DNA of 64,000 nt from Rhodocyclaceae bacterium (lineage in GTDB: Bacteria; Pseudomonadota; Gammaproteobacteria; Burkholderiales; Rhodocyclaceae): NCBI GenBank assembly GCA_006218025.1, contig VBWA01000002.1, forward strand, positions 62,001-126,000. The letters run 5' to 3'. The notes beneath the pieces were generated by a model. The model did not search any database, was not told where the DNA came from, and worked only from the letters and a program-made list of their open reading frames with translations. Within the stretch, counting starts at the first letter, position 1. Every line of letters starts with the position of its first letter. The translations under genes were made by a program, and so were the position numbers. Shown here piece after piece: positions 1-64,000 of the stretch.

Positions 1-391
1 AGGCGGTGTTGCTCATCTTGCCCTCGCTCCAGGCTTCGTGAAAGAACTTCCAGGCATGCCAGGCGATGAACAGGCAGAAGGCCATCGACAGGATGTCGCC
101 CAGCAAATTGCGCCAGCGGTTGGCGCGCTCGGACAGGAGTGAATCGAGCACCTCGATGCCAACGTGCCCGCGCGACGCCTGGGTGAAGGCCGCGCTCATG
201 AAGGTGGCGATGATCAACAGCATGATCGACATTTCGATTTCCCAGTCGGTCGGCCAGTTGAGCCAATAGCGCACCACTACCTCGAAGACGAGGACACCGC
301 TGCAAATCACGATCAACACCCCGGACAGGTAGCCGGTCAGGGTGTTGATCGCATTCACCGCACGGCTGAACTGCCGCCAGGCTGTATGCAT
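1..391 (-). CDS. TRAP transporter small permease, DctQ type (partial, cut by window edge)
   Basis: This is the small membrane subunit of a tripartite ATP-independent periplasmic transporter, which links the periplasmic binding protein to the large permease. Reading the minus strand from the ATG at 391 gives an open frame to the window edge that begins [18 protein letters not shown]. Hydrophobic segments follow ([20 protein letters not shown], then a stretch around [15 protein letters not shown]), with the RGHVGIEVL motif typical of DctQ proteins. The C-terminus lies beyond the left edge. The start is 4 bp after the stop of the binding-protein gene, so the two are cotranscribed, and the large DctM subunit should follow outside the window. 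The substrate is inferred from the neighbouring malonyl-CoA decarboxylase to be malonate or a similar dicarboxylate. Confidence 0.9.
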
Positions 392-395
392 GCTC

Positions 396-1418
396 TTATT
401 TCACTGCCACAGCCATGTCGAACAGCTCCTTGCCGCCCTTCACCTTCTCCTCGAAGTCCTTCCAGGCCGAGGCCTTCGCCACCTCGCGCCATTTCTCGAA
501 GGCCGCCTGATCCATGTCGCCGACCTTGCGTCCGGCCTTGGTGTAGACCTCGACCACGCGCTCGTCGTCGGCCTTGGCGGCCTCCATGCCGAACTTCTCC
601 AGCGAGGCGCCGACTTCCATGACGATCTTCTGCTGCGCCGGCGTCAGCGCATCGAAGGTCTTCTTCGACATCAGCAGCGGCTCGAACATGAACCAGAAGG
701 AATGCTTGCGCCCGGCGGTGAGGTGGTCCGAGGTCTCGTGCAGGCGGAAACTGATCAGCGAGGTGCTCGACGTGATTGCGGCATCCAGCACGCCGGACTG
801 CATTGCGCTGTAGATCTCGTTCGACGCCACATTCGTCACTGCACCGCCGGCCGACTTGATCATCAGGTCCATTTCACGGCTGCCGCCGCGCACTTTCATG
901 CCCTTGGCGTCGTCCGGGCTGACCACCGGCTTGCCCTTGGAGGCAATCCCGCCGGCCTGCCAGACCCAGGTGATGATCTTGACATTGCGCTCGTCGAGCA
1001 GGCGCACCAGTTCCTTGCCGATCGGCGCGTCCTTCCAGCGCAGGCCCTGCTCGTAGCTGGTGATCAAGGCCGGCATCAGGGTCAGGTTGGCCGCGGGAAA
1101 TTCGCCGCCGGCATAAGCCAGCGGATACAGCGCCATGTCCAGCGCACCGGTGGACAGCGCCTTGTATTGCGGCACCGGTTTCATCAGCGAGGCGGCCGGA
1201 TAGATCTCGAACTTCAACTGACCGCTGGTCTTCTTTTCGACTTCGGCGGCAAATTTGCGCACCAGACGATCGCGGAAATCGCCGTCGTCGATGGTGCCGC
1301 CGGGGAACTGGTGGGAAATCTTGATCACCTTGGCCTGGGCCAGCGCCGGTACGCTGGCGAGGCCGAGGCTCAGGGTCACCGCCGCAGCCAGAGCGTTTCT
1401 CAGAAAATTGCGTCGCAT
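396..1418 (-). CDS. TRAP transporter solute-binding protein, DctP family
   Basis: Periplasmic binding protein of 340 residues that captures a carboxylate and delivers it to the DctQ/DctM membrane subunits. A Sec signal peptide is clear: MRRN, a hydrophobic core and cleavage after VPALAQA near residue 28. The mature part has the DctP fold signature, starting [12 protein letters not shown] and continuing with [32 protein letters not shown] and DAAITSSTS in the ligand-binding region. It sits between malonyl-CoA decarboxylase (20 bp upstream) and DctQ (4 bp downstream) in one minus-strand operon. Together with the GntR-type regulator this suggests malonate uptake (MatP-like), which is inference from context. 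Another short-chain dicarboxylate cannot be excluded. Confidence 0.92.
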
Positions 1419-1438
1419 GCTTGGTCTCCTTTTATGAT

Positions 1439-2761
1439 TTATTTTTGCCGGGCCTGGCGCCTGATGGCGGCCGAGGTGGCGATAGCACCCTCGCGGGCAA
1501 AGCTTTCAACGTTGTCTTCCAGTGAGTCGGGGTCGTACAGGTAATTCACCATCACGCCGAAGGACTGCTGCATGCCCTTCGACGACGCATCGCCCAGCGG
1601 GTTGATGCGCTCGATGCGGGCGCCGTTGCCAAGGTGGAAACGCGCAACCGCATCGAGCGGCTGCCGGCCGTCGCCGCGGCTGGCCTTGGCCAGCGTCAGG
1701 TAGCGCGCCGCGAGCCTCGACAGCGCGTCATTGACCTTGCGCGCCGTTGCTGCTTTCTGTGCCCAATCGCCCGCGGCCAGTTGTCCGGCATCGAGCTCCA
1801 GCCCGACATCGACCACGTCCTGCGGATTCTTCCGCACCCACGCCCCAAATCCGGGCAGGGGCGACAGGGTGGCGAAATGCCGCAGCTTGGGAAAATCGCG
1901 CTGCAGGTCGTCGATCACGCGCTTGAGCAAAAAACTGCCGAAGGACACGCCGCGCAGGCCGGCCTGCGTGTTGGAGATCGAATAGAAGATCGCGGTATCG
2001 GCGCGGCGCGAGTCGAACACCGGCGCGTGCTCGTCGAGCAGGGCCTGGACGCTGTCGGCCAGATGATCGGTGAGCGCCACCTCGACGAAGATCAGCGGTT
2101 CCATCGGCATGCGCGGATGAAAAAAGGCGTAGAGGCGACGGTCCGAATCGAGCCGGTTCTTGAGGTCGGTCCAGGAGCGGATTTCATGCACCGCCTCGTA
2201 CTGGATCAGTTTTTCCAGCAGCGCCGCCGACGAATTCCAGGTGATGCGCTGCAACTCGAGAAAACCGACATCGAACCACGCGGCCAGACGCGATTCGAGT
2301 TCGCGGTCCAGCGGCGCCAGCTCGGTGTCTTCGTCCAGATAGCGCAGCAGGTCGGCGCGCAGATCGACGAGGAACTTGACGCCCTGCGGAATCGCGTTGA
2401 ACTGGGTCAGGATGCGCAACCGCGCCGAGCGCAGGGCCGCGCGCAGTTCGGCCTCCGCATCCCATTGGCCCTCCGTGCCGATCGAACGCTGATAGGCCTC
2501 GTGGGCTTTCGCCACGCGCCCGGGCTCGGGCCCGAACTCGAGCGAGATCAGGCGCAGGAAGGCGTGGCGTCCGCTGTCGTCGAGTTCGAGATAGGTCTGC
2601 GCCAGGGCCGCCGCCCGGATGCGCGCCGAAACCTCGCCGCCCCGCGCTTCGGCGCACTCGGTGAGCAGCCGGCGCCACTCGCCGAGCTGTTTCGGCCCGA
2701 CGCTTGCCGTACCGCCAGCGCCGACTATCGAACGCAGACGCTGCACCAGTCCCTCAACCAT
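1439..2761 (-). CDS. Malonyl-CoA decarboxylase, carrying an in-frame copy of the dispersed 24-bp element
   Basis: Cytoplasmic enzyme that decarboxylates malonyl-CoA to acetyl-CoA. The 440 residues match the MCD family along their length: an N-terminal helical domain, then the acetyltransferase-like catalytic half with PLIFVEVALTDHLADSVQ, DTAIFYSISNTQAGLRGVSF and FATLSPLPGFGAWV, ending MVNYLYDPDSLEDNVESFA. The conserved Ser and His of the catalytic half fall in these blocks. Near the N-terminus, residues of the form SIVGAGGTAS are encoded by a copy of the dispersed repeat at 2706-2729. The start overlaps the end of the upstream regulator gene by 8 bp. With the regulator and TRAP genes it forms a probable malonate-catabolism operon; a malonyl-CoA synthetase gene is not visible here and may lie to the left. 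Confidence 0.93.
   Translation of the reverse strand: MVEGLVQRLRSIVGAGGTASVGPKQLGEWRRLLTECAEARGGEVSARIRAAALAQTYLELDDSGRHAFLRLISLEFGPEPGRVAKAHEAYQRSIGTEGQWDAEAELRAALRSARLRILTQFNAIPQGVKFLVDLRADLLRYLDEDTELAPLDRELESRLAAWFDVGFLELQRITWNSSAALLEKLIQYEAVHEIRSWTDLKNRLDSDRRLYAFFHPRMPMEPLIFVEVALTDHLADSVQALLDEHAPVFDSRRADTAIFYSISNTQAGLRGVSFGSFLLKRVIDDLQRDFPKLRHFATLSPLPGFGAWVRKNPQDVVDVGLELDAGQLAAGDWAQKAATARKVNDALSRLAARYLTLAKASRGDGRQPLDAVARFHLGNGARIERINPLGDASSKGMQQSFGVMVNYLYDPDSLEDNVESFAREGAIATSAAIRRQARQK
2706..2729 (+). repeat. Dispersed 24-bp element, copy 1 (inside malonyl-CoA decarboxylase)
   Basis: GCCGTAC then CGCCAGCGCCGACTATC, one mismatch to the common form. Read on the coding strand it gives IVGAGGTA in frame near the protein N-terminus. 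Confidence 0.9.
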
Positions 2762-3425
2762 GAACGACCTCCGCTGCCAGCGACATTTCGCGCAGGGCCT
2801 CGAGCTGCGCCAGCAGATGGCCGCGCATCACCCGCTCCGCCGCATCGGCATCCTGGCGGTGCAATGCCTGCATCAGCGCACGATGCTCCGCCAGCGACGC
2901 GGCCAGCCGGCCCTCCAGCCGCAGCGAATGATGGCGGGAAAGTTTCAGCAGCTTGCGCAGATCGCCAATGACCATCTGCAGCCAGCGGTTGCCGGCGCAT
3001 TCCTGCAACTGGTCGTGGAAGACGTAGTTGGTCTCGTAGTAGCGATTCACGTCGTCCGCCGCCGCGTGCTTTTCCAGTCTTTCATGCAGCGCGTCGAGCG
3101 CCTTGAGCTGGGCAGGCGTGCGCTTCTCCGCCACTTCATGGGCGACGCGCCCTTCGAGCGTGGCCATGATGGGAAAAATCTCCTCGAGATCGCGCAGCGT
3201 CAACTCGGTGACAAAGCAGCCCTTGTGCGGCTGCAGATCGACCAGTCCTTCCGCGGACAGGACCTTGAGCGCTTCGCGCAGCGGCGTGCGGCTGATGCCG
3301 AGCTGCTCGGCCAGCAGCGCCTCGTCCAGCCGCTGACCCGGCGCGAGCACGTGATTGTAGATCTGCTCGCGCAGCAAATCGACGGCCTGCTGCGACAGGG
3401 ATGAGCGATTAACCCTTGATTTCAA
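2754..3425 (-). CDS. GntR-family transcriptional regulator, FadR/FCD subgroup (MatR-like)
   Basis: DNA-binding repressor of 223 residues. The N-terminal winged helix (about residues 10-75) carries REQIYNHVLAPGQRLDEALL and the recognition helix LGISRTPLREALKVLSAEGL, classic for GntR. The rest is an all-helical FCD ligand domain whose metal/ligand residues include NYVFHDQL and a late HRALMQALHRQDADAAERVM block. It is the first gene of the operon with malonyl-CoA decarboxylase and the TRAP transporter, overlapping the former by 8 bp. A perfect 10-bp palindrome upstream (3453-3462) is the likely autoregulatory operator. Control by malonate or malonyl-CoA is inferred from the gene order, as in rhizobial mat loci. 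Confidence 0.92.
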   Translation of the reverse strand: MKSRVNRSSLSQQAVDLLREQIYNHVLAPGQRLDEALLAEQLGISRTPLREALKVLSAEGLVDLQPHKGCFVTELTLRDLEEIFPIMATLEGRVAHEVAEKRTPAQLKALDALHERLEKHAAADDVNRYYETNYVFHDQLQECAGNRWLQMVIGDLRKLLKLSRHHSLRLEGRLAASLAEHRALMQALHRQDADAAERVMRGHLLAQLEALREMSLAAEVVHG

Positions 3426-3452
3426 TTGGGATTGGTAATTGCATACGATATT

Positions 3453-3462
3453 TTGTATACAA
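3453..3462. promoter_or_regulatory. Palindromic operator for the FadR-type regulator
   Basis: TTGTATACAA is a perfect palindrome 28 bp upstream of the regulator start. Sites of this TTGTATACAA kind are typical for FCD-type GntR repressors. A related half site, GCATACGATA, lies just to the left at 3441-3450. Confidence 0.7.
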
Positions 3463-3530
3463 CATACCGGAGCTTGGGTGGCGAGGTCAAGCTGCGCTGC
3501 AACAGGAAATTCACAGCTTGTGAAGAAATC

Positions 3531-3573
3531 GTAGCGAGCGGGCCGCAGCGGGGTGCGGCCGGAGCGCAGCTAC
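3531..3573. repeat. Nested inverted repeat between divergently placed units
   Basis: GTAGC at 3531-3535 pairs with GCTAC at 3569-3573, and GGCCGCA at 3541-3547 pairs with TGCGGCC at 3554-3560. There is no T-run, so it is not a standard terminator. It lies just beyond the 3' end of the HAD gene and upstream of the malonate operon, and could be a REP-type element or a transcript-end hairpin. Confidence 0.5.
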
Positions 3574-3621
3574 GCCGCCCAAGCCCCGATCCGGTCCGCG
3601 CAGTAGATTTATTCATAAGCT

Positions 3622-4314
3622 TCAGGGCATCAACTGGGAGAAGTCGTCGATCGCCGGATAGTCGCCGGTGTTCTTTTCCGGCTGCTTCGTGTCCGGCTTC
3701 CTGATCGTCACCAGCTGGGCGATACCGTAGCGGCGCGCACTGTCGAGCACCGGCAGGCTGTCATCAACCAGCACGGTGCGCGCCGGATCGAAGGGCTCGA
3801 TCTCGTTGAGCCGCCGCCAGAAGGCCTGCTCCTCCTTGGCCGCGCCCAGCGCGTGCGAACTGACGATGGCATCGAAGTGCGGCGAAAGGCCGGTTCGCGC
3901 CATTTTCAGTGTCACGCTCTTGTGGTGGGCATTGGTCGCCAGCACCACGCGCCGGCCGCTGGCGCGCATCGCTTCGAGGAAGGCCGTCACGTGCGGATGG
4001 ATGTCGATCAGGTGCGCGACTTCTTCCTTGAGGCGCATGATGTCCAGTTCCAGCGCGGTTTCCCAGAAATCCACCGAGTACCAATCCAGCGTCCCGGCGC
4101 GACCGTGATAGCGCGCCATCAAATCCTCGCGCCCGGCCTCGACCGAGAGGCCGCGCGCCTCGGCATAACGCTGCGGCAGATGGGTCTGCCAGAAATGGTT
4201 GTCGAAATTCAGGTCGAGCAGCGTACCGTCCATGTCGAGCAGGACGGTATCGATGCGCGACCAGTCGAGCTGCGGCGAAAGTGCCGACGCGACCTCAGGG
4301 GCGGATGTAGGCAT
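3622..4314 (-). CDS. yrfG: HAD-superfamily hydrolase, YrfG-type GMP/IMP nucleotidase
   Basis: Cytoplasmic phosphatase expected to remove phosphate from purine mononucleotides. From the ATG at 4314 the protein is 230 residues, normal for YrfG. HAD motif I is VLLDMDGTLLDL (nucleophile Asp and acid/base Asp), motif II lies in VVLATNAHHKS, and the later motif reads TVLVDDSLPVLDSA. The characteristic DNHFWQTHLP block that defines the YrfG subgroup follows motif I. The chosen start overlaps the upstream DsrE-like gene by 20 bp; a longer frame to 4362 exists but its extra N-terminus has no family support. Nucleotidase specificity is taken from the family. Confidence 0.88.
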   Translation of the reverse strand: MPTSAPEVASALSPQLDWSRIDTVLLDMDGTLLDLNFDNHFWQTHLPQRYAEARGLSVEAGREDLMARYHGRAGTLDWYSVDFWETALELDIMRLKEEVAHLIDIHPHVTAFLEAMRASGRRVVLATNAHHKSVTLKMARTGLSPHFDAIVSSHALGAAKEEQAFWRRLNEIEPFDPARTVLVDDSLPVLDSARRYGIAQLVTIRKPDTKQPEKNTGDYPAIDDFSQLMP

Positions 4315-4730
4315 AACCCTGCTGCTGCAGGCGCATGATTTCGACATAGCCGGCCTTGGCATAGGCGATGTTGTCGATCATGTCGTCCTTGGTCAGATGC
4401 ATCGACTGCATCGAATTGCCGCAGGCGACGAAACGCACGCCGGCCGCCATCGCGTCCTGCACCCGGTTCGCGGTCAGCGCATCGGCCTTGAGCATGCCGA
4501 GCCCCGGCCCGATTGCGACGACCGTGACCTCGACCTTGCCGAGTTCTTCCTGCACGTTGTTGACGTTGGACAGCACCGTGTTCCACTTCTTCGAGTCGTC
4601 TTCATTGACCTGAAACACGATGCGGTTCTTTGCCGCCGGGCTGCCGGCCGCATCTGCGGCACGAACGCCGGAGGTCGCCAGGGCGAACAAGGCCATCAGC
4701 GCAAATGTCGTAAATCGTCTCAGCTTCATG
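4295..4730 (-). CDS. Exported DsrE/DsrF-like protein
   Basis: Small protein of about 144 residues with a Sec signal peptide ([20 protein letters not shown], cleavage near GVRA). The mature part looks like the DsrE fold: a first strand [11 protein letters not shown], a helix [15 protein letters not shown], then [15 protein letters not shown] and the strand [11 protein letters not shown] carrying a single Cys at the position used by DsrE-type sulfur carriers. An ATG at 4730 gives the signal peptide; longer upstream frames add nothing. The gene precedes the HAD gene and overlaps it. A role in sulfur handling is possible from the family, but many exported DsrE-like proteins have no known function. 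Confidence 0.8.
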
Positions 4731-4781
4731 TCGGTTATCCTTCGCAGCACTTCATCGGCTTCACTCTGCCACAAATTCCCC

Positions 4782-5891
4782 ATGGAGAAAATCGATTGTG
4801 CCGTGATCGGCGCCGGCGTCATCGGTCTGGCGGTCGCGCGCAGGCTGGCCGCCGCGGGTCGCGAGGTGCTGATTCTCGAAGCCGAGGGCGCTTTCGGCAC
4901 GGGCATCAGTGCGCGCAACAGCGAGGTAATCCATGCCGGCGTCTACTATCCGGCGGGTTCGCTCAAGGCCCGACTCTGCGTCGCCGGGCGCAGCATGCTC
5001 TACGCCTATTGCGCAGAGCGCGGCATCGGCCACCGGCGCTGCGGCAAGCTGATCGTTGCCGCGGGCGAGCCGGAGCGTGAGCAGCTGGGCCGCATCGCCG
5101 CCGCTGCCGCGGCCAATGGCGTGGATGACCTGCAATTCCTGTCGCGCGATGCAGCGCGCGCGCTGGAGCCGGCACTCGAGTGCGCGGCCGCGCTGCTGTC
5201 GCCCTCGACCGGAATCATCGACAGCCATGCCCTGATGCTCTCCCTGCTGGGCGACGCCGAACGCAAGGGCGCGGTGCTGGCCCTGCAAAGCCCCGTGCGC
5301 GGCGGCGAGATCGTCGCCGACGGCATCGTCCTCGACATCGGCACCGACACCGAGGACGCCATGCAGCTGCACGCCGCCACCGTGGTGAATTGCGCCGGGC
5401 TCGGCGCCCAGGCATTCGCGCAGCGCCTACGCGGCCTGCCGCCGGCAGTCGTGCCGCCGCTCTCCTACGCCAAGGGCAACTACTACGCACTGGAAGGACG
5501 CGCACCGTTCTCGCGACTGATCTACCCGGTACCGGAAGCGGCCGGACTCGGCGTGCACCTCACGCTCGACCTCGGCGGCCAGGCGCGCTTCGGTCCCGAT
5601 GTGGAATGGATAGACCGCATCGACTACACGGTCGCCCCCGAACGCGCCGACGCCTTCTACGCCGAGGTGCGGCGCTACTGGCCGCAGCTTCCCGATGGCG
5701 CATTGCTCCCGGCCTATGCCGGCATCCGCCCGAAACCCCACGCCCCGGGCGCGGCGGCCTGCGATTTTCTGGTTTCCGGTCCGGCCGAACACGGCATCGG
5801 CGGGCTGGTCTGCCTGTATGGCATCGAATCGCCGGGGCTGACGGCCTGCCTCGCCCTCGCCGACCACGTGGCCGACCGGCTCGCCTGCTGA
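4782..5891 (+). CDS. FAD-dependent oxidoreductase, L-2-hydroxyglutarate oxidase (LhgO/YgaF) type
   Basis: 369-residue flavoprotein of the DAO family. The N-terminal dinucleotide motif is clear: [20 protein letters not shown], followed by [20 protein letters not shown] and the HAGVYYP block typical of L-2-hydroxyglutarate dehydrogenases. A second flavin contact is [13 protein letters not shown], and the C-terminus has [10 protein letters not shown] and [18 protein letters not shown]. Expected reaction is oxidation of L-2-hydroxyglutarate to 2-oxoglutarate at the membrane side with electrons to quinone or oxygen; the exact substrate is inferred from family. The ATG at 4782 starts directly before the Rossmann fold, so the upstream in-frame extension to 4620 is rejected. 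It is divergent from the DsrE-like gene with 51 bp between them. Confidence 0.88.
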
Positions 5892-5954
5892 ACGAAGCAG
5901 AGACGGCAAACTGCTAGGATAGCCCCTGCCTCCCTAATTCGTCCTGCTCACACG

Positions 5955-6401
5955 ATGCCCTGCCACCCGCTTCGCGCCGCCACGATAGTTCCTGTCCTCG
6001 CGCTGGTTCTGCTTGCCGTTGCGGCGGACGGCACCCAGGCGCAGACCAGGGACGTCAAGCTGTCCGGCATGGGAACTCGCAAATGCAGCGAGTGGCAGCA
6101 CTGGAAGGAGTCGCGCAATACCGAAGCGCGCGCCATGGTGCTGGAGTGGGCGCAGGGATTCATTTCCGGCCACAACGTCTATGCCCGCGCGGGAACTGAA
6201 ACGGCGAACCCGGTCATCGCCAATGCCAGCGTGCTGATTCCGCTGCTCGACAGCTACTGCCAGAAGAAACCCGAGGACAGAATACTGTCCGGCGTGGCGG
6301 AGATCACCCAGAGCCTCGGCGGCGCCAAGATCAATCTGTCGCCCAAGACGCCGCCAGCACAGAATCCGCGGCCTGAGGCCAAAGACAAGCTGGATTCCTG
6401 A
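5955..6401 (+). CDS. Exported protein of unknown function with two cysteines
   Basis: 148 residues with a signal peptide (hydrophobic VPVLALVLLAVAADG, probable cleavage after TQAQ). The mature part has one Cys in the RKCSEWQHWKE segment, a helix LEWAQGFISGHNVYA, and a second Cys in LLDSYCQKKPED, so a disulfide between helices is likely in the periplasm. The layout of Cys-helix-GF.SG-helix-Cys recalls Rap1a-like and HdeA-like small periplasmic proteins, but I do not recognise a specific family. It precedes another exported protein in the same direction with 46 bp between, so the two may be cotranscribed. No enzymatic motif is seen. Confidence 0.75.
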   Translation: MPCHPLRAATIVPVLALVLLAVAADGTQAQTRDVKLSGMGTRKCSEWQHWKESRNTEARAMVLEWAQGFISGHNVYARAGTETANPVIANASVLIPLLDSYCQKKPEDRILSGVAEITQSLGGAKINLSPKTPPAQNPRPEAKDKLDS

Positions 6402-6447
6402 GCCGGACCGGTTCCGTGCCACGACCGGCAAAACGACAGGAGCAATC

Positions 6448-7233
6448 ATGGCGGGATTCGTGAGCAAGACAGCAGTCGCCTACCTGTTATGGCTGGCGCT
6501 GGCAGGGCCGGCCCTGGCCGATGTCCGCGAGCTTCTGGCGGAGGTGCTCGTCGCACATGGCGGCGGCGCGGCGCCGGCGGCGATCCACGAACGCGGCGTG
6601 ATCGAATCCCTGCGCCGCGGCAACGGGGTGGTGGAACGCTGGTGGCAGGCGCCCGATCGCTTCCGCATCGAAATCGGGTATCCCGGTGAAGCGGAATCGC
6701 GTCTGCTGCGCGGCAACGAGGCATGGCAGCAGGGCCAGCCGGCCACGGCCGCGTTTCACGGCTCGCTGCTGCTGCAGGCGGCACGCATGGCGCTGCCCTG
6801 GCGGCTGCAGGAAAACGCGCGCCGCGTGATCGATCTCGGCACCGGAAAAAGCAGCGACGGGAAACCGGTCAGGGTGCTGGAATGGCCTGTGCAGAACGGA
6901 ATCAAGCTGATCGTCGAAATCGATGCGGAATCCCGGCTGATCCTGCGCTCGCGCGGAATACTGACCATCAACAACGCCTCGATGGAGTTCGCCACCGGCT
7001 ACGAGGACTACCGCATCGTCGCCGGCCGGCGCGTGGCCATGATCGAGCGGCATTTCGCGATGGGCGAATACACCGGCACCACCACGCTCGACAGCGTCGA
7101 ATTCCCCGCCGTACTGCCAGCGCCGACTTTCGCTCCCCCGGCCGGCGCAGGCGGTCTTCGAGTGAAGGATTCCAGCACGCCGCGCGACAAGCCGGTTCTG
7201 ACGCAGGCAGCGCGGCCGCTCAGCGGCCCTTGA
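6448..7233 (+). CDS. Exported LolA/LolB-like protein of unknown function, with element copy near C-terminus
   Basis: 261-residue secreted protein; the N-terminus YLLWLALAGPALA is a signal peptide. The mature sequence looks like the LolA-type half-barrel seen in outer-membrane sorting proteins: RWWQAPDRFRIEIGYPGEAE, ESRLLRGNEAWQQ, then KLIVEIDAESRLILRSRGIL and a late strand VEFPAVLPAPTFAPP. No Lys-Asp catalytic set or lipobox is seen. The AVLPAPTF part is encoded by the dispersed 24-bp repeat at 7108-7131, read in a different frame and orientation from most other copies. The 3' end overlaps the convergent enoyl-CoA hydratase gene by 14 bp. Function unknown. Confidence 0.75.
   Translation: MAGFVSKTAVAYLLWLALAGPALADVRELLAEVLVAHGGGAAPAAIHERGVIESLRRGNGVVERWWQAPDRFRIEIGYPGEAESRLLRGNEAWQQGQPATAAFHGSLLLQAARMALPWRLQENARRVIDLGTGKSSDGKPVRVLEWPVQNGIKLIVEIDAESRLILRSRGILTINNASMEFATGYEDYRIVAGRRVAMIERHFAMGEYTGTTTLDSVEFPAVLPAPTFAPPAGAGGLRVKDSSTPRDKPVLTQAARPLSGP
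7108..7131 (+). repeat. Dispersed 24-bp element, copy 2 (inside exported protein gene)
   Basis: GCCGTAC then TGCCAGCGCCGACTTTC. Encodes AVLPAPTF in frame on the plus strand. Confidence 0.9.
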
Positions 7234-7996
7234 AGTGCGGCGGCCGCTTGGCGAGAAAAGCCGCCAGCCCTTCCGCGTAATCCTGCGTGCCGAGAAAAGC
7301 GAATGACTCGCGCTTTTCCTCGATGCTCAGCGGACGATCCTCCATCAGCCGCGCGATCCACTGCTTGTGCCAGCGCGCGACCAGCGGCGCGCCCGCCGCG
7401 ATGCGCGCGGCGGTCGCCTGCGCTTCCTGCTCCACCTGCGCGTCGGCGACAACCCGCGTCAACAAGCCCTTGGCATAAGCCTCGGCCGCGCTCAGCAGCC
7501 GTCCTTCGAGCAGAATTTCCTTGGCCACCGCCGGGCCGGCCAGCCTGAGCAGGCCCGCCAGTTCGCCGGGGTACATGGAGAAACCCAGCTTCATGATCGG
7601 TGCGCCGAAGCGCGCGGTTTCGCCGGCAATGCGCAGATCGCAGGCGCAGGCAATTTCCAGCCCGCCGCCGACGCAGGGGCCGAGGATCGCCGCGACGGTC
7701 GGATGCGGACAGGATTCGATCGCGGCCAGCGCCTCGCCCACCGCCTCGTGGTAGGCCAGCGCGAGATCGACCGTGGCGCGCGCGGTGCGGAATTCCTCGA
7801 GGTCGCCGCCGGCGGCGAAGACCACGCCCTCGCCGCGCACTAGGATGCAGCGCAGTGAGCTGTCGGCGCTCAACTCGCCCATGGTTTCGCGCAGCCGCTG
7901 CCACATGGCCGCACTCAGCGCGTTGAGTTTGTCCGGATTGAACAGCGTGACCGTCGCGATATCGCCGTCACGCTGGCAGAGGATGTCGGGGCTCAT
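7220..7996 (-). CDS. Enoyl-CoA hydratase/isomerase family protein
   Basis: 258-residue crotonase-fold enzyme acting on CoA thioesters. Substrate-binding motif NPDKLNALSAAMWQRL is near the start, the first oxyanion-hole segment is VFAAGGDLEEF (AAGG variant), and the second is ILGPCVGGGLEIACACDLRIA. The usual downstream FGAPIMKLGFSMYPG block follows. At the catalytic positions only the part equivalent to GxxxGGGxE is clear, with Glu in GLEIAC, so it may be a hydratase or an isomerase. The start at 7996 (MSPDILCQRD) is chosen because the family begins just before the first strand. It runs with the MFS gene upstream on the same strand. The pathway is not determined by context. Confidence 0.88.
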   Translation of the reverse strand: MSPDILCQRDGDIATVTLFNPDKLNALSAAMWQRLRETMGELSADSSLRCILVRGEGVVFAAGGDLEEFRTARATVDLALAYHEAVGEALAAIESCPHPTVAAILGPCVGGGLEIACACDLRIAGETARFGAPIMKLGFSMYPGELAGLLRLAGPAVAKEILLEGRLLSAAEAYAKGLLTRVVADAQVEQEAQATAARIAAGAPLVARWHKQWIARLMEDRPLSIEEKRESFAFLGTQDYAEGLAAFLAKRPPHFKGR

Positions 7997-8018
7997 AACT
8001 CGAAAAACCTCAGAGATC

Positions 8019-9305
8019 TCATTGGTGCATTTGCCGGCAATGGCTCTCGCGCGCAAAAGTCAAAATGATCGCGGCGGCGATCAGGGTGCCGAAGATCAGC
8101 GAGAAGCCGGCCTGATAGGCCGCCGCGTCATAGACCCGCGCGCCGGCCTCTATCGCACCGTTCCAGTTGCGGTCGAGCATCCAGCCGACCGCGGGCTGAA
8201 GAAACATCCCTCCCATCAGCGGCCCCATGTTGCAGACGCCCGAAGCCGTGCCCACCAGCCGCAGCGGCACCGACTCCTTGGCCCACGCAAAGCCGATGAT
8301 GATGTTGCCCGAGGCGAAGCCGGTGGGAACCAGCAGCGCCACCAGCGCCCACAGCGGCAGCGGCAGAAAAATGATCGCTGCCCAGCCGAGCAGACCCACG
8401 CCGGCCGCGATGAGGTACAGCGGCTTCCGCCGGCCCATGCGCTCCGACCAGCTTCCCAGCAGCGGACCGCCGAGCGCCCAGGAAACCAGCAGCGTCGAGG
8501 TGATCGCGGCCGCGGCCTTGGGGTCCAGCCCATGCACCTGCCGCAGGAAGGGCACGCCCCAGAGTCCGGCGAAGGTCAGCACCGCGCCGGTGAACCCGAT
8601 CGGCACCGCGGTCAGGATCCAGACGTTGCGGTAGGACAGCACTTCCATCAGGCCGCGCAGCACCGAGGTCGATTGGTGCGCGTGATGCGCGCCCTGAAAG
8701 TGGCTGGCGTAACCGCGCTCGACGGGATCGTCGCGCACGCGCAGCCAGGTGGCGATGCACAGCATGGCCGTCAGCGCAGCGGACACGCCCATCACCGGGC
8801 GCCAGCCGAAAGCCTCGACCAGCATCCGCAGCGGCACACCCGCCACCACACCGCCGACGACGCCCATCAGCAGCGCCATGCCCGAAGCCAGCGCGTATTG
8901 CTGCGGCGAAAACCAGTGGCTGGCCAGCTTGAGCATGGAAACGAAAGCCACCGCCACCGAGGCGCCGATCAGCAGCCGCCCGATGCCGGCCCAATAGATG
9001 TCCGGCGCAAACGCAAACACGGCGGTGCCCAGCGCCGCCACGCCGGCCCCGACGGTCAGCAGGCGGCGCGGACCCCAGCGGTCGGCAATCATCCCGGTCG
9101 GGATCTGCATCGCGACGTAGGAATAAAAATAGAAGGCCGAGAGATTGCCCAACGCCGCGCCGCCGATGGCGAATTCGGTCATCAGCCGGTCGGTGATCAC
9201 GGCCGGCGCGACGCGCTGGTAGAAGCCGATCAGGTACAGCAGGGCGCCGAGGCCCCAGACGCTCCATGCCAGCGCGGCAGGAGAAAAGTTTTTCTGCTCG
9301 CTCAT
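8019..9305 (-). CDS. Major facilitator superfamily transporter
   Basis: 428-residue integral inner-membrane transporter with 12 predicted hydrophobic segments. The MFS signature between TM2 and TM3 reads GMIADRWGPRRLL, and its pseudo-repeat in the second half reads GSWSERMGRRKPLY. The first segment (WSVWGLGALLYLIGFYQRVA) resembles MFS carriers of organic anions and nitrate/hexuronate type. The ATG at 9305 overlaps the end of the thioredoxin gene by four bases (ATGA), which supports this start over the upstream one at 9329. Substrate unknown. It is cotranscribed with the thioredoxin upstream and probably the enoyl-CoA hydratase downstream. Confidence 0.88.
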   Translation of the reverse strand: MSEQKNFSPAALAWSVWGLGALLYLIGFYQRVAPAVITDRLMTEFAIGGAALGNLSAFYFYSYVAMQIPTGMIADRWGPRRLLTVGAGVAALGTAVFAFAPDIYWAGIGRLLIGASVAVAFVSMLKLASHWFSPQQYALASGMALLMGVVGGVVAGVPLRMLVEAFGWRPVMGVSAALTAMLCIATWLRVRDDPVERGYASHFQGAHHAHQSTSVLRGLMEVLSYRNVWILTAVPIGFTGAVLTFAGLWGVPFLRQVHGLDPKAAAAITSTLLVSWALGGPLLGSWSERMGRRKPLYLIAAGVGLLGWAAIIFLPLPLWALVALLVPTGFASGNIIIGFAWAKESVPLRLVGTASGVCNMGPLMGGMFLQPAVGWMLDRNWNGAIEAGARVYDAAAYQAGFSLIFGTLIAAAIILTFARESHCRQMHQ

Positions 9306-9841
9306 GCCTTGATGTTCTCCGCCCACCACAGCCGCGCCTTGAGACCCCAGGTCGTCGCATAGCCGACCACGCGGAAACGCACATTGCCGGCGGCGTCGAC
9401 CACGAAATGCGTCGGTACGCCGCGCACTCCCCAGTTGATCGCGTGGCGGCCATCGGCATCGATCAACTGCGGCAAATCGATGCCGCGCTCCTTGAGATGC
9501 TTCAGCACCGTCGCTGCGTCGCCCGACTGCATCGCCACCGAAATCACGCGATGATCCTTCGCCACGGAAACGATGTTGCCCTCCTCCGCCTTACACACCG
9601 GGCACCAGGTCGACCAGAAAGCCACCAGCGTCGGCGTGTCACCAGCGCCGACTTTCACGGCGCTACCATCGGTAAGCACACCGACTAGCGGCGGCGCGAT
9701 GCCTTCGGGCAGGTCCCGCGTCTGGTAATACTGGGCGCCAAGAATCACGCCGAGGATGAGCAGGGCTTCCAGCAGCCAGCGTTTCCAGCGAGAACGATCG
9801 GACAAATAGGTAAGGATGCGGGTTAGAGGCATGTTAGCCAA
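9302..9841 (-). CDS. Membrane-anchored thioredoxin-like protein (TlpA/DsbE type) with in-frame element copy
   Basis: 179 residues. One N-terminal transmembrane anchor (RWLLEALLILGVILGAQYY) places the thioredoxin domain in the periplasm. The redox site is WCPVC in AFWSTWCPVCKAEEGN, and the cis-proline is in RGVPTHFVVD. It probably reduces disulfides or serves cytochrome c maturation or a similar task. Just before the first strand of the fold the sequence AVKVGAGDTPTLV includes seven to eight residues encoded by the dispersed repeat at 9633-9656. A second Met four codons in (start 9832) is an alternative start. The stop overlaps the MFS start. It is the first gene of the 7220-9841 unit, next to the accessory island. 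Confidence 0.88.
   Translation of the reverse strand: MANMPLTRILTYLSDRSRWKRWLLEALLILGVILGAQYYQTRDLPEGIAPPLVGVLTDGSAVKVGAGDTPTLVAFWSTWCPVCKAEEGNIVSVAKDHRVISVAMQSGDAATVLKHLKERGIDLPQLIDADGRHAINWGVRGVPTHFVVDAAGNVRFRVVGYATTWGLKARLWWAENIKA
9633..9656 (+). repeat. Dispersed 24-bp element, copy 3 (inside thioredoxin-like gene)
   Basis: GGCGTGT then CACCAGCGCCGACTTTC. On the coding strand it gives KVGAGDTP in frame, just before the thioredoxin fold. Confidence 0.88.
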
Positions 9842-9861
9842 TGGTATTCGATGCCTCTACC

Positions 9862-11844
9862 TTACGGAACAAAGATGGCTCCACACTCCAGCAAAAATTC
9901 GGCAGTCGCGTTGAAGTCGGTCGGAGGTATTGTTGGGTCCGCGAGATTCCCCGGTGGCACCCAGATTACCAAGCCACGTCTAGCACGGGTCAATAGAACA
10001 CGGTAGGAATTGATCAAGAAACTCCTGTCTTGTGGCTTGCGTACTTGTTGCCAGCGGCTACCTCTGAAACGCCGCGTTATAAGTGTGGCATTCTCGAAGC
10101 AAAGGTCGTTGGCCCAGCACACGCCGGCCCAGTCAATTTCTAAACCCTGAGCCTGAAATTCGGTAGCAGCGACTTCCAGTTGATTGCTGGCGCGTACGTC
10201 ACCCTCCGGCGCGAGAAACCATTCCTCAAAGGGAAACCCTCCAGTGAAACCGGTTGACACCTCGATACCGTATGCACGCAAACGCAAACCACCTGCACTT
10301 GCAAGAAGTCCAGAACGCTGACTGCCACGGGTTCGGTATCGAAGCCATGCACGAGCTCTATCGAGAGAGCGCGTGATCACAATGGGAAATTCTTCAGGAT
10401 CGGGATAATGCGCACGAGCAACTGCAGCATCTCCGGCCAGCACGGCTTCCACCCACCGCGCTACATCTTCTGACTTGAAGGATCTTAGCGAGATCTTTAG
10501 GTGAAGATCCGCCTCACGCCTTACGTCCAGTTTTGCTAGTGGTGGCGTATCGAACAACCCACCGCCAACCATCGCGGAGTCATTGGATAAGGCTTCAGGT
10601 GAAGCCCATATCTGCCAGCGAGGAAAATGATGGCTCAATGCTTGCCCCCATTCGGCAAGGCCGGCTTCTCCGGTATTGATCTCCTGACCACCGCCCACTA
10701 AGGCGACCAGAACAACCCAGTCGGGTATTGACTCGGCAATTCGCAGCATGGTGTATGGCTCAGAATGGGAGCGATCAAACTTCCGTTTTGAATGTTCTGC
10801 ATTCCACGCCCGCTGAGCTTCGTCAAATACCACGACGTGGTCTGGCGGTACGGTGCCACTGTCAGGATCGTGCGTGCGTATGTACTCGTGAACATTGCGT
10901 ATAAAGGTCTGTGATTTCCGGCGCGCCTCTGTCAGAGTTGATCCGCACTGGTCACGATGGTTGCGGGCAAGTGCCTCTGACAGCACCTTCACCAAGGGAC
11001 CGTTACCGGAAAGGAATACGGCGAGATTTTCATAGTCGACTGCATGAGCAGCCGAGAGTCCTGCCAGTGTTTTTCCCGAACCGGGAATCCCAGTCACGAA
11101 GCAAATGATCCTGCCGCCGGTCTCACGTGCTTCGCGTATTGCTCGAGCGATACACGCGACTGTGTGAGTTAGATTTCGCGCCCCGGCATTGCTGTGTGCG
11201 ATAGCTTCGACAGAATGCCGTGAAAAGAGTGTCTGTGCCGCTTCAATGATGCTCGGTACCGGCCGGTAACCGCTCTGATCCCAGCATCGCGAGTCGACAC
11301 ATTGGGTCGCAAATCGGTTCGTCTCTAGGTCAAGAATCAACTCGGCTAATGTGTGCTGGTTGGCAAATCGAGTCTGCGCGACGGGGCCACTAATATCGAC
11401 TGGGCGCTGCTCGGGCAAGACTTCCGCATCTGAGGCAATCACCACTGGCACGATATGCGATGCGCAAGACTCGGCATGAAAATCCCTCAGATCATATGCA
11501 TAATCTTCAACTTGGCGGATCGCTGCGCGATCGACTTGCGTTGCCCCCATCTTGAATTCAAGGACAAAGATCTGTTTTGGTGTCAGTAACACTGTGTCGA
11601 TCCGTTTCAATCGACGCGGGATGGGATATTCAAGCAGCAGGTACCAAGAACTGCCATCGGGGTGGCAAGCCCATCTTCTTGCAGCGACCCTCAGCAGTTC
11701 AATCTGTGCCGCCCAAGCTCGTACTTGCTTCTGATCAGCATCGAAACCTGCGGACATGACCAGTCCGGTAACCAAGCTGCCCACGACTTCCTCAGTCGAG
11801 GCCGCAAGAAAAGCGTTCAGTGATGCGCGATAAAAGGCAGGCAC
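9862..11844 (-). CDS. DUF2075-type P-loop helicase/ATPase with N-terminal nuclease-like domain
   Basis: 660-residue protein. The N-terminal third contains a PD-(D/E)XK-like pattern: RIDTVLLTPKQIFVLEFKMG supplies the Asp and the E-x-K. The ATPase core has Walker A FVTGIPGSGKTLAGL near residue 250 and Walker B VVVFDEAQRAWN near 340, with a Gln-rich sensor region LVALVGGGQEINTGE. The C-terminal part ends with INSYRVLLTRARRGLVIWVP, the superfamily 1 motif VI arginine block. Such DUF2075 proteins are found in defence islands and mobile DNA, where action on nucleic acids is presumed. GC is visibly lower than in the flanking genes, consistent with transfer. It is transcribed away from the small protein and nuclease genes that follow at 12379-13695. 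Confidence 0.85.
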   Translation of the reverse strand: MPAFYRASLNAFLAASTEEVVGSLVTGLVMSAGFDADQKQVRAWAAQIELLRVAARRWACHPDGSSWYLLLEYPIPRRLKRIDTVLLTPKQIFVLEFKMGATQVDRAAIRQVEDYAYDLRDFHAESCASHIVPVVIASDAEVLPEQRPVDISGPVAQTRFANQHTLAELILDLETNRFATQCVDSRCWDQSGYRPVPSIIEAAQTLFSRHSVEAIAHSNAGARNLTHTVACIARAIREARETGGRIICFVTGIPGSGKTLAGLSAAHAVDYENLAVFLSGNGPLVKVLSEALARNHRDQCGSTLTEARRKSQTFIRNVHEYIRTHDPDSGTVPPDHVVVFDEAQRAWNAEHSKRKFDRSHSEPYTMLRIAESIPDWVVLVALVGGGQEINTGEAGLAEWGQALSHHFPRWQIWASPEALSNDSAMVGGGLFDTPPLAKLDVRREADLHLKISLRSFKSEDVARWVEAVLAGDAAVARAHYPDPEEFPIVITRSLDRARAWLRYRTRGSQRSGLLASAGGLRLRAYGIEVSTGFTGGFPFEEWFLAPEGDVRASNQLEVAATEFQAQGLEIDWAGVCWANDLCFENATLITRRFRGSRWQQVRKPQDRSFLINSYRVLLTRARRGLVIWVPPGNLADPTIPPTDFNATAEFLLECGAIFVP

Positions 11845-12378
11845 GGGATCTCTAAGCTGAATGAATGCCTTTGATTGTGCCAGGACAAAGACATTACTGC
11901 TCTACCAACGTACCGTTGAAGGGGAGTTGCCGTCTTACCAGCGCCGACTTTTGCAGCCTGTCCGGCGTGGGCTGACTTTCTCAGAGCCACAAGCTTTCAA
12001 GCGGCAGCGGCACGTCCTTGGATAGATCGCGAGACAGGTAGAAACGGACAGCAGTGCAACCAGCAACTCGCGGGGCGATTGCTAGCATCCAGAGTTTTCA
12101 GTGTGTTGCGGCAGACAAGGTGGAGAAATTGAAAGGTAGATTCATCGCCGAATCTTAGTAGGCGCAACGACTTTTCGCCGATGACTAAGGAGCGGACTTG
12201 GCTCATCTGGTGAGCCCGCAATCGGAGAAACTGGGGCCACTTTCGAAATTGCTTTCCTCCGACGACAGCGGAACAGACGAGGCACGATATGACGGACTCG
12301 AACTTTAAGGAAACTATAGGTGGCACCGGCATTAATGCATCGCCGTATGGTTTCTCCATTCAATCACAGGGAGTTTCA
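11845..12378. other. Gene-poor spacer within accessory island
   Basis: About 530 bases between the divergent DUF2075 gene and the small protein at 12379. Two minus-strand frames of 120 and 73 codons (11997-12359, 12142-12363) have no recognisable domain and no good ribosome site, and I do not call them. The spacer contains dispersed element copy 4 at 11929-11952. Promoters for both flanking genes should lie here. Confidence 0.6.
11929..11952 (+). repeat. Dispersed 24-bp element, copy 4 (intergenic)
   Basis: GCCGTCT then TACCAGCGCCGACTTTT; two mismatches in the core. Lies 84 bp upstream of the DUF2075 gene start. Confidence 0.85.
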
Positions 12379-12744
12379 ATGAGCGGGTTCAGCGTGTTCG
12401 AGTATTCCTACTGCGACGCGGGTAACTTCAAATCATGGGGTCGGCTTCTGGTTGAGGGAATCGTGAAGCCGGAAGATCTCTCTGCTCTTTCCGACGGTCT
12501 TGAGTCTGGCGAGTTCTTCATAGCCGAGCAAGTTGGAATTCCTACGCTCTACGAAGGCCTATGGAAACTGAGCAATGGTCCGACTGCGGACGACCACGTA
12601 TGGCATCGGTTCCACGATCTGCGTCCGGCGACAGAAAGCGAGATAGGTGACGTTCTCCATGGGAACTTAGACGATTTACTGAATCGCTTCAGAAACGTCA
12701 ATGCGTGGAAGCTTGAGTCTTCTTGTCATGCGTTTCTGGACTAG
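12379..12744 (+). CDS. Hypothetical protein paired with downstream nuclease
   Basis: 121 residues from the ATG at 12379, which has a purine-rich ACAGGGAG seven bases upstream. An in-frame start at 12289 would add 30 residues but has no ribosome site. No family is recognised. The sequence is acidic (FEYSYCDAGNFKSWGR, LSDGLESGEFFIAEQVGIP, a helix DVLHGNLDDLLNRFRNVNAW) and has no signal peptide or membrane segment, so it is a soluble cytoplasmic protein. The stop is 24 bp before the nuclease start, so the two are very likely one transcription unit. A role as partner, specificity factor or control protein of the nuclease is inference only. Confidence 0.65.
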   Translation: MSGFSVFEYSYCDAGNFKSWGRLLVEGIVKPEDLSALSDGLESGEFFIAEQVGIPTLYEGLWKLSNGPTADDHVWHRFHDLRPATESEIGDVLHGNLDDLLNRFRNVNAWKLESSCHAFLD

Positions 12745-12768
12745 GCGAGGGGGAGGACATTGCCACAC

Positions 12769-13695
12769 ATGATTTCTTTGGAAGCGATGCGTTCCTATCT
12801 CTCAACCAGCGGCCGAGATCAACGGCACACGATGGTGAGAGCAGAGTTTCGTGGCGCTGTAGCTGCTACTGGCCACGGCTCCTGCCTCTCGTCCACGGGT
12901 CTGATTGCTCGCAGCACTGGTGCCGGCAACTTCGGTCATCACGCTATCGTCGTCTTTCCCCAGATCATGGAGCCCGGCGCTGACTACCGCCCGACGCGAG
13001 CGCTGCCAAATCCTCCAATTGGCCTGCATACGATCTGTTCCACCTTCCGGCAGCTTGGTATCCAGAGTTACTTCTGCATTCCGTCGGTAGCCGTTGCGAA
13101 TGACAGTATCAGCATGACGTGGCGCGCGAAAGAACTTGGCATTCCGTGGGAAGACGCCTATCAGGATTTTCCCGGCAAACTGGCAGGCTTTCAGCCGCGC
13201 GGACGGCGCTACAACTTCTTACGCAATCACACCGATGTTTCCATCGTGCCGGATGCCTACATCCCGGAAGAGTTTTCCAAAGAACACCTGCGAGTCGCAC
13301 TGAGCGATCGCTACATTTCGGAGATGTCCGACGTGGACGGGATTTTCTGGGGCAGGCAGTACACCTACCCACTGGAGATCAAGGAAAAGACCTGTAACCG
13401 CGACCCCCGCCTCGGCGAGTATTTCGGGCTCGATGTTGGCCCCTTCGTGAAGCTGGCGCATTACGCGGCAAAGCGGGGAAATCTCCATTCACTGTTCATC
13501 GTTCGCGAGATCGCCGATCCAGAAGCGCGCGAGTTGGTGGCTTGGCGCTACATCACCTTCGACCGGCTTGCGCAATTCGCTTCGTGGGTACAGCAGCAGG
13601 GTGGACGCGGCATGACAGGCGGCAATTCGGCTGTCGTGAAAATTCCGAAATGCGAGTTTGAAGTACTGGATGCCAACGCCCTCGCGTCTCTCTGA
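12769..13695 (+). CDS. Putative PD-(D/E)XK-fold nuclease (restriction-like)
   Basis: 308 residues. The catalytic pattern of the PD-(D/E)XK fold is visible near residues 190-210: SDVDGIFWGRQYTYPLEIKE, i.e. Asp, then E-x-K about a dozen residues later. The N-terminal part has a conserved-looking SYFCIPSVAVAND strand and FPGKLAGFQPRGRRYN. A strong GGGGGAGG sequence lies just upstream; it is 12 bases from the ATG at 12769 and only 3 from an alternative TTG at 12760, so the start is uncertain by three codons. It is preceded by a small unknown gene. The 3' end is duplicated at 14501-14590. A restriction-type or defence role is likely by motif and context but not proven. Confidence 0.7.
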   Translation: MISLEAMRSYLSTSGRDQRHTMVRAEFRGAVAATGHGSCLSSTGLIARSTGAGNFGHHAIVVFPQIMEPGADYRPTRALPNPPIGLHTICSTFRQLGIQSYFCIPSVAVANDSISMTWRAKELGIPWEDAYQDFPGKLAGFQPRGRRYNFLRNHTDVSIVPDAYIPEEFSKEHLRVALSDRYISEMSDVDGIFWGRQYTYPLEIKEKTCNRDPRLGEYFGLDVGPFVKLAHYAAKRGNLHSLFIVREIADPEARELVAWRYITFDRLAQFASWVQQQGGRGMTGGNSAVVKIPKCEFEVLDANALASL

Positions 13696-13701
13696 ATCCT
13701 C

Positions 13702-13725
13702 GCCGTTCCGCCAGCGCCGACTTTC
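13702..13725 (+). repeat. Dispersed 24-bp element, copy 5 (intergenic)
   Basis: GCCGTTC then CGCCAGCGCCGACTTTC, a perfect core. It lies between the nuclease stop (13695) and the end of the higA-type antitoxin (13732). Confidence 0.93.
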
Positions 13726-13731
13726 AGAAAA

Positions 13732-14082
13732 TCAAGCCGCCGCCAGTTCCCCTGCCGCCTTCTTGCGGGCGCCCTTGCGCGCTTTTGCCGGAGTTGCCGG
13801 CGCAGCGTGCAGCTTGATCTTGAGTGCCTTGATGACTTTCAGCATGGTCGAGAACTCGGGGTTTCCGGTTGCAGACAGGGCCTTGTAAAGTCCCTCGCGC
13901 GTCAGGCCGGTGTCGCGGGCAAGCTGGGACATGCCGCGAGCTCGGGCAATGTCGTTGAGCGCGGCGCGCACCAGACTGCCGTCGCCGGGATCTTCATCCA
14001 GGCATGCATCGAGGTAGAGCGCCATGTCTTCCTCGGTCGCGAGGTAATCAACAACGTCCCACCGGGTGAATTTCTCAGCCAT
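13732..14082 (-). CDS. HigA-type antitoxin (addiction module antidote)
   Basis: 116 residues. It carries the signature of the addiction-module antidote family: a preceding helix EEDMALYLDACLDEDPGDGS, then a helix-turn-helix ARARGMSQLARDTGLTREGL and YKALSATGNPEFSTMLKVIK, ending with a Lys/Ala-rich basic tail (KARKGARKKAAGE). It should bind and neutralise the RelE-like toxin encoded two bases upstream and repress the shared promoter. The ATG at 14082 is the family start; the longer frame to 14349 overlaps the toxin gene and is rejected. It is followed by a copy of the dispersed element. Confidence 0.88.
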   Translation of the reverse strand: MAEKFTRWDVVDYLATEEDMALYLDACLDEDPGDGSLVRAALNDIARARGMSQLARDTGLTREGLYKALSATGNPEFSTMLKVIKALKIKLHAAPATPAKARKGARKKAAGELAAA

Positions 14083-14084
14083 GT

Positions 14085-14384
14085 TCAATCGCTCCATTCC
14101 TTTGCAACTTCGATTGCCCGCTTGATGTCCGCCCCCTGCGAGCCCTTGTCGCCACCGGCCAGCAACACGACCAGTACCGCGCCACGCTGCATGAAGTAGA
14201 GCCGGTAACCGGAGCCATGGTCGATGCGCATCTCGCTGACGCCTTCGCGGATCGGTTTGACGTCGCCAAAGTTGCCGGTAGCGGACAGGCGGAGAATTCT
14301 GGCATTGATTCTGGCGACGGCCTGCCGATCTTTCAGCTTGGCAAGCCAAGTCTTGAAGGTGTCGCTTTGATGGATCTCAACCAT
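14085..14384 (-). CDS. HigB/RelE-type toxin (addiction module killer protein)
   Basis: 99 residues from MVEIHQSD; an ATG at 14402 would add six residues. The RelE/HigB fold is recognisable: DTFKTWLAKLKDRQAVARIN, then GNFGDVKPIREGVSEMRIDH, GYRLYFMQRG and VVLLAGGDKGSQGADIKRA. The last block is typical of the killer subfamily. The expected action is ribosome-dependent cleavage of mRNA. The toxin gene precedes its antitoxin, with two bases between stop and start, the usual higBA order. Confidence 0.88.
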   Translation of the reverse strand: MVEIHQSDTFKTWLAKLKDRQAVARINARILRLSATGNFGDVKPIREGVSEMRIDHGSGYRLYFMQRGAVLVVLLAGGDKGSQGADIKRAIEVAKEWSD

Positions 14385-14500
14385 GGCAGAAGTGTAATCC
14401 ATGATTCACATATCGACAAGGGAGAAAATGCCCCGGCCCTGACTGCGCGTTTTTGCCCACGCACCGATGCCTGGGTATCCTGATGCGTGCAATAGCGTGG

Positions 14501-14590
14501 CATGACAGGCGGCAATCGCGCCGTTGTGAAGATTCCGAAATGCGAGCTCGAGGTGCTGGACGCAAACGCGATGGCGTTCTTTAAACCATC
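14501..14590 (+). pseudogene. Remnant of a second copy of the nuclease gene (3' end only)
   Basis: This stretch matches 13611-13700, the last 28 codons of the nuclease gene. It encodes MTGGNRAVVKIPKCELEVLD against MTGGNSAVVKIPKCEFEVLD. Most base differences are synonymous, which suggests that the copy diverged as a working gene before the rest of it was lost. The stop is no longer at the same place. As in the intact copy, the dispersed element follows directly (14591-14614). Confidence 0.85.
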
Positions 14591-14614
14591 GCCGTCTCGC
14601 CAGCGCCGACTTTC
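14591..14614 (+). repeat. Dispersed 24-bp element, copy 6 (intergenic)
   Basis: GCCGTCT then CGCCAGCGCCGACTTTC, a perfect core. It lies just after the nuclease remnant and 19 bp before the end of hicB. Confidence 0.93.
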
Positions 14615-14632
14615 AGCACTTCAACCCGCCCA

Positions 14633-15022
14633 TCATCCCCGCAGCGCCAGATGCGCGATGAATCCGGAGCGTGATTCGCCCGCCGCCTTGGCCGCCGCAT
14701 CGATCCGGCGCAGAACGCGGGCAGGCAGCGTGATGTTCACCCGTTCCGCCTTGTCCGACAATGACGCCAGATCAACGCTGACCACTGCCCAGATCCAGCC
14801 GGCAAACTCCGGATTGGCCTGGTGTTCGGCAATCGGCCGAGCTTCGGGCACCGCGCCGCCGTCGTCGATCACCGTCTCCAGCCACAGTTCGATGGCTTCC
14901 CTGGCGTTGTCGATGGCTTCATCCAGCGTGTCGCCGGCCGAGAAGCAGCCGGGCAGATCGGGCACCACGACGCCGAACGCGTGATCGGCATCGCCCGCTT
15001 CAATGGCAATTGGATATTTCAT
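14633..15022 (-). CDS. hicB: HicB-family antitoxin
   Basis: 129 residues. The N-terminal HicB RNase-H-like fold is clear: MKYPIAIEAGDADHAFGVVV, then PDLPGCFSAGDTLDEAIDNA and a helix AREAIELWLE. The C-terminus has a ribbon-helix-helix-like part (VNITLPARVLRRIDAAAKAA, then GESRSGFIAHLAL) for DNA binding. It should neutralise the HicA toxin encoded 13 bp upstream and autoregulate the pair. Element copies lie on both sides of this pair (14591 and 15265). Confidence 0.93.
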   Translation of the reverse strand: MKYPIAIEAGDADHAFGVVVPDLPGCFSAGDTLDEAIDNAREAIELWLETVIDDGGAVPEARPIAEHQANPEFAGWIWAVVSVDLASLSDKAERVNITLPARVLRRIDAAAKAAGESRSGFIAHLALRG

Positions 15023-15035
15023 GGCGGCCCTCCGT

Positions 15036-15218
15036 TCATTTCAATCCGGCCTGTTTCAGCAGCTTGTGCGCAAGACCGGTACCCAGAGCCTTTTTCGGGT
15101 GCGGCACGCTGATATGTCCGGGTTTATCCGGGTGGATATAGACGTGATGGGAACCCTTTACCCCGCGGAGCACCCAGCCTGCACGTTCCAGCTGCTTGAC
15201 AATGTCCGAGCTGTTCAT
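15036..15218 (-). CDS. hicA: HicA-family mRNA interferase toxin
   Basis: 60 residues from MNSSDIVKQLERAGW, the normal HicA length. The double-stranded RNA-binding-like fold carries the catalytic His in VKGSHHVYIHPDKPGHISVP and ends KKALGTGLAHKLLKQAGLK. The toxin precedes hicB as usual. An ATG three codons upstream (15227) is an alternative start. Further upstream frame extension to 15467 runs through the next gene and through a dispersed element and is not real. Confidence 0.92.
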   Translation of the reverse strand: MNSSDIVKQLERAGWVLRGVKGSHHVYIHPDKPGHISVPHPKKALGTGLAHKLLKQAGLK

Positions 15219-15264
15219 GATGCGCATTATACACACTATGAAGTAGGACCGGCCGGGTAGCGTC

Positions 15265-15288
15265 GCCGTCCCGCCAGCACCGACTTTC
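15265..15288 (+). repeat. Dispersed 24-bp element, copy 7 (intergenic)
   Basis: GCCGTCC then CGCCAGCACCGACTTTC, one core mismatch. It separates hicA from the next toxin-antitoxin pair. Confidence 0.92.
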
Positions 15289-15309
15289 GTGGCTCCCCGG
15301 CGCGAACGT

Positions 15310-15777
15310 TTACGCCGCTGCTTCGATTCCGTCTTCCTCGCTGCGCGCCTGCCAGCCGCGTCGGCCGGTCTGTTCCAGCACGATGCGCCGATTGACCAGC
15401 CGGTCGATGTCGTTGATGCGATCCACCACGCGGCGGATCGCGACATCGCCATCGGCGTGCGCTTCATAAACCAGCCGGATCATGCGGTTTGCCCATTTCG
15501 GAACCTTGCCGGATTTTTCCCAGCGCGCGATGGATTGCGCGTCGGCGCCTAGAACCTTGCCGAGCGAGGGCTGCGACATACTCAGGCCCGACTGACGAAT
15601 GTAGCGAAACTCGGCACCGGTCAGCTTGCCGGGTTTCCGTGCCAACGCGAGGCACACGGCGCGCGTCAATCCTTCGACATCGTCGAACGAAACGCCGCGT
15701 CCATAGGGCGTGTCGTGCAGGGTGTAACCGTTGGCTAGCCAGACGTTCTTCAGCCCCATGTCGTCCCATCGGTACAT
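15310..15777 (-). CDS. Helix-turn-helix antitoxin, MqsA/HigA-like
   Basis: 155 residues. The centre has an HTH pattern (KLTGAEFRYIRQSGLSMSQP, then SLGKVLGADAQSIARWEKSG) like the C-terminal domain of MqsA and HigA-2 antitoxins, including the ARWEKSGKVPKW motif. There is no CxxC zinc site at the N-terminus, unlike MqsA. It follows a DUF4258 gene by four bases, and such HTH/DUF4258 pairs are known as toxin-antitoxin modules, so an antitoxin and autorepressor role is inferred. Confidence 0.8.
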   Translation of the reverse strand: MYRWDDMGLKNVWLANGYTLHDTPYGRGVSFDDVEGLTRAVCLALARKPGKLTGAEFRYIRQSGLSMSQPSLGKVLGADAQSIARWEKSGKVPKWANRMIRLVYEAHADGDVAIRRVVDRINDIDRLVNRRIVLEQTGRRGWQARSEEDGIEAAA

Positions 15778-15781
15778 TGCC

Positions 15782-16090
15782 TTACTCCTTGTCCAGATCG
15801 ATCGCCGTCACCACGATCACTGACGGGTTGCCGGCATCGACGGCTGCCACAAGCGCCAGATTGCGCCCGGCAACGTAGTAATCCATTCGGCATTCGAGCG
15901 TGCCGCGCCGGAGATTGACTTCCGGTTCGCGCCGAATGACGCCCTTTTTCAGGATTTCGAAAGCGGCAAGGCGCGAGATATGGCGCTGTCGCATCCGCAG
16001 CAGGGCGTGATTGGTGAAGACCACATTGGCGGGGACACTGACCAGCGTCCGGATATGCTTTTGCCACTGCGCTTTCGACCAGCCGGCCAC
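15782..16090 (-). CDS. DUF4258 protein, probable toxin
   Basis: 102 residues. The DUF4258 pattern is visible: FTNHALLRMRQRHISRLAAF, then EILKKGVIRREPEVNLRRGT, ECRMDYYVAGRNLALVAAVD and IVVTAIDLDKE. This family has a RelE/BECR-like fold and is found as the toxin partner of HTH antitoxins; RNase activity is an inference from the fold. The His in TNHALLRMRQR is a conserved position. It is the first gene of a pair with the HTH antitoxin. Confidence 0.8.
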   Translation of the reverse strand: MAGWSKAQWQKHIRTLVSVPANVVFTNHALLRMRQRHISRLAAFEILKKGVIRREPEVNLRRGTLECRMDYYVAGRNLALVAAVDAGNPSVIVVTAIDLDKE

Positions 16091-16167
16091 TGGATCGTTC
16101 CTATCAAAATGATAGGTCGCATCTTCTCATCCCTGGCTGGGCAAGTCAATCTGCTACAGACCGGCTT

Positions 16168-16674
16168 TTACAACATTGACGCGTGAATGTCCTTCGTCAT
16201 CAGGAATAGATGGGATGCGTCGATCGGCGAGGGAGCAAACCCAAAATGCTGGTAGAACGCACTGGCTTGCTCGTCCTTGGCCTGAACCACGAGGGCTCGT
16301 GCGGCGATGATGGCCTGGGCCTGAAGAAACCGTTTGATTGCGTCTTTCAACAGACCCGTGCCGAGCCCCGCGTCCTGCTCTGTCAGATCAACCGCGAGCC
16401 GCGCCAGCAGTGTCAGCGGGATGGGATGTCGGGCCAGACCTTTGGCGAGTCGAGCCGGCACGAAGTCAAATTCAGCGGATGCCGCCGCCAGCGTGTAATA
16501 GCCGACAACCCTGGTTTCTCCGCGCAGAGCAACGTAGGTGCGCGCGCTTTGATTGCGCTGATTGTTCAAGGCATGCCGTTGGAGGAAGCGGTTCAGGGCA
16601 TCGCTGCCGCAATCGAAGGAAGCAACATCGTGGCCCTCGACAAATAACTCGGGGCCCCGCAGCGGCAACTTCAT
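16168..16674 (-). CDS. GNAT-family acetyltransferase toxin (TacT/AtaT type)
   Basis: 168 residues. It has the arrangement of the tRNA-acetylating toxins: N-terminal GHDVASFDCGSDALNRFLQR (the F-D-C-G block), ARTYVALRGETRVVGYYTLA, the acetyl-CoA loop LTEQDAGLGTGLLKDAIKR and the C-terminal DEQASAFYQHFGF with the catalytic-type Tyr. Such toxins acetylate the amino group of charged tRNAs and block translation. Its start overlaps the end of the DUF1778 antitoxin gene by four bases. Confidence 0.92.
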   Translation of the reverse strand: MKLPLRGPELFVEGHDVASFDCGSDALNRFLQRHALNNQRNQSARTYVALRGETRVVGYYTLAAASAEFDFVPARLAKGLARHPIPLTLLARLAVDLTEQDAGLGTGLLKDAIKRFLQAQAIIAARALVVQAKDEQASAFYQHFGFAPSPIDASHLFLMTKDIHASML

Positions 16675-16961
16675 TTGTTCTCGAAAACGCTGGGCTTCCT
16701 GAGCAGTTCCCTGAGGCGGGGAATCGACTTCGCGGGTTGATCGAGGGCCGCGTAGAACGCCGTCATCTGATCCGCCGGCAGTACAAAGCGGGTCTGTTCG
16801 GCCAGTGTTTCATCGGCCACGGTTCGCACGGCGCGGAGAACAAACTCGCTGACATTCTGGTGGCAGAGCACCGCCGCTTGCCGGATTCGCTCCTTCTCTG
16901 CCGCTGCGAGACGGATTTCTATGCGCTCTTCCTTGATTGTGGCACCCATGGCGGCCTCCAT
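16671..16961 (-). CDS. DUF1778 ribbon-helix-helix antitoxin (TacA type)
   Basis: 96 residues; the family start could also be the ATG at 16949 (MGATIKEE). The RHH DNA-binding part is EERIEIRLAAAEKERIRQAA, then LCHQNVSEFVLRAVRTVADE. The C-terminal toxin-wrapping part includes FVLPADQMTAFYAALDQPAK. An inverted repeat lies two bases upstream of the start and fits autoregulation. It forms a pair with the GNAT toxin, overlapping by four bases. Confidence 0.92.
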   Translation of the reverse strand: MEAAMGATIKEERIEIRLAAAEKERIRQAAVLCHQNVSEFVLRAVRTVADETLAEQTRFVLPADQMTAFYAALDQPAKSIPRLRELLRKPSVFENK

Positions 16962-16962
16962 T

Positions 16963-16978
16963 TACTGTACGGACAGTA
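16963..16978. promoter_or_regulatory. Inverted-repeat operator of the acetyltransferase toxin-antitoxin pair
   Basis: TACTGT, four bases, ACAGTA, directly upstream of the DUF1778 start. The position at the promoter of an RHH antitoxin gene fits an autoregulatory operator. Confidence 0.65.
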
Positions 16979-17048
16979 TACGGTAATCGTTGAATGTGGC
17001 AAGCCTCCTGCTGCTTGGGGATGCCCCTGCCACGACCTTGCTAAACCC

Positions 17049-17441
17049 TCAGCACTGCTCCCACGGCAGGCCTTCGAAGCGCCAGCCGTTCATCGAGCCG
17101 CGATGATGGGTGTCGTCGAGCTCGCCCTCGAAGCCGTGCAGGACGTTGTACACCCGCGTGAAGCCGACGGCTTCGAGCGCGTGGCCGGCGTCGACCGAGC
17201 GATTGCCGCTGCGGCAGATCAGTACCACCGGACGATCGCCCGAATGGCCGGCCAGCTTCCTCACTTCCCCGACGAAGTGGGGATTGATTTCCCAGTCGGG
17301 GCCGTCGTTCCACGACACATGGCTGACGCCGGCCGGATGCCCGACGAAAAAGAATTCCATTTCGCTGCGGCAATCGACGAACAGCGCGCTCGGATTGTCG
17401 TGCAGGAACTTGGCCGCTTCCTTGGGGGTCAGGTGTTTCAT
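17049..17441 (-). CDS. Rhodanese-domain protein (cytoplasmic)
   Basis: 130-residue single-domain sulfurtransferase. Start MKHLTPKEAAKFLHDNP, then FVDCRSEMEFFFVGHPAG and the active-site loop VLICRSGNRSVDAG with the catalytic Cys. The C-terminus has VYNVLHGFEGELDDTHHRG and ends with GLPWEQC. It has no signal peptide. It is divergent from a second, exported rhodanese at 17501, with 59 bp between, so the two may share regulation. The precise sulfur acceptor is unknown. Confidence 0.9.
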   Translation of the reverse strand: MKHLTPKEAAKFLHDNPSALFVDCRSEMEFFFVGHPAGVSHVSWNDGPDWEINPHFVGEVRKLAGHSGDRPVVLICRSGNRSVDAGHALEAVGFTRVYNVLHGFEGELDDTHHRGSMNGWRFEGLPWEQC

Positions 17442-17500
17442 GATGTTCTCCGCTCCGCTGTTGGAACGGCAATTGTAGCCAAGCGCGGTATAGTAAGTCG

Positions 17501-17968
17501 ATGAATCCACTCCCCCTCCTGAACCCCATGATCACCTCTGTCCTGAAAAACCTGATCCCTTGCGCCTGTATCCTGCTGGCGTTGTCGGCCCGCGCCGAAC
17601 CCGACCTCAGCGCGCCCGAAGCCGCCGCCCAGGCGCAGTCCGGCAAGCTCATCCTGATCGACATCCGCACTCCGCCGGAATGGAAGGAGACCGGCGTAGC
17701 CAGGGGCGCCAGGCAGGTCAATATGATTCACCCGCAAGGGGCCAAGGGCTTTACCGATCAATTGATGAGCGAACTCAAGGGCGACAAGAACACGCCCATC
17801 GCCCTGATCTGCCGCACCGGCAACCGCACCACCCAGGTCCAGCGCTACCTGCAAAGCGTCGGCTTCACTCAGGTCTATAACGTCAAGGAAGGCATGGCCG
17901 GTAGCGCCGCCGGCCCCGGCTGGATCAGGCGCGGCCTGCCGGTGGAGACCTGCACGCAGCAGTGCTGA
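17501..17968 (+). CDS. Exported rhodanese-domain protein
   Basis: 155 residues; a signal peptide (LIPCACILLALSARA) sends the domain to the periplasm. Rhodanese motifs are LIDIRTPPEWKETGVARGA and the active loop ALICRTGNRTTQVQRYLQ with its Cys. VYNVKEGMAGS and a C-terminal TCTQQC with two Cys follow. A shorter start at MITSVLK (17528) is possible. It is divergent from the cytoplasmic rhodanese and is followed by an element copy, then by the riboswitch of metH. Confidence 0.88.
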   Translation: MNPLPLLNPMITSVLKNLIPCACILLALSARAEPDLSAPEAAAQAQSGKLILIDIRTPPEWKETGVARGARQVNMIHPQGAKGFTDQLMSELKGDKNTPIALICRTGNRTTQVQRYLQSVGFTQVYNVKEGMAGSAAGPGWIRRGLPVETCTQQC

Positions 17969-17973
17969 ACTTC

Positions 17974-17997
17974 GAAAGTCGGCGCCGGCGGGACGGC
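17974..17997 (-). repeat. Dispersed 24-bp element, copy 8 (intergenic)
   Basis: Plus strand reads GAAAGTCGGCGCCGGC then GGGACGGC, i.e. the opposite orientation to the copies above. It lies between the rhodanese stop and the SAH riboswitch. Confidence 0.92.
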
Positions 17998-18015
17998 GGT
18001 ATAATCGTGGTTCGC

Positions 18016-18101
18016 TTCCGAGGAGCGCTGCAAGGTGGATGGCCCCAGATTCACGGGCCACGACCCTAGGCTCGGAACCTGATGACAACCGCGCTCACCC
18101 A
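18016..18101 (+). promoter_or_regulatory. S-adenosylhomocysteine (SAH) riboswitch upstream of metH
   Basis: The three conserved blocks of the SAH aptamer are present in order: CCGAGGAGCGCTGC at 18018-18031, AGGCTCGG at 18068-18075 and ACAACCGCGCTCACC at 18085-18099. CCGAG pairs with CTCGG (stem P1) and GAGCGC pairs with GCGCTC (pseudoknot). SAH riboswitches turn on genes for SAH recycling in beta- and gammaproteobacteria, and metH is a known target. Confidence 0.93.
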
Positions 18102-18114
18102 CCCAGGAGTATTC

Positions 18115-18164
18115 GGCCGGGGCACAAGGTGAGCCGTCACGCAGCTAGGCTCCCCGCCCCGGTC
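18115..18164 (+). promoter_or_regulatory. Possible expression-platform hairpin of the SAH riboswitch
   Basis: GGCCGGGGC at 18115-18123 can pair with GCCCCGGTC at 18156-18164 (eight of nine Watson-Crick, one mismatch). It ends just before the ribosome site GGAG (18172-18175) of metH. There is no T-run, so control of translation is more likely than termination. Confidence 0.55.
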
Positions 18165-18181
18165 ATGGAATGGAGAGACGC

Positions 18182-21100
18182 ATGACCGCCCGCCTGCAAC
18201 CCGACCGCAGCACCGAATTGCGCGAGCTGCTCGCGCAGCGCATTCTCATACTCGATGGCGCCATGGGCACCATGGTGCAGCGCCACGGCCTGGTCGAGGC
18301 CGATTACCGCGTGGGTGTGACAAATTCGCGCTTTGCCGACTCGGCCAAGGACCTGAAGGGCAACAACGATCTGCTCAGCATCACGCGGCCGGACGTGATC
18401 GGCGGCATTCATGCCGAATATCTCGAAGCCGGCGCCGACATCATCGAGACCAACAGCTTCAACGCGACAAGGGTTTCGCAGGCCGAGTACGGGCTGGCCG
18501 ACCTCGCCTTCGAATTGAACGTGGCCGCGGCGCGGCTGGCGCGCGAGACCGCCGACAAGTTTTCCACCGCCGACAAGCCGCGCTTCGTCGCCGGCGTGCT
18601 GGGGCCGACCTCGCGCACGGCCTCGCTCTCGCCCGACGTCAATGACCCCGGCGCACGCAACATCACCTTCGACGCACTGGTGGCCGATTACGTCGAGGCC
18701 GCGCGCGGCCTGACCGAGGGTGGCGCCGACATCCTGCTGGTGGAAACGGTGTTCGACACGCTGAACGCCAAGGCCGCGCTGTTCGCCATCGAGAAGTTTT
18801 TCGACGAGGCGGGGCGGCGCTGGCCGGTGATGATCTCCGGCACCATCACCGACGCCTCGGGCCGCACGCTTTCCGGGCAGACGGCGGAGGCCTTCTGGAA
18901 CTCCTTGCGTCACGCCAAGCCCTTGAGCTTCGGCCTCAACTGCGCGCTCGGCGCCAGGGAACTGCGCCAGCACGTCGAGGAACTCTCGCGACTCTGCGAC
19001 TGCTTCATCTCGGCCCATCCCAACGCCGGCCTGCCCAATGCCTTCGGCGGCTACGACGAAACGCCGCAGGCACTGGCCGACGAGATCCGCGAATGGGGCG
19101 CGACAGGGATCATCAACATCGCCGGCGGCTGCTGCGGCACCACGCCCGACCACATCCGCGCCATCGCGCAGGCGCTGCACGGCATGAAGCCGCGAGCGAT
19201 CCCGCAGATCGAGCGCAAGCTGCGCCTGGCCGGCCTCGAAGCCTGCGACATCGGCGACGACAGCCTGTTCGTCAATGTCGGCGAGCGCACCAACGTCACC
19301 GGCTCCAAGGCCTTCGCCCGCATGATCCTCGAAGGCCGCTTCGACGACGCGCTGGTGGTCGCCCGCCAGCAGGTGGAGAACGGCGCGCAGGTGGTCGACA
19401 TCAACATGGACGAGGCCATGCTCGATTCGCAGGCGGCGATGGTGCGCTTCCTGCATCTGGTCGGCTCCGAGCCGGACATCTGCAAAGTGCCGCTGATGCT
19501 CGACAGCTCGAAGTGGGACGTGATCGAAGCCGGCCTCAAGTGCATTCAGGGCAAGGGCATCGTCAATTCCATCTCGATGAAGGAAGGCGAGGCGAAGTTC
19601 CTCGAACAGGCGCGTCTGGCCCGGCGCTACGGCGCGGCCGTGATCGTCATGGCCTTCGACGAGCAGGGCCAGGCCGACACCTACGAACGCAAGATCGGCA
19701 TCTGCCAGCGCGCCTACGACGTGCTGCTGGCGGACGGCTTCCCGGCCGAGGACATCATTTTCGATCCGAACATTTTCGCCATCGCCACGGGCATTCCCGA
19801 GCACGACAACTACGCGGTGGATTTCATCAACGCGCTGGCCTGGATCAAGGCCAATCTGCCCTTTGCGCGGACCTCCGGCGGCGTCTCGAACGTGTCCTTC
19901 TCCTTCCGCGGCAACGATGCGGTGCGCGAGGCGATACACACCGTGTTCCTCTATCACGCGGTGAAGGCCGGGCTCACCATGGGCATCGTCAATGCCGGCC
20001 AGCTCGGCGTCTATGACGACCTGGCGCCCGAGCTGCGCGAGAAGGTGGAGGACGTGGTGCTCAACCGGAAAGTCGCTGGTGGGGCAAACCCGGGCGACAC
20101 GCTGACCGAGCTCGCAACGCGGGTCAAGGGCCAAGCCAGGGAGCAGGTGGTCGATCTCGCCTGGCGCGCATGGCCGGTCGACAAGCGACTCGAGCACGCG
20201 ATGGTCAAGGGCATCACCGAGTTCGTCGTGGCCGACACCGAGGAATGCCGCGCGGCACTGTTCGCCGAGGGCAAGCCGCCGTTGTCGGTGATCGAAGGCC
20301 CGCTGATGAACGGCATGAACGTGGTCGGCGACCTGTTCGGCGCCGGCAAGATGTTCCTGCCGCAAGTGGTCAAATCGGCGCGCGTGATGAAGCAGGCCGT
20401 GGCGCACCTGATCCCCTACGTCGAGGCGGAGAAGCTGCGCACCGGCTCGACCTCGAAAGGCCGCATCGTCATCGCCACGGTCAAGGGCGACGTCCATGAC
20501 ATCGGCAAGAATATCGTCGGCGTCGTGCTCGGCTGCAACGGCTACGAGATCATCGACCTCGGCGTCATGGTGCCGGTCGACAAGATCCTGAATGCGGCGC
20601 GGGAACACGGCGCGCAGGCGATCGGTCTTTCCGGACTGATCACGCCGTCGCTCGAAGAAATGGGCCATATCGCCGGCGAAATGCAGCGCCAGGGCTTCAC
20701 CTTGCCGCTGCTGATCGGCGGCGCAACGACTTCGCGTGCCCACACCGCAATCAAGATCGCGCCGAACTATGCCGGACCGGTGGTGTATGTGCCCGACGCC
20801 TCGCGTGCCGTGGGCGTGGTGACCAAGCTGCTGTCGATCGACATGCGTGCTTCCTTCGTCGCCGAAATCGCCGCCGACTACGACAAGGTGCGCGGCCAGC
20901 ATGCGAACAAGAAGGGCATTGCGCTGGTCTCGCTGGAAGCGGCGCGCGCGAGTCGCGCCAAACTGGACTACGCCCCGGTTAAGCCGAAGCAGCTAGGTGT
21001 CACCGTGCTGCGCGACCTCGATCTTGCGACGCTGGCGGAGTACATCGACTGGGGCCCCTTCTTCCAGACCTGGGACCTCGCCGGCAGCTATCCGAAGATT

Positions 21101-21901
21101 CTCGACGACGCCGTCGTCGGCGAAGCGGCGCGCAACGTGTTTGCCGATGGCAAGGCAATGCTGCAGCAACTGATAGCGGAAAAGTGGATCAGCGCCAATG
21201 CGGTGTTCGGCCTCTTCCCGGCCAACGCCGTGGGCGACGACATCGTGTTCTACGCCGACGAGACACGCGACAAGGCGGCAATGACCTGGCACGGCCTGCG
21301 CCAGCAGCAGGAGCGCCCCGCCGGCAAGCCGCAGCAGTGCCTCAGCGACTTCGTGGCGCCGGAAGTCGGCGCTGGTGGTACGGCGAACTGCGCGGCGGAT
21401 TACGCCGGCGCCTTCGCCGTCACGGCCGGCATCGGCATCGAGCAAAAGCTCGCCGAGTTCGAGGCGCAGCACGACGACTACCGCGCGATCATGCTCAAGT
21501 CGCTGGCCGACCGGCTGGCCGAAGCGGCCGCCGAATGGCTCCATCGCGAAGTACGCACTAACTACTGGGGCTACGACAGCGCGGAGTCGCTCGACCGCGC
21601 GGCGCTGATCGCCGAGCAGTATCGCGGCATCCGCCCGGCGCCGGGTTACCCGGCCTGCCCCGACCACACGTCGAAGGGAGCGCTGTTCACTCTGCTCGAC
21701 GCGCCGAAAAACGCCGGCATGGGGCTCACCGAAAGCTATGCCATGACGCCCGCCGCATCGGTCGCCGGCTTCTACCTCGCACACCCCGAGGCGCACTACT
21801 TTGCCGTCAGCAAGATCGGCCGCGACCAGCTTGAAGATTGGGCAAGACGCACCAACTATCCTATTTCAGAAGCCGAAAAATGGCTCGCCCCCCTACTGTG
21901 A
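18182..21901 (+). CDS. metH: Cobalamin-dependent methionine synthase, carrying an element copy
   Basis: 1239 residues, slightly longer than E. coli MetH. It moves the methyl group of 5-methyl-THF to homocysteine through methylcobalamin. Domains in order: homocysteine/zinc domain ([10 protein letters not shown] near the start, Zn ligands in FGLNCALGA and [11 protein letters not shown] near residue 316), pterin domain ([18 protein letters not shown]), cap and cobalamin domain ([31 protein letters not shown] with the cobalt His near 771), and reactivation domain ([13 protein letters not shown] near 1150). At 21361-21384 the dispersed repeat adds VGAGGTA in the reactivation domain where E. coli has only a short loop (KLSGK). 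A degraded copy may lie at 20068-20085. The start at 18182 has GGAG six bases upstream; an ATG at 18170 is less well placed. Confidence 0.97.
21361..21384 (-). repeat. Dispersed 24-bp element, copy 9 (inside metH)
   Basis: GGAAGTCGGCGCTGG then TGGTACGGC. It encodes EVGAGGTA in frame, in the reactivation domain between DFVAP and ADYAGAFAV. Confidence 0.92.
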
Positions 21902-21917
21902 CCCCAAGGAAACCCCC

Positions 21918-22367
21918 ATGTCAGAGATAAACCGCCTGAGCTTCAATGAAGCCGTGGTCTTCGTCAAAAACAACAAGCGCGCGGCCTTTGCCGCGATGCC
22001 GGTATTCGGTGACGACGAAGGCGACGAAAATGCAACAGCCGAGGGCGCGCGCGTCTTCATCCTGCTGCCCGACGAGGATGAAGGCTGGACCCTGCGTTTC
22101 ATCGCCGGGCCGTTCTTTTCCAACGCCTTTGCCGCCAACGACATCATTCCCGCCGACGAAATTCCCGATCGCGTGCGCGAACTGCTGTTCGTGCCGACGC
22201 GCTGCGAGGAGGACTGGCTGGCTGACCAGCTGCAGATGCTTTTGGCGAAGCTGACGCAAGCTGCCGGCATCGGCGATCAGATGCCTGATTACACTTCCCA
22301 GCCCGCCAAGGCGGCGGAGGATGTGGTCTTTCCGGTGTCCTTCATCGGCCTGAACAAGCCGCTCTGA
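21918..22367 (+). CDS. Conserved hypothetical acidic protein downstream of metH
   Basis: 149 residues starting MSEINRLSFNEAVVFVKNNK, 16 bases after the metH stop with AAGGA upstream, so probably cotranscribed. It is acidic and soluble (VFGDDEGDENATAEGARVFI, LPDEDEGWTLRFIAGPFFS), without signal peptide or membrane segment. No family or catalytic motif is recognised. Gene order might suggest a link to methionine metabolism, but this is weak. Confidence 0.7.
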   Translation: MSEINRLSFNEAVVFVKNNKRAAFAAMPVFGDDEGDENATAEGARVFILLPDEDEGWTLRFIAGPFFSNAFAANDIIPADEIPDRVRELLFVPTRCEEDWLADQLQMLLAKLTQAAGIGDQMPDYTSQPAKAAEDVVFPVSFIGLNKPL

Positions 22368-22382
22368 GCGGCACGGATCAGG

Positions 22383-23150
22383 CTAGGCCCGGCGCACGAC
22401 CATGAACAGCCGGCGAAACGGGAACAGGGTCGTGCCGTCGGCCAGCGGCGGGTAGGCGATGCGCAGCCGTCGGGCATAGTCCGCTTCGAACTCCGCTCGC
22501 TCCGGCTCTACCAGTTCGTCGAGGAACTGTTTGAGCCAGGTTCCCTTGGTCCATTCCTTGACCGGATCGGCGCCGTGAAGGACCTGCAAGTATTCCGTTT
22601 CCCAGATATCGATGCTCTTCGCCAGCGGCTCCAGCATCGCGTAGTAATCGTTGGGGCCGGCGACCGGCGCGGGGCGCAGCAGGTGTTCGAGTTTGCTTCG
22701 CCATGCGCCCTGACGCACGGTCTCGGCAATCAGGGCATGCGAGGGCGCCGCAAAATTCCGCGGCATCTGCACGGCAAGCACGCCGCCTTGGGCAAGCTGC
22801 GCCAGCAGCCGCGGGAACAGCTGCTCATGCTGCGGCAGCCAGTGCAGCGCGGCGTTGGAGAAAATCAGGTCTGCAGGTGACGTCGGCGCCCAGTCGGCCA
22901 CGCTTTGCCGGATCCATGTCGCCGAGCCAAGGGCACGCGCGGCCTGCGCCAGCATCTCGGCCGAATCATCGACCCCGGTAATCGAGGCCGCGGGCCAGCG
23001 CTCGGCCAGAAGGCGCGTCACGTTTCCGGCGCCGCAGCCGAGATCGTAGATACGCTTCGGCGCCGTCAGGTCGATCCGGGCCAGCAGATCGACTGCGGGC
23101 CGCAGTCGCGGCTCGGAAAACTTCAGATATTGATCGGGGTTCCACGCCAT
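22383..23150 (-). CDS. tam: Trans-aconitate 2-methyltransferase-like SAM methyltransferase
   Basis: 255 residues, full family length. The start MAWNPDQYLKFSEPRLRPAV is diagnostic for the Tam family. SAM motif I is RIYDLGCGAGNVTRLLAERW, motif II area SITGVDDSAEMLAQA, and then DLIFSNAALHWLPQHEQLF, which is typical of Tam. The C-terminal PLADGTTLFPFRRLFMVVRR also matches. The enzyme methylates trans-aconitate, a spontaneous inhibitor of the TCA cycle. It converges with the metH downstream gene. Confidence 0.92.
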   Translation of the reverse strand: MAWNPDQYLKFSEPRLRPAVDLLARIDLTAPKRIYDLGCGAGNVTRLLAERWPAASITGVDDSAEMLAQAARALGSATWIRQSVADWAPTSPADLIFSNAALHWLPQHEQLFPRLLAQLAQGGVLAVQMPRNFAAPSHALIAETVRQGAWRSKLEHLLRPAPVAGPNDYYAMLEPLAKSIDIWETEYLQVLHGADPVKEWTKGTWLKQFLDELVEPERAEFEADYARRLRIAYPPLADGTTLFPFRRLFMVVRRA

Positions 23151-23185
23151 CTTCGCCTCCCAAACCCGTGGCCGCCTGCGCGGAT

Positions 23186-23530
23186 TCAGACGCCCCAGAC
23201 CACCGGCTTCTTCTTCTTCAACGACCACTCCAGCAGTTCCAGCAGCGGCACGGCGCGTTGCGTCAGGGTGACGAAGGGCCGCGAGCCCTGGGCCTTGCCC
23301 CTGCCCGCGTCCGGCTCGGTGCGCGGCAGGTCTTCCTCGTCCAGGCCGGCGCGCTGCCGCTTGTCTTCCTCGATCGCGGCCTTGAGCCGTGCGATCGCAT
23401 CGGGCAACTGCTCGACGGTGACAATGCCCTTGTCGGTCGCGTCCTTGCCCATCAGTTTCATCATGCGCTGTGCGACGTCGCCGAACATGATGACGTCGCC
23501 GGAGGCGGGAGATTGAAAGGTGACGATCAT
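23186..23530 (-). CDS. DUF1840 family protein
   Basis: 114 residues starting MIVTFQSPASGDVIMFGDVA, then QRMMKLMGKDATDKGIVTVE and QLPDAIARLKAAIEED, and ending LTQRAVPLLELLEWSLKKKK. This matches the DUF1840 family of betaproteobacteria. Function unknown; cytoplasmic. The ATG overlaps the stop of the upstream hydrolase gene by four bases, so it is translated with it. Confidence 0.85.
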   Translation of the reverse strand: MIVTFQSPASGDVIMFGDVAQRMMKLMGKDATDKGIVTVEQLPDAIARLKAAIEEDKRQRAGLDEEDLPRTEPDAGRGKAQGSRPFVTLTQRAVPLLELLEWSLKKKKPVVWGV

Positions 23531-24330
23531 AGGTCCAGCTCCTGCAGCCAGTCGAGAATCTGCTGCGCCGGCTTCTTCCAGTCGCGCTCGAGCATCAGGC
23601 CATGGCCCATGCCCGGAAACACATGGGCATCGACGCCGTAGGTGCGCGCCGTCATTTCCACCAGCGAAGCGGGAATCAGGTGATCGAATTCCGCGCCCTG
23701 CACCAGCAGCGGGGTGCGCTTGACGCGCCCGGCCCGCGGCATGCCGAACAGGGACATGTCCCAGATCGCGCGGTGCGATTCGGATTGCGAACCCTTGTAG
23801 TAGCGCTTGAGGTCGTCCAGCGAAACCGGCTGGGCGAACAGCGCCTCGCGCAGGGTTTCCAGCGAGGCCTTGCCGCCGCTCATCAGGCTGTTGAGGTCCG
23901 TCATCATGCCGGGCTTCGAAAACATCATGCCCACCGCGGCCGACAGCAGGCCTTGCGGCGGCACCGCACACATCAGCACCGCACCGGGCGCCTGATGATC
24001 TTCGAGATATTTCTGCACCACGAAGCCGCCCATCGAATGCCCGATCAGCACCGGCGGCGCCGGCAGGGTGGCGGCCACGGTCGCCACATCCTTCACGTAG
24101 TCGCCGATCGAAAAGCTGTCGAGATGCTTGCGGCCCGGCGAAGCGCCGTGTCCCGAAAGACTCAGGGCATAGGCCGCGTAACCGGCCTCGGCGAAGAAGG
24201 GCAGGAAATGTTCCTCCCAGCACCAGGCGGCCGTATAGGCACCGTGGATGAAAAGCAGCGGCGTCGGCTGCGCTTTACCCGCAGGAACGCGGACCAGGAC
24301 TTCGTGATGCTCGAATCGGGGCATATTCAT
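23527..24330 (-). CDS. Alpha/beta-fold hydrolase
   Basis: 267 residues (or 265 from MPRFEHHEV). The fold motifs are LLFIHGAYTAAWCWEEHFLP (oxyanion strand), the nucleophile elbow VLIGHSMGGFVVQKYLE with Ser, the acid in LLVQGAEFDHLIPASL, and the catalytic His in VFPGMGHGLMLE. It is thus a complete serine hydrolase of the esterase/lipase type, with no lid of known specificity. It is cotranscribed with the DUF1840 gene. Substrate unknown. Confidence 0.88.
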   Translation of the reverse strand: MNMPRFEHHEVLVRVPAGKAQPTPLLFIHGAYTAAWCWEEHFLPFFAEAGYAAYALSLSGHGASPGRKHLDSFSIGDYVKDVATVAATLPAPPVLIGHSMGGFVVQKYLEDHQAPGAVLMCAVPPQGLLSAAVGMMFSKPGMMTDLNSLMSGGKASLETLREALFAQPVSLDDLKRYYKGSQSESHRAIWDMSLFGMPRAGRVKRTPLLVQGAEFDHLIPASLVEMTARTYGVDAHVFPGMGHGLMLERDWKKPAQQILDWLQELDL

Positions 24331-24408
24331 TGCGACAGGTTATAAGGGCTGCTGGACGACAGGCGCGCGCAGGTGTCATCGGTGCGTCATTGCGCGCGAC
24401 TCTGTTAT

Positions 24409-24434
24409 GTCCGGCGGCTGTCAAGCCGCCGGAC
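24409..24434. repeat. Perfect inverted repeat between divergent genes
   Basis: GTCCGGCGGCT, loop GTCA, AGCCGCCGGAC: an 11-bp perfect stem in the 158-bp gap between the hydrolase and the DUF2905 gene. No T-run follows in either direction. It could be an operator, a REP-like unit or part of a leader. Confidence 0.65.
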
Positions 24435-24488
24435 GGTATCCCCTGGTGGGATAAAATGTTCATTTTATAATTTTACCGCGCGCCATCC

Positions 24489-24686
24489 ATGCTGAAATGG
24501 CTGATTGTTCTGGTGGCCGCTGTTTTCATTGTCGGCCTGTTGCAGCCTCGCCTGGCGCGCCTGCTGCAACTCGGTCGGCTGCCGGGCGACCTGCGCGTGC
24601 GGCTGCGCGGCAGGGACTACGTCTTCCCCTTCGCCTCGGCGGTGTTGCTGTCGCTGGTCGCCGGCCTTATCGGTCGGCTGCTTTGA
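24489..24686 (+). CDS. DUF2905 small membrane protein
   Basis: 65 residues with two transmembrane segments, [19 protein letters not shown] and [19 protein letters not shown], joined by the conserved [20 protein letters not shown] loop. This matches the DUF2905 family. A TATAAT box at 24466-24471 lies just upstream of the start. Its 3' end overlaps the end of the convergent cca gene by 20 bp. Function unknown. Confidence 0.9.
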
Positions 24687-25923
24687 GTTCCCGCAAAGCA
24701 GCCACGCGCGCGATGCCGATGTTGCGCGCGATGGCCTGCGGGTCGGGCTTGGCTTCGTCTTTGGCCGCAGCGGCACGCGCCGCAGTTTCACGAGCTATCG
24801 CGCCGGCATCGACAGCGCGCACCGCCGCCAGCGCAGCGCGCCAGAAACGCGCCTGCACGTAGTCACGTTCTTCCCAGCCCAACCGGCCGCGGTAATCCGC
24901 CTCGCAGGCGAGCAATATCATCTCGAAGCGCTCCGGCCGGCGCAGCGCATCGCAACGCTCGAGCACCGTCAGTTTGGTTTCCGGCCGCAATTCCGCAACG
25001 CGGTGAATGTCGCCATGAAAGCGCGCGGCCAGACGCCCGACGTCGCGGCAATCCGTCGGCACGCGCAGCCGCTCGCAGATCTCTTCGAGCAGGGCCACGC
25101 TCTTCGCCTCGTGGCCGTAGTGACGCGGCAGAATGTCCGCCGGCGTGCGGCCCTTGCCCAGATCGTGCATCAGCGCGGCAAAGCGCGCCGGCAAGGCGCC
25201 TTCGAGCCGCGCCGACATGTCGATGACCATCATGACATGCACGCCGGTATCGACTTCGGGATGATAGTCGGCGCGCTGCGGTACACCCCACAGGGCGTCG
25301 AGTTCGGGTAACAGCCGCAACAGGGCCCCGCATTCGCGCAGCACCTCGAACATGCGCGACGGCTTCGCTTCCATCAGGCCGCGAGCCAGCTCCTGCCAGA
25401 CACGCTCGGATACCAGCGCATCGACTTCACCGGCGGCGACCATGCCGCGCATCAGCTCCATGGTTTCCGCGGCAACCGAGAAATCGGCGAAGCGTGCCGC
25501 GAGACGGGCGACGCGCAGGATGCGCACCGGGTCTTCGGCAAAGGCCGGCGACACGTGCCGCAACAATCGCGCCGCGAGGTCGGCCCGACCGCCGTGGGGA
25601 TCGATGATGGCGCCCGTCTCGTCCTTGGCCATCGCATTGATGGTCAGGTCGCGGCGCACAAGGTCCTCTTCCAGCGTTACCCCGGGCGCGGCATGAAAGG
25701 CAAATCCGGCATAGCCCGGCGCCGTCTTGCGTTCGGTGCGGGCCAGCGCGTATTCCTCATGCGTCTGCGGATGCAGGAACACCGGGAAGTCGCGCCCGAC
25801 CGCGACGAAGCCGCGCTCCAGCATCTCCTGCGGCGTGGCGCCGACCACCACCCAGTCGCGATCCGTGACCGGCAGACCGAGCAACTCGTCGCGCACGGCA
25901 CCGCCCACGGCGTAGGTCTTCAT
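24667..25923 (-). CDS. cca: Multifunctional CCA tRNA nucleotidyltransferase
   Basis: 418 residues starting [20 protein letters not shown]. It adds the 3' CCA to tRNAs. The class II nucleotidyltransferase head has [10 protein letters not shown] and the metal pair in [10 protein letters not shown], followed by RRDLTINAM and the nucleotide-selecting [16 protein letters not shown] region. The C-terminal HD phosphohydrolase domain has [10 protein letters not shown] and [14 protein letters not shown] (metal HD). The ATG at 25923 gives the true start; an upstream frame to 26001 lies in the intergenic gap. Runs behind the reductase gene with 10 bp between. Confidence 0.97.
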
Positions 25924-25933
25924 TTGCGCGATG

Positions 25934-26845
25934 TCAGCCACGCAGATACGTGGGCGCCACAATTTCAAGAGGCGTCGCGATGCGCCCGAAAGGCAGCGCA
26001 CAGCCGCTGTCGCAAACGCTGGCGACGCGCATCGAACGGATGTTGTCGCGCGTCATCGGGCCGTTGGGAATGAACTCCATGGACCAGGCCTGCAGCCAGG
26101 CGACGGCCTCCGGCAGCCCGACCACGGCGCGCGGATGGCCGGAAACCTCCGCGGCGTAGCTGACCAGTTCGCGCAGGCTGTATTGCTTCGGGCCGCACAG
26201 ATCGTAGGCCGCGCCGATGCTCTCCGGGCGCAGCAAGCTGTCGGCCACCGCGGCGGCAACGTCGCCCACCCACACCGGCTGGAAGCGCGCAGCGGCACCC
26301 GCCAGCGGGAAGAAGGGCGCGATCCTTGCCAGTCGCGCGAACAGCGTAAGGAAGGAATCGCCCGGGCCGAAAATCACCGAGGGACGAAACAGCGTGAGGT
26401 CGAGGTCCGCCTCCCGCAGCAGCGCCTCGCCGGCCGCCTTGGAGCGCAGATAGCCGGAAGGTGCGTCGGTCGCCGCCTTCAGCGCCGAGACATGCAGCAC
26501 GCGGCGCACGCCGGCCGCCTTCGCCGCAGCGGCGATTTTTTGCGGCAATTCGACATGGGCGCGGGCGAAGCCCTTGCCGTAGGGTTCGCCCTCACCGCCT
26601 TTCAATATTCCGACCAGGCTGATCACGGCATCCTGCCCGACCATCAGCCGCGCCAGCGTCGCCGGATCATGGACGTCGGCCTCGACCACGGTCGCCGTGG
26701 GCAGCACCAGCAAGTGCTTGGCGTGGTCTCGCCGGCGCGTCGGCAACGTGAATTGAAAGTCGGCGCTGGCGGTGCGGCGAGCCAGCTCGCCGACAATCGC
26801 CGTGCCCAGGAACCCGGTGCCGCCGATGATCAGCAGGTTCTTCAC
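25934..26845 (-). CDS. NAD-dependent reductase of the complex I NDUFA9 type, with an element copy
   Basis: 303 residues, atypical short-chain dehydrogenase. Rossmann motif [20 protein letters not shown] at the N-terminus, then [40 protein letters not shown] and [20 protein letters not shown] with the Tyr-Lys pair in altered spacing. It has the NDUFA9-like pattern of betaproteobacteria. Between the first helix and the strand that follows, [17 protein letters not shown] includes residues from the dispersed element (26755-26778), read in the third frame type; relatives have a shorter hinge there. Its start overlaps the end of the transglycosylase gene by four bases. Confidence 0.88.
26755..26778 (-). 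repeat. Dispersed 24-bp element, copy 10 (inside reductase gene)
   Basis: GAAAGTCGGCGCTGG then CGGTGCGGC, one mismatch. The coding strand reads TASADF, different from the VGAG peptide because gene and element point the other way. Confidence 0.92.
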
Positions 26846-28794
26846 GGCAGCTGTTCCACTCCCGTTTCGCCCTGTCCGCGCGCGCCGATCACCCCCAGTG
26901 TGCCTTTCAGGGACTGCGGACGGCCGGAAAACAGCGTGTTGTAATAGACCGCGTTGCTCATGACCTTTTTCACGTAATCACGCGTTTCCGTGAAGGGGAT
27001 GGTTTCGGCGTAGATCGCGCCTTCCAGAGGCCTCTCCGCGCGCCACCTGCGGGCCCGGCCGGGGCCGGCATTGTAGGCGGCGGAAGCCAGCACCGGATGG
27101 TTGTCGAGCGAAGTCAGCACCATCTTCATGTAGTGGGTGCCGAGCGTGACGTTGGTGTCCATCTCGGTCACCCGGGCCGGGTGAAAATGGACCATGTTGA
27201 TTTTCTTCGCCACCCATTTCGCCGTGGCCGGCATCAACTGCATGAGGCCCTTGGCGCCGACCGAAGACTTGGCGTTCATGATGAAACGCGATTCCTGCCG
27301 CATCAGGCCATAGACCCAGCCGTTGTTGAGCGCAAGTTCGTCGGCCTTGGGCCGCACCTGGTCGCTGAAGGGCGCAATGTAGCGCAAATTGTAATTGTGC
27401 TGCGCCTGCGTCCGGTCGGCCGTGTTGATGGCGCGGTCCCATATCTCGTTGTGCCGGGCGAGCTCCGCCGCCGCCAGCAAGGCCCGGTCGTCCATGCCGC
27501 GCAGGGACCACACCCATTCGCGCACGCCTTCGATGCGCATATCGACGCGGAACAGGGCCAGCGCGCGCTGAAAACCCTGGTTCGCCGTGGCCAGGGCCAG
27601 TTCCTCGGCGCTCGGCGCCGGCGCGAGGGGCGGCACGTCGATGGTGCGGCCGAGCTCCTCATCGGCAAGGTTGCCGTAAAAATTCGGTTGGCCGCCGAGC
27701 TTCGAGTAAAGCGCGCGCGCCTCTTCGGCACGGCCGCCGGCGACCAGCGCCCGGGCTTGCCAGTAAGTCCAGTCCGGCTGCGCGGACAGGGTCGGCGGCA
27801 TTGCGGCAATCGCCCGCCGCACGGCGCTCCAGTCATGCACGCGCAAGGCGGCACGGACCCGCCAGGCCATCTGCTCCTCGGACAAGCGGGTGGCGGACGC
27901 ATTTTCGTACCACGCCAGCGCCTCCGGCTGGTGGCGCAGCGCCGCCTGCCAGGCCAGATGGCCCCAGGCGTAGGCACGCTCTTCGGCAGTAAAACGCGCC
28001 TCGATCCGCATCCAGCGCCTGGCCGCATCCTGCGGGTCATTCCGAGCCAGACGCTGCACCGCGAACAACGCCGTTTCGCGTCCGCCGCGCTTTGCCGCAA
28101 AGCCGGCGGGGAGCTTGTCGAGATAGCGCGCCGGGCCTTGCGCGATGGATTCGAGGCCGCGCCCGTCGAAACCTTCGCTGGCCGGCAAATAGGCTGCCGC
28201 GCTGCGTGCGGCGCCCACCCGCTTCGCTTCAAAGAACCGCCGCACGCGCTGCCAGACCTCTTCCGCCGTCAATCCACCCGCGGCAACCAGCTGATCGACG
28301 ACCATCTCGCAGGCCTGCGGCAAATCCTGGCCGCTGGTCCACAGCGTACGCACCGCCTCGGGCGTCCGCGAGGCCTGCGCCGCGTAGCAATTCACTTCGG
28401 CATCGGGCAAGGCGAGCGCCGGCAGCTCACGCTGAAAACTTTGCCAGTCGCCCTTCTTGCCCAATACCCGCAGCCAGTCGCCGCGCAATTTCTCGGCGAG
28501 ATAGGCGCCCGGATGGCGGCTCAGATAGTCCGCAACGCCGCTGTCGTCGCCATCGTCGAGACGCAGCCGCAAGGCCCAGTATTCGGCCCACGGGCGCAGC
28601 GGATGCTCCTGCAGGGCATCCAGCTGACGCCCGAGGCGCACCCGCTCGCCGTTGCGAAAAGCGTCCCGCGCCAGAAGAAAGGCCGCATCGCCGCGCTCGG
28701 CGGACGTTCCCGCAGGGACGCATAATGCTGGCGCCGAGAACAGCCAAGCCGCTACCGAGAAAGCCGCAATGAAGGCTTGCCGGGATAGGGACAT
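26842..28794 (-). CDS. slt: Soluble lytic murein transglycosylase
   Basis: About 650 residues in the periplasm. From the ATG at 28794 it has a signal peptide (RQAFIAAFSVAAWLFSAPAL); an ATG at 28818 is an alternative start. The long helical U-shaped domain (residues 30-430) precedes the catalytic domain with WVYGLMRQESRFIMNAKSSV, where Glu is the acid, then GAKGLMQLMPATAKWVAKKI, TLGTHYMKM and ASAAYNAGPGRARRW. It cleaves the glycan strands of peptidoglycan to 1,6-anhydromuropeptides. It is the first gene of the unit with the reductase and cca. It is divergent from the formyl-THF cyclo-ligase gene. Confidence 0.95.
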   Translation of the reverse strand: MSLSRQAFIAAFSVAAWLFSAPALCVPAGTSAERGDAAFLLARDAFRNGERVRLGRQLDALQEHPLRPWAEYWALRLRLDDGDDSGVADYLSRHPGAYLAEKLRGDWLRVLGKKGDWQSFQRELPALALPDAEVNCYAAQASRTPEAVRTLWTSGQDLPQACEMVVDQLVAAGGLTAEEVWQRVRRFFEAKRVGAARSAAAYLPASEGFDGRGLESIAQGPARYLDKLPAGFAAKRGGRETALFAVQRLARNDPQDAARRWMRIEARFTAEERAYAWGHLAWQAALRHQPEALAWYENASATRLSEEQMAWRVRAALRVHDWSAVRRAIAAMPPTLSAQPDWTYWQARALVAGGRAEEARALYSKLGGQPNFYGNLADEELGRTIDVPPLAPAPSAEELALATANQGFQRALALFRVDMRIEGVREWVWSLRGMDDRALLAAAELARHNEIWDRAINTADRTQAQHNYNLRYIAPFSDQVRPKADELALNNGWVYGLMRQESRFIMNAKSSVGAKGLMQLMPATAKWVAKKINMVHFHPARVTEMDTNVTLGTHYMKMVLTSLDNHPVLASAAYNAGPGRARRWRAERPLEGAIYAETIPFTETRDYVKKVMSNAVYYNTLFSGRPQSLKGTLGVIGARGQGETGVEQLP

Positions 28795-28860
28795 GGCGGG
28801 TTTGAGCTTATAGTTCATCCAATGTTTGCTTCTTGACTTGTTCCGGCTCCACGTTAGCAC

Positions 28861-29466
28861 ATGACCGCAGACTCGCCGTCAGGCGAACACACCGACGATT
28901 CCCCGATTCCTCGCGCTGCATTGCGGCGCCTGAAGCTGGCCGCACGCATGGCGCTCGACAAAAAAACCCATGCCGAACTTTCGGCGCGGATCGAGTCCCA
29001 TCTTGCCGCGTTGCTGGCACCCCTGCCATCGCAAACTCTGGCCTTCTGCGCGCCGGTGCGTGGCGAATTCGATGCACGCCCACTGGCGTCGCTCCTCCTT
29101 GACCGCGGCTGGCAGGCGACAATGCCCGTCGTCCTTGAATCGGATGCGCCAATGCGCTTCAGGCGCTGGACACCTTCTTGCACGATGGGCGTCGATCGCT
29201 ACGACATTCCGATTCCGCTCGACGGTCCGGATCTGGTCCCCGACGTCGTGCTGCTTCCATTGCTGGCTTTCGACGCACAGGGTTTCCGCCTTGGCTACGG
29301 TGGTGGATATTTTGACCGCACACTTGCGGTGCTGGTTCCCCGCCCGCTGGCAATCGGCGTTGGCTTCGAACTCGGACGCGTGGCGGACATCCGGCCGCAG
29401 ACGCACGACATACCCCTCGCCGCGGTGGTCACCGAGGCCGGCATCATGCGTTTTACCCCCGCCTAA
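28861..29466 (+). CDS. 5-formyltetrahydrofolate cyclo-ligase family protein
   Basis: 201 residues (ygfA/fau family). The reaction converts 5-formyl-THF to 5,10-methenyl-THF with ATP. Motifs: PRAALRRLKLAARMALDKKT at the start, LAFCAPVRGEFDARPL, DLVPDVVLLPLLAFDAQGFR, and the hallmark LGYGGGYFDRTLAVL with the phosphate-binding glycines, followed by GVGFELGRVADI. The 6S RNA that often lies beside this gene is not visible, as the upstream gap is only 66 bp. The stop overlaps the convergent aminotransferase gene by four bases. Confidence 0.93.
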   Translation: MTADSPSGEHTDDSPIPRAALRRLKLAARMALDKKTHAELSARIESHLAALLAPLPSQTLAFCAPVRGEFDARPLASLLLDRGWQATMPVVLESDAPMRFRRWTPSCTMGVDRYDIPIPLDGPDLVPDVVLLPLLAFDAQGFRLGYGGGYFDRTLAVLVPRPLAIGVGFELGRVADIRPQTHDIPLAAVVTEAGIMRFTPA

Positions 29467-30668
29467 CGCCCGGTCGCCCGGCCCAGTCGCTCCAAAGCCT
29501 CGTCGAGCAAGCCGCGGCACGTGCCGAAATTGAGGCGGACGAAGCCCGGCGCGCCGAAATCGGCGCCGTCCGATAGCCCCAGTCCATGCTGCTCGAACCA
29601 GCGAGCTGAATTGTCGACGCCGCGATCGGAAGCGAATTCGCGCGCATCGATCCAGGCCAGGTAGGTCGCCTCCACCGGCCGCATGGCCAGGCCCGGCACC
29701 CCAGCGACCGCACGCTCGACGGCGCGCAGGTTGCCGCGCAGATAGTCGAGCAGGGCCGCCTGCCAATCGTCGCAGCTCGTCAGCGCGGCTTCGGTCGCAA
29801 CCATGCCCAGCGCATTGACGTGCGGCACGATGCCGTGCATGGCGTCGCGGAAACTGCGCCGCAGGCGGCTGTCGGGAATGATGGCGAAGGCGCAGCCCAG
29901 CCCGGGGATGTTGAAGGTCTTGGACGGCGCCATCAGCGTGATGGTGCGCGCCGCCAGTTCCGGGCTGAGCGTGGCGAAAAGTCGGTGCTGGTGATACGGC
30001 GACAGGATCAGGCCGTTGTGGATTTCGTCCGAGCAGACCACCAGATCGTGCTTTTCCGCCAGCAGCGCGATCTGCCACAGCTCGTCCTCGTTCCATACCC
30101 GTCCGGTCGGATTGTGCGGATGGCAGAGCAGAAAGAGTTTTGCCCGGCTGGTCCTGAGTACCGCGTCGACGGTGGGAAAATCCCACAGCCAGCCCGCGGA
30201 GTCGCGCACCAGCGGAGCGCTCGCCACGCGCCGGCCGGAATACCCCGGCGCCGACAGAAAAGGCGGATAAATCGGCGTCGCGGTGAATACCGCGTCGCCC
30301 GCCGCGCCGACGGCGCGACAGGCGACGTTGAGACCGGACACCAAACCCGGCAACCAGACGATCCACTCGAGTTCGATGCTCCAGTCGAACTTGCGCCCGA
30401 GGTAGCCGACGACGGCGTCGATCTGGCTTGCGGTGGGCTGGTTGTAGCCGAACACGCCATGGTCGACGCGCTCGCGCAGGGCGGCGATTACCGCCGGCGG
30501 CGCGGCAAAGTCCATGTCGGCGACCCACAGCGGAATTATGTCCCCATCCTCTTGGGTGGGGACCGAATCCCGGGACACTTCGCCTGGCGTAGCCCGGCCG
30601 GCGTACTTCGCCCACTTCACCGAATCGGTGTTGGCACGCTCGATAACGGCGTCAAAGTCGAAGCTCAT
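29463..30668 (-). CDS. PLP-dependent MalY/PatB-type C-S lyase or aminotransferase
   Basis: 401 residues of the class I aminotransferase fold; members act as cystathionine beta-lyases. Landmarks are IIPLWVADMDFAAPPAVIAA, HGVFGYNQPTAS, LCHPHNPTGRVWNEDEL, VCSDEIHNGLIL and the PLP lysine in LMAPSKTFNIPGLG near residue 235. Between KWAKYAG and IIPLWVADMDF there are about a dozen residues more than in E. coli MalY; the DNA of this insert has GTGTCCC...GGGATTCGGTCCCC-like text and looks like an inserted short repeat of another type. It is near ilvA on the same strand (gap 26 bp). Confidence 0.92.
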   Translation of the reverse strand: MSFDFDAVIERANTDSVKWAKYAGRATPGEVSRDSVPTQEDGDIIPLWVADMDFAAPPAVIAALRERVDHGVFGYNQPTASQIDAVVGYLGRKFDWSIELEWIVWLPGLVSGLNVACRAVGAAGDAVFTATPIYPPFLSAPGYSGRRVASAPLVRDSAGWLWDFPTVDAVLRTSRAKLFLLCHPHNPTGRVWNEDELWQIALLAEKHDLVVCSDEIHNGLILSPYHQHRLFATLSPELAARTITLMAPSKTFNIPGLGCAFAIIPDSRLRRSFRDAMHGIVPHVNALGMVATEAALTSCDDWQAALLDYLRGNLRAVERAVAGVPGLAMRPVEATYLAWIDAREFASDRGVDNSARWFEQHGLGLSDGADFGAPGFVRLNFGTCRGLLDEALERLGRATGR

Positions 30669-30694
30669 CCGGGTGCACCACGCGGTGGCAATGC

Positions 30695-32200
30695 CTAGCC
30701 CAGAAACAAGCGGTAGGCCGGGTTCTTCGATTCGTCCCAGAAGCGGTAACCGAGGCTCTTGAGAAAGGCGTGGAAGTCTTTCATCTCCTTCGGCGGCACT
30801 TCCATGCCGACCAGCACGCGACCGGTATCGGCGCCGTGGTTGCGGTAGTGGAACAGGCTGATGTTCCAGCCTGCGCTCATCTTGTTGAGGAAATTCATCA
30901 GGGCGCCGGGACGCTCGGGAAACTCGAAGCGGTAGATCAGCTCGTTCTTCACTTGCGCCGCGTGGCCGCCGACCAGGTGGCGGATGTGCAGCTTGGCCAT
31001 TTCGTCGTCGGTAAGATCCAGCGCCGGATAGCCGTTCCTCTGCAGTTGTTGGACGAGCTTGGTCGCCTCGCTGCGATTGGCCACCTGCATGCCGACGAAC
31101 ACATGTGCCTCGGCAGCATCGTGGAAGCGGTAGTTGAATTCGGTGATGTTGTGCGAACCGATCAGCGCGACGAATTTCTTGTAGGCGCCGGGCTTCTCCG
31201 GCAGCGTCACGGCCAGCACGGCCTCGCGCTGTTCGCCGACTTCGGCGCGCTCGGCGACGAAGCGCAGGCGGTCGAAATTCATGTTGGCGCCGGAAGCCAC
31301 CGCCACCAGCGTCTTGCCCTGCACGCCATGCTTCTTGGCCCAGGCCTTGGCGCCCGCGATGGCGAGCGCGCCGGCCGGCTCGAGGATCGAGCGCGTGTCC
31401 TCGAACACATCCTTGATCGCCGCGCAGATCGCGTCGGTGTCGACCAGCACCATTTCATCGACGTATTCGCGGCACAGGCGGAAGGTCTCGGCGCCGACGT
31501 ATTTGACCGCCGCGCCATCGGCAAACAGTCCGACATTTTCGAGGCGCACCCGCCGGCCCGCTTTCAGCGAGCGGTCCATGGCATCGGCATCGGCCGCCTC
31601 GACGCCGATGATCTTGATGTCGGGCCGCAGGCGCTTGATATAGGCCGCCACCCCGGAGATCAGCCCGCCGCCGCCGACGCAGCAGAACACCGCCTCGATC
31701 GTGTCCGGGTGCTGGCGCAGGATCTCCATGCCGATGGTGCCCTGGCCGGCGATCACGTCCGGATCGTCGAAGGGATGCACGAAGTTGAGCTTCTGCTTCT
31801 TCTCCAGTTCCAGCGCATGCGTGTAGGCCGCGTCGTAGGATTCGCCGGCCAGCACCACCTCGCCACCGAGCTTCTTCACCGCGTCGATCTTGATCTGCGG
31901 CGTGGTGGTCGGCATCACGATCACGGCGCGGATGCCGAGCTTGTGCGCCGAGAGCGCGACACCCTGGGCGTGATTGCCGGCCGAGGCACAGATCACGCCG
32001 CGCTTGCGCTGCGCCGGCGTCAGGTGAACGATCTTGTTGTAGGCGCCGCGCAGCTTGAAGCTGAACACCGGCTGCATGTCCTCGCGCTTGAGCAGGATGT
32101 TGTTGCCGACGCGCGCCGAAAGGATAGCAGCGGGCTCCAGCGGCGTCTCGATGGCAACATCATAGACGCGGGCGTTGAGAATTCTTTCGAGATAGTCCAT
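30695..32200 (-). CDS. ilvA: Threonine ammonia-lyase, biosynthetic
   Basis: 501 residues. Catalyses the first step of isoleucine synthesis, L-threonine to 2-oxobutanoate and ammonia. The PLP lysine is in QPVFSFKLRGAYNKI, the phosphate-binding glycines in CVGGGGLISGVAAYIK and the SAGNHAQGVALSA motif is intact. Two ACT-like regulatory domains follow (EKPGAYKKFVALIGSHNITE and FEFPERPGALMNFLNKM), so feedback inhibition by isoleucine is expected. The start MDYLERILNARVYDVA at 32200 matches relatives; the long upstream frame runs into the divergent YqaA gene. The stop is 26 bp upstream of the PatB-like gene. Confidence 0.97.
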   Translation of the reverse strand: MDYLERILNARVYDVAIETPLEPAAILSARVGNNILLKREDMQPVFSFKLRGAYNKIVHLTPAQRKRGVICASAGNHAQGVALSAHKLGIRAVIVMPTTTPQIKIDAVKKLGGEVVLAGESYDAAYTHALELEKKQKLNFVHPFDDPDVIAGQGTIGMEILRQHPDTIEAVFCCVGGGGLISGVAAYIKRLRPDIKIIGVEAADADAMDRSLKAGRRVRLENVGLFADGAAVKYVGAETFRLCREYVDEMVLVDTDAICAAIKDVFEDTRSILEPAGALAIAGAKAWAKKHGVQGKTLVAVASGANMNFDRLRFVAERAEVGEQREAVLAVTLPEKPGAYKKFVALIGSHNITEFNYRFHDAAEAHVFVGMQVANRSEATKLVQQLQRNGYPALDLTDDEMAKLHIRHLVGGHAAQVKNELIYRFEFPERPGALMNFLNKMSAGWNISLFHYRNHGADTGRVLVGMEVPPKEMKDFHAFLKSLGYRFWDESKNPAYRLFLG

Positions 32201-32246
32201 GGCAGCAGGGCGGAAGGTTCGTTGACCGGCAAGGGTAACATGGCGC

Positions 32247-32675
32247 ATGGACTTCTCTTTCACGGCGGAAGCCGGATTGGCCGGCCTCTTCCTCGCCAGC
32301 TTCCTTTCCGCCACGCTGCTGCCCGGCGGCTCGGAAGTCGTGCTGTTCGCCGTGATCAAGCAGCATCCCGATCAGGTGATGGCCGCCTTGCTGCTGGCGA
32401 CGCTGGGCAACACGCTGGGTGGCATGACGACCTATGGCATGGCGCGCCTGCTCCCCGGGAAAGTCGGCGCTGACGATACGGTGATGAAGCGGCTCGACGC
32501 CCTGCGCAAGCATGGCGCGCCGCTGCTCCTGCTGGCCTGGGCGCCGGTCATCGGCGATGCCCTGTGCGCGGCGGCCGGCTGGCTGCGCCTGCCGGCGGTC
32601 GCTTGTGCGGCGTGGATGGCGGCGGGGAAGGCCGCCCGCTATGTGCTGGTGGTGGCCGGCGCCGGGATGGCCTGA
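32247..32675 (+). CDS. YqaA-type DedA-related membrane protein, with an element copy
   Basis: 142 residues, integral membrane. The start FTAEAGLAGLFLASFLSATL and LPGGSEVVLFAVIKQHPDQV are typical for YqaA, and the C-terminal APVIGDALCAAAGWLRLP is the conserved signature. Between them, LLPGKVGADDTVMKRLDALR contains VGADDTV encoded by the repeat at 32459-32482. In relatives this loop has basic and bulky residues instead, and it lies on the cytoplasmic side. It is divergent from ilvA and its end overlaps the MATE gene by 37 bp. Function unknown; DedA relatives act in lipid or membrane homeostasis. Confidence 0.85.
   Translation: MDFSFTAEAGLAGLFLASFLSATLLPGGSEVVLFAVIKQHPDQVMAALLLATLGNTLGGMTTYGMARLLPGKVGADDTVMKRLDALRKHGAPLLLLAWAPVIGDALCAAAGWLRLPAVACAAWMAAGKAARYVLVVAGAGMA
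32459..32482 (-). repeat. Dispersed 24-bp element, copy 11 (inside yqaA-like gene)
   Basis: GAAAGTCGGCGCTGACG then ATACGGT, two mismatches. It encodes KVGADDTV in frame. Confidence 0.88.
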
Positions 32676-34006
32676 GCCGAAATGTGCAGGAAGTAGGCCA
32701 GCACGCCGGCACCCGCAAGCGACAGGCTCGCCACTCCCGCCATCCAGAAACCCGCGGCGCCGCGCGGCGCACCGAAAGTATCGGTCAAGCCCAGCAGGTA
32801 GCCGCCGCCGAGACCGACGCCCCATAGCGAAATGGCATAGATCACCATCGGCACCGTGGCGCGCTTGTAGCCGCGCAGCACCTGGGCCATGACCGCCTGC
32901 ACGGCGTCGGCCAGGTGATAGAAAGCGACGATGGACAGCAGCGTCGCGGCGGCGGCCGCGACTGCGGGATCGGAGGTATAGGCGCGCGCCAGCGGCCCCG
33001 CGCCGAAGCCGATCGCCGCGCCGAGAGCGGCGGCGGCGGCGCAGCCAACCGCCAGCCCCAGCAAACCGGCGTGCCGCGCGCGCCGACTTTCACCGGCGCC
33101 CAACGCCTGCCCGACCACCACGCCGGTGGCGCTGCCCAGGGCGAGCGGCACCATGAAGACAAAGACCGCGACATTGGCGGCAATCTGGTGCGCGGCGGAG
33201 ACCTCGGGTCCGAGCCGGGCGATGAACAGCGCCATGAAAGTGAAGGCCGTGACGTCGACCAGGAATGTGGCGCCCATCGGCAGGCCCAGCATCAGGAATT
33301 CGCGGAGGGCCGACAGGCGCGGCCATTCGAAGCGGGCGAAGACGCCATACGGCGCGTACTCGGCATCGTGACGGCACCACAGCCAGGCCAGGGTCGCGAT
33401 GACCCACATGATGACGGCCGAAGACCAGCCGCAGCCGGCGCCGCCCATGGCGGGAAGGCCGAAATGGCCGTACATGAAGACCCAGTTGAGCGGCGCCTTG
33501 AGCGCCAGCCCGAGAAGATTGAAACTCATCACCGGTTGCGGCCGGCCGATGCCGGTGGTAAAGCCGTAGAAGACGCGGAAGAACATCACGCCCGGCACCG
33601 CCCAGGCCGTGCCGTCGAGATAGGCGCGCACCTTGATTTCCACCTCCGGCGTCAGGCGCGAAAATGCCAGCAGCGGATCGGGATTTTTCAAGGCAACGAA
33701 CGCGAGCAGCGACAAAGCCACGGCCAGCCAAACGCACTGCCGTACGTCGGCGCCGATCTCCTGATAGCGACCCGCACCGTAATGGTGGGCAGCCACCGGG
33801 GTGAGCGCGAGCAGCACGCCGATCATCGTCATGATGACGGTGACGTAAATGCTGGCGCCGATGCCCACCGCCGCCAGGTCGACCGACGAGAGCCGCCCTG
33901 CCATGAGCGTGTCGATCACACCATTGGCCATCACCGCAGCCTGGGCGATCAGCACAGGCCAGGCGAGGTGCAGCAGTTCGCGCGGAAGGGGGCGTGGGAC
34001 GGGCAT
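32639..34006 (-). CDS. MATE-family multidrug efflux transporter
   Basis: 455-residue cation-coupled efflux pump with 12 predicted membrane segments in the inner membrane. Family landmarks are LAWPVLIAQAAVMANGVIDT, LMAGRLSSVDLAAVGIGASI, FYGFTTGIGRPQPVM, and in the second half ISAAHQ-like VSAAHQIAANVAVFVF and GSATGVVVGQALGAG. The C-terminus of the gene overlaps the convergent YqaA-like gene by 37 bp. A weak element-like sequence at 33071-33096 falls in the loop GAGESRRARHAG but is probably chance. Substrate unknown; DinF/NorM-like. Confidence 0.9.
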   Translation of the reverse strand: MPVPRPLPRELLHLAWPVLIAQAAVMANGVIDTLMAGRLSSVDLAAVGIGASIYVTVIMTMIGVLLALTPVAAHHYGAGRYQEIGADVRQCVWLAVALSLLAFVALKNPDPLLAFSRLTPEVEIKVRAYLDGTAWAVPGVMFFRVFYGFTTGIGRPQPVMSFNLLGLALKAPLNWVFMYGHFGLPAMGGAGCGWSSAVIMWVIATLAWLWCRHDAEYAPYGVFARFEWPRLSALREFLMLGLPMGATFLVDVTAFTFMALFIARLGPEVSAAHQIAANVAVFVFMVPLALGSATGVVVGQALGAGESRRARHAGLLGLAVGCAAAAALGAAIGFGAGPLARAYTSDPAVAAAAATLLSIVAFYHLADAVQAVMAQVLRGYKRATVPMVIYAISLWGVGLGGGYLLGLTDTFGAPRGAAGFWMAGVASLSLAGAGVLAYFLHISAQAIPAPATTST

Positions 34007-34055
34007 GCGCTGAGTCTAGCCGACGTCGGCAGCAGCAGCCCGCCGACAGCCGGCG

Positions 34056-34553
34056 TCAAATCACCAGCGGCTGGTCCGGTAGTTCGTTAGGGTTGTTCTC
34101 GCCTGCGGGGAAGTGGCGCGCCAGCAATTCGCCGGCGCGCGTCACGGCCTGCAACGCGCCCTGCCGCCATTCGCCGCGGCGGAAGCTCGCCTCCATGGCG
34201 CGGCAGATCGCATCCCATTCGGCCTGCGGCACACGTGCGGCGATGCCGCGGTCGGCAAGAATTTCGACACGATGATCGACCAGTTGTACGTAGATCAGGA
34301 TGCCGCTGTTTTCGTCGGTATCCCAGACGCGCAGCTGCGAAAACAGCTCCACCGCCCTGTCCCTCGGCGACAGGTCGCGCCACAGCGCCGACAGAGGCAG
34401 CGCGCCTTCGACGACGAAGCGCAATTCGCCGCGATGCGATTGCTCGCAGGCGGTGACGGCCGCGCCGATGCTTGCCAGATCGGCGCGGGCAAATACGCGC
34501 TGGACGAACCAGTCCGGCAGCAGCAGATGTTTGAGTGCCCATGAAAGCTTCAT
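34056..34553 (-). CDS. TPM-domain protein, small cytoplasmic-type paralogue
   Basis: 165 residues starting MKLSWALKHLLLPDWFVQRV. It carries a TPM fold: SIGAAVTACEQSHRGELRFV, then RAVELFSQLRVWDTDENSGI and LIYVQLVDHRVEILADRGIA. The TPM family was first described in plant thylakoid protein TLP18.3, with phosphatase-like activity in some members; for bacterial members the role is mostly unknown. Its start lies 2 bp before the stop of the second TPM gene, so it is coupled to it and to lemA upstream in one minus-strand operon. Confidence 0.9.
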   Translation of the reverse strand: MKLSWALKHLLLPDWFVQRVFARADLASIGAAVTACEQSHRGELRFVVEGALPLSALWRDLSPRDRAVELFSQLRVWDTDENSGILIYVQLVDHRVEILADRGIAARVPQAEWDAICRAMEASFRRGEWRQGALQAVTRAGELLARHFPAGENNPNELPDQPLVI

Positions 34554-34554
34554 T

Positions 34555-35397
34555 TCACCATCTCCCCGAGGCACCGCCGCCGCCGAAACCCCCGCCGCCG
34601 CCCGAGAAGCCGCCGCCTCCCCCGGAAAATCCGCCGCCGCCCAAGCCGCCGCCGCGCGAACCCAAATTGAAGAACGAAAGAACGAAGATGACGAAGCCTG
34701 CCAGCGCCGCCGCCAGCCACGACCCGAAGATGACGAAGCCCAGCCAGCCGGCCACGGCGGCGGCGGCCAGCGATCCGAGAATGCCGAACATCGCGCGCAG
34801 CACGCCGCCGGCCACCACCGCGCCCATCAGCCAGGGAAACAGGTTGGAGCCCTCTGCGTGCTGGCTTCCGCTGCCGGACGGACGCGCGACCGGCACACCC
34901 GGCGCATCGCCGCCGATGGCCCGGTCCAGGCCTTCGATGGCCGCCTGCAGGCCGCCGAAGAAATTCCCCTGCTGAAATTGCGGTGTCATGCGCTCACGGA
35001 TGATGCGACTGGCAACGGCATCGGGAATCGCGCCTTCGAGGCCGTAGCCGACCTCGATGCGCATGCTGCGGTCGTTCTTCGCCACGATGATGATGACGCC
35101 GTTGTCGGCGCCCTTGTGGCCGATCTTCCAGGCTTCGGCCAGGCGAATGCCGAAAGCTTCGATGGCCTCGGGCTGGGTGGTCGGCAGCAGCAGCACGGCG
35201 ATCTGCGCGCCGCGCGTTCTTTCGACGGCGGCAAGCTGGGCTTCAAGTCGCCCGCGCTGGGTTTCGTCGAGCGTTGCCGTCAGGTCGGTGACCCGCGCGC
35301 TCAGGACCGGCAGCGGCAGCAACTCCGCCGCCCTGCTGCCGGCCGGCAGCAGGGCCAGCCAGAGCAGTGCCAGCAGCGCGGGCCAGACGCGGCGCAC
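34555..35397 (-). CDS. TPM-domain membrane protein with Gly-rich tail (YgcG type)
   Basis: 280 residues. Signal peptide (WPALLALLWLALLPAGSRA), then the periplasmic TPM domain: VTDLTATLDETQRGRLEAQL, AQIAVLLLPTTQPEAIEAFG, and IAEAWKIG-like LAEAWKIGHKGADNGVIIIV. Then come hydrophobic segments (LMGAVVAGGVLRAMFGILGS, FVIFGSWLAAALAGFVIFVL) and a tail of repeated GGGGGFSGGG units ending near ASGRW. This arrangement next to lemA is very common in bacteria. Function unknown, possibly in envelope quality control. The start directly follows the lemA stop. Confidence 0.92.
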   Translation of the reverse strand: MRRVWPALLALLWLALLPAGSRAAELLPLPVLSARVTDLTATLDETQRGRLEAQLAAVERTRGAQIAVLLLPTTQPEAIEAFGIRLAEAWKIGHKGADNGVIIIVAKNDRSMRIEVGYGLEGAIPDAVASRIIRERMTPQFQQGNFFGGLQAAIEGLDRAIGGDAPGVPVARPSGSGSQHAEGSNLFPWLMGAVVAGGVLRAMFGILGSLAAAAVAGWLGFVIFGSWLAAALAGFVIFVLSFFNLGSRGGGLGGGGFSGGGGGFSGGGGGFGGGGASGRW

Positions 35398-36051
35398 TTA
35401 TTGATAGCCGGCGGAAGTCGGCGAAGCGGGAGCGGCGGCTGGCGCCGGAGCAGGTGCAGCCGGCGCGTCGAACTTAATCGCCGGCGGCGTCGACATGGCC
35501 TTCTCGTCCTCGACCGTGAAATTGGCCTTGGTCTTCCAGCCCATGACGCTGGCCGTCAGACTGTTGGGGAAAGTGCGCACCGAAACGTTGTACTCCTGCA
35601 CCGACTTGATGTAGCGGTTGCGCGCCACCGTGATGCGGTTCTCGGTGCCCTCCACCTGAGCCTGCAGGTCGCGGAAATTCGCGTCGGCCTTGAGCTGGGG
35701 ATAGTTTTCCGCCACGACGAGCAGGCGCGCCAGCGCCCCGCCCAGTTCGCTCTGGGCCTTCTGGAACTTGGCGAAGGCAGCCGGGTCATTGATCAATTCC
35801 GGCGTCGCCTTCAGTCCGGCGACATTGGCGCGCGCCTCGGTCACCCGCGTCAGCACTTCCTTCTCATGGCTGGCATAGCCCTGCACCACGGACACCAGAT
35901 TGGGAATCAGGTCGGCGCGGCGCTTGTACTGGTTCAGTACTTCCGACCACGCGGCATTCACCGCCTCGTCGTTGATCTGGATCTGGTTGTAGCCGCAGCC
36001 GGACAGCAGGGAAGCCGCAAGGGCCAGCACGGCAAAGAGACGCATACGCAT
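35398..36051 (-). CDS. lemA: LemA-family lipoprotein
   Basis: 217 residues. The N-terminus is a lipoprotein signal (ALAASLLSGC with the lipobox Cys, then GYNQIQINDEAVNAAW). The helical LemA core is typical: WSEVLNQYKRRADLIPNLVS, VVQGYASHEKEVLTRVTEAR and LGGALARLLVVAENYPQLKA, then FRDLQAQVEGTENRITVARN. The C-terminus has an Ala/Pro-rich tail (PAAPAPAPAAAPASP). It is the first gene of the unit with the two TPM genes. A start at 36045 would lose two residues. A weak element-like sequence near 35413 in the tail is probably chance. Confidence 0.93.
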   Translation of the reverse strand: MRMRLFAVLALAASLLSGCGYNQIQINDEAVNAAWSEVLNQYKRRADLIPNLVSVVQGYASHEKEVLTRVTEARANVAGLKATPELINDPAAFAKFQKAQSELGGALARLLVVAENYPQLKADANFRDLQAQVEGTENRITVARNRYIKSVQEYNVSVRTFPNSLTASVMGWKTKANFTVEDEKAMSTPPAIKFDAPAAPAPAPAAAPASPTSAGYQ

Positions 36052-36225
36052 GGTGTTCTCCAATCGGGAGGGGAAACAGTTGCGAATATGGTGGCGATGG
36101 GGAGGGATTGCAAGGGGTACGTTTCCCTCCATAGTCGGCGCTGATGAAGCAACTGCGCTACAGGGCGGTCGAGCAACAAACGCTCTCCTCGCCGTAGCGG
36201 ATGGCCGGACGGCGCCGGCCTGTGC

Positions 36226-36248
36226 TATATTCTAGCCAGACTAGCCAG
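36226..36248 (+). promoter_or_regulatory. Promoter-like and repeated sites of the VapBC pair
   Basis: TATATT at 36226-36231 could be the -10 box. Immediately after it CTAGCCAG occurs twice (36232-36239 and 36241-36248), with one base between. The position is right for an operator bound by the antitoxin. AAGGAG at 36255-36260 is the ribosome site, six bases before the ATG at 36267. Confidence 0.5.
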
Positions 36249-36266
36249 TTTAAGAAGGAGTACGTC

Positions 36267-36521
36267 ATGCACAGCGAATGGCAACTGCAACAGGCCAAGA
36301 ACGGTTTCAGCCGGCTCATCAAGGAAGCCGTCGGCGGCTCGCCGCAGCGGGTGACCCTGCACGGCAAGCCGGCGGCAGTGGTGGTCTCGGCCGAAGAATA
36401 TGAACGCCTGACGAAACGCAACAAAGGCAAGCTTTCGACCGCGTTGCTGAAGCCGGAGATTGGCGGCGACGACATCGACTTCGCGCGCGACCGCGACACC
36501 GGGCGGGATGCCGCGCTGTGA
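36267..36521 (+). CDS. Phd/YefM-family antitoxin of a VapBC-type pair
   Basis: 84 residues with good ribosome site AAGGAG. The Phd/YefM fold is recognisable: WQLQQAKNGFSRLIKEAVGG, then PQRVTLHGKPAAVVVSAEEY and a hydrophilic C-terminal arm LLKPEIGGDDIDFARDRD for wrapping the toxin. The stop (TGA) overlaps the GTG start of the PIN toxin gene. Expected role: neutralise the PIN toxin and bind its own operator, seen as repeats upstream. Confidence 0.92.
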   Translation: MHSEWQLQQAKNGFSRLIKEAVGGSPQRVTLHGKPAAVVVSAEEYERLTKRNKGKLSTALLKPEIGGDDIDFARDRDTGRDAAL

Positions 36522-36940
36522 GCTGGTTGCTCGACACCTGTGTTCTCTCCGAATACGTCAGGAAGGCGCCTGCCGCCGGAGTGATCCAGTGGCTCGACGA
36601 ACAGGACGAAACCAGCCTCTTCCTCAGCGTCATCAGCCTCGGCGAAATCGAAAAAGGCATCCTCAAGCTGCGCGCCACCGACTCGCGCCGCAGCCAGAAA
36701 CTCACCGCCTGGCTGGGCAAGATCGAACAGCGCTTTGCCGGCCGCATCCTGCCGCTTGATGCAGCCACGCTGCACGCCTGGGCACAGCTGGCCGCCCGCG
36801 CCGAACTCGCCGGCCAGCGCCTGCCGGTGATGGACGGCCTGATCATGGCCACCGCCCAATGCCACGGCCTCACCGTGGTCACGCGCAACGCCGCAGATTT
36901 CCGTTTCTACCCGCAGGTCTTTGATCCTTGGCAGATTTGA
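36518..36940 (+). CDS. vapC: PIN-domain ribonuclease toxin (VapC type)
   Basis: 140 residues from GTG at 36518. The four acidic residues of the PIN active site are visible: Asp in SWLLDTCVLSEYVRK, Glu in ISLGEIEKGI, Asp in LPVMDGLIMATAQ and Asp in TRNAADFRFY. It should cleave tRNA or another RNA. The start overlaps the antitoxin stop, so the two are translated together. Dispersed element copy 12 begins 28 bp after its stop. Confidence 0.93.
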   Translation: MSWLLDTCVLSEYVRKAPAAGVIQWLDEQDETSLFLSVISLGEIEKGILKLRATDSRRSQKLTAWLGKIEQRFAGRILPLDAATLHAWAQLAARAELAGQRLPVMDGLIMATAQCHGLTVVTRNAADFRFYPQVFDPWQI

Positions 36941-36967
36941 GCCGGGTGAGAATTGCCGCCGAAATTC

Positions 36968-36991
36968 GCCGTGTCGCCAGCGCCGATTTTT
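36968..36991 (+). repeat. Dispersed 24-bp element, copy 12 (intergenic)
   Basis: GCCGTGT then CGCCAGCGCCGATTTTT, two mismatches. It separates the VapBC pair from the next antitoxin gene. Confidence 0.88.
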
Positions 36992-37035
36992 GATAGCATC
37001 GGTCCCATAGCTGCATCAAGACAAGGAGTTCTCCA

Positions 37036-37260
37036 ATGACCACCGTTGACATCGTTGCCATGCCGGTTGCCGAAAAGCTGAAGCTGATGGAAACGCTTTG
37101 GGACTCGCTGTGCCTGCAATCCGGTGAAAACATGGAATTGCCTTTGTGGCATGGCGAGGTGCTTGAGCAGCGCCTGCGCCGCCTCGCCAGCGGAGACGAA
37201 ACCGTGGCGCCCTGGAACGAAGCCAAGGAACGCATCCGCGCTCAAATCAAGTCGCACTGA
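37036..37260 (+). CDS. Addiction-module antitoxin (PF09720 type)
   Basis: 74 residues. The pattern MPVAEKLKLMETLWDSLC, then ENMELPLWHGEVLEQRLRRL and ETVAPWNEAKERIRAQI is that of the family known as putative addiction-module component, partner of RelE/ParE toxins. The last base of its TGA stop is the first base of the toxin ATG (37260). It is intact while the partner toxin gene carries a premature stop, so the pair is probably no longer toxic. Confidence 0.88.
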   Translation: MTTVDIVAMPVAEKLKLMETLWDSLCLQSGENMELPLWHGEVLEQRLRRLASGDETVAPWNEAKERIRAQIKSH

Positions 37261-37559
37261 TGGAAGTCAGGATCACCCGCTCGGCAGAGACTGACCTGCT
37301 CGAAGGCTACGCGTTTTAAGAGGAGCAGCAGGCGGGCATCGGCGAGTATTTCCTCGACAGCCTGTTCGCCGACATCGATGCGCTGGCGCTGTTTGCCGGT
37401 ATTCATCCCAAGCCGGACGGCAAGCTGCATCGCACACTCGCCAAACGCTTTCCGTTCGCGATTTACTACGACCTGAGAGACAACATCGCGACCGTCGTGG
37501 CCGTGCTCGACTGCCGCCAGAATCCGGCGTCGATTACGGAACGTTTGCAGCGTAGCTGA
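37260..37559 (+). pseudogene. ParE/RelE-type toxin with a premature stop
   Basis: The reading frame from ATG at 37260 to TGA at 37557-37559 codes for 99 residues, except for TAA at codon 20 (37317-37319). Before the stop is MEVRITRSAETDLLEGYAF; after it, EEQQAGIGEYFLDSLFADID, then LAKRFPFAIYYDLRDNIATV and DCRQNPASITERLQR. This is a full ParE/RelE toxin domain. Relatives have Tyr (TAC or TAT) at the stop position, so one base change explains it. No frameshift is seen, so the loss is recent, or else it is a sequencing error. Confidence 0.88.
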
Positions 37560-37561
37560 TC

Positions 37562-37585
37562 GCCGTCCCGCCAGCGCCGACTTTC
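37562..37585 (+). repeat. Dispersed 24-bp element, copy 13 (intergenic)
   Basis: GCCGTCC then CGCCAGCGCCGACTTTC, a perfect core. It begins two bases after the stop of the broken toxin gene. Confidence 0.94.
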
Positions 37586-37589
37586 GGGG

Positions 37590-38074
37590 AAACCCGATGT
37601 CGCGAAAACTATTCCGAACCCGACCCCAATAGCTGCCCACCAAGTTCCCGGTACGCACTGGTGATGCGCCATCCTGAATACAGCAATGACTCCCTCACGT
37701 CGCCGCTGGAAGTACTACCTACACCGGTTCACGAAGATGGCCAGATACCAATCATTCACGGCGTCGTATGGAAGCAAGACATCGTGGACAACTTTAATTG
37801 GAAGTTGGCACAACTATCTTCCCAATTTATCGTGGCAAACAGCCGAAACATATTGGAGCGATGCACGCGTTAAGAAGGACGGCTTTCGATTTGTTTTCTA
37901 CGTTACCCATCACGCGCACCGGTTTTCATCCCCTCTGACCCGCCGAGCGAGAAAGTAGGTCGCCCATCGGGGCGAGACCCGGCAAGAGTCGGCGCTGACC
38001 ACTCGGCGCGCAGGGCCTCTGCCGCGGCCCTTCGCCTACAATAGAGCCCTTCTGCTCCATCGAATACCCGCATC
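37590..38074. other. Gene-poor spacer before the large oxidoreductase
   Basis: About 485 bases. Two plus-strand frames (37661-37873, 70 codons; 37686-37958, 90 codons) overlap each other and have no recognisable domain, and the codon use is unlike the neighbouring genes, so I do not call them. Element copy 14 lies near the end. The promoter of the oxidoreductase gene must be in the last 100 bases. Confidence 0.6.
37984..38007 (-). repeat. Dispersed 24-bp element, copy 14 (intergenic)
   Basis: AAGAGTCGGCGCTGACC then ACTCGGC; several mismatches outside GTCGGCGCTG. It lies 67 bp before the oxidoreductase start. Confidence 0.75.
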
Positions 38075-41000
38075 ATGACCGCCCGCCTGCGCGAGATTCC
38101 CTACAACTACACTTCGTTCTCCGACCGCGAGATCGTCATTCGCCTGCTGGGTGCGAATGCATGGGCGACGCTGACGGAACTGCGCAGCGAGCGCGTCACC
38201 GGGCGGTCCGCGCGCATGCTCTACGAGGTGCTGGGCGACATCTGGGTGGTGCGGCGCAACCCCTATCTGGAAGACGATCTGCTGGGCAATCGCGAACGAC
38301 GCGAGGCGCTGGTGGAAGCCCTGCGCCACCGGCTGCGCGAGATCGACAAGCGCCGCGAGGGCAACGAGCGTGTCGCGCTGCTGCTGACCGCCGCACAAAC
38401 CGCCGTGCAGTCCTTCGAGCGCTGGTTCGAGGACACCTGCAGCCTGCGCAAGAAGGCGCTCAAGGTACTGGCGCGCCACACCCGCCGCGATAACGTCTGC
38501 TTCGACGGCCTGGCCCGCGTTTCGCATGTCACCGACGCCACCGACTGGCGCGTCGAATATCCGTTTGTGGTGCTGGCGCCCGACACCGAAGAGGAAATGG
38601 CGCCACTGGTGCGCGCCTGCATCGAACTCGGCCTGACCATCATCCCGCGCGGCGGCGGCACCGGCTACACCGGCGGTGCGGTGCCGCTCGATGCACTGTC
38701 GGTGGTGATCAACACCGAGAAACTGATCGACCTCGGCACCGTCGAGATGCAGCGCCTGCCCGGCACCGACAAGGACTACGCGACGGTGCGCACCGGCGCC
38801 GGACTGGTCACGCGGCGCGTCATGGAAGCCGCGGAAAAGGCCGACCTGGTCTTCGCCTGCGACCCGACTTCGGCCGATGCTTCCTGCATCGGCGGCAACA
38901 TCGCGATGAATGCCGGCGGCAAGAAGGCCGTGCTGTGGGGCACGGCGCTGGACAACCTGGCCTCGTGGCGCATGGTGACGCCCGACGGCAACTGGCTGGA
39001 CGTCGAACGCCTGAACCACAATTTCGGCAAGATCCACGAGCAGGAACTGGTCAGCTTCCGCCTCGTGCGCTGGGACGCGACGGGCAAGAAAAAACTGGGC
39101 GAGGAGCAGCTCGACGTGCCCGGCCGGCTGTTCCGCAAGGAAGGCCTCGGCAAGGACGTCACCGACAAGTTCCTCGCCGGCATTCCCGGCGTGCAGAAGG
39201 AAGGCACCGACGGCCTGATCACCTCGGCGGTCTGGGTGCTGCACAAGATGCCGCCGGTGACGCGCACGGTCTGCCTCGAGTTCTTCGGCCGCGTCACCGA
39301 TGCCGTGCCGTCGATCGTCGAGATCACCGATTACTTCAAGCCGGGCGGCGCAGGCCTCGCCGCCGGCGTGCTGCTCGCCGGACTGGAGCACCTCGACGAG
39401 CGCTATGTGCGTGCTGTCGGCTACGCGACCAAGGCAAAACGCCACGGCCGGCCAAAGATGGTGCTGATCGGCGACATAGTCGGCGCTGACGACACGGCGG
39501 TGATGGCCGCCGCCTCGGAAGTGGTCAAGCTGGCGAATGCGCGCGGCGCCGAGGGCTTCATCGCGGTTTCGCCCGAGACGCGCAAGAAGTTCTGGCTCGA
39601 CCGCGCCCGCACCGCCGCGATCTCGAAGCACACCAACGCCTTCAAGGTCAATGAGGACGTGGTGATTCCGCTGCCGCGCATGGGCGACTATTGCGATGGC
39701 ATCGAGCGCATCAACATCGAGCTGTCGCTCGCCAACAAGATCGCGCTGGCCGACGCGCTCGCCGAATTCCTCAAGGGCGAATTGCCGCTGCACGCGGGCG
39801 ACGCCAACCTCGACCCCGACCTGCTGCTGGGCGACAAGCGCGAACAGGCGCTGGAACTGGTCGCTGGCGTGCGCGCGAACTGGCAGACGCTGCTCGACAA
39901 TCTCGACCGGCACTTCCCCGAGCTGCAGGATTACCGCCTGCGGGTGTCGTGGAAAGCCGAACTCAAGGCGCCACTGGAGGGCATCTTCGAGGGCAATGCC
40001 TTCCGCCCGGTGCTGGCCCGCATCGAGAGCATCCACCTGGATATCCTGCGCGGCCGCGTGTTCGTCGCCCTGCACATGCATGCCGGCGACGGCAATGTGC
40101 ATACCAACATTCCGGTGAATTCCGACCACTACGCGATGCTGCAGACGGCCTACAAGGCCGTCGAGCGCATCATGGCGCTGGCGAAAAGCCTGGGCGGGGT
40201 GATTTCCGGCGAACATGGCATCGGCATCACCAAGCTGGAATTCCTCAGCGACGACGAGATCCGCCCCTTCCGCGACTACAAGCAAAAGATCGATCCCGAG
40301 GGCCGCTTCAATCGCGGCAAGCTTATGGCGGGTGGCGACCTGGCCAACGCCTACACGCCCTCCTTCGCGCTGCTCGGCGTCGAGTCGCTGATCATGGAGC
40401 AGTCGGACATCGGCAAGATTTCCGAGTCGATCAAGAACTGCCTGCGCTGCGGCAAGTGCAAGCCGGTCTGCTCGACCCACGTGCCGCGCGCCAACCTGCT
40501 CTACAGCCCGCGCAACAAGATCCTCGGCACCTCGCTGCTGATCGAGGCCTTCCTCTACGAAGAACAGACCCGGCGCGGCATCAGCCTGCAGCATTTCGAC
40601 GAGTTCTCGGACGTCGCCGACCACTGCACCGTGTGCCACAAGTGCGTGACGCCCTGCCCGGTGGACATCGACTTCGGCGACGTGTCGGTGGCGATGCGCA
40701 ACTTCCTGCGCCGCCAAAAAAAGAAGAAGTTCAATCCCGGCACGGCCGCGACCATGGCCTTCCTCAGCGCCACCGATCCGTCGACCATCAAGCTGGTGCG
40801 CGCCGGCATGATCCAGCTCGGCTACAAGGCGCAGCGCCTGGGCCACACGCTGGCGAAGTCCTTCGGCCTGATCCAGGACAGCGTGAAACACCCGCCGGCC
40901 ACGCTGGGGCGGCCCGACATCAAGGCGCAGGTGATCCACTTCCTCAACAAGCCGATGCCGAAGAACGTGCCGAACCGCACTTCGCGCGGTCTGCTCGACG

Positions 41001-41845
41001 TCGAGGACGACAGCCTGATCCCCGTAATCCGCGATCCCAAACGCGCAAGCGATGACTCGGAAGCGGTGTTCTACTTCCCCGGCTGCGGTTCGGAGCGTCT
41101 GTTCTCCCAGGTCGGCCTCGCCACCCAAGCCATGCTGTGGCATGCCGGCGCCACCACGGTGCTGCCGCCGGGCTACCTGTGCTGCGGCTATCCGCAGACC
41201 GCCAGCGGCGACGAAGACAAGGGCCAGGCGATCACCACGGCCAACCGTGTGCTGTTCCACCGCGTCGCCAACACGCTGAACTATCTCGACATCAAGACCG
41301 TGGTGGTCTCCTGCGGCACCTGCATGGACCAGTTGCTGAAGTACGAATTCGGCAAGATTTTCCCCGACTGCCGGCTGGTGGACATCCACGAATGGCTGTT
41401 CGAAAAGGGCATCAAGCTCGATGGCGTCAAAGGCACGCAGTACATGTACCACGAGCCCTGCCACACGCCGATGAAGCATCACTCGGGAATCAAGGTGGCC
41501 AATGTCCTGATGGGCCAGCGCGTCGACCTCAGCGATCGCTGCTGCGGCGAATCCGGCTCGCTGGCCGTGTCGCGGCCGGACATTTCGACCCAGATCCGCT
41601 TCCGCAAGCAGCAGGAAATCGAGACGGGCGCTACCGCACTGAGAGTCGGCGCCGGCGACACGGCGGTGAAAATCCTCACTTCCTGCCCGTCCTGCCTGCA
41701 AGGCCTGTCGCGCTACGAGAACGATGCCTCCATCACGGCCGACTACATCGTGGTCGAAATGGCCAAGGCGATTCTGGGCCCGGACTGGATGCAGAACTAC
41801 ATACGCGCCGCGAACAACGGCGGCATCGAACGGGTATTGCTCTAG
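38075..41845 (+). CDS. FAD-linked oxidoreductase fused to Fe-S/CCG domains (DUF3683 type), with two element copies
   Basis: 1256 residues, cytoplasmic or membrane-associated. Order: DUF3683 region (start to about 170), FAD-binding domain with [18 protein letters not shown] near 189, FAD-oxidase C domain, including [18 protein letters not shown] and [16 protein letters not shown], then two 4Fe-4S motifs ([16 protein letters not shown] near 789, [17 protein letters not shown] near 851) and two CCG domains ([14 protein letters not shown]... and [17 protein letters not shown]). This resembles D-2-hydroxyacid (lactate/glycolate) dehydrogenases with a heterodisulfide-reductase-like tail; the substrate is not known. 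Two copies of the repeat code for [10 protein letters not shown] (near 468) and [10 protein letters not shown] (near 1190), both in frame with intact motifs around them. Confidence 0.93.
39475..39498 (-). repeat. Dispersed 24-bp element, copy 15 (inside FAD/Fe-S gene)
   Basis: CATAGTCGGCGCTGACG then ACACGGC. It encodes IVGADDTA in frame. Relatives have a similarly short, acidic loop here, so insertion may have replaced residues. Confidence 0.8.
41641..41664 (-). repeat. Dispersed 24-bp element, copy 16 (inside FAD/Fe-S gene)
   Basis: GAGAGTCGGCGCCGGCG then ACACGGC. It encodes RVGAGDTA in frame, directly before the [13 protein letters not shown] motif. Confidence 0.9.
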
Positions 41846-41882
41846 CTAGCACGGAGCACCGGATTGGCGCTATGCTTGGCCG

Positions 41883-42326
41883 GTGGCGACAAATACGGAT
41901 TGCGAACTCTGTGCCGATCCCGGCGGTGATCTGCTGTGGAACGGTAGTGCTTGCCGAGTGGTACGGGTAGCGGGTGCCCACGGAGAGGCTTTCCCCGGCT
42001 TCTGTCGCGTGGTCTGGCATCGTCATATCGCTGAAATGAGCATGCTCGCCAGGAGCGAGGCGCGGCATGTCATGGATGTGGTGCTCGCCACCGAGCGCGC
42101 CATCCGGCGGGTGGTCCAGCCAGACAAGATCAATCTCGCAAGTTTTGGAAATCTGGTGCCACATTTGCACTGGCATGTGATCCCCCGTTGGCGCGATGAT
42201 AGTCATTTCCCCGAGTCCATCTGGGGCAAAGCGCAACGCGCAGGGGCTGTCCGTGCTGCTCCCAGCAATGCCGCTTTGCTGCACGCCCTTGAAGCCGAAC
42301 TCTCGACCATGAATGAGATGCCATGA
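41883..42326 (+). CDS. HIT-family protein
   Basis: 147 residues from a GTG start; a good RBS is not obvious. The histidine triad is in LVPHLHWHVIPRW (H-x-H-x-H), with the helix RHVMDVVLATERAIRRVVQP and DKINLASFGN before it. A CELCADPGGDLLWNG N-terminal block is typical of one betaproteobacterial HIT subfamily. HIT proteins hydrolyse nucleotide phosphoramidates or dinucleotides. The stop overlaps the next gene by four bases, so both are translated together. Confidence 0.9.
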   Translation: MATNTDCELCADPGGDLLWNGSACRVVRVAGAHGEAFPGFCRVVWHRHIAEMSMLARSEARHVMDVVLATERAIRRVVQPDKINLASFGNLVPHLHWHVIPRWRDDSHFPESIWGKAQRAGAVRAAPSNAALLHALEAELSTMNEMP

Positions 42327-44017
42327 ACTTTGATTTGCCTGCTACCGGAACCGAGCAAAGTCCCGCCTTCCTCAATCCCGTCGCCTGCCGTGATTGGCTG
42401 GTCACCGTGCCACTGGCAAATGCCATACAGGCGCAGTCGATGTTCCTGCGCCAACTCAATTTGCTGCACCGGTTTGCCCTGTCCGCGACCGAGCGCTTTG
42501 CCATCCTCGAAGCTCTGCGCGGGTCCATCAGCGACGTGCAGGACGACGCGGCGAAGAAGTTTGCCGGCAAGCCCTTGCCGCTGGCGCCGCATGAACAGGC
42601 GGCCCTGGAAATCACGCTGAGCATCTGGCATGTTCTCGCACTCGGCTATCTGCGCTGTTTCGAGGCTCTTTGTTCCGGCAATGGCAACGGGAACGGGAAC
42701 GCCAGGGTTTCGATAGCCGCCTTGCAGACCCAGCACACGGTGATTGTCGGCAACGCCGACCTGACCTCCAAAGCCGCCACGCTGGCCCAACGCACGCTGT
42801 CGGTATTCGCCGACTGGCAGGTCGATCTCTGCCGCGGCGAGCAGTTGCCTGATGCCTCCTACTGGAAACAGCTGCATCAGGTCTTTTTTGCCGCGGAGAC
42901 CCTCGGCATCGCGACCCGCGCCGTCAGCGATACCACGCGCCACGGCAATGCACCGACCAGCGCCCTGGCCGCTTATTCCGAATGCAACCTGCTGAGCACT
43001 GCCAACGCCTATGAGCTTCCGGCACGCCACCTGGCCTGGGTTGCGCGCTGGGCGCGGCGCTGGGGCGCCAAGCTGGCGCTGCTGAAGGCACCTCCGGAGG
43101 ACATCCGCAACCGTGCCGTGCCGCTCTGGGTCGACCTTGAGTCGGATCGTCCGGCGAGCTATTGGGCCCAAAACTCAAGCGGCGGCCGCTGGCTGGAAAC
43201 CACCGAACTCAGAAGGAGCCTGGTTGCCCGCATCACCCTGCTGGAACAGGGTCGTGCGCCGGCCGAGCTTCAACTCGGCGACGACGTCACCCAACCGGCA
43301 GCGGGTCAGTTGCTGCAGCGAGTGCTGCAGCGCTGGTGCAAAGGCGGAGCGCCGCGGCGTCATGAGCGGCACGCCTCGAATGCCGCTTGCAGTTTCATTG
43401 CGGGCTTCGAAGCCGTGCACTACCACCTTTCGGGTCGCAAGGTCTTCCGCGCGCCCTCGCGTAACGATGAAACCCTGCGTCGCGAACGCGAGGAATTCGA
43501 GACTTTCGGCGACCGCAGCCATCGTGCCGGCGCTGGCGAGGCAGACGATTCGCACGTCGAGAACTGGCAAGTCATGGATGACTGGCATCTGCTCGACCAA
43601 TCAGCCACCGGCCTGCGCATCACGAGGCCGCTCAAGGAAGGCGTGCGCATCGGCGCCGGCCAGTTGATCGCCGCGAAAACGGCCGACAGCCAGCGTTTTA
43701 CCTTGGGCAACGTTCGCTGGGCGCTGCGCGAAGGAGACAATTCACTTGCGGCAGGCGTTCAACTGTTTCCGGGCGAGCCTCGTCCGGTAGCGGTTCGCGC
43801 CGTGGACCCGGATGGCACCCGCGGCACCTGGCGTCAGGGCTTTCTGCTGTCGGCACTTGCCGCGCTGAATGAACCGGCCAGCGTGGTCGCGCCTCCCGGC
43901 ACGTTTCGTCTCGATCGCAGCATTGAAGTCATGGTCGATGAACAGCCGCAGGTGCTCAAGCTGGTCCATGTCCTCGACCGCGGCATCGAGTTCGAGCGCT
44001 GCGCCTTTCAGGGCTGA
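42323..44017 (+). CDS. Conserved protein, possibly with a C-terminal PilZ-type domain
   Basis: 564 residues, no signal peptide or membrane segment. The N-terminal half is helical (LANAIQAQSMFLRQLNLLHR, then ISLSIWHVLALGYL-like EITLSIWHVLALGYLRCFEA). A run GNGNGNGNAR (42676-42709) comes from a tandem repeat of a six-base unit. The C-terminal part has DDWHLLDQSATGLRITRP and RIGAGQLIAAKTADSQRFTL, which resembles the N-x-S-x-x-G part of PilZ domains that bind cyclic di-GMP, but the upstream RxxxR pair is not clear. It overlaps the HIT gene by four bases and ends against phoR (10-bp convergent overlap). Function unknown. Confidence 0.72.
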   Translation: MNFDLPATGTEQSPAFLNPVACRDWLVTVPLANAIQAQSMFLRQLNLLHRFALSATERFAILEALRGSISDVQDDAAKKFAGKPLPLAPHEQAALEITLSIWHVLALGYLRCFEALCSGNGNGNGNARVSIAALQTQHTVIVGNADLTSKAATLAQRTLSVFADWQVDLCRGEQLPDASYWKQLHQVFFAAETLGIATRAVSDTTRHGNAPTSALAAYSECNLLSTANAYELPARHLAWVARWARRWGAKLALLKAPPEDIRNRAVPLWVDLESDRPASYWAQNSSGGRWLETTELRRSLVARITLLEQGRAPAELQLGDDVTQPAAGQLLQRVLQRWCKGGAPRRHERHASNAACSFIAGFEAVHYHLSGRKVFRAPSRNDETLRREREEFETFGDRSHRAGAGEADDSHVENWQVMDDWHLLDQSATGLRITRPLKEGVRIGAGQLIAAKTADSQRFTLGNVRWALREGDNSLAAGVQLFPGEPRPVAVRAVDPDGTRGTWRQGFLLSALAALNEPASVVAPPGTFRLDRSIEVMVDEQPQVLKLVHVLDRGIEFERCAFQG

Positions 44018-45312
44018 ACCCGGTGCGGCGGGAACACCGCGCTGAACCGCGATCCCCGGCCCGGCTCGCTTTCGATCAGAAGCACCGCCTGATGTCGCTC
44101 CAGCACATGCTTGACAATCGCCAGGCCAAGCCCGGTGCCGCCTGCTTCGCGTGAACGGCCGCGATCAACCCGGTAGAAGCGCTCCGTGAGACGGGGCAGG
44201 TGCTCGCGGGCAATGCCGATACCGCTGTCGCGCACGGAAAATCGCCCGCCGGCCTCGCCTTCAACGCTCCAGCGCAGCACGATCTCGCCGCCCTCCGGCG
44301 TGTAGCGCACGGCATTTACTGCGAGATTGGCAAACGCCGAACGCAACTCGCGGGCGCTGCCCAGCAAACCGCGCGGCCCCTGATTTTCCAGCGAGATGCG
44401 ATGTCGCCCGGCTGACAGCGCCTCCACTTCCTGGCGCACCTCCATCAGCAGGACGGCGACATCGACCGGGTCTTCCAGCGGCGGCGGCGAATCCGTTTCC
44501 AGCGAGGAGAGCGTAAGCAGGTCATCGATCAATTGCTGCATGCGCCGCGCCTGCTCGATGGCGGTTTGCAGATACTGCGCGATCTCCAGCGGCGGCGTGT
44601 CTTCGAGGGCGTCAAGCGCCGTTTCGACAAAACCGAGGGTGACCGTCAGCGGCGTTTTCAGTTCATGGGAAACATTGGCGACGAAATCGCGCCGCATGGT
44701 GGCGAGCTTCTGCAACTGCGTGATGTCGCGCACCAGAAGCAGCGTGCGTCCGGCAGCGAACGGGGCGGCCTGAACCTGCAGGGTGCGGCCCGGATTGCGC
44801 TGCGTGTGAAGTTCGAGCGGCACGCCGCGATGATCGGGGCTGTCGAGATACTCGAGAAATTCCGGTTCGCGCAGCAGATGCGTGATGCGGCTGCCGGTAT
44901 CGACCGATCCCTTGAGGCCCAGACAAGCCTCGGCCTGCAAGTTCATCCATTCGATGGCGCGGTGGCCATCGAGAATCATCACGCCATCGGGCAAAGCCTC
45001 CGCGGCGCGGCGAAAGCGGTCCAGCTCCTGGGTGGCCTGTTCGCGTTCGGCGCTGGCCAGCCGGCCTCGCCGGTGCAAAGCGTCGAACACGGCGCCCCAG
45101 GCGCCGCTGGCACTCGGCGTCGGCGTACCGAGCGGGCAAGCCGCCCAGTGAATCAGCCTCAGCACCATCCAGAGCTGGCGCAGAAAGAAGAATGCGACGG
45201 CGCCAAACCCCATCAGTTCGGCACCGACCTCACCGGCCGCAAACCAGCCGGCCAGCGCCGCCAGCGCCGCCAGCAAAACTGCCAGCAGCAGCTCGGCCAG
45301 AACCGCGTTCAC
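44008..45312 (-). CDS. phoR: Phosphate regulon sensor histidine kinase
   Basis: 434 residues. An N-terminal membrane region (LLLAVLLAALAALAGWFAAG and GAVAFFFLRQLWMVLRLIHW) precedes a PAS domain (LPDGVMILDGHRAIEWMNLQ). The dimerisation domain has FVANVSHELKTPLTVTLGFV with the phosphorylated His near residue 217. The ATPase domain has the N box LAVNAVRYTPEGGEIVLRW, G1 VRDSGIGIAREHLP and G2 GGTGLGLAIVKHVL. Together with phoB (4-bp overlap) it controls the phosphate-starvation response. There is no pstSCAB or phoU in the window. Confidence 0.95.
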   Translation of the reverse strand: MNAVLAELLLAVLLAALAALAGWFAAGEVGAELMGFGAVAFFFLRQLWMVLRLIHWAACPLGTPTPSASGAWGAVFDALHRRGRLASAEREQATQELDRFRRAAEALPDGVMILDGHRAIEWMNLQAEACLGLKGSVDTGSRITHLLREPEFLEYLDSPDHRGVPLELHTQRNPGRTLQVQAAPFAAGRTLLLVRDITQLQKLATMRRDFVANVSHELKTPLTVTLGFVETALDALEDTPPLEIAQYLQTAIEQARRMQQLIDDLLTLSSLETDSPPPLEDPVDVAVLLMEVRQEVEALSAGRHRISLENQGPRGLLGSARELRSAFANLAVNAVRYTPEGGEIVLRWSVEGEAGGRFSVRDSGIGIAREHLPRLTERFYRVDRGRSREAGGTGLGLAIVKHVLERHQAVLLIESEPGRGSRFSAVFPPHRVQP

Positions 45313-45995
45313 GCTGCCGACATCCGGTAACCGCTGCCGCGCACCGTCTGGATCAGCGCGTCCTGTCCGCTGGCTTCAAGGGCGGCGCGCAGGCGGCGAA
45401 TATGCACGTCCACCGTGCGCTCTTCGACAAAAACGTGGTCGCCCCAGACCTGGTCGAGCAACTGCGCGCGGCCATGCACGCGCTCGGGGTGGGTCATCAG
45501 AAAATGCAGCAGACGGAACTCCGTGGGACCGAGCGTCACCTCCGCGCTTCCTGCGGTGATTCGATGGGTGGCGGGATCAAGCCGCAAGCCGCCGAGCTCG
45601 ACCACGTCTTCGGTGGCCTGCGGCGCATGCCGGCGCAACACCGCCTTGATGCGCGCGATCAGCTCGCGCGGACTGAACGGCTTGGTCACGTAGTCGTCGG
45701 CGCCAAGGTCGAGGGCTTCGATCTTGTCACGCTCCTCGGCACGCGCGGTGAGCATGATGATCGGCAGGCGCCGGGTGCGCGCTTCGCCGCGCAGCAGGCG
45801 CGCAAAATCGACGCCGCTCATGCCCGGCAGCATCCAGTCGAGCAGCACCAGATCGGGCAGTGCATCCTGTACCAGCCGGCGGGCGGTTTCGGCATCCGGC
45901 GCCAGTTGCACGACATGCCCGGCGCGGCGCAGGTTGACCTCGATCAGCGACTGGATCGTCGGCTCATCTTCAACTACCAGTATTGTTGCGGACAT
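45309..45995 (-). CDS. phoB: Phosphate regulon response regulator
   Basis: 228 residues. Receiver domain with the acidic pair VVEDEPTI, phospho-acceptor Asp in LVLLDWMLPGMSG (near 53), Thr/Lys switch residues in IIMLTARAEERD and DDYVTKPFSPREL. The C-terminal winged helix (TLGPTEFRLLHFLMTHPERV and VEERTVDVHIRRLRAALE, ending GSGYRMSA) is of the OmpR/PhoB type. A possible Pho box lies about 44 bp upstream, so the operon may activate itself. The stop overlaps the phoR start. Confidence 0.96.
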   Translation of the reverse strand: MSATILVVEDEPTIQSLIEVNLRRAGHVVQLAPDAETARRLVQDALPDLVLLDWMLPGMSGVDFARLLRGEARTRRLPIIMLTARAEERDKIEALDLGADDYVTKPFSPRELIARIKAVLRRHAPQATEDVVELGGLRLDPATHRITAGSAEVTLGPTEFRLLHFLMTHPERVHGRAQLLDQVWGDHVFVEERTVDVHIRRLRAALEASGQDALIQTVRGSGYRMSAA

Positions 45996-46038
45996 TGATC
46001 GTTCAGCCCAAGTAAAACACCGAGTCTATTGCGACTTG

Positions 46039-46056
46039 ATGACGGTTCCGTGACAC
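46039..46056 (-). promoter_or_regulatory. Pho-box-like site upstream of phoB
   Basis: On the minus strand TGTCA and CGTCA stand 11 bases apart within GTGTCACGGAACCGTCAT, the spacing of the PhoB direct repeat (CTGTCAT type). It lies 44-61 bp upstream of the phoB start. Confidence 0.55.
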
Positions 46057-46111
46057 CGGGCCGCCAGGCAGTGTGCGCTATGATAGCGGGCCCAATCAAG
46101 GAGCTGTAGCC

Positions 46112-46531
46112 ATGTCCGGTCTCGACCGCAAAACCCCGATTCCCACCGAGATCACCCTGCACCAGAAATCCCGCATGCTCGAACTGACGTTCGACGACGG
46201 CGGCCACTATCAGCTGCCCGCCGAGTTCCTGCGCGTCTGCAGCCCGTCGGCCGAGGTTCGTGGCCACGGCCCTGGGCAGGAGACGCTGCAAACCGGCAAG
46301 CGCAATGTCGAGATCACCACCCTCGAACCCGTCGGCAACTACGCGGTGCAGCCGACCTTCTCCGATGGACACAACACGGGCATTTACTCGTGGGACTGGC
46401 TGCACCATCTTGGCGCCAACCATGAAACGCTGTGGGCCGAATACCTCGAACGCCTTGAAAAAGCCGGTGCCAGCCGCGATATAGACTCGACAACGCAGCC
46501 GCCCAAGTCAGGTGGGTGCGGCAGCCATTAA
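46112..46531 (+). CDS. DUF971 family protein
   Basis: 139 residues starting MSGLDRKTPIPTEITLHQKS. DUF971 pattern: RMLELTFDDGGHYQLPAEFL, then LRVCSPSAEVRGHGPGQETL, ITTLEPVGNYAVQPTFSDGH and GIYSWDWLHHLG. DUF971 genes often sit beside ubiE in betaproteobacteria, as here, and the domain is related to gamma-butyrobetaine hydroxylase N-termini and Fe-S assembly partners. A GGAG ribosome site lies nine bases upstream. Function unknown. Confidence 0.9.
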   Translation: MSGLDRKTPIPTEITLHQKSRMLELTFDDGGHYQLPAEFLRVCSPSAEVRGHGPGQETLQTGKRNVEITTLEPVGNYAVQPTFSDGHNTGIYSWDWLHHLGANHETLWAEYLERLEKAGASRDIDSTTQPPKSGGCGSH

Positions 46532-46602
46532 CTTGCATGGTCGTCAAGACCGCCCCTGTGCCATGAAATCGTTAAAGGCGAATTGATGACCCGCCCCCCC
46601 AT

Positions 46603-46655
46603 CCCCCCTCGCGGGGGGCTACTGATTGGCTCGCTTCGCTCGACTATCACCAATC
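46603..46655. repeat. Tandem hairpins between DUF971 gene and ubiE
   Basis: CCCCCC at 46603-46608 can pair with GGGGGG at 46613-46618. A second palindrome pairs GATTGG (46624-46629) with CCAATC (46650-46655) around CGCTTCGCTCG. No T-run follows either one. They may act as terminator or REP-type repeat. Confidence 0.5.
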
Positions 46656-46686
46656 GCTCCGAACAAGTTATTTCACGTTAAACGCG

Positions 46687-47430
46687 ATGACCCAAACCCA
46701 TTTCGGCTTTGAAAGCGTAGACGAAAAAGAAAAAGCCCGGCGCGTAGCAGGCGTTTTCTCGTCGGTCGCGCAGAAATACGACGTGATGAACGATCTCATG
46801 TCGATGGGTTTGCACCGCCTGTGGAAGAAATTCACCATCGACATCGCTGCGCCGCGGCCCGGCGAACGCGTGCTCGACGTCGCCGGCGGCACGGCCGATC
46901 TTTCGTCGGCCTTTGCCCGCCGCGTTGGCGCATTTGACAAGACCGGCGGCGAGGTCTGGCTCACCGACATCAACAACGCCATGCTCGGCGTCGGTCGTGA
47001 CCGCCTGCTCGACGAAGGCGTGCTGGCACCGGTGGCCCAGTGCGACGCGGAAAAGCTGCCTTTCCCCGACGATCATTTCGATATCGTCACGGTAGCCTTC
47101 GGCCTGCGCAACATGACGCACAAGGACAAGGCCCTGCAGGAAATGCACCGCGTGCTGCGCCCCGGCGGAAGGCTGCTGGTGCTGGAATTTTCCAAAGTAT
47201 GGAAACCGCTGGAAAAGGTCTACGATGCGTACTCCTTCAAGCTGCTGCCATGGCTGGGCGAAAAAATTGCGGGTGATGCCGAGTCCTACCGCTACCTGGC
47301 CGAATCAATCCGCATGCACCCGGACCAGGCCGCGCTCAAGGCCATGATGGAACAAGCCGGGCTGGAACGTGTCGAAGTGTTCAATATGACAGCGGGCGTC
47401 GTCGCGCTGCATCGTGGTTACAAGTTCTAA
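46687..47430 (+). CDS. ubiE: Demethylmenaquinone/ubiquinone C-methyltransferase
   Basis: 247 residues. SAM-dependent C-methylation in ubiquinone (and menaquinone) synthesis. The start [20 protein letters not shown] and [20 protein letters not shown] is the UbiE signature. SAM motif I is [16 protein letters not shown], and the later blocks are [20 protein letters not shown] and [20 protein letters not shown]. The C-terminus [17 protein letters not shown] is typical. Followed by a Tim44-like gene and ubiJ, so a quinone-synthesis cluster. Confidence 0.97.
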
Positions 47431-47446
47431 CGAGGAGAAAGAGACA

Positions 47447-48370
47447 ATGAAACGATTAGTGATTGCCGCCTTCGCGGCCGTGCTTGGTCTGGGCATGATG
47501 GTTCCCGACGCCGAAGCCAAGCGCCTGGGTGGTGGCAGTTCGATAGGCATGAAACGTCAGGCAACGCCCGCACCCGCTCCGGCAATGGCTGGAAAGCCGG
47601 CCGCCGCTCCGGCAGCTGCGGCCGCTCCCGCTGCTGCCGCCAAACCGGCCGGCATGAGCCGCTTCCTCGGCCCCTTGGCCGGCCTCGCCGCCGGTCTGGG
47701 CATCGCCGCCCTGCTGTCGCACTTCGGTCTGGGCGAGGGCATGGCGAACATGCTGCTGATCCTGGCGCTGGTCATGGTCGCGTTCTTCGTCATCCGCTGG
47801 CTGATGAGCAAGCGCACGCCCGCAGCCGGCATGCAGTACGCCGGTACGGGCCCGGGCAATGCGGCTCCGGCGAACTTCAATCCGGCCCAGTTCGAAGCCT
47901 CGGGAGTTCCCGGAGGGACGCACAGCGCTGGCAGCATGGCGGCAGGCGCAGTTGCAGCGAACATCCCCGCCGATTTCGACGTCGAGGGTTTCCTGCGCCA
48001 GGCCAAGCTCAATTTTGTACGCCTCCAGGCCGCCAACGACCGCGGCGACATGGACGACATCCGCGAATTCACTTCACCCGAGATGTACGCCGAGATCAAG
48101 ATGCAGCTTCAGGAGCGCGGCAGCCGCGCCCAGGAAACCGACGTCATGCAGCTCAACGCCGAGTTGCTCGAAGTGGTCACCGAGGACAGCCGCCACATCG
48201 CCAGCGTGCATTTCTCCGGCCAGCTGCGTGAGGACAACGGCGCGCCGGAAGCCTTCGCCGAAACCTGGCATCTCGTCAAACCGGCCGACGGCAGCCGCGG
48301 CTGGAACGTGGCCGGCATCCAGCAAGTCGCCGGCCCGCAAAGCGGAATCCCCGGCGCGCAAAGCGAATAA
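47447..48370 (+). CDS. Tim44-domain membrane protein
   Basis: 307 residues. Signal-like N-terminus (MKRLVIAAFAAVLGLGMMVP), an Ala/Pro-rich linker, transmembrane segments LAGLAAGLGIAALLSHF and ANMLLILALVMVAFFVIRWL, then the Tim44-like domain with FDVEGFLRQAKLNFVRLQAA, DDIREFTSPEMYAEIKMQLQ and VHFSGQLREDNGAPEAFAET. Bacterial Tim44-like proteins have unknown function. The ribosome site GAGGAGAAA is well placed. It stands between ubiE and ubiJ in one operon. Confidence 0.9.
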   Translation: MKRLVIAAFAAVLGLGMMVPDAEAKRLGGGSSIGMKRQATPAPAPAMAGKPAAAPAAAAAPAAAAKPAGMSRFLGPLAGLAAGLGIAALLSHFGLGEGMANMLLILALVMVAFFVIRWLMSKRTPAAGMQYAGTGPGNAAPANFNPAQFEASGVPGGTHSAGSMAAGAVAANIPADFDVEGFLRQAKLNFVRLQAANDRGDMDDIREFTSPEMYAEIKMQLQERGSRAQETDVMQLNAELLEVVTEDSRHIASVHFSGQLREDNGAPEAFAETWHLVKPADGSRGWNVAGIQQVAGPQSGIPGAQSE

Positions 48371-48375
48371 TACCC

Positions 48376-48948
48376 ATGCAAGCCCTGCCCGCGCCGCTGC
48401 AAGCGGCGATCAATCACCTGCTCGGGCAGGCTGCGTGGGCGCGCGAAAAGCTGGCGCCGTTTGCCGGGCATGCCGCGCTGATCAAAATGCCGCCTTTCGA
48501 GGCGGCTTTTTTGATTGGTCCCGACGGCTGTCTCTCCGCGCCACCGCCTGAAGCCGAACTGGAAGTCAGCATTGCACTGCCGGCGGCAACGCCGCTGCTT
48601 GCCCTGCAGGGCAAGGATGCCGTGATGCGGGCGGCGCGCATCGAAGGCTCGGCCGAATTCGCCGAAACTCTCGGTTTCGTCATTCGCAACCTGCGCTGGG
48701 ACGCCGAGGAAGACCTTTCCACCATCGTCGGCGACATCGCGGCCCACCGCATCGTTGCCGGGACGCGCGAGTTTGCCGCCTGGCAGCAGCAGGCGGCAAG
48801 AAACCTTGCCGAGAACCTCGCCGAATACTTCACCGAAGAACAGCCGCTGATTGCGCGTCAGGCTGATATCGAGCTGTTTTCAAGCGAGATCGACCGGCTG
48901 CGAGACGATGTGGCCCGACTCGAGAAGCGCGTGCAGCGACTGGCTTGA
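48376..48948 (+). CDS. ubiJ: Ubiquinone biosynthesis accessory factor UbiJ (SCP2-type)
   Basis: 190 residues. SCP2-like N-terminal domain (QAAINHLLGQAAWAREKLAP, then AAFLIGPDGCLSAPPPEAEL) that should bind quinone-intermediate lipids, then VGDIAAHRIVAGTREFAAWQ and a helical coiled-coil C-terminus SSEIDRLRDDVARLEKRVQR. This matches UbiJ, which helps assemble the ubiquinone pathway with UbiE and UbiB. It lies 5 bp after the Tim44-like gene. ubiB is not next here. Confidence 0.92.
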   Translation: MQALPAPLQAAINHLLGQAAWAREKLAPFAGHAALIKMPPFEAAFLIGPDGCLSAPPPEAELEVSIALPAATPLLALQGKDAVMRAARIEGSAEFAETLGFVIRNLRWDAEEDLSTIVGDIAAHRIVAGTREFAAWQQQAARNLAENLAEYFTEEQPLIARQADIELFSSEIDRLRDDVARLEKRVQRLA

Positions 48949-49029
48949 TCGGCGGCTGAAATATTTTTATTGGCCTGCCGTCGGCAGGCTGGGCACAATG
49001 GCCCTCCTAAACAAAGGGAGGATCACAAA

Positions 49030-49593
49030 ATGAATAAGTTTCTGTTCGCCGCTGCAGTGTTCACTGCTCCGTTCGCCGCCACTCTGGCCCATGCCAACGA
49101 CGAGGCCCTGTTCGGCGAAGCGCGCAAGGTAGCTACAACGCTGCCACCCAAGCTGCTGGTCGCGCTGCAGGAAGAAATTGCCAGGACAGGCGCCGAGGGT
49201 GCGATCTCGGTGTGCAAGGACATGGCGCCGAAAATGGCCGGCGAAGTCTCGCAGCAGACCGGCTGGAAGATCAAGCGCGTCAGCCTCAAGGCCCGCAACG
49301 ATGCGCGGGCGATTCCCGATGCATGGGAACAAGCCGCGCTGGAGGATTTCGACAAGCGCGCGGCGACCGGCGAGTCACCCGCCAAGCTGGAAAAAGGCGA
49401 GAAGATCGGCAACGAGTACCGCTTCGTCAAGGCGCTGCCGGTCCAGGGTTTGTGCCTGAGTTGCCACGGCCCCGACGACAAGCTCAAGCCCGCCGTCAAG
49501 TCCAGCCTTTCGCAGCACTACCCCAACGACAAGGCCACCGGCTATTCCGAAGGCCAGATTCGCGGCGTGATCAGCGTGCGCAAGGCACTCTGA
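49030..49593 (+). CDS. Periplasmic c-type haem protein, DUF3365 (Tll0287-like)
   Basis: 187 residues. Signal peptide (FLFAAAVFTAPFAATLAHA), then VCKDMAPKMAGEVSQQTGWK, VKRVSLK-like IKRVSLKARNDARAIPDAWE and the haem attachment site VQGLCLSCHGPDDKLK (C-x-x-C-H). The DUF3365 family is a PAS-like haem protein with a role in redox sensing or electron transfer. An AAAGGGAGG ribosome site lies about ten bases upstream. It is convergent with the RND operon. Haem ligand on the far side unclear. Confidence 0.9.
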   Translation: MNKFLFAAAVFTAPFAATLAHANDEALFGEARKVATTLPPKLLVALQEEIARTGAEGAISVCKDMAPKMAGEVSQQTGWKIKRVSLKARNDARAIPDAWEQAALEDFDKRAATGESPAKLEKGEKIGNEYRFVKALPVQGLCLSCHGPDDKLKPAVKSSLSQHYPNDKATGYSEGQIRGVISVRKAL

Positions 49594-49599
49594 GTTTGC

Positions 49600-50997
49600 T
49601 CACTGGCGCTGGTCGGCGATGCCGCCGCCCAGCGCCTTGTAGAAGCTCGCCGCCGTCGACAGCCACTGGCGCCGTACCGCCAGCGCCGACTGTTGCGCGG
49701 CGAAGTGTTCGCGTTGCGCGTCGAGCAGTTCGAGGTGACTGGAGACGCCGGCCTTGTAGCGGGCATCGACGATCTTCAGGCGCTGGCTTTGCGCAGCGAC
49801 ATTGGCTTCCTGCGCCTGCAGTTGTTCCGCCAGTTGCTCGCGTGCGGCCAGGAGGTCGGCAATTTCGCGGAATGCCTGCTGGATCGCCTTCTCGTACTCG
49901 GCCACGGCAATGGTCTTGCGCGCCGTTGCCAGATCGACGTTGCCGCTGCTGCGGCCCGCGTCGAACAGGGGCAGGCGCAAGGCCGGGACAAAGTTCCAGG
50001 CGCCGCTGCCGGCATCGAACAAACCGGATAGCCCCCGGCTGGCGGTCCCGAGAGCGGCGGTCAGCACGATCTTCGGCAGGAAGGCGGCGCGTGCGGCACC
50101 GATGTTGGCATTGGCCGCGATCAGTTTCTGTTCGGCGGCCAGGACGTCCGGACGGATGAGCAAGACTTCCGCCGGCAGGCCGACGGCCACCTCGGCAATC
50201 AGGCCCGGCTGAGCCAGTTTGCCGCCAGCCACCTGCGCCGGCGAAGCGCCGACCAACAGACGCAAGGCGTTTTCTGCAGCCGCATGGCTGCGCGAGAGGC
50301 TGGCAGTTTCGGCACGCGCATTCTGGAAGGCGCCGTCGGCTTGCAGATAGTCGAGGTCGCCGGCGAGGCCGACGTCACGACGGCGGCCGATCAGCGTGCG
50401 GGTCTCCTCGCGACTTTTCGTGGTGGCCTGGGCCAGTTCGAGTCGCTCGCCAAGTTCCAGCAGGCTGAGCCAGGCGTTGGCCACATCCGCAATCAGCGAC
50501 AGGCGGAAGGCCTCGCGCGCATAGTCGCTGGCGAGGAAGTTTGCGCGCCCGGCATCGTCGAGACTCTTGACCCGGCCCCAGAAATCCAGCTCGAACGCAG
50601 CGACGGCAAGATTGACGTCGTAGCGCTGGCTGTTCTGCTGGCGACCCGTGCTGGACAGATCGGCAGGTGTCAGCGAGGCGGCGCGCTGGGCGGCAAGATC
50701 CACCGTCGGGAAACGCTCGGCGCGGGCAATACCGGCCAGCGCGCGGGCCTCATCGACCCGCGCCACGGCGACCCGCATGTCACGGTTGTGTTCCAGCGCG
50801 GCGGCAATCAGGCTTTGCAGGCGCGGATCGGGAAAAAATGTGCGCCAGTCTGTCGGAATCGCCGTATCGCCAGCGCCGACTCTTGCTTCCGTCGGCCAGC
50901 CGGCGGGCACCGGCGGCGCCGGGCGCTGATAATCGGGCGTAAACGAACAGCCAGCCAATGCCAGGGCAATCACGAGGGGAAGTGTCTTACGCATCAT
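49600..50997 (-). CDS. RND efflux outer-membrane lipoprotein (NodT/OprM type), with two element copies
   Basis: 465 residues, outer-membrane channel of a tripartite pump. Lipoprotein signal LVIALALAGCSF with the lipobox Cys. The fold of OEP family follows: TFFPDPRLQSLIAAALEHNR, DMRVAVARVDEARALAGIAR, LIADVANAWLSLLELGERLE, and AVAEYEKAIQQAFREIADLL. Near the N-terminus [13 protein letters not shown] comes from the element at 50861-50884. Near the C-terminus QSALAVRRQWLS matches a copy at 49671-49694 in another frame. Residues around both copies still fit the family. The start overlaps the end of the RND pump gene by 11 bases. Confidence 0.93.
   Translation of the reverse strand: MMRKTLPLVIALALAGCSFTPDYQRPAPPVPAGWPTEARVGAGDTAIPTDWRTFFPDPRLQSLIAAALEHNRDMRVAVARVDEARALAGIARAERFPTVDLAAQRAASLTPADLSSTGRQQNSQRYDVNLAVAAFELDFWGRVKSLDDAGRANFLASDYAREAFRLSLIADVANAWLSLLELGERLELAQATTKSREETRTLIGRRRDVGLAGDLDYLQADGAFQNARAETASLSRSHAAAENALRLLVGASPAQVAGGKLAQPGLIAEVAVGLPAEVLLIRPDVLAAEQKLIAANANIGAARAAFLPKIVLTAALGTASRGLSGLFDAGSGAWNFVPALRLPLFDAGRSSGNVDLATARKTIAVAEYEKAIQQAFREIADLLAAREQLAEQLQAQEANVAAQSQRLKIVDARYKAGVSSHLELLDAQREHFAAQQSALAVRRQWLSTAASFYKALGGGIADQRQ
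49671..49694 (+). repeat. Dispersed 24-bp element, copy 17 (inside NodT-type gene, C-terminal)
   Basis: GCCGTAC then CGCCAGCGCCGACTGTT, one mismatch in the tail. The coding strand gives QSALAVR, a third reading frame of the element. Confidence 0.85.
50861..50884 (+). repeat. Dispersed 24-bp element, copy 18 (inside NodT-type gene, N-terminal)
   Basis: GCCGTAT then CGCCAGCGCCGACTCTT. The coding strand gives RVGAGDTA in frame, just after the lipoprotein signal region. Confidence 0.92.
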
Positions 50998-53900
50998 GCT
51001 TCTCCTCGTGATGGCGCCGAGTGTGCCTGACCCCGCCGGGAAAGATTCGCCGCACCACGACGAAAAATACCGGGACCAGGAAGACCGCCAGCACGGTGGC
51101 GGTGAACATGCCGCCGATCACGCCGGTGCCGATGGCGTGGCGGCTGTTGGCGCCGGCGCCGGTAGAAACGGCCAGCGGCAGCACGCCGAACATGAACGCG
51201 ATCGAGGTCATCAGGATCGGCCGGAAGCGCAGGCGGCAGGCTTCGAGCGTGGCTTCGATCAGGTCCTTGCCTTGCTCCTGCAATTCGCGGGCGAACTCGA
51301 TGATCAGGATCGCGTTCTTCGCCGACAGGCCGATGATGGCGATCAGGCCCACCTTGAAATAGACGTCGTTGGGCAGGCCGCGCAGGTTGACGGCGAGCAC
51401 GGCGCCAAAGATGCCGAGCGGCACCACCAGCATGACCGCGAACGGAATCGACCAGCTCTCATAGAGCGCGGCGAGGCAGAGGAAGACCACGATCAGCGAG
51501 ACGGCGAAGAGGAAGGGCGCCTGGGTACCGGAGAGCCGCTCCTCGTAGGAACTGCCCGACCATTCGAAGCCGATGCCGGCCGGCAGCTTGGCTGCCACGT
51601 CCTCCATCGCCAGCAAGGCCTCGCCGGTCGAACGACCCGGCGCCGGACTGCCGGCAATCTTCATCGAGGGCAGGCCGTTGTAGCGGTCGAGCTTGGGACT
51701 GCCGACGATCCACTCCGCCGTGGCGATTTCAGCGAGCGGGATCATGTCGCCGCGCGCATTCTTGATCGGCAGCCGCAGCAGGTCTTCCGGCGTGCGCCGC
51801 GTCTCCGCCTCGGCCTGCATCTGCACCCGCAGAATGCGTCCTTCGCGCACGAAGTCGTTGATGTAGGCAGTGCCGAGGGTCGCCTGCAGCGTGTCGTTGA
51901 GTTCGCCGAGGTCGATGCCCAGCGCGCGCGCCTTGACCCGGTCCACGCTGAGGAAGACCTGCGGACCTGCCTCCTGCCCTTCGGGCCGCACGCCGACCAG
52001 CGCCGGGTTCTGGCCGGCCATGCCGAGTGCCATGTTGCGTGCTTCGAGCAGTTTGTCGCGGCCGAGGCCGCCGCGATCCTGCAGGCGGAAATCGAAGCCG
52101 CCGACGGCGGCCAGTTCGGGAATCGGCGGCACGTTGATGGCGAAGATCATCGCCTGCTTGATGCGGAAGAATGCCATGTTGGCGCGCTGCACTACCGACT
52201 CGGCGCTGTTTTCCTTGTTCGGCCGCTCGTCCCAGCTCTTGAGCCGGACGAAAGTAATGGCGGCGTTCTGGCCGCGGCCGAAGAAGGAGAAGCCGAGGAC
52301 GCCGATCACGTGGGCGACTTCCTTCTGTGCCAGGTAGTGCTTTTCGACGGTTTCAAGGACCTCGAGGCTGCGCTCCCGTGTCGCCGCCGGCGGCAACTGG
52401 ACGATGCTGAGGAAGTAGCCCTGGTCTTCGCTGGGCAGGAAGCTGCCCGGCAGCTTGGTGAAGAACCAGCCGGTGGCGGCCAGGATCGTCGCATAGAGGA
52501 TCAGCCAGCGTCCAGGCTTGCCCAGCATGCGCCGCGTGGCGCCGATGTAGCGCCGCACGGTGGCGGCGAAGAAGCGGTTGAACCAGCCGAAGAATCCGGT
52601 CGTGGGCATCACGTCGTCCTTGCCCGCTTCGTGCTTGAGCAGCGTCGCACACAGCGCGGGCGTCAGCGTCAGCGCCATGAAGGCCGAGAAGCCCATGGTC
52701 AGGATCAGTGTCACGGCGAACTGGCGATAGATTGCGCCGACCGAGCCGCCGAAGAACAGCAAAGGCACGAACACCGCCGTAAGCACCACGGTGATGGCGA
52801 TGATCGCGTTGATGATCTGGCCCATGGCCTTGCGCGTCGCATCGCGCGGGCTGAGTCCTTCCTCGCTCATGATGCGCTCGACGTTCTCGATCACGACAAT
52901 GGCATCGTCCACGACGATGGCGATGGCCAGCACCATGGCGAACAGTGTCAGTACGTTGATCGAATAGCCGAACAGATAAAGGCCGATCAGCGCGCCGAAC
53001 AGCGAGACCGGTACCACCACCGTCGGAATGAAGGTGGCGCGTATGTTCTCGAGGAACAGATACATCACCAGCACCACCAGGATCATGGCCTCGATCAGCG
53101 TTTTGACCACTTCGCGGATGGAGATGTCGACGAAGGTCGAGGTGTCGTAGGGCACCATCCACGAAATGCTGGACGGAAAATACTTCGCCAGCTCGGTCAT
53201 CCGGTTGTTGACCGCCTTGGCCGTGTCGAGCGCATTGGCGCCCGGCGCCATGCGCACGGCAATCGCGGCGGTGGGCTGGCCGTCGACGCGGGCGGCGATG
53301 GAATAGTCCTGCGCGCCGAGTTCGACGCGGGCGACATCCTTGACCCGCACCGTGGCGCCGCGCGCGTCGCTCCTGATGATGACATTGCCGAATTCTTCGG
53401 GGGTCGCCAGTCGGCCCTGGGTGATGATGGTGGCGCTGTATTCCTGACCAGGCACGGCGGGAACCTGGCCGAGCTCGCCGGTTGCGATCTGCGCATTTTG
53501 CGCACGCACGGCTTTCGCCACGTCGGCCGGAGTCAGGCCGAAGGCGGTCAGGCGCTCGGGTTTGAGCCACAGGCGCATTGAGTATTCGGTGCCGAACAGG
53601 ATCGCCTCGCCCACGCCCGGCGTGCGGCGGATGCTTTCCAGCACGTTGGCTGCCGCGTAACTACCCAGTGCGACGTTGTCCAGCGACTTGTCCGGCGAGA
53701 ACAGGGAAATGAACATCAGGTAGTTGCGCGCCGACTTAACCACGGTGATGCCCAGACGCCGCGCTTCTTCGGGCAGGCGCGGCTCGGCACGCTTGATGCG
53801 GTTCTGCGTTTCCACCGAGGCCAGATCAAGATTGGTTCCGGCCTGGAAGGTCAGGGTAATGGTGCCAAGGTTCTGCTCGGAGGCCGAATCCATATAGAGC

Positions 53901-54127
53901 AGATTCTCGATGCCGTTCAGTTCCTGTTCGATCAGCGCGACCGCGGTTTCCTCCACGACCTTGGCCGAAGCACCCGGGTAATTGACGGTAATCGCCAGCG
54001 CGGGCGGCGCCACGGCCGGATAGCTCGCCACCGGCAATTGGCGCAGGGCAAGCATGCCGCCGAGCACGATGACGATGGCGATGACCCAGGCGAAGATCGG
54101 CCGGTCAATGAAGAATCTTGGAATCAT
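50987..54127 (-). CDS. RND multidrug efflux pump, inner-membrane HAE1 type (AcrB/MexB family)
   Basis: 1046 residues with 12 membrane segments and two large periplasmic loops. It starts MIPRFFIDRPIFAWVIAIVI, as usual for HAE1 pumps. The proton-relay Asp pair is in LAIAIVVDDAIVVIENVERI (TM4), and the TM10 relay region reads VGLIAIIGLSAKNAILIIEF. FPSSISWMVPYDTSTFVDIS and the tip motifs (ATLGTAYINDFVREGRILRV) also match. With the adaptor and the NodT-type channel it forms a tripartite drug or solvent exporter. The stop overlaps the channel gene and the start is 4 bases after the adaptor stop. Confidence 0.96.
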   Translation of the reverse strand: MIPRFFIDRPIFAWVIAIVIVLGGMLALRQLPVASYPAVAPPALAITVNYPGASAKVVEETAVALIEQELNGIENLLYMDSASEQNLGTITLTFQAGTNLDLASVETQNRIKRAEPRLPEEARRLGITVVKSARNYLMFISLFSPDKSLDNVALGSYAAANVLESIRRTPGVGEAILFGTEYSMRLWLKPERLTAFGLTPADVAKAVRAQNAQIATGELGQVPAVPGQEYSATIITQGRLATPEEFGNVIIRSDARGATVRVKDVARVELGAQDYSIAARVDGQPTAAIAVRMAPGANALDTAKAVNNRMTELAKYFPSSISWMVPYDTSTFVDISIREVVKTLIEAMILVVLVMYLFLENIRATFIPTVVVPVSLFGALIGLYLFGYSINVLTLFAMVLAIAIVVDDAIVVIENVERIMSEEGLSPRDATRKAMGQIINAIIAITVVLTAVFVPLLFFGGSVGAIYRQFAVTLILTMGFSAFMALTLTPALCATLLKHEAGKDDVMPTTGFFGWFNRFFAATVRRYIGATRRMLGKPGRWLILYATILAATGWFFTKLPGSFLPSEDQGYFLSIVQLPPAATRERSLEVLETVEKHYLAQKEVAHVIGVLGFSFFGRGQNAAITFVRLKSWDERPNKENSAESVVQRANMAFFRIKQAMIFAINVPPIPELAAVGGFDFRLQDRGGLGRDKLLEARNMALGMAGQNPALVGVRPEGQEAGPQVFLSVDRVKARALGIDLGELNDTLQATLGTAYINDFVREGRILRVQMQAEAETRRTPEDLLRLPIKNARGDMIPLAEIATAEWIVGSPKLDRYNGLPSMKIAGSPAPGRSTGEALLAMEDVAAKLPAGIGFEWSGSSYEERLSGTQAPFLFAVSLIVVFLCLAALYESWSIPFAVMLVVPLGIFGAVLAVNLRGLPNDVYFKVGLIAIIGLSAKNAILIIEFARELQEQGKDLIEATLEACRLRFRPILMTSIAFMFGVLPLAVSTGAGANSRHAIGTGVIGGMFTATVLAVFLVPVFFVVVRRIFPGGVRHTRRHHEEKHDA

Positions 54128-54130
54128 GGC

Positions 54131-55309
54131 TTACTTCTTTTCTTCATTGGGCTTGGCAGCGGTGGCCGGCGCCACGGGCGGTTTGCCGCCGGCACCTGAC
54201 GGTGGCGCCATCAGCGCGGCGCCCGGCGTCCAGGGCATTGGTTTCACCACGGCGCCCGGTCTGGCCTTCTGCAGGCCATTGACGATGACCTTTTCACCAC
54301 CCTTTAATCCGTCGTCGACAATGAAGTCGCCGCCCGCCATGGTGCTGGTCCTGATCGGTCGCGGCGCCACCTTGCCTTCGGTGTCGACGGTCATCACGAA
54401 CTGGCCCTGGGCGCCGCCCTGCACCGCGCGCTGTGGCACGCGAATCGCGCTGTCGAGCTGGGCCTGGGGGAAACGCACGCGGACGAAGGTACCGGGCAGC
54501 AGTTCGCGCCGCGGATTGGGGAATTCGGCACGCAAGAGCACGGCGCCGCTGTTCGGATCGACGGCGAGATCGGTGAACTGGAGCCGACCTTTCTCCGCAT
54601 AAAGCGAACCGTCTTCGAGTACCAGTTCGACTCGTGCCGCATCGGCCTTTTTCTGCTTGCCGCTGCGGACCGCCTGCTGCAGGCGCAGCAGATCGGAATA
54701 TGACTGCGAGAACTCGACACGGATCGGATCGAGTTGTTCGATGGTCACCAGATGTGTCGCCTCGCCCTTGCCGACCAAGGCACCTTCAGTAACCAATGCC
54801 CGACCGATGCGGCCGGAAATCGGCGCTGGCGGCACGGCGTTTTCGAGGTCGAGCCTGGCCTTCGCCGACGCGGCTTCGGCCTGCTTCATCCGCGCCTGGG
54901 CGGCATCGAACTCCTGCTGACTGACCGCCTTGATGTCGAGCAGGGGCTTGTAACGATCGGCAGTCGCCTTGGCCGCCGCAAGGTCTGCTTCGGCCGCCGC
55001 CGCCTGGGCCTGGTAGGTACGGGCGTCGATCCGGAATAATGGCGTGCCGGCGGCTATGTCGGTACCTTCGGCGAACAGGCGTTTCTCGACGACGCCTTCG
55101 ACGCGAGCCCTCACTTGTGCGGAACGCACCGCCTGCAGCCGGCCGGGCAAGTCTTGGGTGATGGTCGCGCTGCCGGCGGCGATGGTGATCACATCCACCT
55201 CGGACTGCGGCATGCCTGCTCCCGGCCCCGCCCCGGGCGGGCCTTTTTTCTCGCCGTCGCCGCAAGCGGCCAAGAATGCGAGCGACAGCAAAGGGATAAT
55301 TTTATTCAT
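54131..55309 (-). CDS. RND efflux periplasmic adaptor subunit (AcrA/MexA type lipoprotein)
   Basis: 392 residues. Lipoprotein signal IIPLLSLAFLAACGDGEKK. Lipoyl and helical hairpin parts: DLPGRLQAVRSAQVRARVEG, VVEKRLFAEGTDIAAGTPLF, RIDARTYQAQAAAAEADLAA and DIKAVSQQEFDAAQARMKQA, then the barrel motif PISGRIGRALVTEGALV. It connects pump and channel. The barrel motif overlaps an element-like sequence at 54815-54838 (in VPPAPISGRIG), but since APISGRIG is conserved in this family it may be chance. The start overlaps the end of the tetR gene by four bases. Confidence 0.94.
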   Translation of the reverse strand: MNKIIPLLSLAFLAACGDGEKKGPPGAGPGAGMPQSEVDVITIAAGSATITQDLPGRLQAVRSAQVRARVEGVVEKRLFAEGTDIAAGTPLFRIDARTYQAQAAAAEADLAAAKATADRYKPLLDIKAVSQQEFDAAQARMKQAEAASAKARLDLENAVPPAPISGRIGRALVTEGALVGKGEATHLVTIEQLDPIRVEFSQSYSDLLRLQQAVRSGKQKKADAARVELVLEDGSLYAEKGRLQFTDLAVDPNSGAVLLRAEFPNPRRELLPGTFVRVRFPQAQLDSAIRVPQRAVQGGAQGQFVMTVDTEGKVAPRPIRTSTMAGGDFIVDDGLKGGEKVIVNGLQKARPGAVVKPMPWTPGAALMAPPSGAGGKPPVAPATAAKPNEEKK

Positions 55310-55944
55310 GGGGTGCTCCGTTGGGGGACGGTAGGGGGAGGGGAAGCGTCTGGCGCAAGGGCTCGCAGGTAACAATCGATAATCTGACCGACAAGGCCGG
55401 GATCCGGTTCGGGGGGGGGATCGCCCGAGAACAGGTAATGACTGCGGTCGGCGCCGACCAGCATGGAGAGCAGTAGATTGGCGGCAAATTCGGGGCATGC
55501 GGAACGCAATTCGCCTTTGCTCATCGCCTCCTTCAGCACCACTGACAAGCGCGCGGCGGTCTGTGTCGGGCCGTTGCGATAAAAGCTTGCGGCAAGTTCC
55601 GGGAAGCGCACCGTTTCGGCGGCGAGAGTGCGAAAGAAACCGAGTCCCTCGGCGCTCAGGACTTTGTCTCTATACATGGCGCCAAAACGGAGCAAGCGCT
55701 CACGTAACGATTGCTGGTTTGCGTCCAGTGTAATCAGCAGGGCGGCAGTCGCCTGCCTGACGACCTCGCCGAACAAATCCGCCTTGCAAGGAAAATGATT
55801 GTAGAGGGTTTGCCGGGCGACACCTGCCCGCGCCGCCACGCGTTCGACGCTGGCACGATAACCCTCCTCGACAAAGACTTCCGCAGCAGCCTGGATCAGC
55901 CGGGCGCGGCAGTCGTTCAGATCGGTCTCCAGAAGCTGTTCCAT
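55306..55944 (-). CDS. TetR-family repressor of the RND operon
   Basis: 212 residues. The N-terminal HTH is ARLIQAAAEVFVEEGYRASV, then ERVAARAGVARQTLYNHFPC and KADLFGEVVRQATAALL, typical of AcrR/TtgR-like regulators. The C-terminal domain (AETVRFPELAASFYRNGPTQ and LLSMLVGADRSHYLFSGDPP) should bind the pump substrates. It is the first gene of the RND operon and a good inverted repeat lies just upstream (55957-55977), so autoregulation and repression of the pump are expected. Confidence 0.92.
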   Translation of the reverse strand: MEQLLETDLNDCRARLIQAAAEVFVEEGYRASVERVAARAGVARQTLYNHFPCKADLFGEVVRQATAALLITLDANQQSLRERLLRFGAMYRDKVLSAEGLGFFRTLAAETVRFPELAASFYRNGPTQTAARLSVVLKEAMSKGELRSACPEFAANLLLSMLVGADRSHYLFSGDPPPEPDPGLVGQIIDCYLRALAPDASPPPTVPQRSTP

Positions 55945-55956
55945 GAAGCGGCCAAA

Positions 55957-55977
55957 TAGACTGGACGGTACAGTCTA
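55957..55977. promoter_or_regulatory. Inverted-repeat operator for the TetR repressor
   Basis: TAGACTG, seven bases, CAGTCTA, a perfect 7-bp inverted repeat 12 bp upstream of the tetR start. The spacing fits a TetR-family operator. Confidence 0.75.
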
Positions 55978-56010
55978 GTTCAGGCCTGCACGAATTGCAA
56001 ACCCCTGATC

Positions 56011-56034
56011 GGCGTATCGCCAGCACCGACTTTC
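56011..56034 (+). repeat. Dispersed 24-bp element, copy 19 (intergenic)
   Basis: GGCGTAT then CGCCAGCACCGACTTTC, two mismatches. It lies between the tetR operator and the ATP synthase terminator. Confidence 0.9.
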
Positions 56035-56050
56035 AGGCTCACGGCAAACA

Positions 56051-56077
56051 AAAAGGGCAGCCGAAGCTGCCCTTTTT
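56051..56077 (-). terminator. Rho-independent terminator of the ATP synthase operon
   Basis: GGGCAGC, loop CGAA, GCTGCCC, flanked by A-run and T-run, 18 bp beyond the atpC stop. On the minus strand the hairpin is followed by a run of T. It would also work in the other direction. Confidence 0.9.
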
Positions 56078-56094
56078 CGCCTGGCGTTGCGCTC

Positions 56095-56517
56095 TTAGTG
56101 ACGCTGCTTGCGCAGACGATCGATCGCCGCCAGTTGCGCAATGGCTTCGGCCAGTTCGGCCTGGGCACGGGCGTAGTCCATTTGCGAGCCGCGATTGACC
56201 ATCGCTTCCTCGGCCATCTTCTTCGCTTCCATTGCCTTCGCCTGATCCAGATCGGCGCCGCGAATCGCGGTATCCGCCAACACGGTCACCAGACCGGGCT
56301 GCACTTCGAGCAAGCCGCCGGCAACAAAAATCAATTCTTCCTTGTCGCCGGGCATCTTGACGCGAACCGCACCCGGCTTGATGCGGGTCATCAGCGGCAT
56401 ATGGCCGGGCAGAATCCCCAGCTCGCCTGCTTCGCCCGGGAGGACGACGAATTCCGCCAAACCGGAGAAAATCAATTCCTCTGCGCTGACGACGTCCACA
56501 TGAATAGTCATGGCCAT
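56095..56517 (-). CDS. atpC: ATP synthase epsilon subunit
   Basis: 140 residues. F1 central-stalk subunit that inhibits ATP hydrolysis. The beta sandwich is clear: [40 protein letters not shown], then [20 protein letters not shown] and a C-terminal helical pair ending [12 protein letters not shown]. An ATG two codons on (56511) is an alternative start. Last gene of the operon, followed by the terminator. Confidence 0.97.
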
Positions 56518-56598
56518 TACTTACCTCTTATGTAATCGCTGGTTGGGACCCGCGGACCGGGCGATGTCTCTCGCTCCGCTCCACACGCCCCGACTCGC

Positions 56599-58014
<1,416 letters not shown>

Positions 58015-58032
58015 TTAAATCCATTGACCAGA

Positions 58033-58914
58033 TCAGCCCGCAATGGCTGCTGCGCCACCGACGATTTCGGAGATTTCCTTGGTAATCGCCGCTTGCCGCG
58101 CCTTGTTGTAGACCAACTGCAATTCCTTGATCACGCTGCCTGCGTTGTCGGTCGCCGCCTTCATCGCCACCATCCGTGCCGACTGCTCGGAGGCCATGTT
58201 CTCGGCGACGCCCTGGTAGATCAGCGCTTCGACATAGCGCACCAGCAGCTCGTCGATCACGGTCTGCGCATCGGGCTCGTACAGATAATCCCAGCTGCGA
58301 TCCGGAGTACCCATGCGCTCGCCCGACAGCGGCAGCAGCGGCTCGATCACCGGTTCCTGCTTCATGGTATTGACGAAACGCGTATAGGCGATATGCACGG
58401 CATCCAGCTCACCGGCCTGGAAGGCATCGATCATGACCTTCATCGCTCCGATCAGCTTTTCCAGGTGCGGGGTATCGCCCAGATGAGTGATATGCGAAAT
58501 GACATTGGCACCGAGGCGCTGCATGAAACCCAGGCCCTTGTTGCCGATGCACGTGACGCGGATGTCGGTTGCGCCGTCGGTCTCCCACTGGCGCATGGTA
58601 TTCAGCGCCTGGCGCAGGATATTGGTGTTAAGGCCTCCGCAAAGGCCCTTGTCCGTCGTCACCACGATCAGTCCGACGCGCTTCACCACCGCCGCCTTGG
58701 TTCGGCCAAGGAAGGCATGCCGATACTCGGTGACATTGGCCTGCGAAAGATTCGCCGCCAGGCGACGGATCTTTTCGCTATAGGGACGAGCGGCACGCAT
58801 CCGTTCCTGCGCCTTGCGCATCTTGGATGCGGCCACCATCTCCATGGCCTTGGTGATCTTGCGCGTGTTCTGGACGCTCTTGATCTTGGTGCGGATCTCT
58901 TTGCTGCCTGCCAT
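58033..58914 (-). CDS. atpG: ATP synthase gamma subunit
   Basis: 293 residues, the rotating shaft of F1. The start [34 protein letters not shown] is typical, split here as the [19 protein letters not shown] helix. The C-terminal helix has [20 protein letters not shown] and [20 protein letters not shown], the best-conserved part. [14 protein letters not shown] is also intact. It lies 26 bp after atpA. Confidence 0.97.
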
Positions 58915-58940
58915 GATCGCTCCCCGTCAGCGCTGCGCGA

Positions 58941-60479
58941 TCAGGACCAGGACTTCTTGAACTCGGTCACGGCGGCCTTGAGCTGGCCCTCGGCGTCCTT
59001 GTCCAGATCCTTGGTGGTCTCGATCTTGTTCATCAGGTCTGCATGCTTGTGGTGCATGTACTGATGCAGTTCCGTTTCGAACGGGAGGATGCGCGTGACG
59101 TCGATGTCGTCCATGAAGCCTTCGTTGGACGCATACAGCGTGACGCCCATTTCGGCGACCGACAGCGGCGCGTACTGCAACTGCTTCATCAGCTCGGTCA
59201 CCCGACGGCCGCGCTCGAGCTGCTTGCGCGTGGCTTCGTCGAGGTCGGACGCGAACTGGGCGAAGGCCGCCAGTTCGCGGTACTGGGCCAGCGCCAGACG
59301 CACGCCGCCGCCGAGCTTCTTGATGATCTTGGTCTGGGCCGCACCACCGACGCGCGACACCGAGACGCCGGCGTTCATGGCGGGACGGATACCGGCGTTG
59401 AACAAGTCGGTCTCAAGGAAGATCTGGCCGTCGGTAATCGAAATCACGTTGGTCGGCACGAAGGCGGAGACGTCGCCGGCCTGGGTTTCGATGATCGGCA
59501 GCGCCGTCAGCGATCCGGTCTTGCCCTTGACTTCGCCGTTGGTCAGCTTTTCCACCCAGGCTTCGGAGACGCGCGCGGCGCGCTCGAGCAGACGCGAGTG
59601 CAGGTAGAACACGTCGCCGGGATAGGCTTCGCGGCCTGGCGGACGGCGCAGCAACAGGGATATCTGGCGATAGGCCCAGGCCTGCTTGGTCAGGTCGTCA
59701 TAAATGATCAGGGCGTCCATGCCGCGGTCGCGGAAGTACTCGCCCATCGAACAGCCCGTATAGGGAGCGATGAACTGGGTTGCGGCGGAGTCGGAAGCGG
59801 TGGCCGCGACGACGATGGTGTATTCCATCGCGCCGTGCTCCTGCAGCTTGCGCACTACGTTGGCGACGGTCGAAGCCTTCTGGCCGATCGCGACGTAGAT
59901 GCAGAACATGTTCTGCCCCTTCTGGTTGATGATGGCATCAACCGCCACCGCCGTCTTGCCGGTCTGGCGGTCTCCGATGATCAGCTCGCGCTGGCCGCGG
60001 CCCACCGGCACCATCGAGTCGATCGCCTTGAGACCGGTCTGCACCGGCTGCGACACCGACTTGCGCCAGATCACGCCCGGCGCGACCTTTTCGATCTTGT
60101 CGGTGATCTTCGCGTTGATCGGGCCCTTGCCGTCGATCGGCTCGCCCAGGGCGTTGACCACGCGGCCGAGCAGTTCAGGGCCGACCGGCACTTCGAGAAT
60201 GCGGCCAGTACATTTGACGGTGTCGCCTTCGGAAATATGCTCGTAGTCGCCGAGGACCACGGCGCCGACGGAGTCGCGTTCGAGGTTCAGCGCGAGGCCG
60301 AAGGTGTTGCCGGGGAATTCCAGCATTTCGCCCTGCATCACGTCGGTCAGACCGTGAATGCGGCAAATGCCGTCGGTTACCGAAACCACGGTGCCCTCGT
60401 TGCGGGCCGTGGCGGCCAACTGCATGTTCTGGATCCGGCTCTTGATCAGGTCGCTGATTTCGGATGGATTGAGGTTCAT
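58941..60479 (-). CDS. atpA: ATP synthase alpha subunit
   Basis: 512 residues, non-catalytic nucleotide-binding F1 subunit. Start [20 protein letters not shown]. Walker [21 protein letters not shown] and the arginine finger region is in [20 protein letters not shown]. The visible motifs [20 protein letters not shown] and [20 protein letters not shown] are standard. 10 bp after atpH. Confidence 0.98.
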
Positions 60480-60489
60480 CGAATTACTC

Positions 60490-61050
60490 CTAGTTCTTTA
60501 GCGCGGTGGCCATGGCGGCAAGTTTGCCGCGGACCGAGGCGTCAATCACTTCATCGCCGACGGCAATGCGGACGCCACCGATAAGTTCGGCATCGACCTT
60601 GACGGTCGCCTGGATCTTGCACTCGAACTTGCGTTCGAGGTCAGCCACGAGAGTCTTCAGCGTCGCATCGTCAAGGGCAAAGGCCGAGCTGATCTCGGCG
60701 TCCTTGACGCCCTCATGACCATGCTTGAGTTCGTTGAAAAGCTCGGCGATCTCGGGCAGGACGATGAGGCGGTCGTTGTCGGCCAGCACGCGGACGAAAT
60801 TCTGCTGGTCGGCCGACAGGCTGAGTTTGGCGTCCGGGGTGGCCACATTGGTGGCCACTTCGAGACAAAGCTGTGCCAACTGGGCAGGACTCAGGCGCGG
60901 GTTGCCGATGCACTCTTCCATCTCCGGACGGCCAGCAACAGCGGAAAGCCGCGACAGGACATCGGACCAGGCGGCTAGCGCACCGCCGCTCTTGGCCAGT
61001 TGGAAGGCGGCCTCGGCGTAGGGGCGCGCAAGGGTGACATTTTCAGCCAT
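60490..61050 (-). CDS. atpH: ATP synthase delta subunit
   Basis: 186 residues, peripheral stalk connector. N-terminal [20 protein letters not shown] is typical; the C-terminal part has [20 protein letters not shown] and [20 protein letters not shown]. 6 bp after atpF stop. Confidence 0.96.
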
Positions 61051-61056
61051 GGCAGA

Positions 61057-61527
61057 TTACAGTTCCGACTTGAGTTGCGTCAGCAGCTCGGCGTGGGCCT
61101 GGGCATTGATTTCCTTGCGCAGGATGCGCTCGGCGCCAGCAACTGCGAGGACGGCCACATGCTCGCGCAAGGCCTCCCTGGCGCGCTGCGAAGCTGCGGC
61201 AGCCTCGTTCTCCGCTGCCTCACGCGCAGCATTGACGATGCGCGCGCCTTCAGCGCGGGCTTCTTCGATCAACTGGGCCACCTGCTTTTCGGCACCGCTG
61301 CGGAACTCGGCAGCCGATTCACGCGCCTTGCGCAGCTCCTCGGAGGCCTTCTTTTCTGCGTGCGCCAGATCGGCCTTGGCCTTGTCCGCGGCCGCAAGCC
61401 CGTCAGCTATCTTGCCCGCACGCTCGTCGAGTGCCTTCATGATGGGAGGCCACACGAATTTCATCGTGAACCACGCCAATATGAGGAACACAACCAGCTG
61501 GGCAAACAGCGTTGCGTTCAGATTCAC
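61057..61527 (-). CDS. atpF: ATP synthase b subunit
   Basis: 156 residues. One N-terminal membrane anchor ([20 protein letters not shown], then [20 protein letters not shown]) followed by a long charged helix that forms the dimeric stator stalk. GMKFVWPP-type motif is standard. 32 bp after atpE. Confidence 0.97.
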
Positions 61528-61559
61528 GGTAATCGCTCCTTAAGCGTTGGGGAAGACGA

Positions 61560-61850
<291 letters not shown>

Positions 61851-61859
61851 TTAAAAGAA

Positions 61860-63058
<1,199 letters not shown>

Positions 63059-63229
63059 CTATAAGACCAGGCCGCTTCCAAAAGCCCGCGAATATAGGCC
63101 ATTGATCATGGGTTGTCAAACATTTTATGGTGCAGCGCGCCATCCGCATTCGGGGCAGAACAGTTACATGCCATTGGGCTAGATGAAACTGTCGCAAGGG
63201 TGTTCTTTCAGCCATGAAAATTGAGACGG

Positions 63230-64000
63230 TCAATCGAGCCTGGCCAGCAGGCCGTCGAGCTGGTCGAGACTGCCGAAGCGGATCGTCAGGCTGCCGCCAC
63301 CTTTGCGATTGGCGCTGATTTTGACCGTCGCGCCGAGGCGATCGGACAGCTCTTCTTCCAGGCGCAGGAGATCGCGATCCGGCTTCTTGTCGCCGCCCTT
63401 CTTGACCGGCGGATTCAGCTCCCTCGCTACCATGCGCTCAGTTTCACGCACTGAATAACCTTTGTCCGCCACCAGGGCGGCGATGCGCCCCTGCTCGCCC
63501 TTGGACAGCGGCAACAGCGCTCTGGCGTGCCCCATCTCGATATCGCCGGCCATCAACATGTCCTGGGCCGGTTTCGCCAGTTGCAGCAGGCGCAGCAAGT
63601 TGGAAGCGGCTGAACGCGAACGGCCGACGGCATCGGCAGCCTCTTGGTGAGTCATCTTGAATTCGTCGATCAGGCGCTGGAGGCCCGCCGCTTCCTCCAG
63701 CGGATTCAGATCTTCGCGCTGGATGTTCTCAATCAGCGACATCGCCAGCGCGGCGTCGTCAGGGATGTCGCGGATCAGCACCGGGACTTCGAGCAAGCCC
63801 GCGATTTGCGCTGCGCGCCAGCGCCGCTCGCCGGCGATGATCTCGTAGCGACCGCTATCCACCGGCCGCACCGAGATCGGCTGGATCAAGCCCTGGGCCT
63901 TGATGGAGGCCGCCAGTTCCTCCAGCGAACCGGGGTCCATGCGGGTGCGCGGCTGGTACTTGCCGGGCTGCAGGGCGCCGACCGTGAGCACCTCCTGGCG
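63230..64000 (-). CDS. parB: Chromosome-partitioning protein ParB (partial, cut by window edge)
   Basis: About 257 residues up to the C-terminus; the N-terminus is beyond the right edge. The visible part starts with [20 protein letters not shown] and the CTPase motifs [20 protein letters not shown] and [20 protein letters not shown]. The HTH region [20 protein letters not shown] and the C-terminal dimerisation part follow. It binds parS sites near the origin and spreads on DNA. The order parB then atpIBEFHAGDC is typical of betaproteobacteria near oriC. Confidence 0.96.

Follow-up and report, generated by a model that had tools for sequence, protein, structure and literature searches.

A dispersed 24-bp motif is confirmed here as a genuine, genome-wide and unusual element of its source genome (G000; other G-numbers denote compared genomes), and comparative sequence analysis suggests that some Rhodocyclaceae probably use it as an uptake-sequence-like self tag. 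In the window (the whole 64-kb stretch analyzed), GCCGTNNCGCCAGCGCCGACTTTC (24 bases) had 21 matches at ≤3 mismatches (13 plus, 8 minus) and 0 matches in 100 dinucleotide shuffles. The whole source genome (4.44 Mb) held 660 copies at the same threshold (322 plus, 338 minus), against 1 for the reversed control; the counts thus lie far above their controls, as a previous sequence-only reading of the window had anticipated, with strong over-representation on both strands as in DNA uptake sequences. A profile built from 92 copies extended the consensus by two 5′ bases, T (59%) and C (95%), with low conservation beyond them, giving a bipartite full consensus of about 26 bp, TCGCCGT-NY-CGCCAGCGCCGACTTTY.

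We propose that this bipartite site is probably recognized by a surface DNA receptor, our first candidate being a minor type IV pilin. DNA carrying the motif would be taken up preferentially and then recombined; tagged alleles would be imported more often, and the motif would accumulate and be repaired by transformation. Its density, its conservation, the turnover of its sites and its permissive positions would all follow from such biased uptake and repair. Transformability of the cells, an effect of the motif on uptake, the identity of its binding protein and the direction in which a single site has changed are inferences of this model.

The copies in the window are listed below, with genes and intergenic status taken from ad hoc codon-usage gene calls.

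2706–2729, plus: copy, 1 mismatch; within malonyl-CoA decarboxylase gene, opposite strand
7108–7131, plus: copy, 1 mismatch; in called gene 6448–7233, which has no Pfam match
9633–9656, plus: copy, 2 mismatches; redoxin/thioredoxin-like gene, opposite strand
11929–11952, plus: copy, 3 mismatches; intergenic
13702–13725, plus: perfect copy; intergenic, together with 14591 part of a local duplication
14591–14614, plus: perfect copy; intergenic
15265–15288, plus: copy, 1 mismatch; intergenic
17974–17997, minus: copy, 1 mismatch; intergenic, upstream of metH
21361–21384, minus: copy, 2 mismatches; metH (B12 methionine synthase), encodes EVGAGGTA
26755–26778, minus: copy, 1 mismatch; NAD-dependent epimerase-like gene, present in G010, G002 and G022
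29977–30000, minus: copy, 3 mismatches; aminotransferase gene, retained in three relatives at 3–4 mismatches
32459–32482, minus: copy, 2 mismatches; in a called gene
33068–33091, plus: copy, 3 mismatches; MatE gene, opposite strand
36968–36991, plus: copy, 2 mismatches; intergenic, retained in G010
37562–37585, plus: perfect copy; intergenic, also perfect in G010, where the NN bases alone differ
37984–38007, minus: degraded copy, 5 mismatches; intergenic
39475–39498, minus: copy, 3 mismatches; DUF3683/FAD-oxidase gene
41641–41664, minus: copy, 2 mismatches; length-variable linker of DUF3683/FAD-oxidase gene, where several other genomes carry the motif in a shifted register
49671–49694, plus: copy, 2 mismatches; outer-membrane efflux protein gene, opposite strand, retained in four relatives at 2–4 mismatches
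50861–50884, plus: copy, 2 mismatches; close to start of outer-membrane efflux protein gene, opposite strand
54815–54838, minus: copy, 2 mismatches; HlyD/CusB-like gene, retained in four relatives at 2–4 mismatches
56011–56034, plus: copy, 2 mismatches; intergenic, ahead of 56095

The sequence-only reading had named 19 good copies, 18 of which are among the 21 matches; the other, at 37984, has five mismatches. Two of its four weak candidates hold up, 54815 as a good copy (2 mismatches) and 33071 as a copy that lies at 33068 (3 mismatches). The other two, 20068 and 36130, gave no match at ≤6 mismatches; the copy at 29977 (minus, 3 mismatches) had been overlooked. Both orientations do occur, the 19 listed copies being 12 plus and 7 minus and not 13 and 6. 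Region 56095–63058, which it labeled ATP synthase and described as free of the element, indeed held 0 copies at ≤5 mismatches.

Placement was examined for 85 copies in 463 kb (gene calls from a codon-usage script): 54 lay in genes and 31 between them, an intergenic enrichment of about 2.9-fold given 12.6% non-coding DNA. In-gene copies occurred on either strand, neither convergent nor divergent arrangement was dominant among the 85, and one reading frame was favored (29/54). This preference can be likened to that of known uptake sequences, which according to one account take one preferred orientation in genes (PMC2346458). Folding of four copies was no better than that of shuffles, and close pairs were barely above chance (4 under 200 bp versus 2.6 expected, 85 copies). 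A regulatory role, as an operator (transcription factor site) or as an RNA signal (terminator or RNA element), would suit the excess of intergenic copies, but the majority inside genes on either strand, the mixed arrangement, the four copies without structure and the host genes, which in the window are unrelated to one another, leave this explanation only the slimmest chance.

Site-by-site comparison indicated how copies come and go. At 39475, 28 relatives align gap-free, and 5 of the 28 carry the motif (≤4 mismatches); the source genome has A plus the rare codon ATA there (24 of 809 Ile codons), and E replaces A in 5 of 8 translated motif-less relatives. When each own-genome site was represented by a single pair, 23 gap-free ortholog pairs showed 91.1% identity in the motif, 76.4 and 79.5% in its flanks, and 54.3% at the NN positions. 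An earlier count of 319 pairs was less clear (motif 84.8%, flanks 82.1 and 90.5%) and was set aside because its pairs were redundant, with one gene represented by 29 genomes; redundancy presumably dominates that result. Window sites recurred in three same-genus relatives at 10/11, 10/12 and 10/12 alignable positions, relatives' sites were found in the source genome in the reverse comparison at 9/13, 5/7 and 6/7, and two other genera gave 0/7 and 1/3 alignable. Sites are mostly common within the genus and rarely shared between genera.

Clean empty sites were few (3 of 86 sites, and 0 of 35 own-genome sites when one pair per site was compared). With the gap-free alignment of 28 relatives at 39475, this indicates gain and loss without insertion of a unit; base substitutions or the replacement of short tracts appear to create and remove copies. 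In motif-less relatives, 237 of 449 pairs were gapped at the site, compared with 74 of 880 control windows at a distance of 70 bp, which suggests that the motif prefers permissive positions. The gaps comprised 20 large deletions and 217 small ones. Since many motif-less sites have such small gaps, some copies, a minority that lie in gappy loops, may yet have arisen by insertion; the metH copy at 21361, inside a 10-residue indel relative to G022, is one example.

These data bear on a non-autonomous mobile element of the REP/REPIN or MITE kind, spread by a transposase. Such an element would account for short, dispersed copies on both strands with sharp ends and intergenic enrichment, for copies in indel-variable loops and for the gaps at motif-less sites. 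According to PMC3116915, REP sequences are palindromic, lie outside genes and have the doublet as their unit, whereas this motif forms no hairpin in the four copies folded, is mostly genic and is not in doublets; few clean empty sites, and a site aligned gap-free in 28 relatives, also speak against a mobile unit, and we give this origin little chance. The view in the sequence-only reading that the motif is not a usual REP stands, but its proposal that the repeat is mobile or copied and leaves empty sites was not supported by the refuting condition it had set, empty sites being scarce and most sites being shared among genus members; its interpretation is partly supported overall.

At least 100 copies were found in 21 of 199 Rhodocyclaceae genomes, which belong to only 6 of the 68 genera sampled; 291 genomes of other families in the order had at most 6 copies each, and 396 genomes of other families in the phylum at most 3 each. 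The congener G016 had only 37, though ComEC and PF16732 are present, which was counted against an uptake tag. Word counts made without a prior pattern found dialects in two other genera (G332/G388 and G364), of which GACTGACTTT is one, with the layout unchanged and the middle altered; the motif is both lineage restricted and divided into dialects. No motif was listed by the same de novo counts for G016, G361, G377, G383, G242 and G441, and their top words did not assemble into a motif in G343. In G174, which has 486 copies, a local repeat supplied the top words; such counts can therefore miss a motif that is present. On a single-gene tree with many weak forks, the motif-rich genomes need 5 label changes, 4 of them forced by well-supported branches, so the motif may have been gained, lost or imported patchily.

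Families with uptake sequences so far are the Neisseriaceae and Pasteurellaceae. One source states that such sequences are known in two families only and gives cores of 9–12 nt (PMC12616744), and another gives copy numbers of 943–3603 (PMC3630211). The length of the motif, well above known cores, and its copy number, below that range, were counted against an uptake tag. Like the DUS of the Neisseriaceae, the motif belongs to betaproteobacteria with minor-pilin genes, occurs in hundreds to thousands of genic and intergenic copies, has lineage-restricted dialects and is conserved despite permissive positions. It differs in being 24–26 bp and bipartite (DUS, 10–12 bp), in its fewer copies, in not being known to share the DUS CTG core, and in a source genus where TIGR00426 found no ComEA. 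The long form of the Pasteurellaceae USS has a core plus outlying conserved positions. The motif resembles it in this layout. A preferred orientation within genes, described in PMC2346458, is a second resemblance, and the motif differs in being an unrelated, GC-rich site from another class.

It is about evenly balanced whether the Rhodocyclaceae are a third family with sequence-specific DNA self-recognition, with a long bipartite tag, dialects and a Sulfuritalea-like lineage without canonical ComEA. The origin and change of uptake sequences currently rest on two cases; a third, if true, would allow origin, receptor identity and the question of drive versus selection to be examined by comparison, with dialects, with motif-rich next to motif-free genera in a single family, and with motif-rich lineages that lack canonical ComEA. 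In practice, the motif could help to recognize DNA imported into environmental genomes and could direct genetic studies of these bacteria.

Chi, KOPS and similar guide motifs are about 8 bp and polar. The motif shares their genome-wide over-representation but is 24 bp and not polar: in the complete genome G002, an apparent replichore polarity among the matches listed was ruled out by 20 sampled 20-kb stretches, with both orientations on each side. A chromosome-structuring or DNA-processing site, bound in the cell by a nucleoid, segregation or recombination protein and selected for density, would explain conserved, dispersed sites renewed without insertion, as might any strongly selected genome-wide site, and would suit a genus from which ComEA is absent by TIGR00426. 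We nevertheless regard it as unlikely: beyond the missing polarity, the motif greatly exceeds the length expected of such a site, a core chromosome function would hardly leave most of the Rhodocyclaceae genera sampled with few copies or none, and dialects would demand new specificity at many sites.

For the uptake tag, low GC was used as a proxy for recently acquired DNA. Windows of 5 kb under 60% GC in G002 held a copy in 1 of 15 cases versus 56 of 79 others, and in the source genome 4 of 9 low-GC windows did versus 56 of 82 others (p 0.26); the depletion was significant when pooled (p 1.3e−5) and was limited to G002 when split, which lowered our confidence in this reading. Copy number and GC correlated at only 0.12 in 10-kb windows of the source genome, and a G002 stretch with the conjugation genes TraN and TraU had 0 copies.

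ComEC was present in 49/49 genomes, PilQ in 12/12, and the PF16732 "ComP_DUS" pilin in 47/49 versus 0/14 controls. ComEC and PF16732 were rejected as predictors of the motif, being equally common in motif-poor genomes, and strong PF16732 pilins (over 55 bits) occurred in 18/24 motif-poor versus 2/20 motif-rich genomes. Nor was PF16732 accepted as proving a receptor; it is named for ComP, but in the source genome its gene adjoins GspH-, PilW- and PilY1-family genes in a minor-pilin cluster. ComEA (TIGR00426) passed the cut-off in 10/49 genomes, 2/20 motif-rich genomes and 0/10 of the source genus, and DprA, found in the other 11 of 12 genomes, was not found in the G000 assembly; both results were counted against an uptake tag. 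Weak TIGR00426 matches occurred in 8/10 genomes of the source genus, in frames of about 800–940 aa, and PF12836 matched only a long frame of this class in G000. Within the genus, PF12836 passed in frames under 400 aa in G016 only, which has three further frames of 181–314 aa.

The dispersed element of about 24 bp probably works like an uptake sequence, since it shows counterparts of several published features of the DNA uptake sequence (DUS) of Neisseriaceae; what we put forward is a likeness, not class membership. No earlier report of the motif, nor of a DNA uptake sequence in Rhodocyclaceae, was found among the open-licence papers listed.

At up to 3 mismatches, GCCGTNNCGCCAGCGCCGACTTTC occurred 21 times in the window (0 in 100 shuffles), and the whole genome (G000; 4,441,755 bases, 141 contigs) held 660 copies (322 forward, 338 reverse; reversed-pattern control, 1). 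A profile was built on 92 copies with ≤4 mismatches from the window and samples of G002, a congener with a complete genome. On its 5′ side the profile gains two bases, T (59%) and C (95%); conservation is 95 to 100% in CGT and GCGCCGACT and low outside the motif ends. The first variable base is seldom T, and a pyrimidine (C or T) occupies the second in 90%. In 400 kb of G002, copies with 0, 1, 2, 3, 4, and 5 mismatches numbered 5, 15, 20, 21, 10, and 8 (control, 0, 0, 0, 0, 0, and 1). From 6 mismatches on, the two counts are alike. The copies are a maintained population rather than a long decaying tail.

Exact matches, among those listed, fell in records titled Sulfuritalea, Rhodocyclaceae, and Rhodocyclales, and in others such as Tepidicella xavieri. 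All 25 genomes searched in the window's genus (G000 included) carried 37 to 663 copies. At least 100 copies were present in 21 of 199 family genomes and 6 of 68 genera (g1, g18, g22, g142, g169, and g192), with at most 6 per genome in other families of the order (291 genomes sampled) and at most 3 in other families of the phylum (396 sampled). Two motif-poor genomes had clustered copies (5 of 7 at G397:C1:1461266-1502244 and 4 of 7 at G372:C50:1691-12983), as if these segments had been imported from motif-rich donors.

Words were also counted without a prior pattern in samples of 73 to 120 kb from each genome, apart from one count in G002 that covered 400 kb. The motif core was among the top words of G000, G002, and G460; no such motif was among those of G016, G361, G377, G383, G242, or G441, and in G174 a local repeat supplied the top words, despite 486 motif copies. 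The top words included GACTGACTTT in G332 and G388 (12 and 8 seen; 0.02 to 0.03 expected) and CGTCGACTTT in G364 (11 seen; 0.38 expected). CGCCGT stood at main-motif spacing from GACTGACTTT in 18 of 20 sites, and around GTCGACTTT in G364 the consensus had GCCGT at that spacing, exact in 5 of 11. As the left box keeps its distance in all three genomes, these putative dialects have the same layout, with left box CGCCGT, right box GACTTT, and a changed middle. Neisserial dialects follow phylogeny, and some members of that family are without an obvious DUS (passages of PMC3630211), as some Rhodocyclaceae are without the motif. At orthologs of window copies 32459, 41641, 49671, 50861, and 56011, the relative G010 reads GCGTCTACT or GCGTCGACT in place of GCGCCGACT, which may mark a within-genus change of dialect.

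Of 83 sites in G000, each compared with one best ortholog, 35 were alignable; the motif was kept in 26 and absent in 9, and none of the 35 showed a clean deletion. Over 23 gap-free sites, the 22 fixed bases were 91.1% identical, the flanks 76.4 and 79.5%, and the two variable bases 54.3%. Among alignable members of the 21 window sites, 10/11 were shared in G002, 10/12 in G010, and 10/12 in G022, another relative; conversely, 9/13, 5/7, and 6/7 of these relatives' copies were present in the window. G272, of another genus, shared 0/7 (2 weak; reverse direction, 0/2), and G330 shared 1/3 (reverse, 1/1).

Gain and loss were surveyed in 245 sequences (2.31 Mb), where 359 copies ≥250 bp from ends gave 856 pairs after leaving out pairs at ≥97% identity and alignments with <25 bp on a side. 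The motif was near in 352 pairs, weak in 55, and missing in 449; the last, a redundant set, comprised 212 gap-free pairs, 217 with small gaps, and 20 with a large deletion. Control windows 70 bp away were gap-free in 806/880. With the closest motif-less relative per site (n = 86), 27 were gap-free, 56 small-gapped, and 3 cleanly deleted, one of these being metH, where G022 is without a 10-residue segment holding the motif. From these gap counts, set against the control windows, motif sites occupy permissive places, and few resemble clean insertions. The gap-free differences may reflect mutation or short tract replacement, which fit equally. Conservation in permissive positions is a likeness to neisserial DUS, described in passages of PMC2397512 as permissively placed, highly conserved, and gained partly by recombination.

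Two copies lie in a DUF3683/FAD-oxidase gene (window 38075-41845). That at 39475 aligned gap-free to 28 relatives. The motif (≤4 mismatches) was present in 5 of these, among them G380, which belongs to another genus. G000 uses ATA there (24 of 809 Ile codons in called window genes), and 5 of 8 translated motif-less relatives have E in place of its A; we infer the direction of change. Copy 41641 is in a length-variable linker, with a shifted-register motif in several genomes.

In 463 kb of G000 (12.6% non-coding), 54 of 85 copies were inside called genes and 31 between them. One frame held 29 of the 54 (peptides mostly xVGAGxTA-like) and 11 read as AVxPAPT-like, a frame preference like that of known uptake sequences, for which a preferred orientation in reading frames is described (PMC2346458). 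Orientation was not linked to replichore in 20 stretches of G002. For G000 and G002 pooled, 5/24 five-kb windows below 60% GC held a copy versus 112/161 others; the depletion was strong in G002 (1/15 versus 56/79; P = 4e-6) and not significant in G000 (4/9 versus 56/82; P = 0.26). One copy-free G002 stretch (55% GC) carries TraN, TraU, and HipA genes, and a second (59% GC) metabolic and transport genes. Scarcity in atypical DNA, in this one relative, resembles neisserial DUS, over-represented in the core genome and absent from recently acquired genes (passages of PMC2397512) and atypically distributed in integrative conjugative elements (PMC7371117).

ComEC passed in 49/49 family genomes, PilQ in 12/12, DprA in 11/12 (the sole miss being G000, a 141-contig assembly), and PF16732 (ComP_DUS) in 47/49 family genomes versus 0/14 controls; in G000, the PF16732 gene is followed by GspH-, PilW-, and PilY1-family genes. 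ComEA (TIGR00426) passed in 10/49 family genomes and in none of 10 from the window's genus. PF12836 found only a long frame in G000, which we take to be Tex, and three further passing matches in the relative G016 (frames of 181 to 314 aa). Because Helicobacter uses another periplasmic receptor, the missing ComEA weakens the uptake reading seriously without being fatal to it. Strong PF16732 pilins (>55 bits) occurred in 18/24 motif-poor versus 2/20 motif-rich genomes, a comparison confounded by phylogeny (5 of the 49 were intermediate or dialect).

Several local repeats were also seen. Window 13606-13741 and 14496-14630 form a duplication about 890 bp apart with one motif copy each, near a HicB-like antitoxin gene (14633-15022). 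Five exact copies, four spaced 316 bp, lie at 882-2238 of stretch L319 (IMGVR_UViG_3300009945_000063). The units around them are alike, repeat in tandem, and by eye resemble integron cassettes with attC-like ends; an open reading frame with a phage-integrase N-terminal SAM-like domain lies near. Around the window's counterpart in G010 (L228-L231; G010:C39:68001-140000), the 11-mer TTTCAATCCTC and its neighbours recur roughly 21 times over 72 kb in a CRISPR-like arrangement, and in G022 (L236-L238; G022:C2:198001-250381) the words AGGGCCGACTT and ACTTCAGTCGG have 6 to 7 copies in 52 kb.
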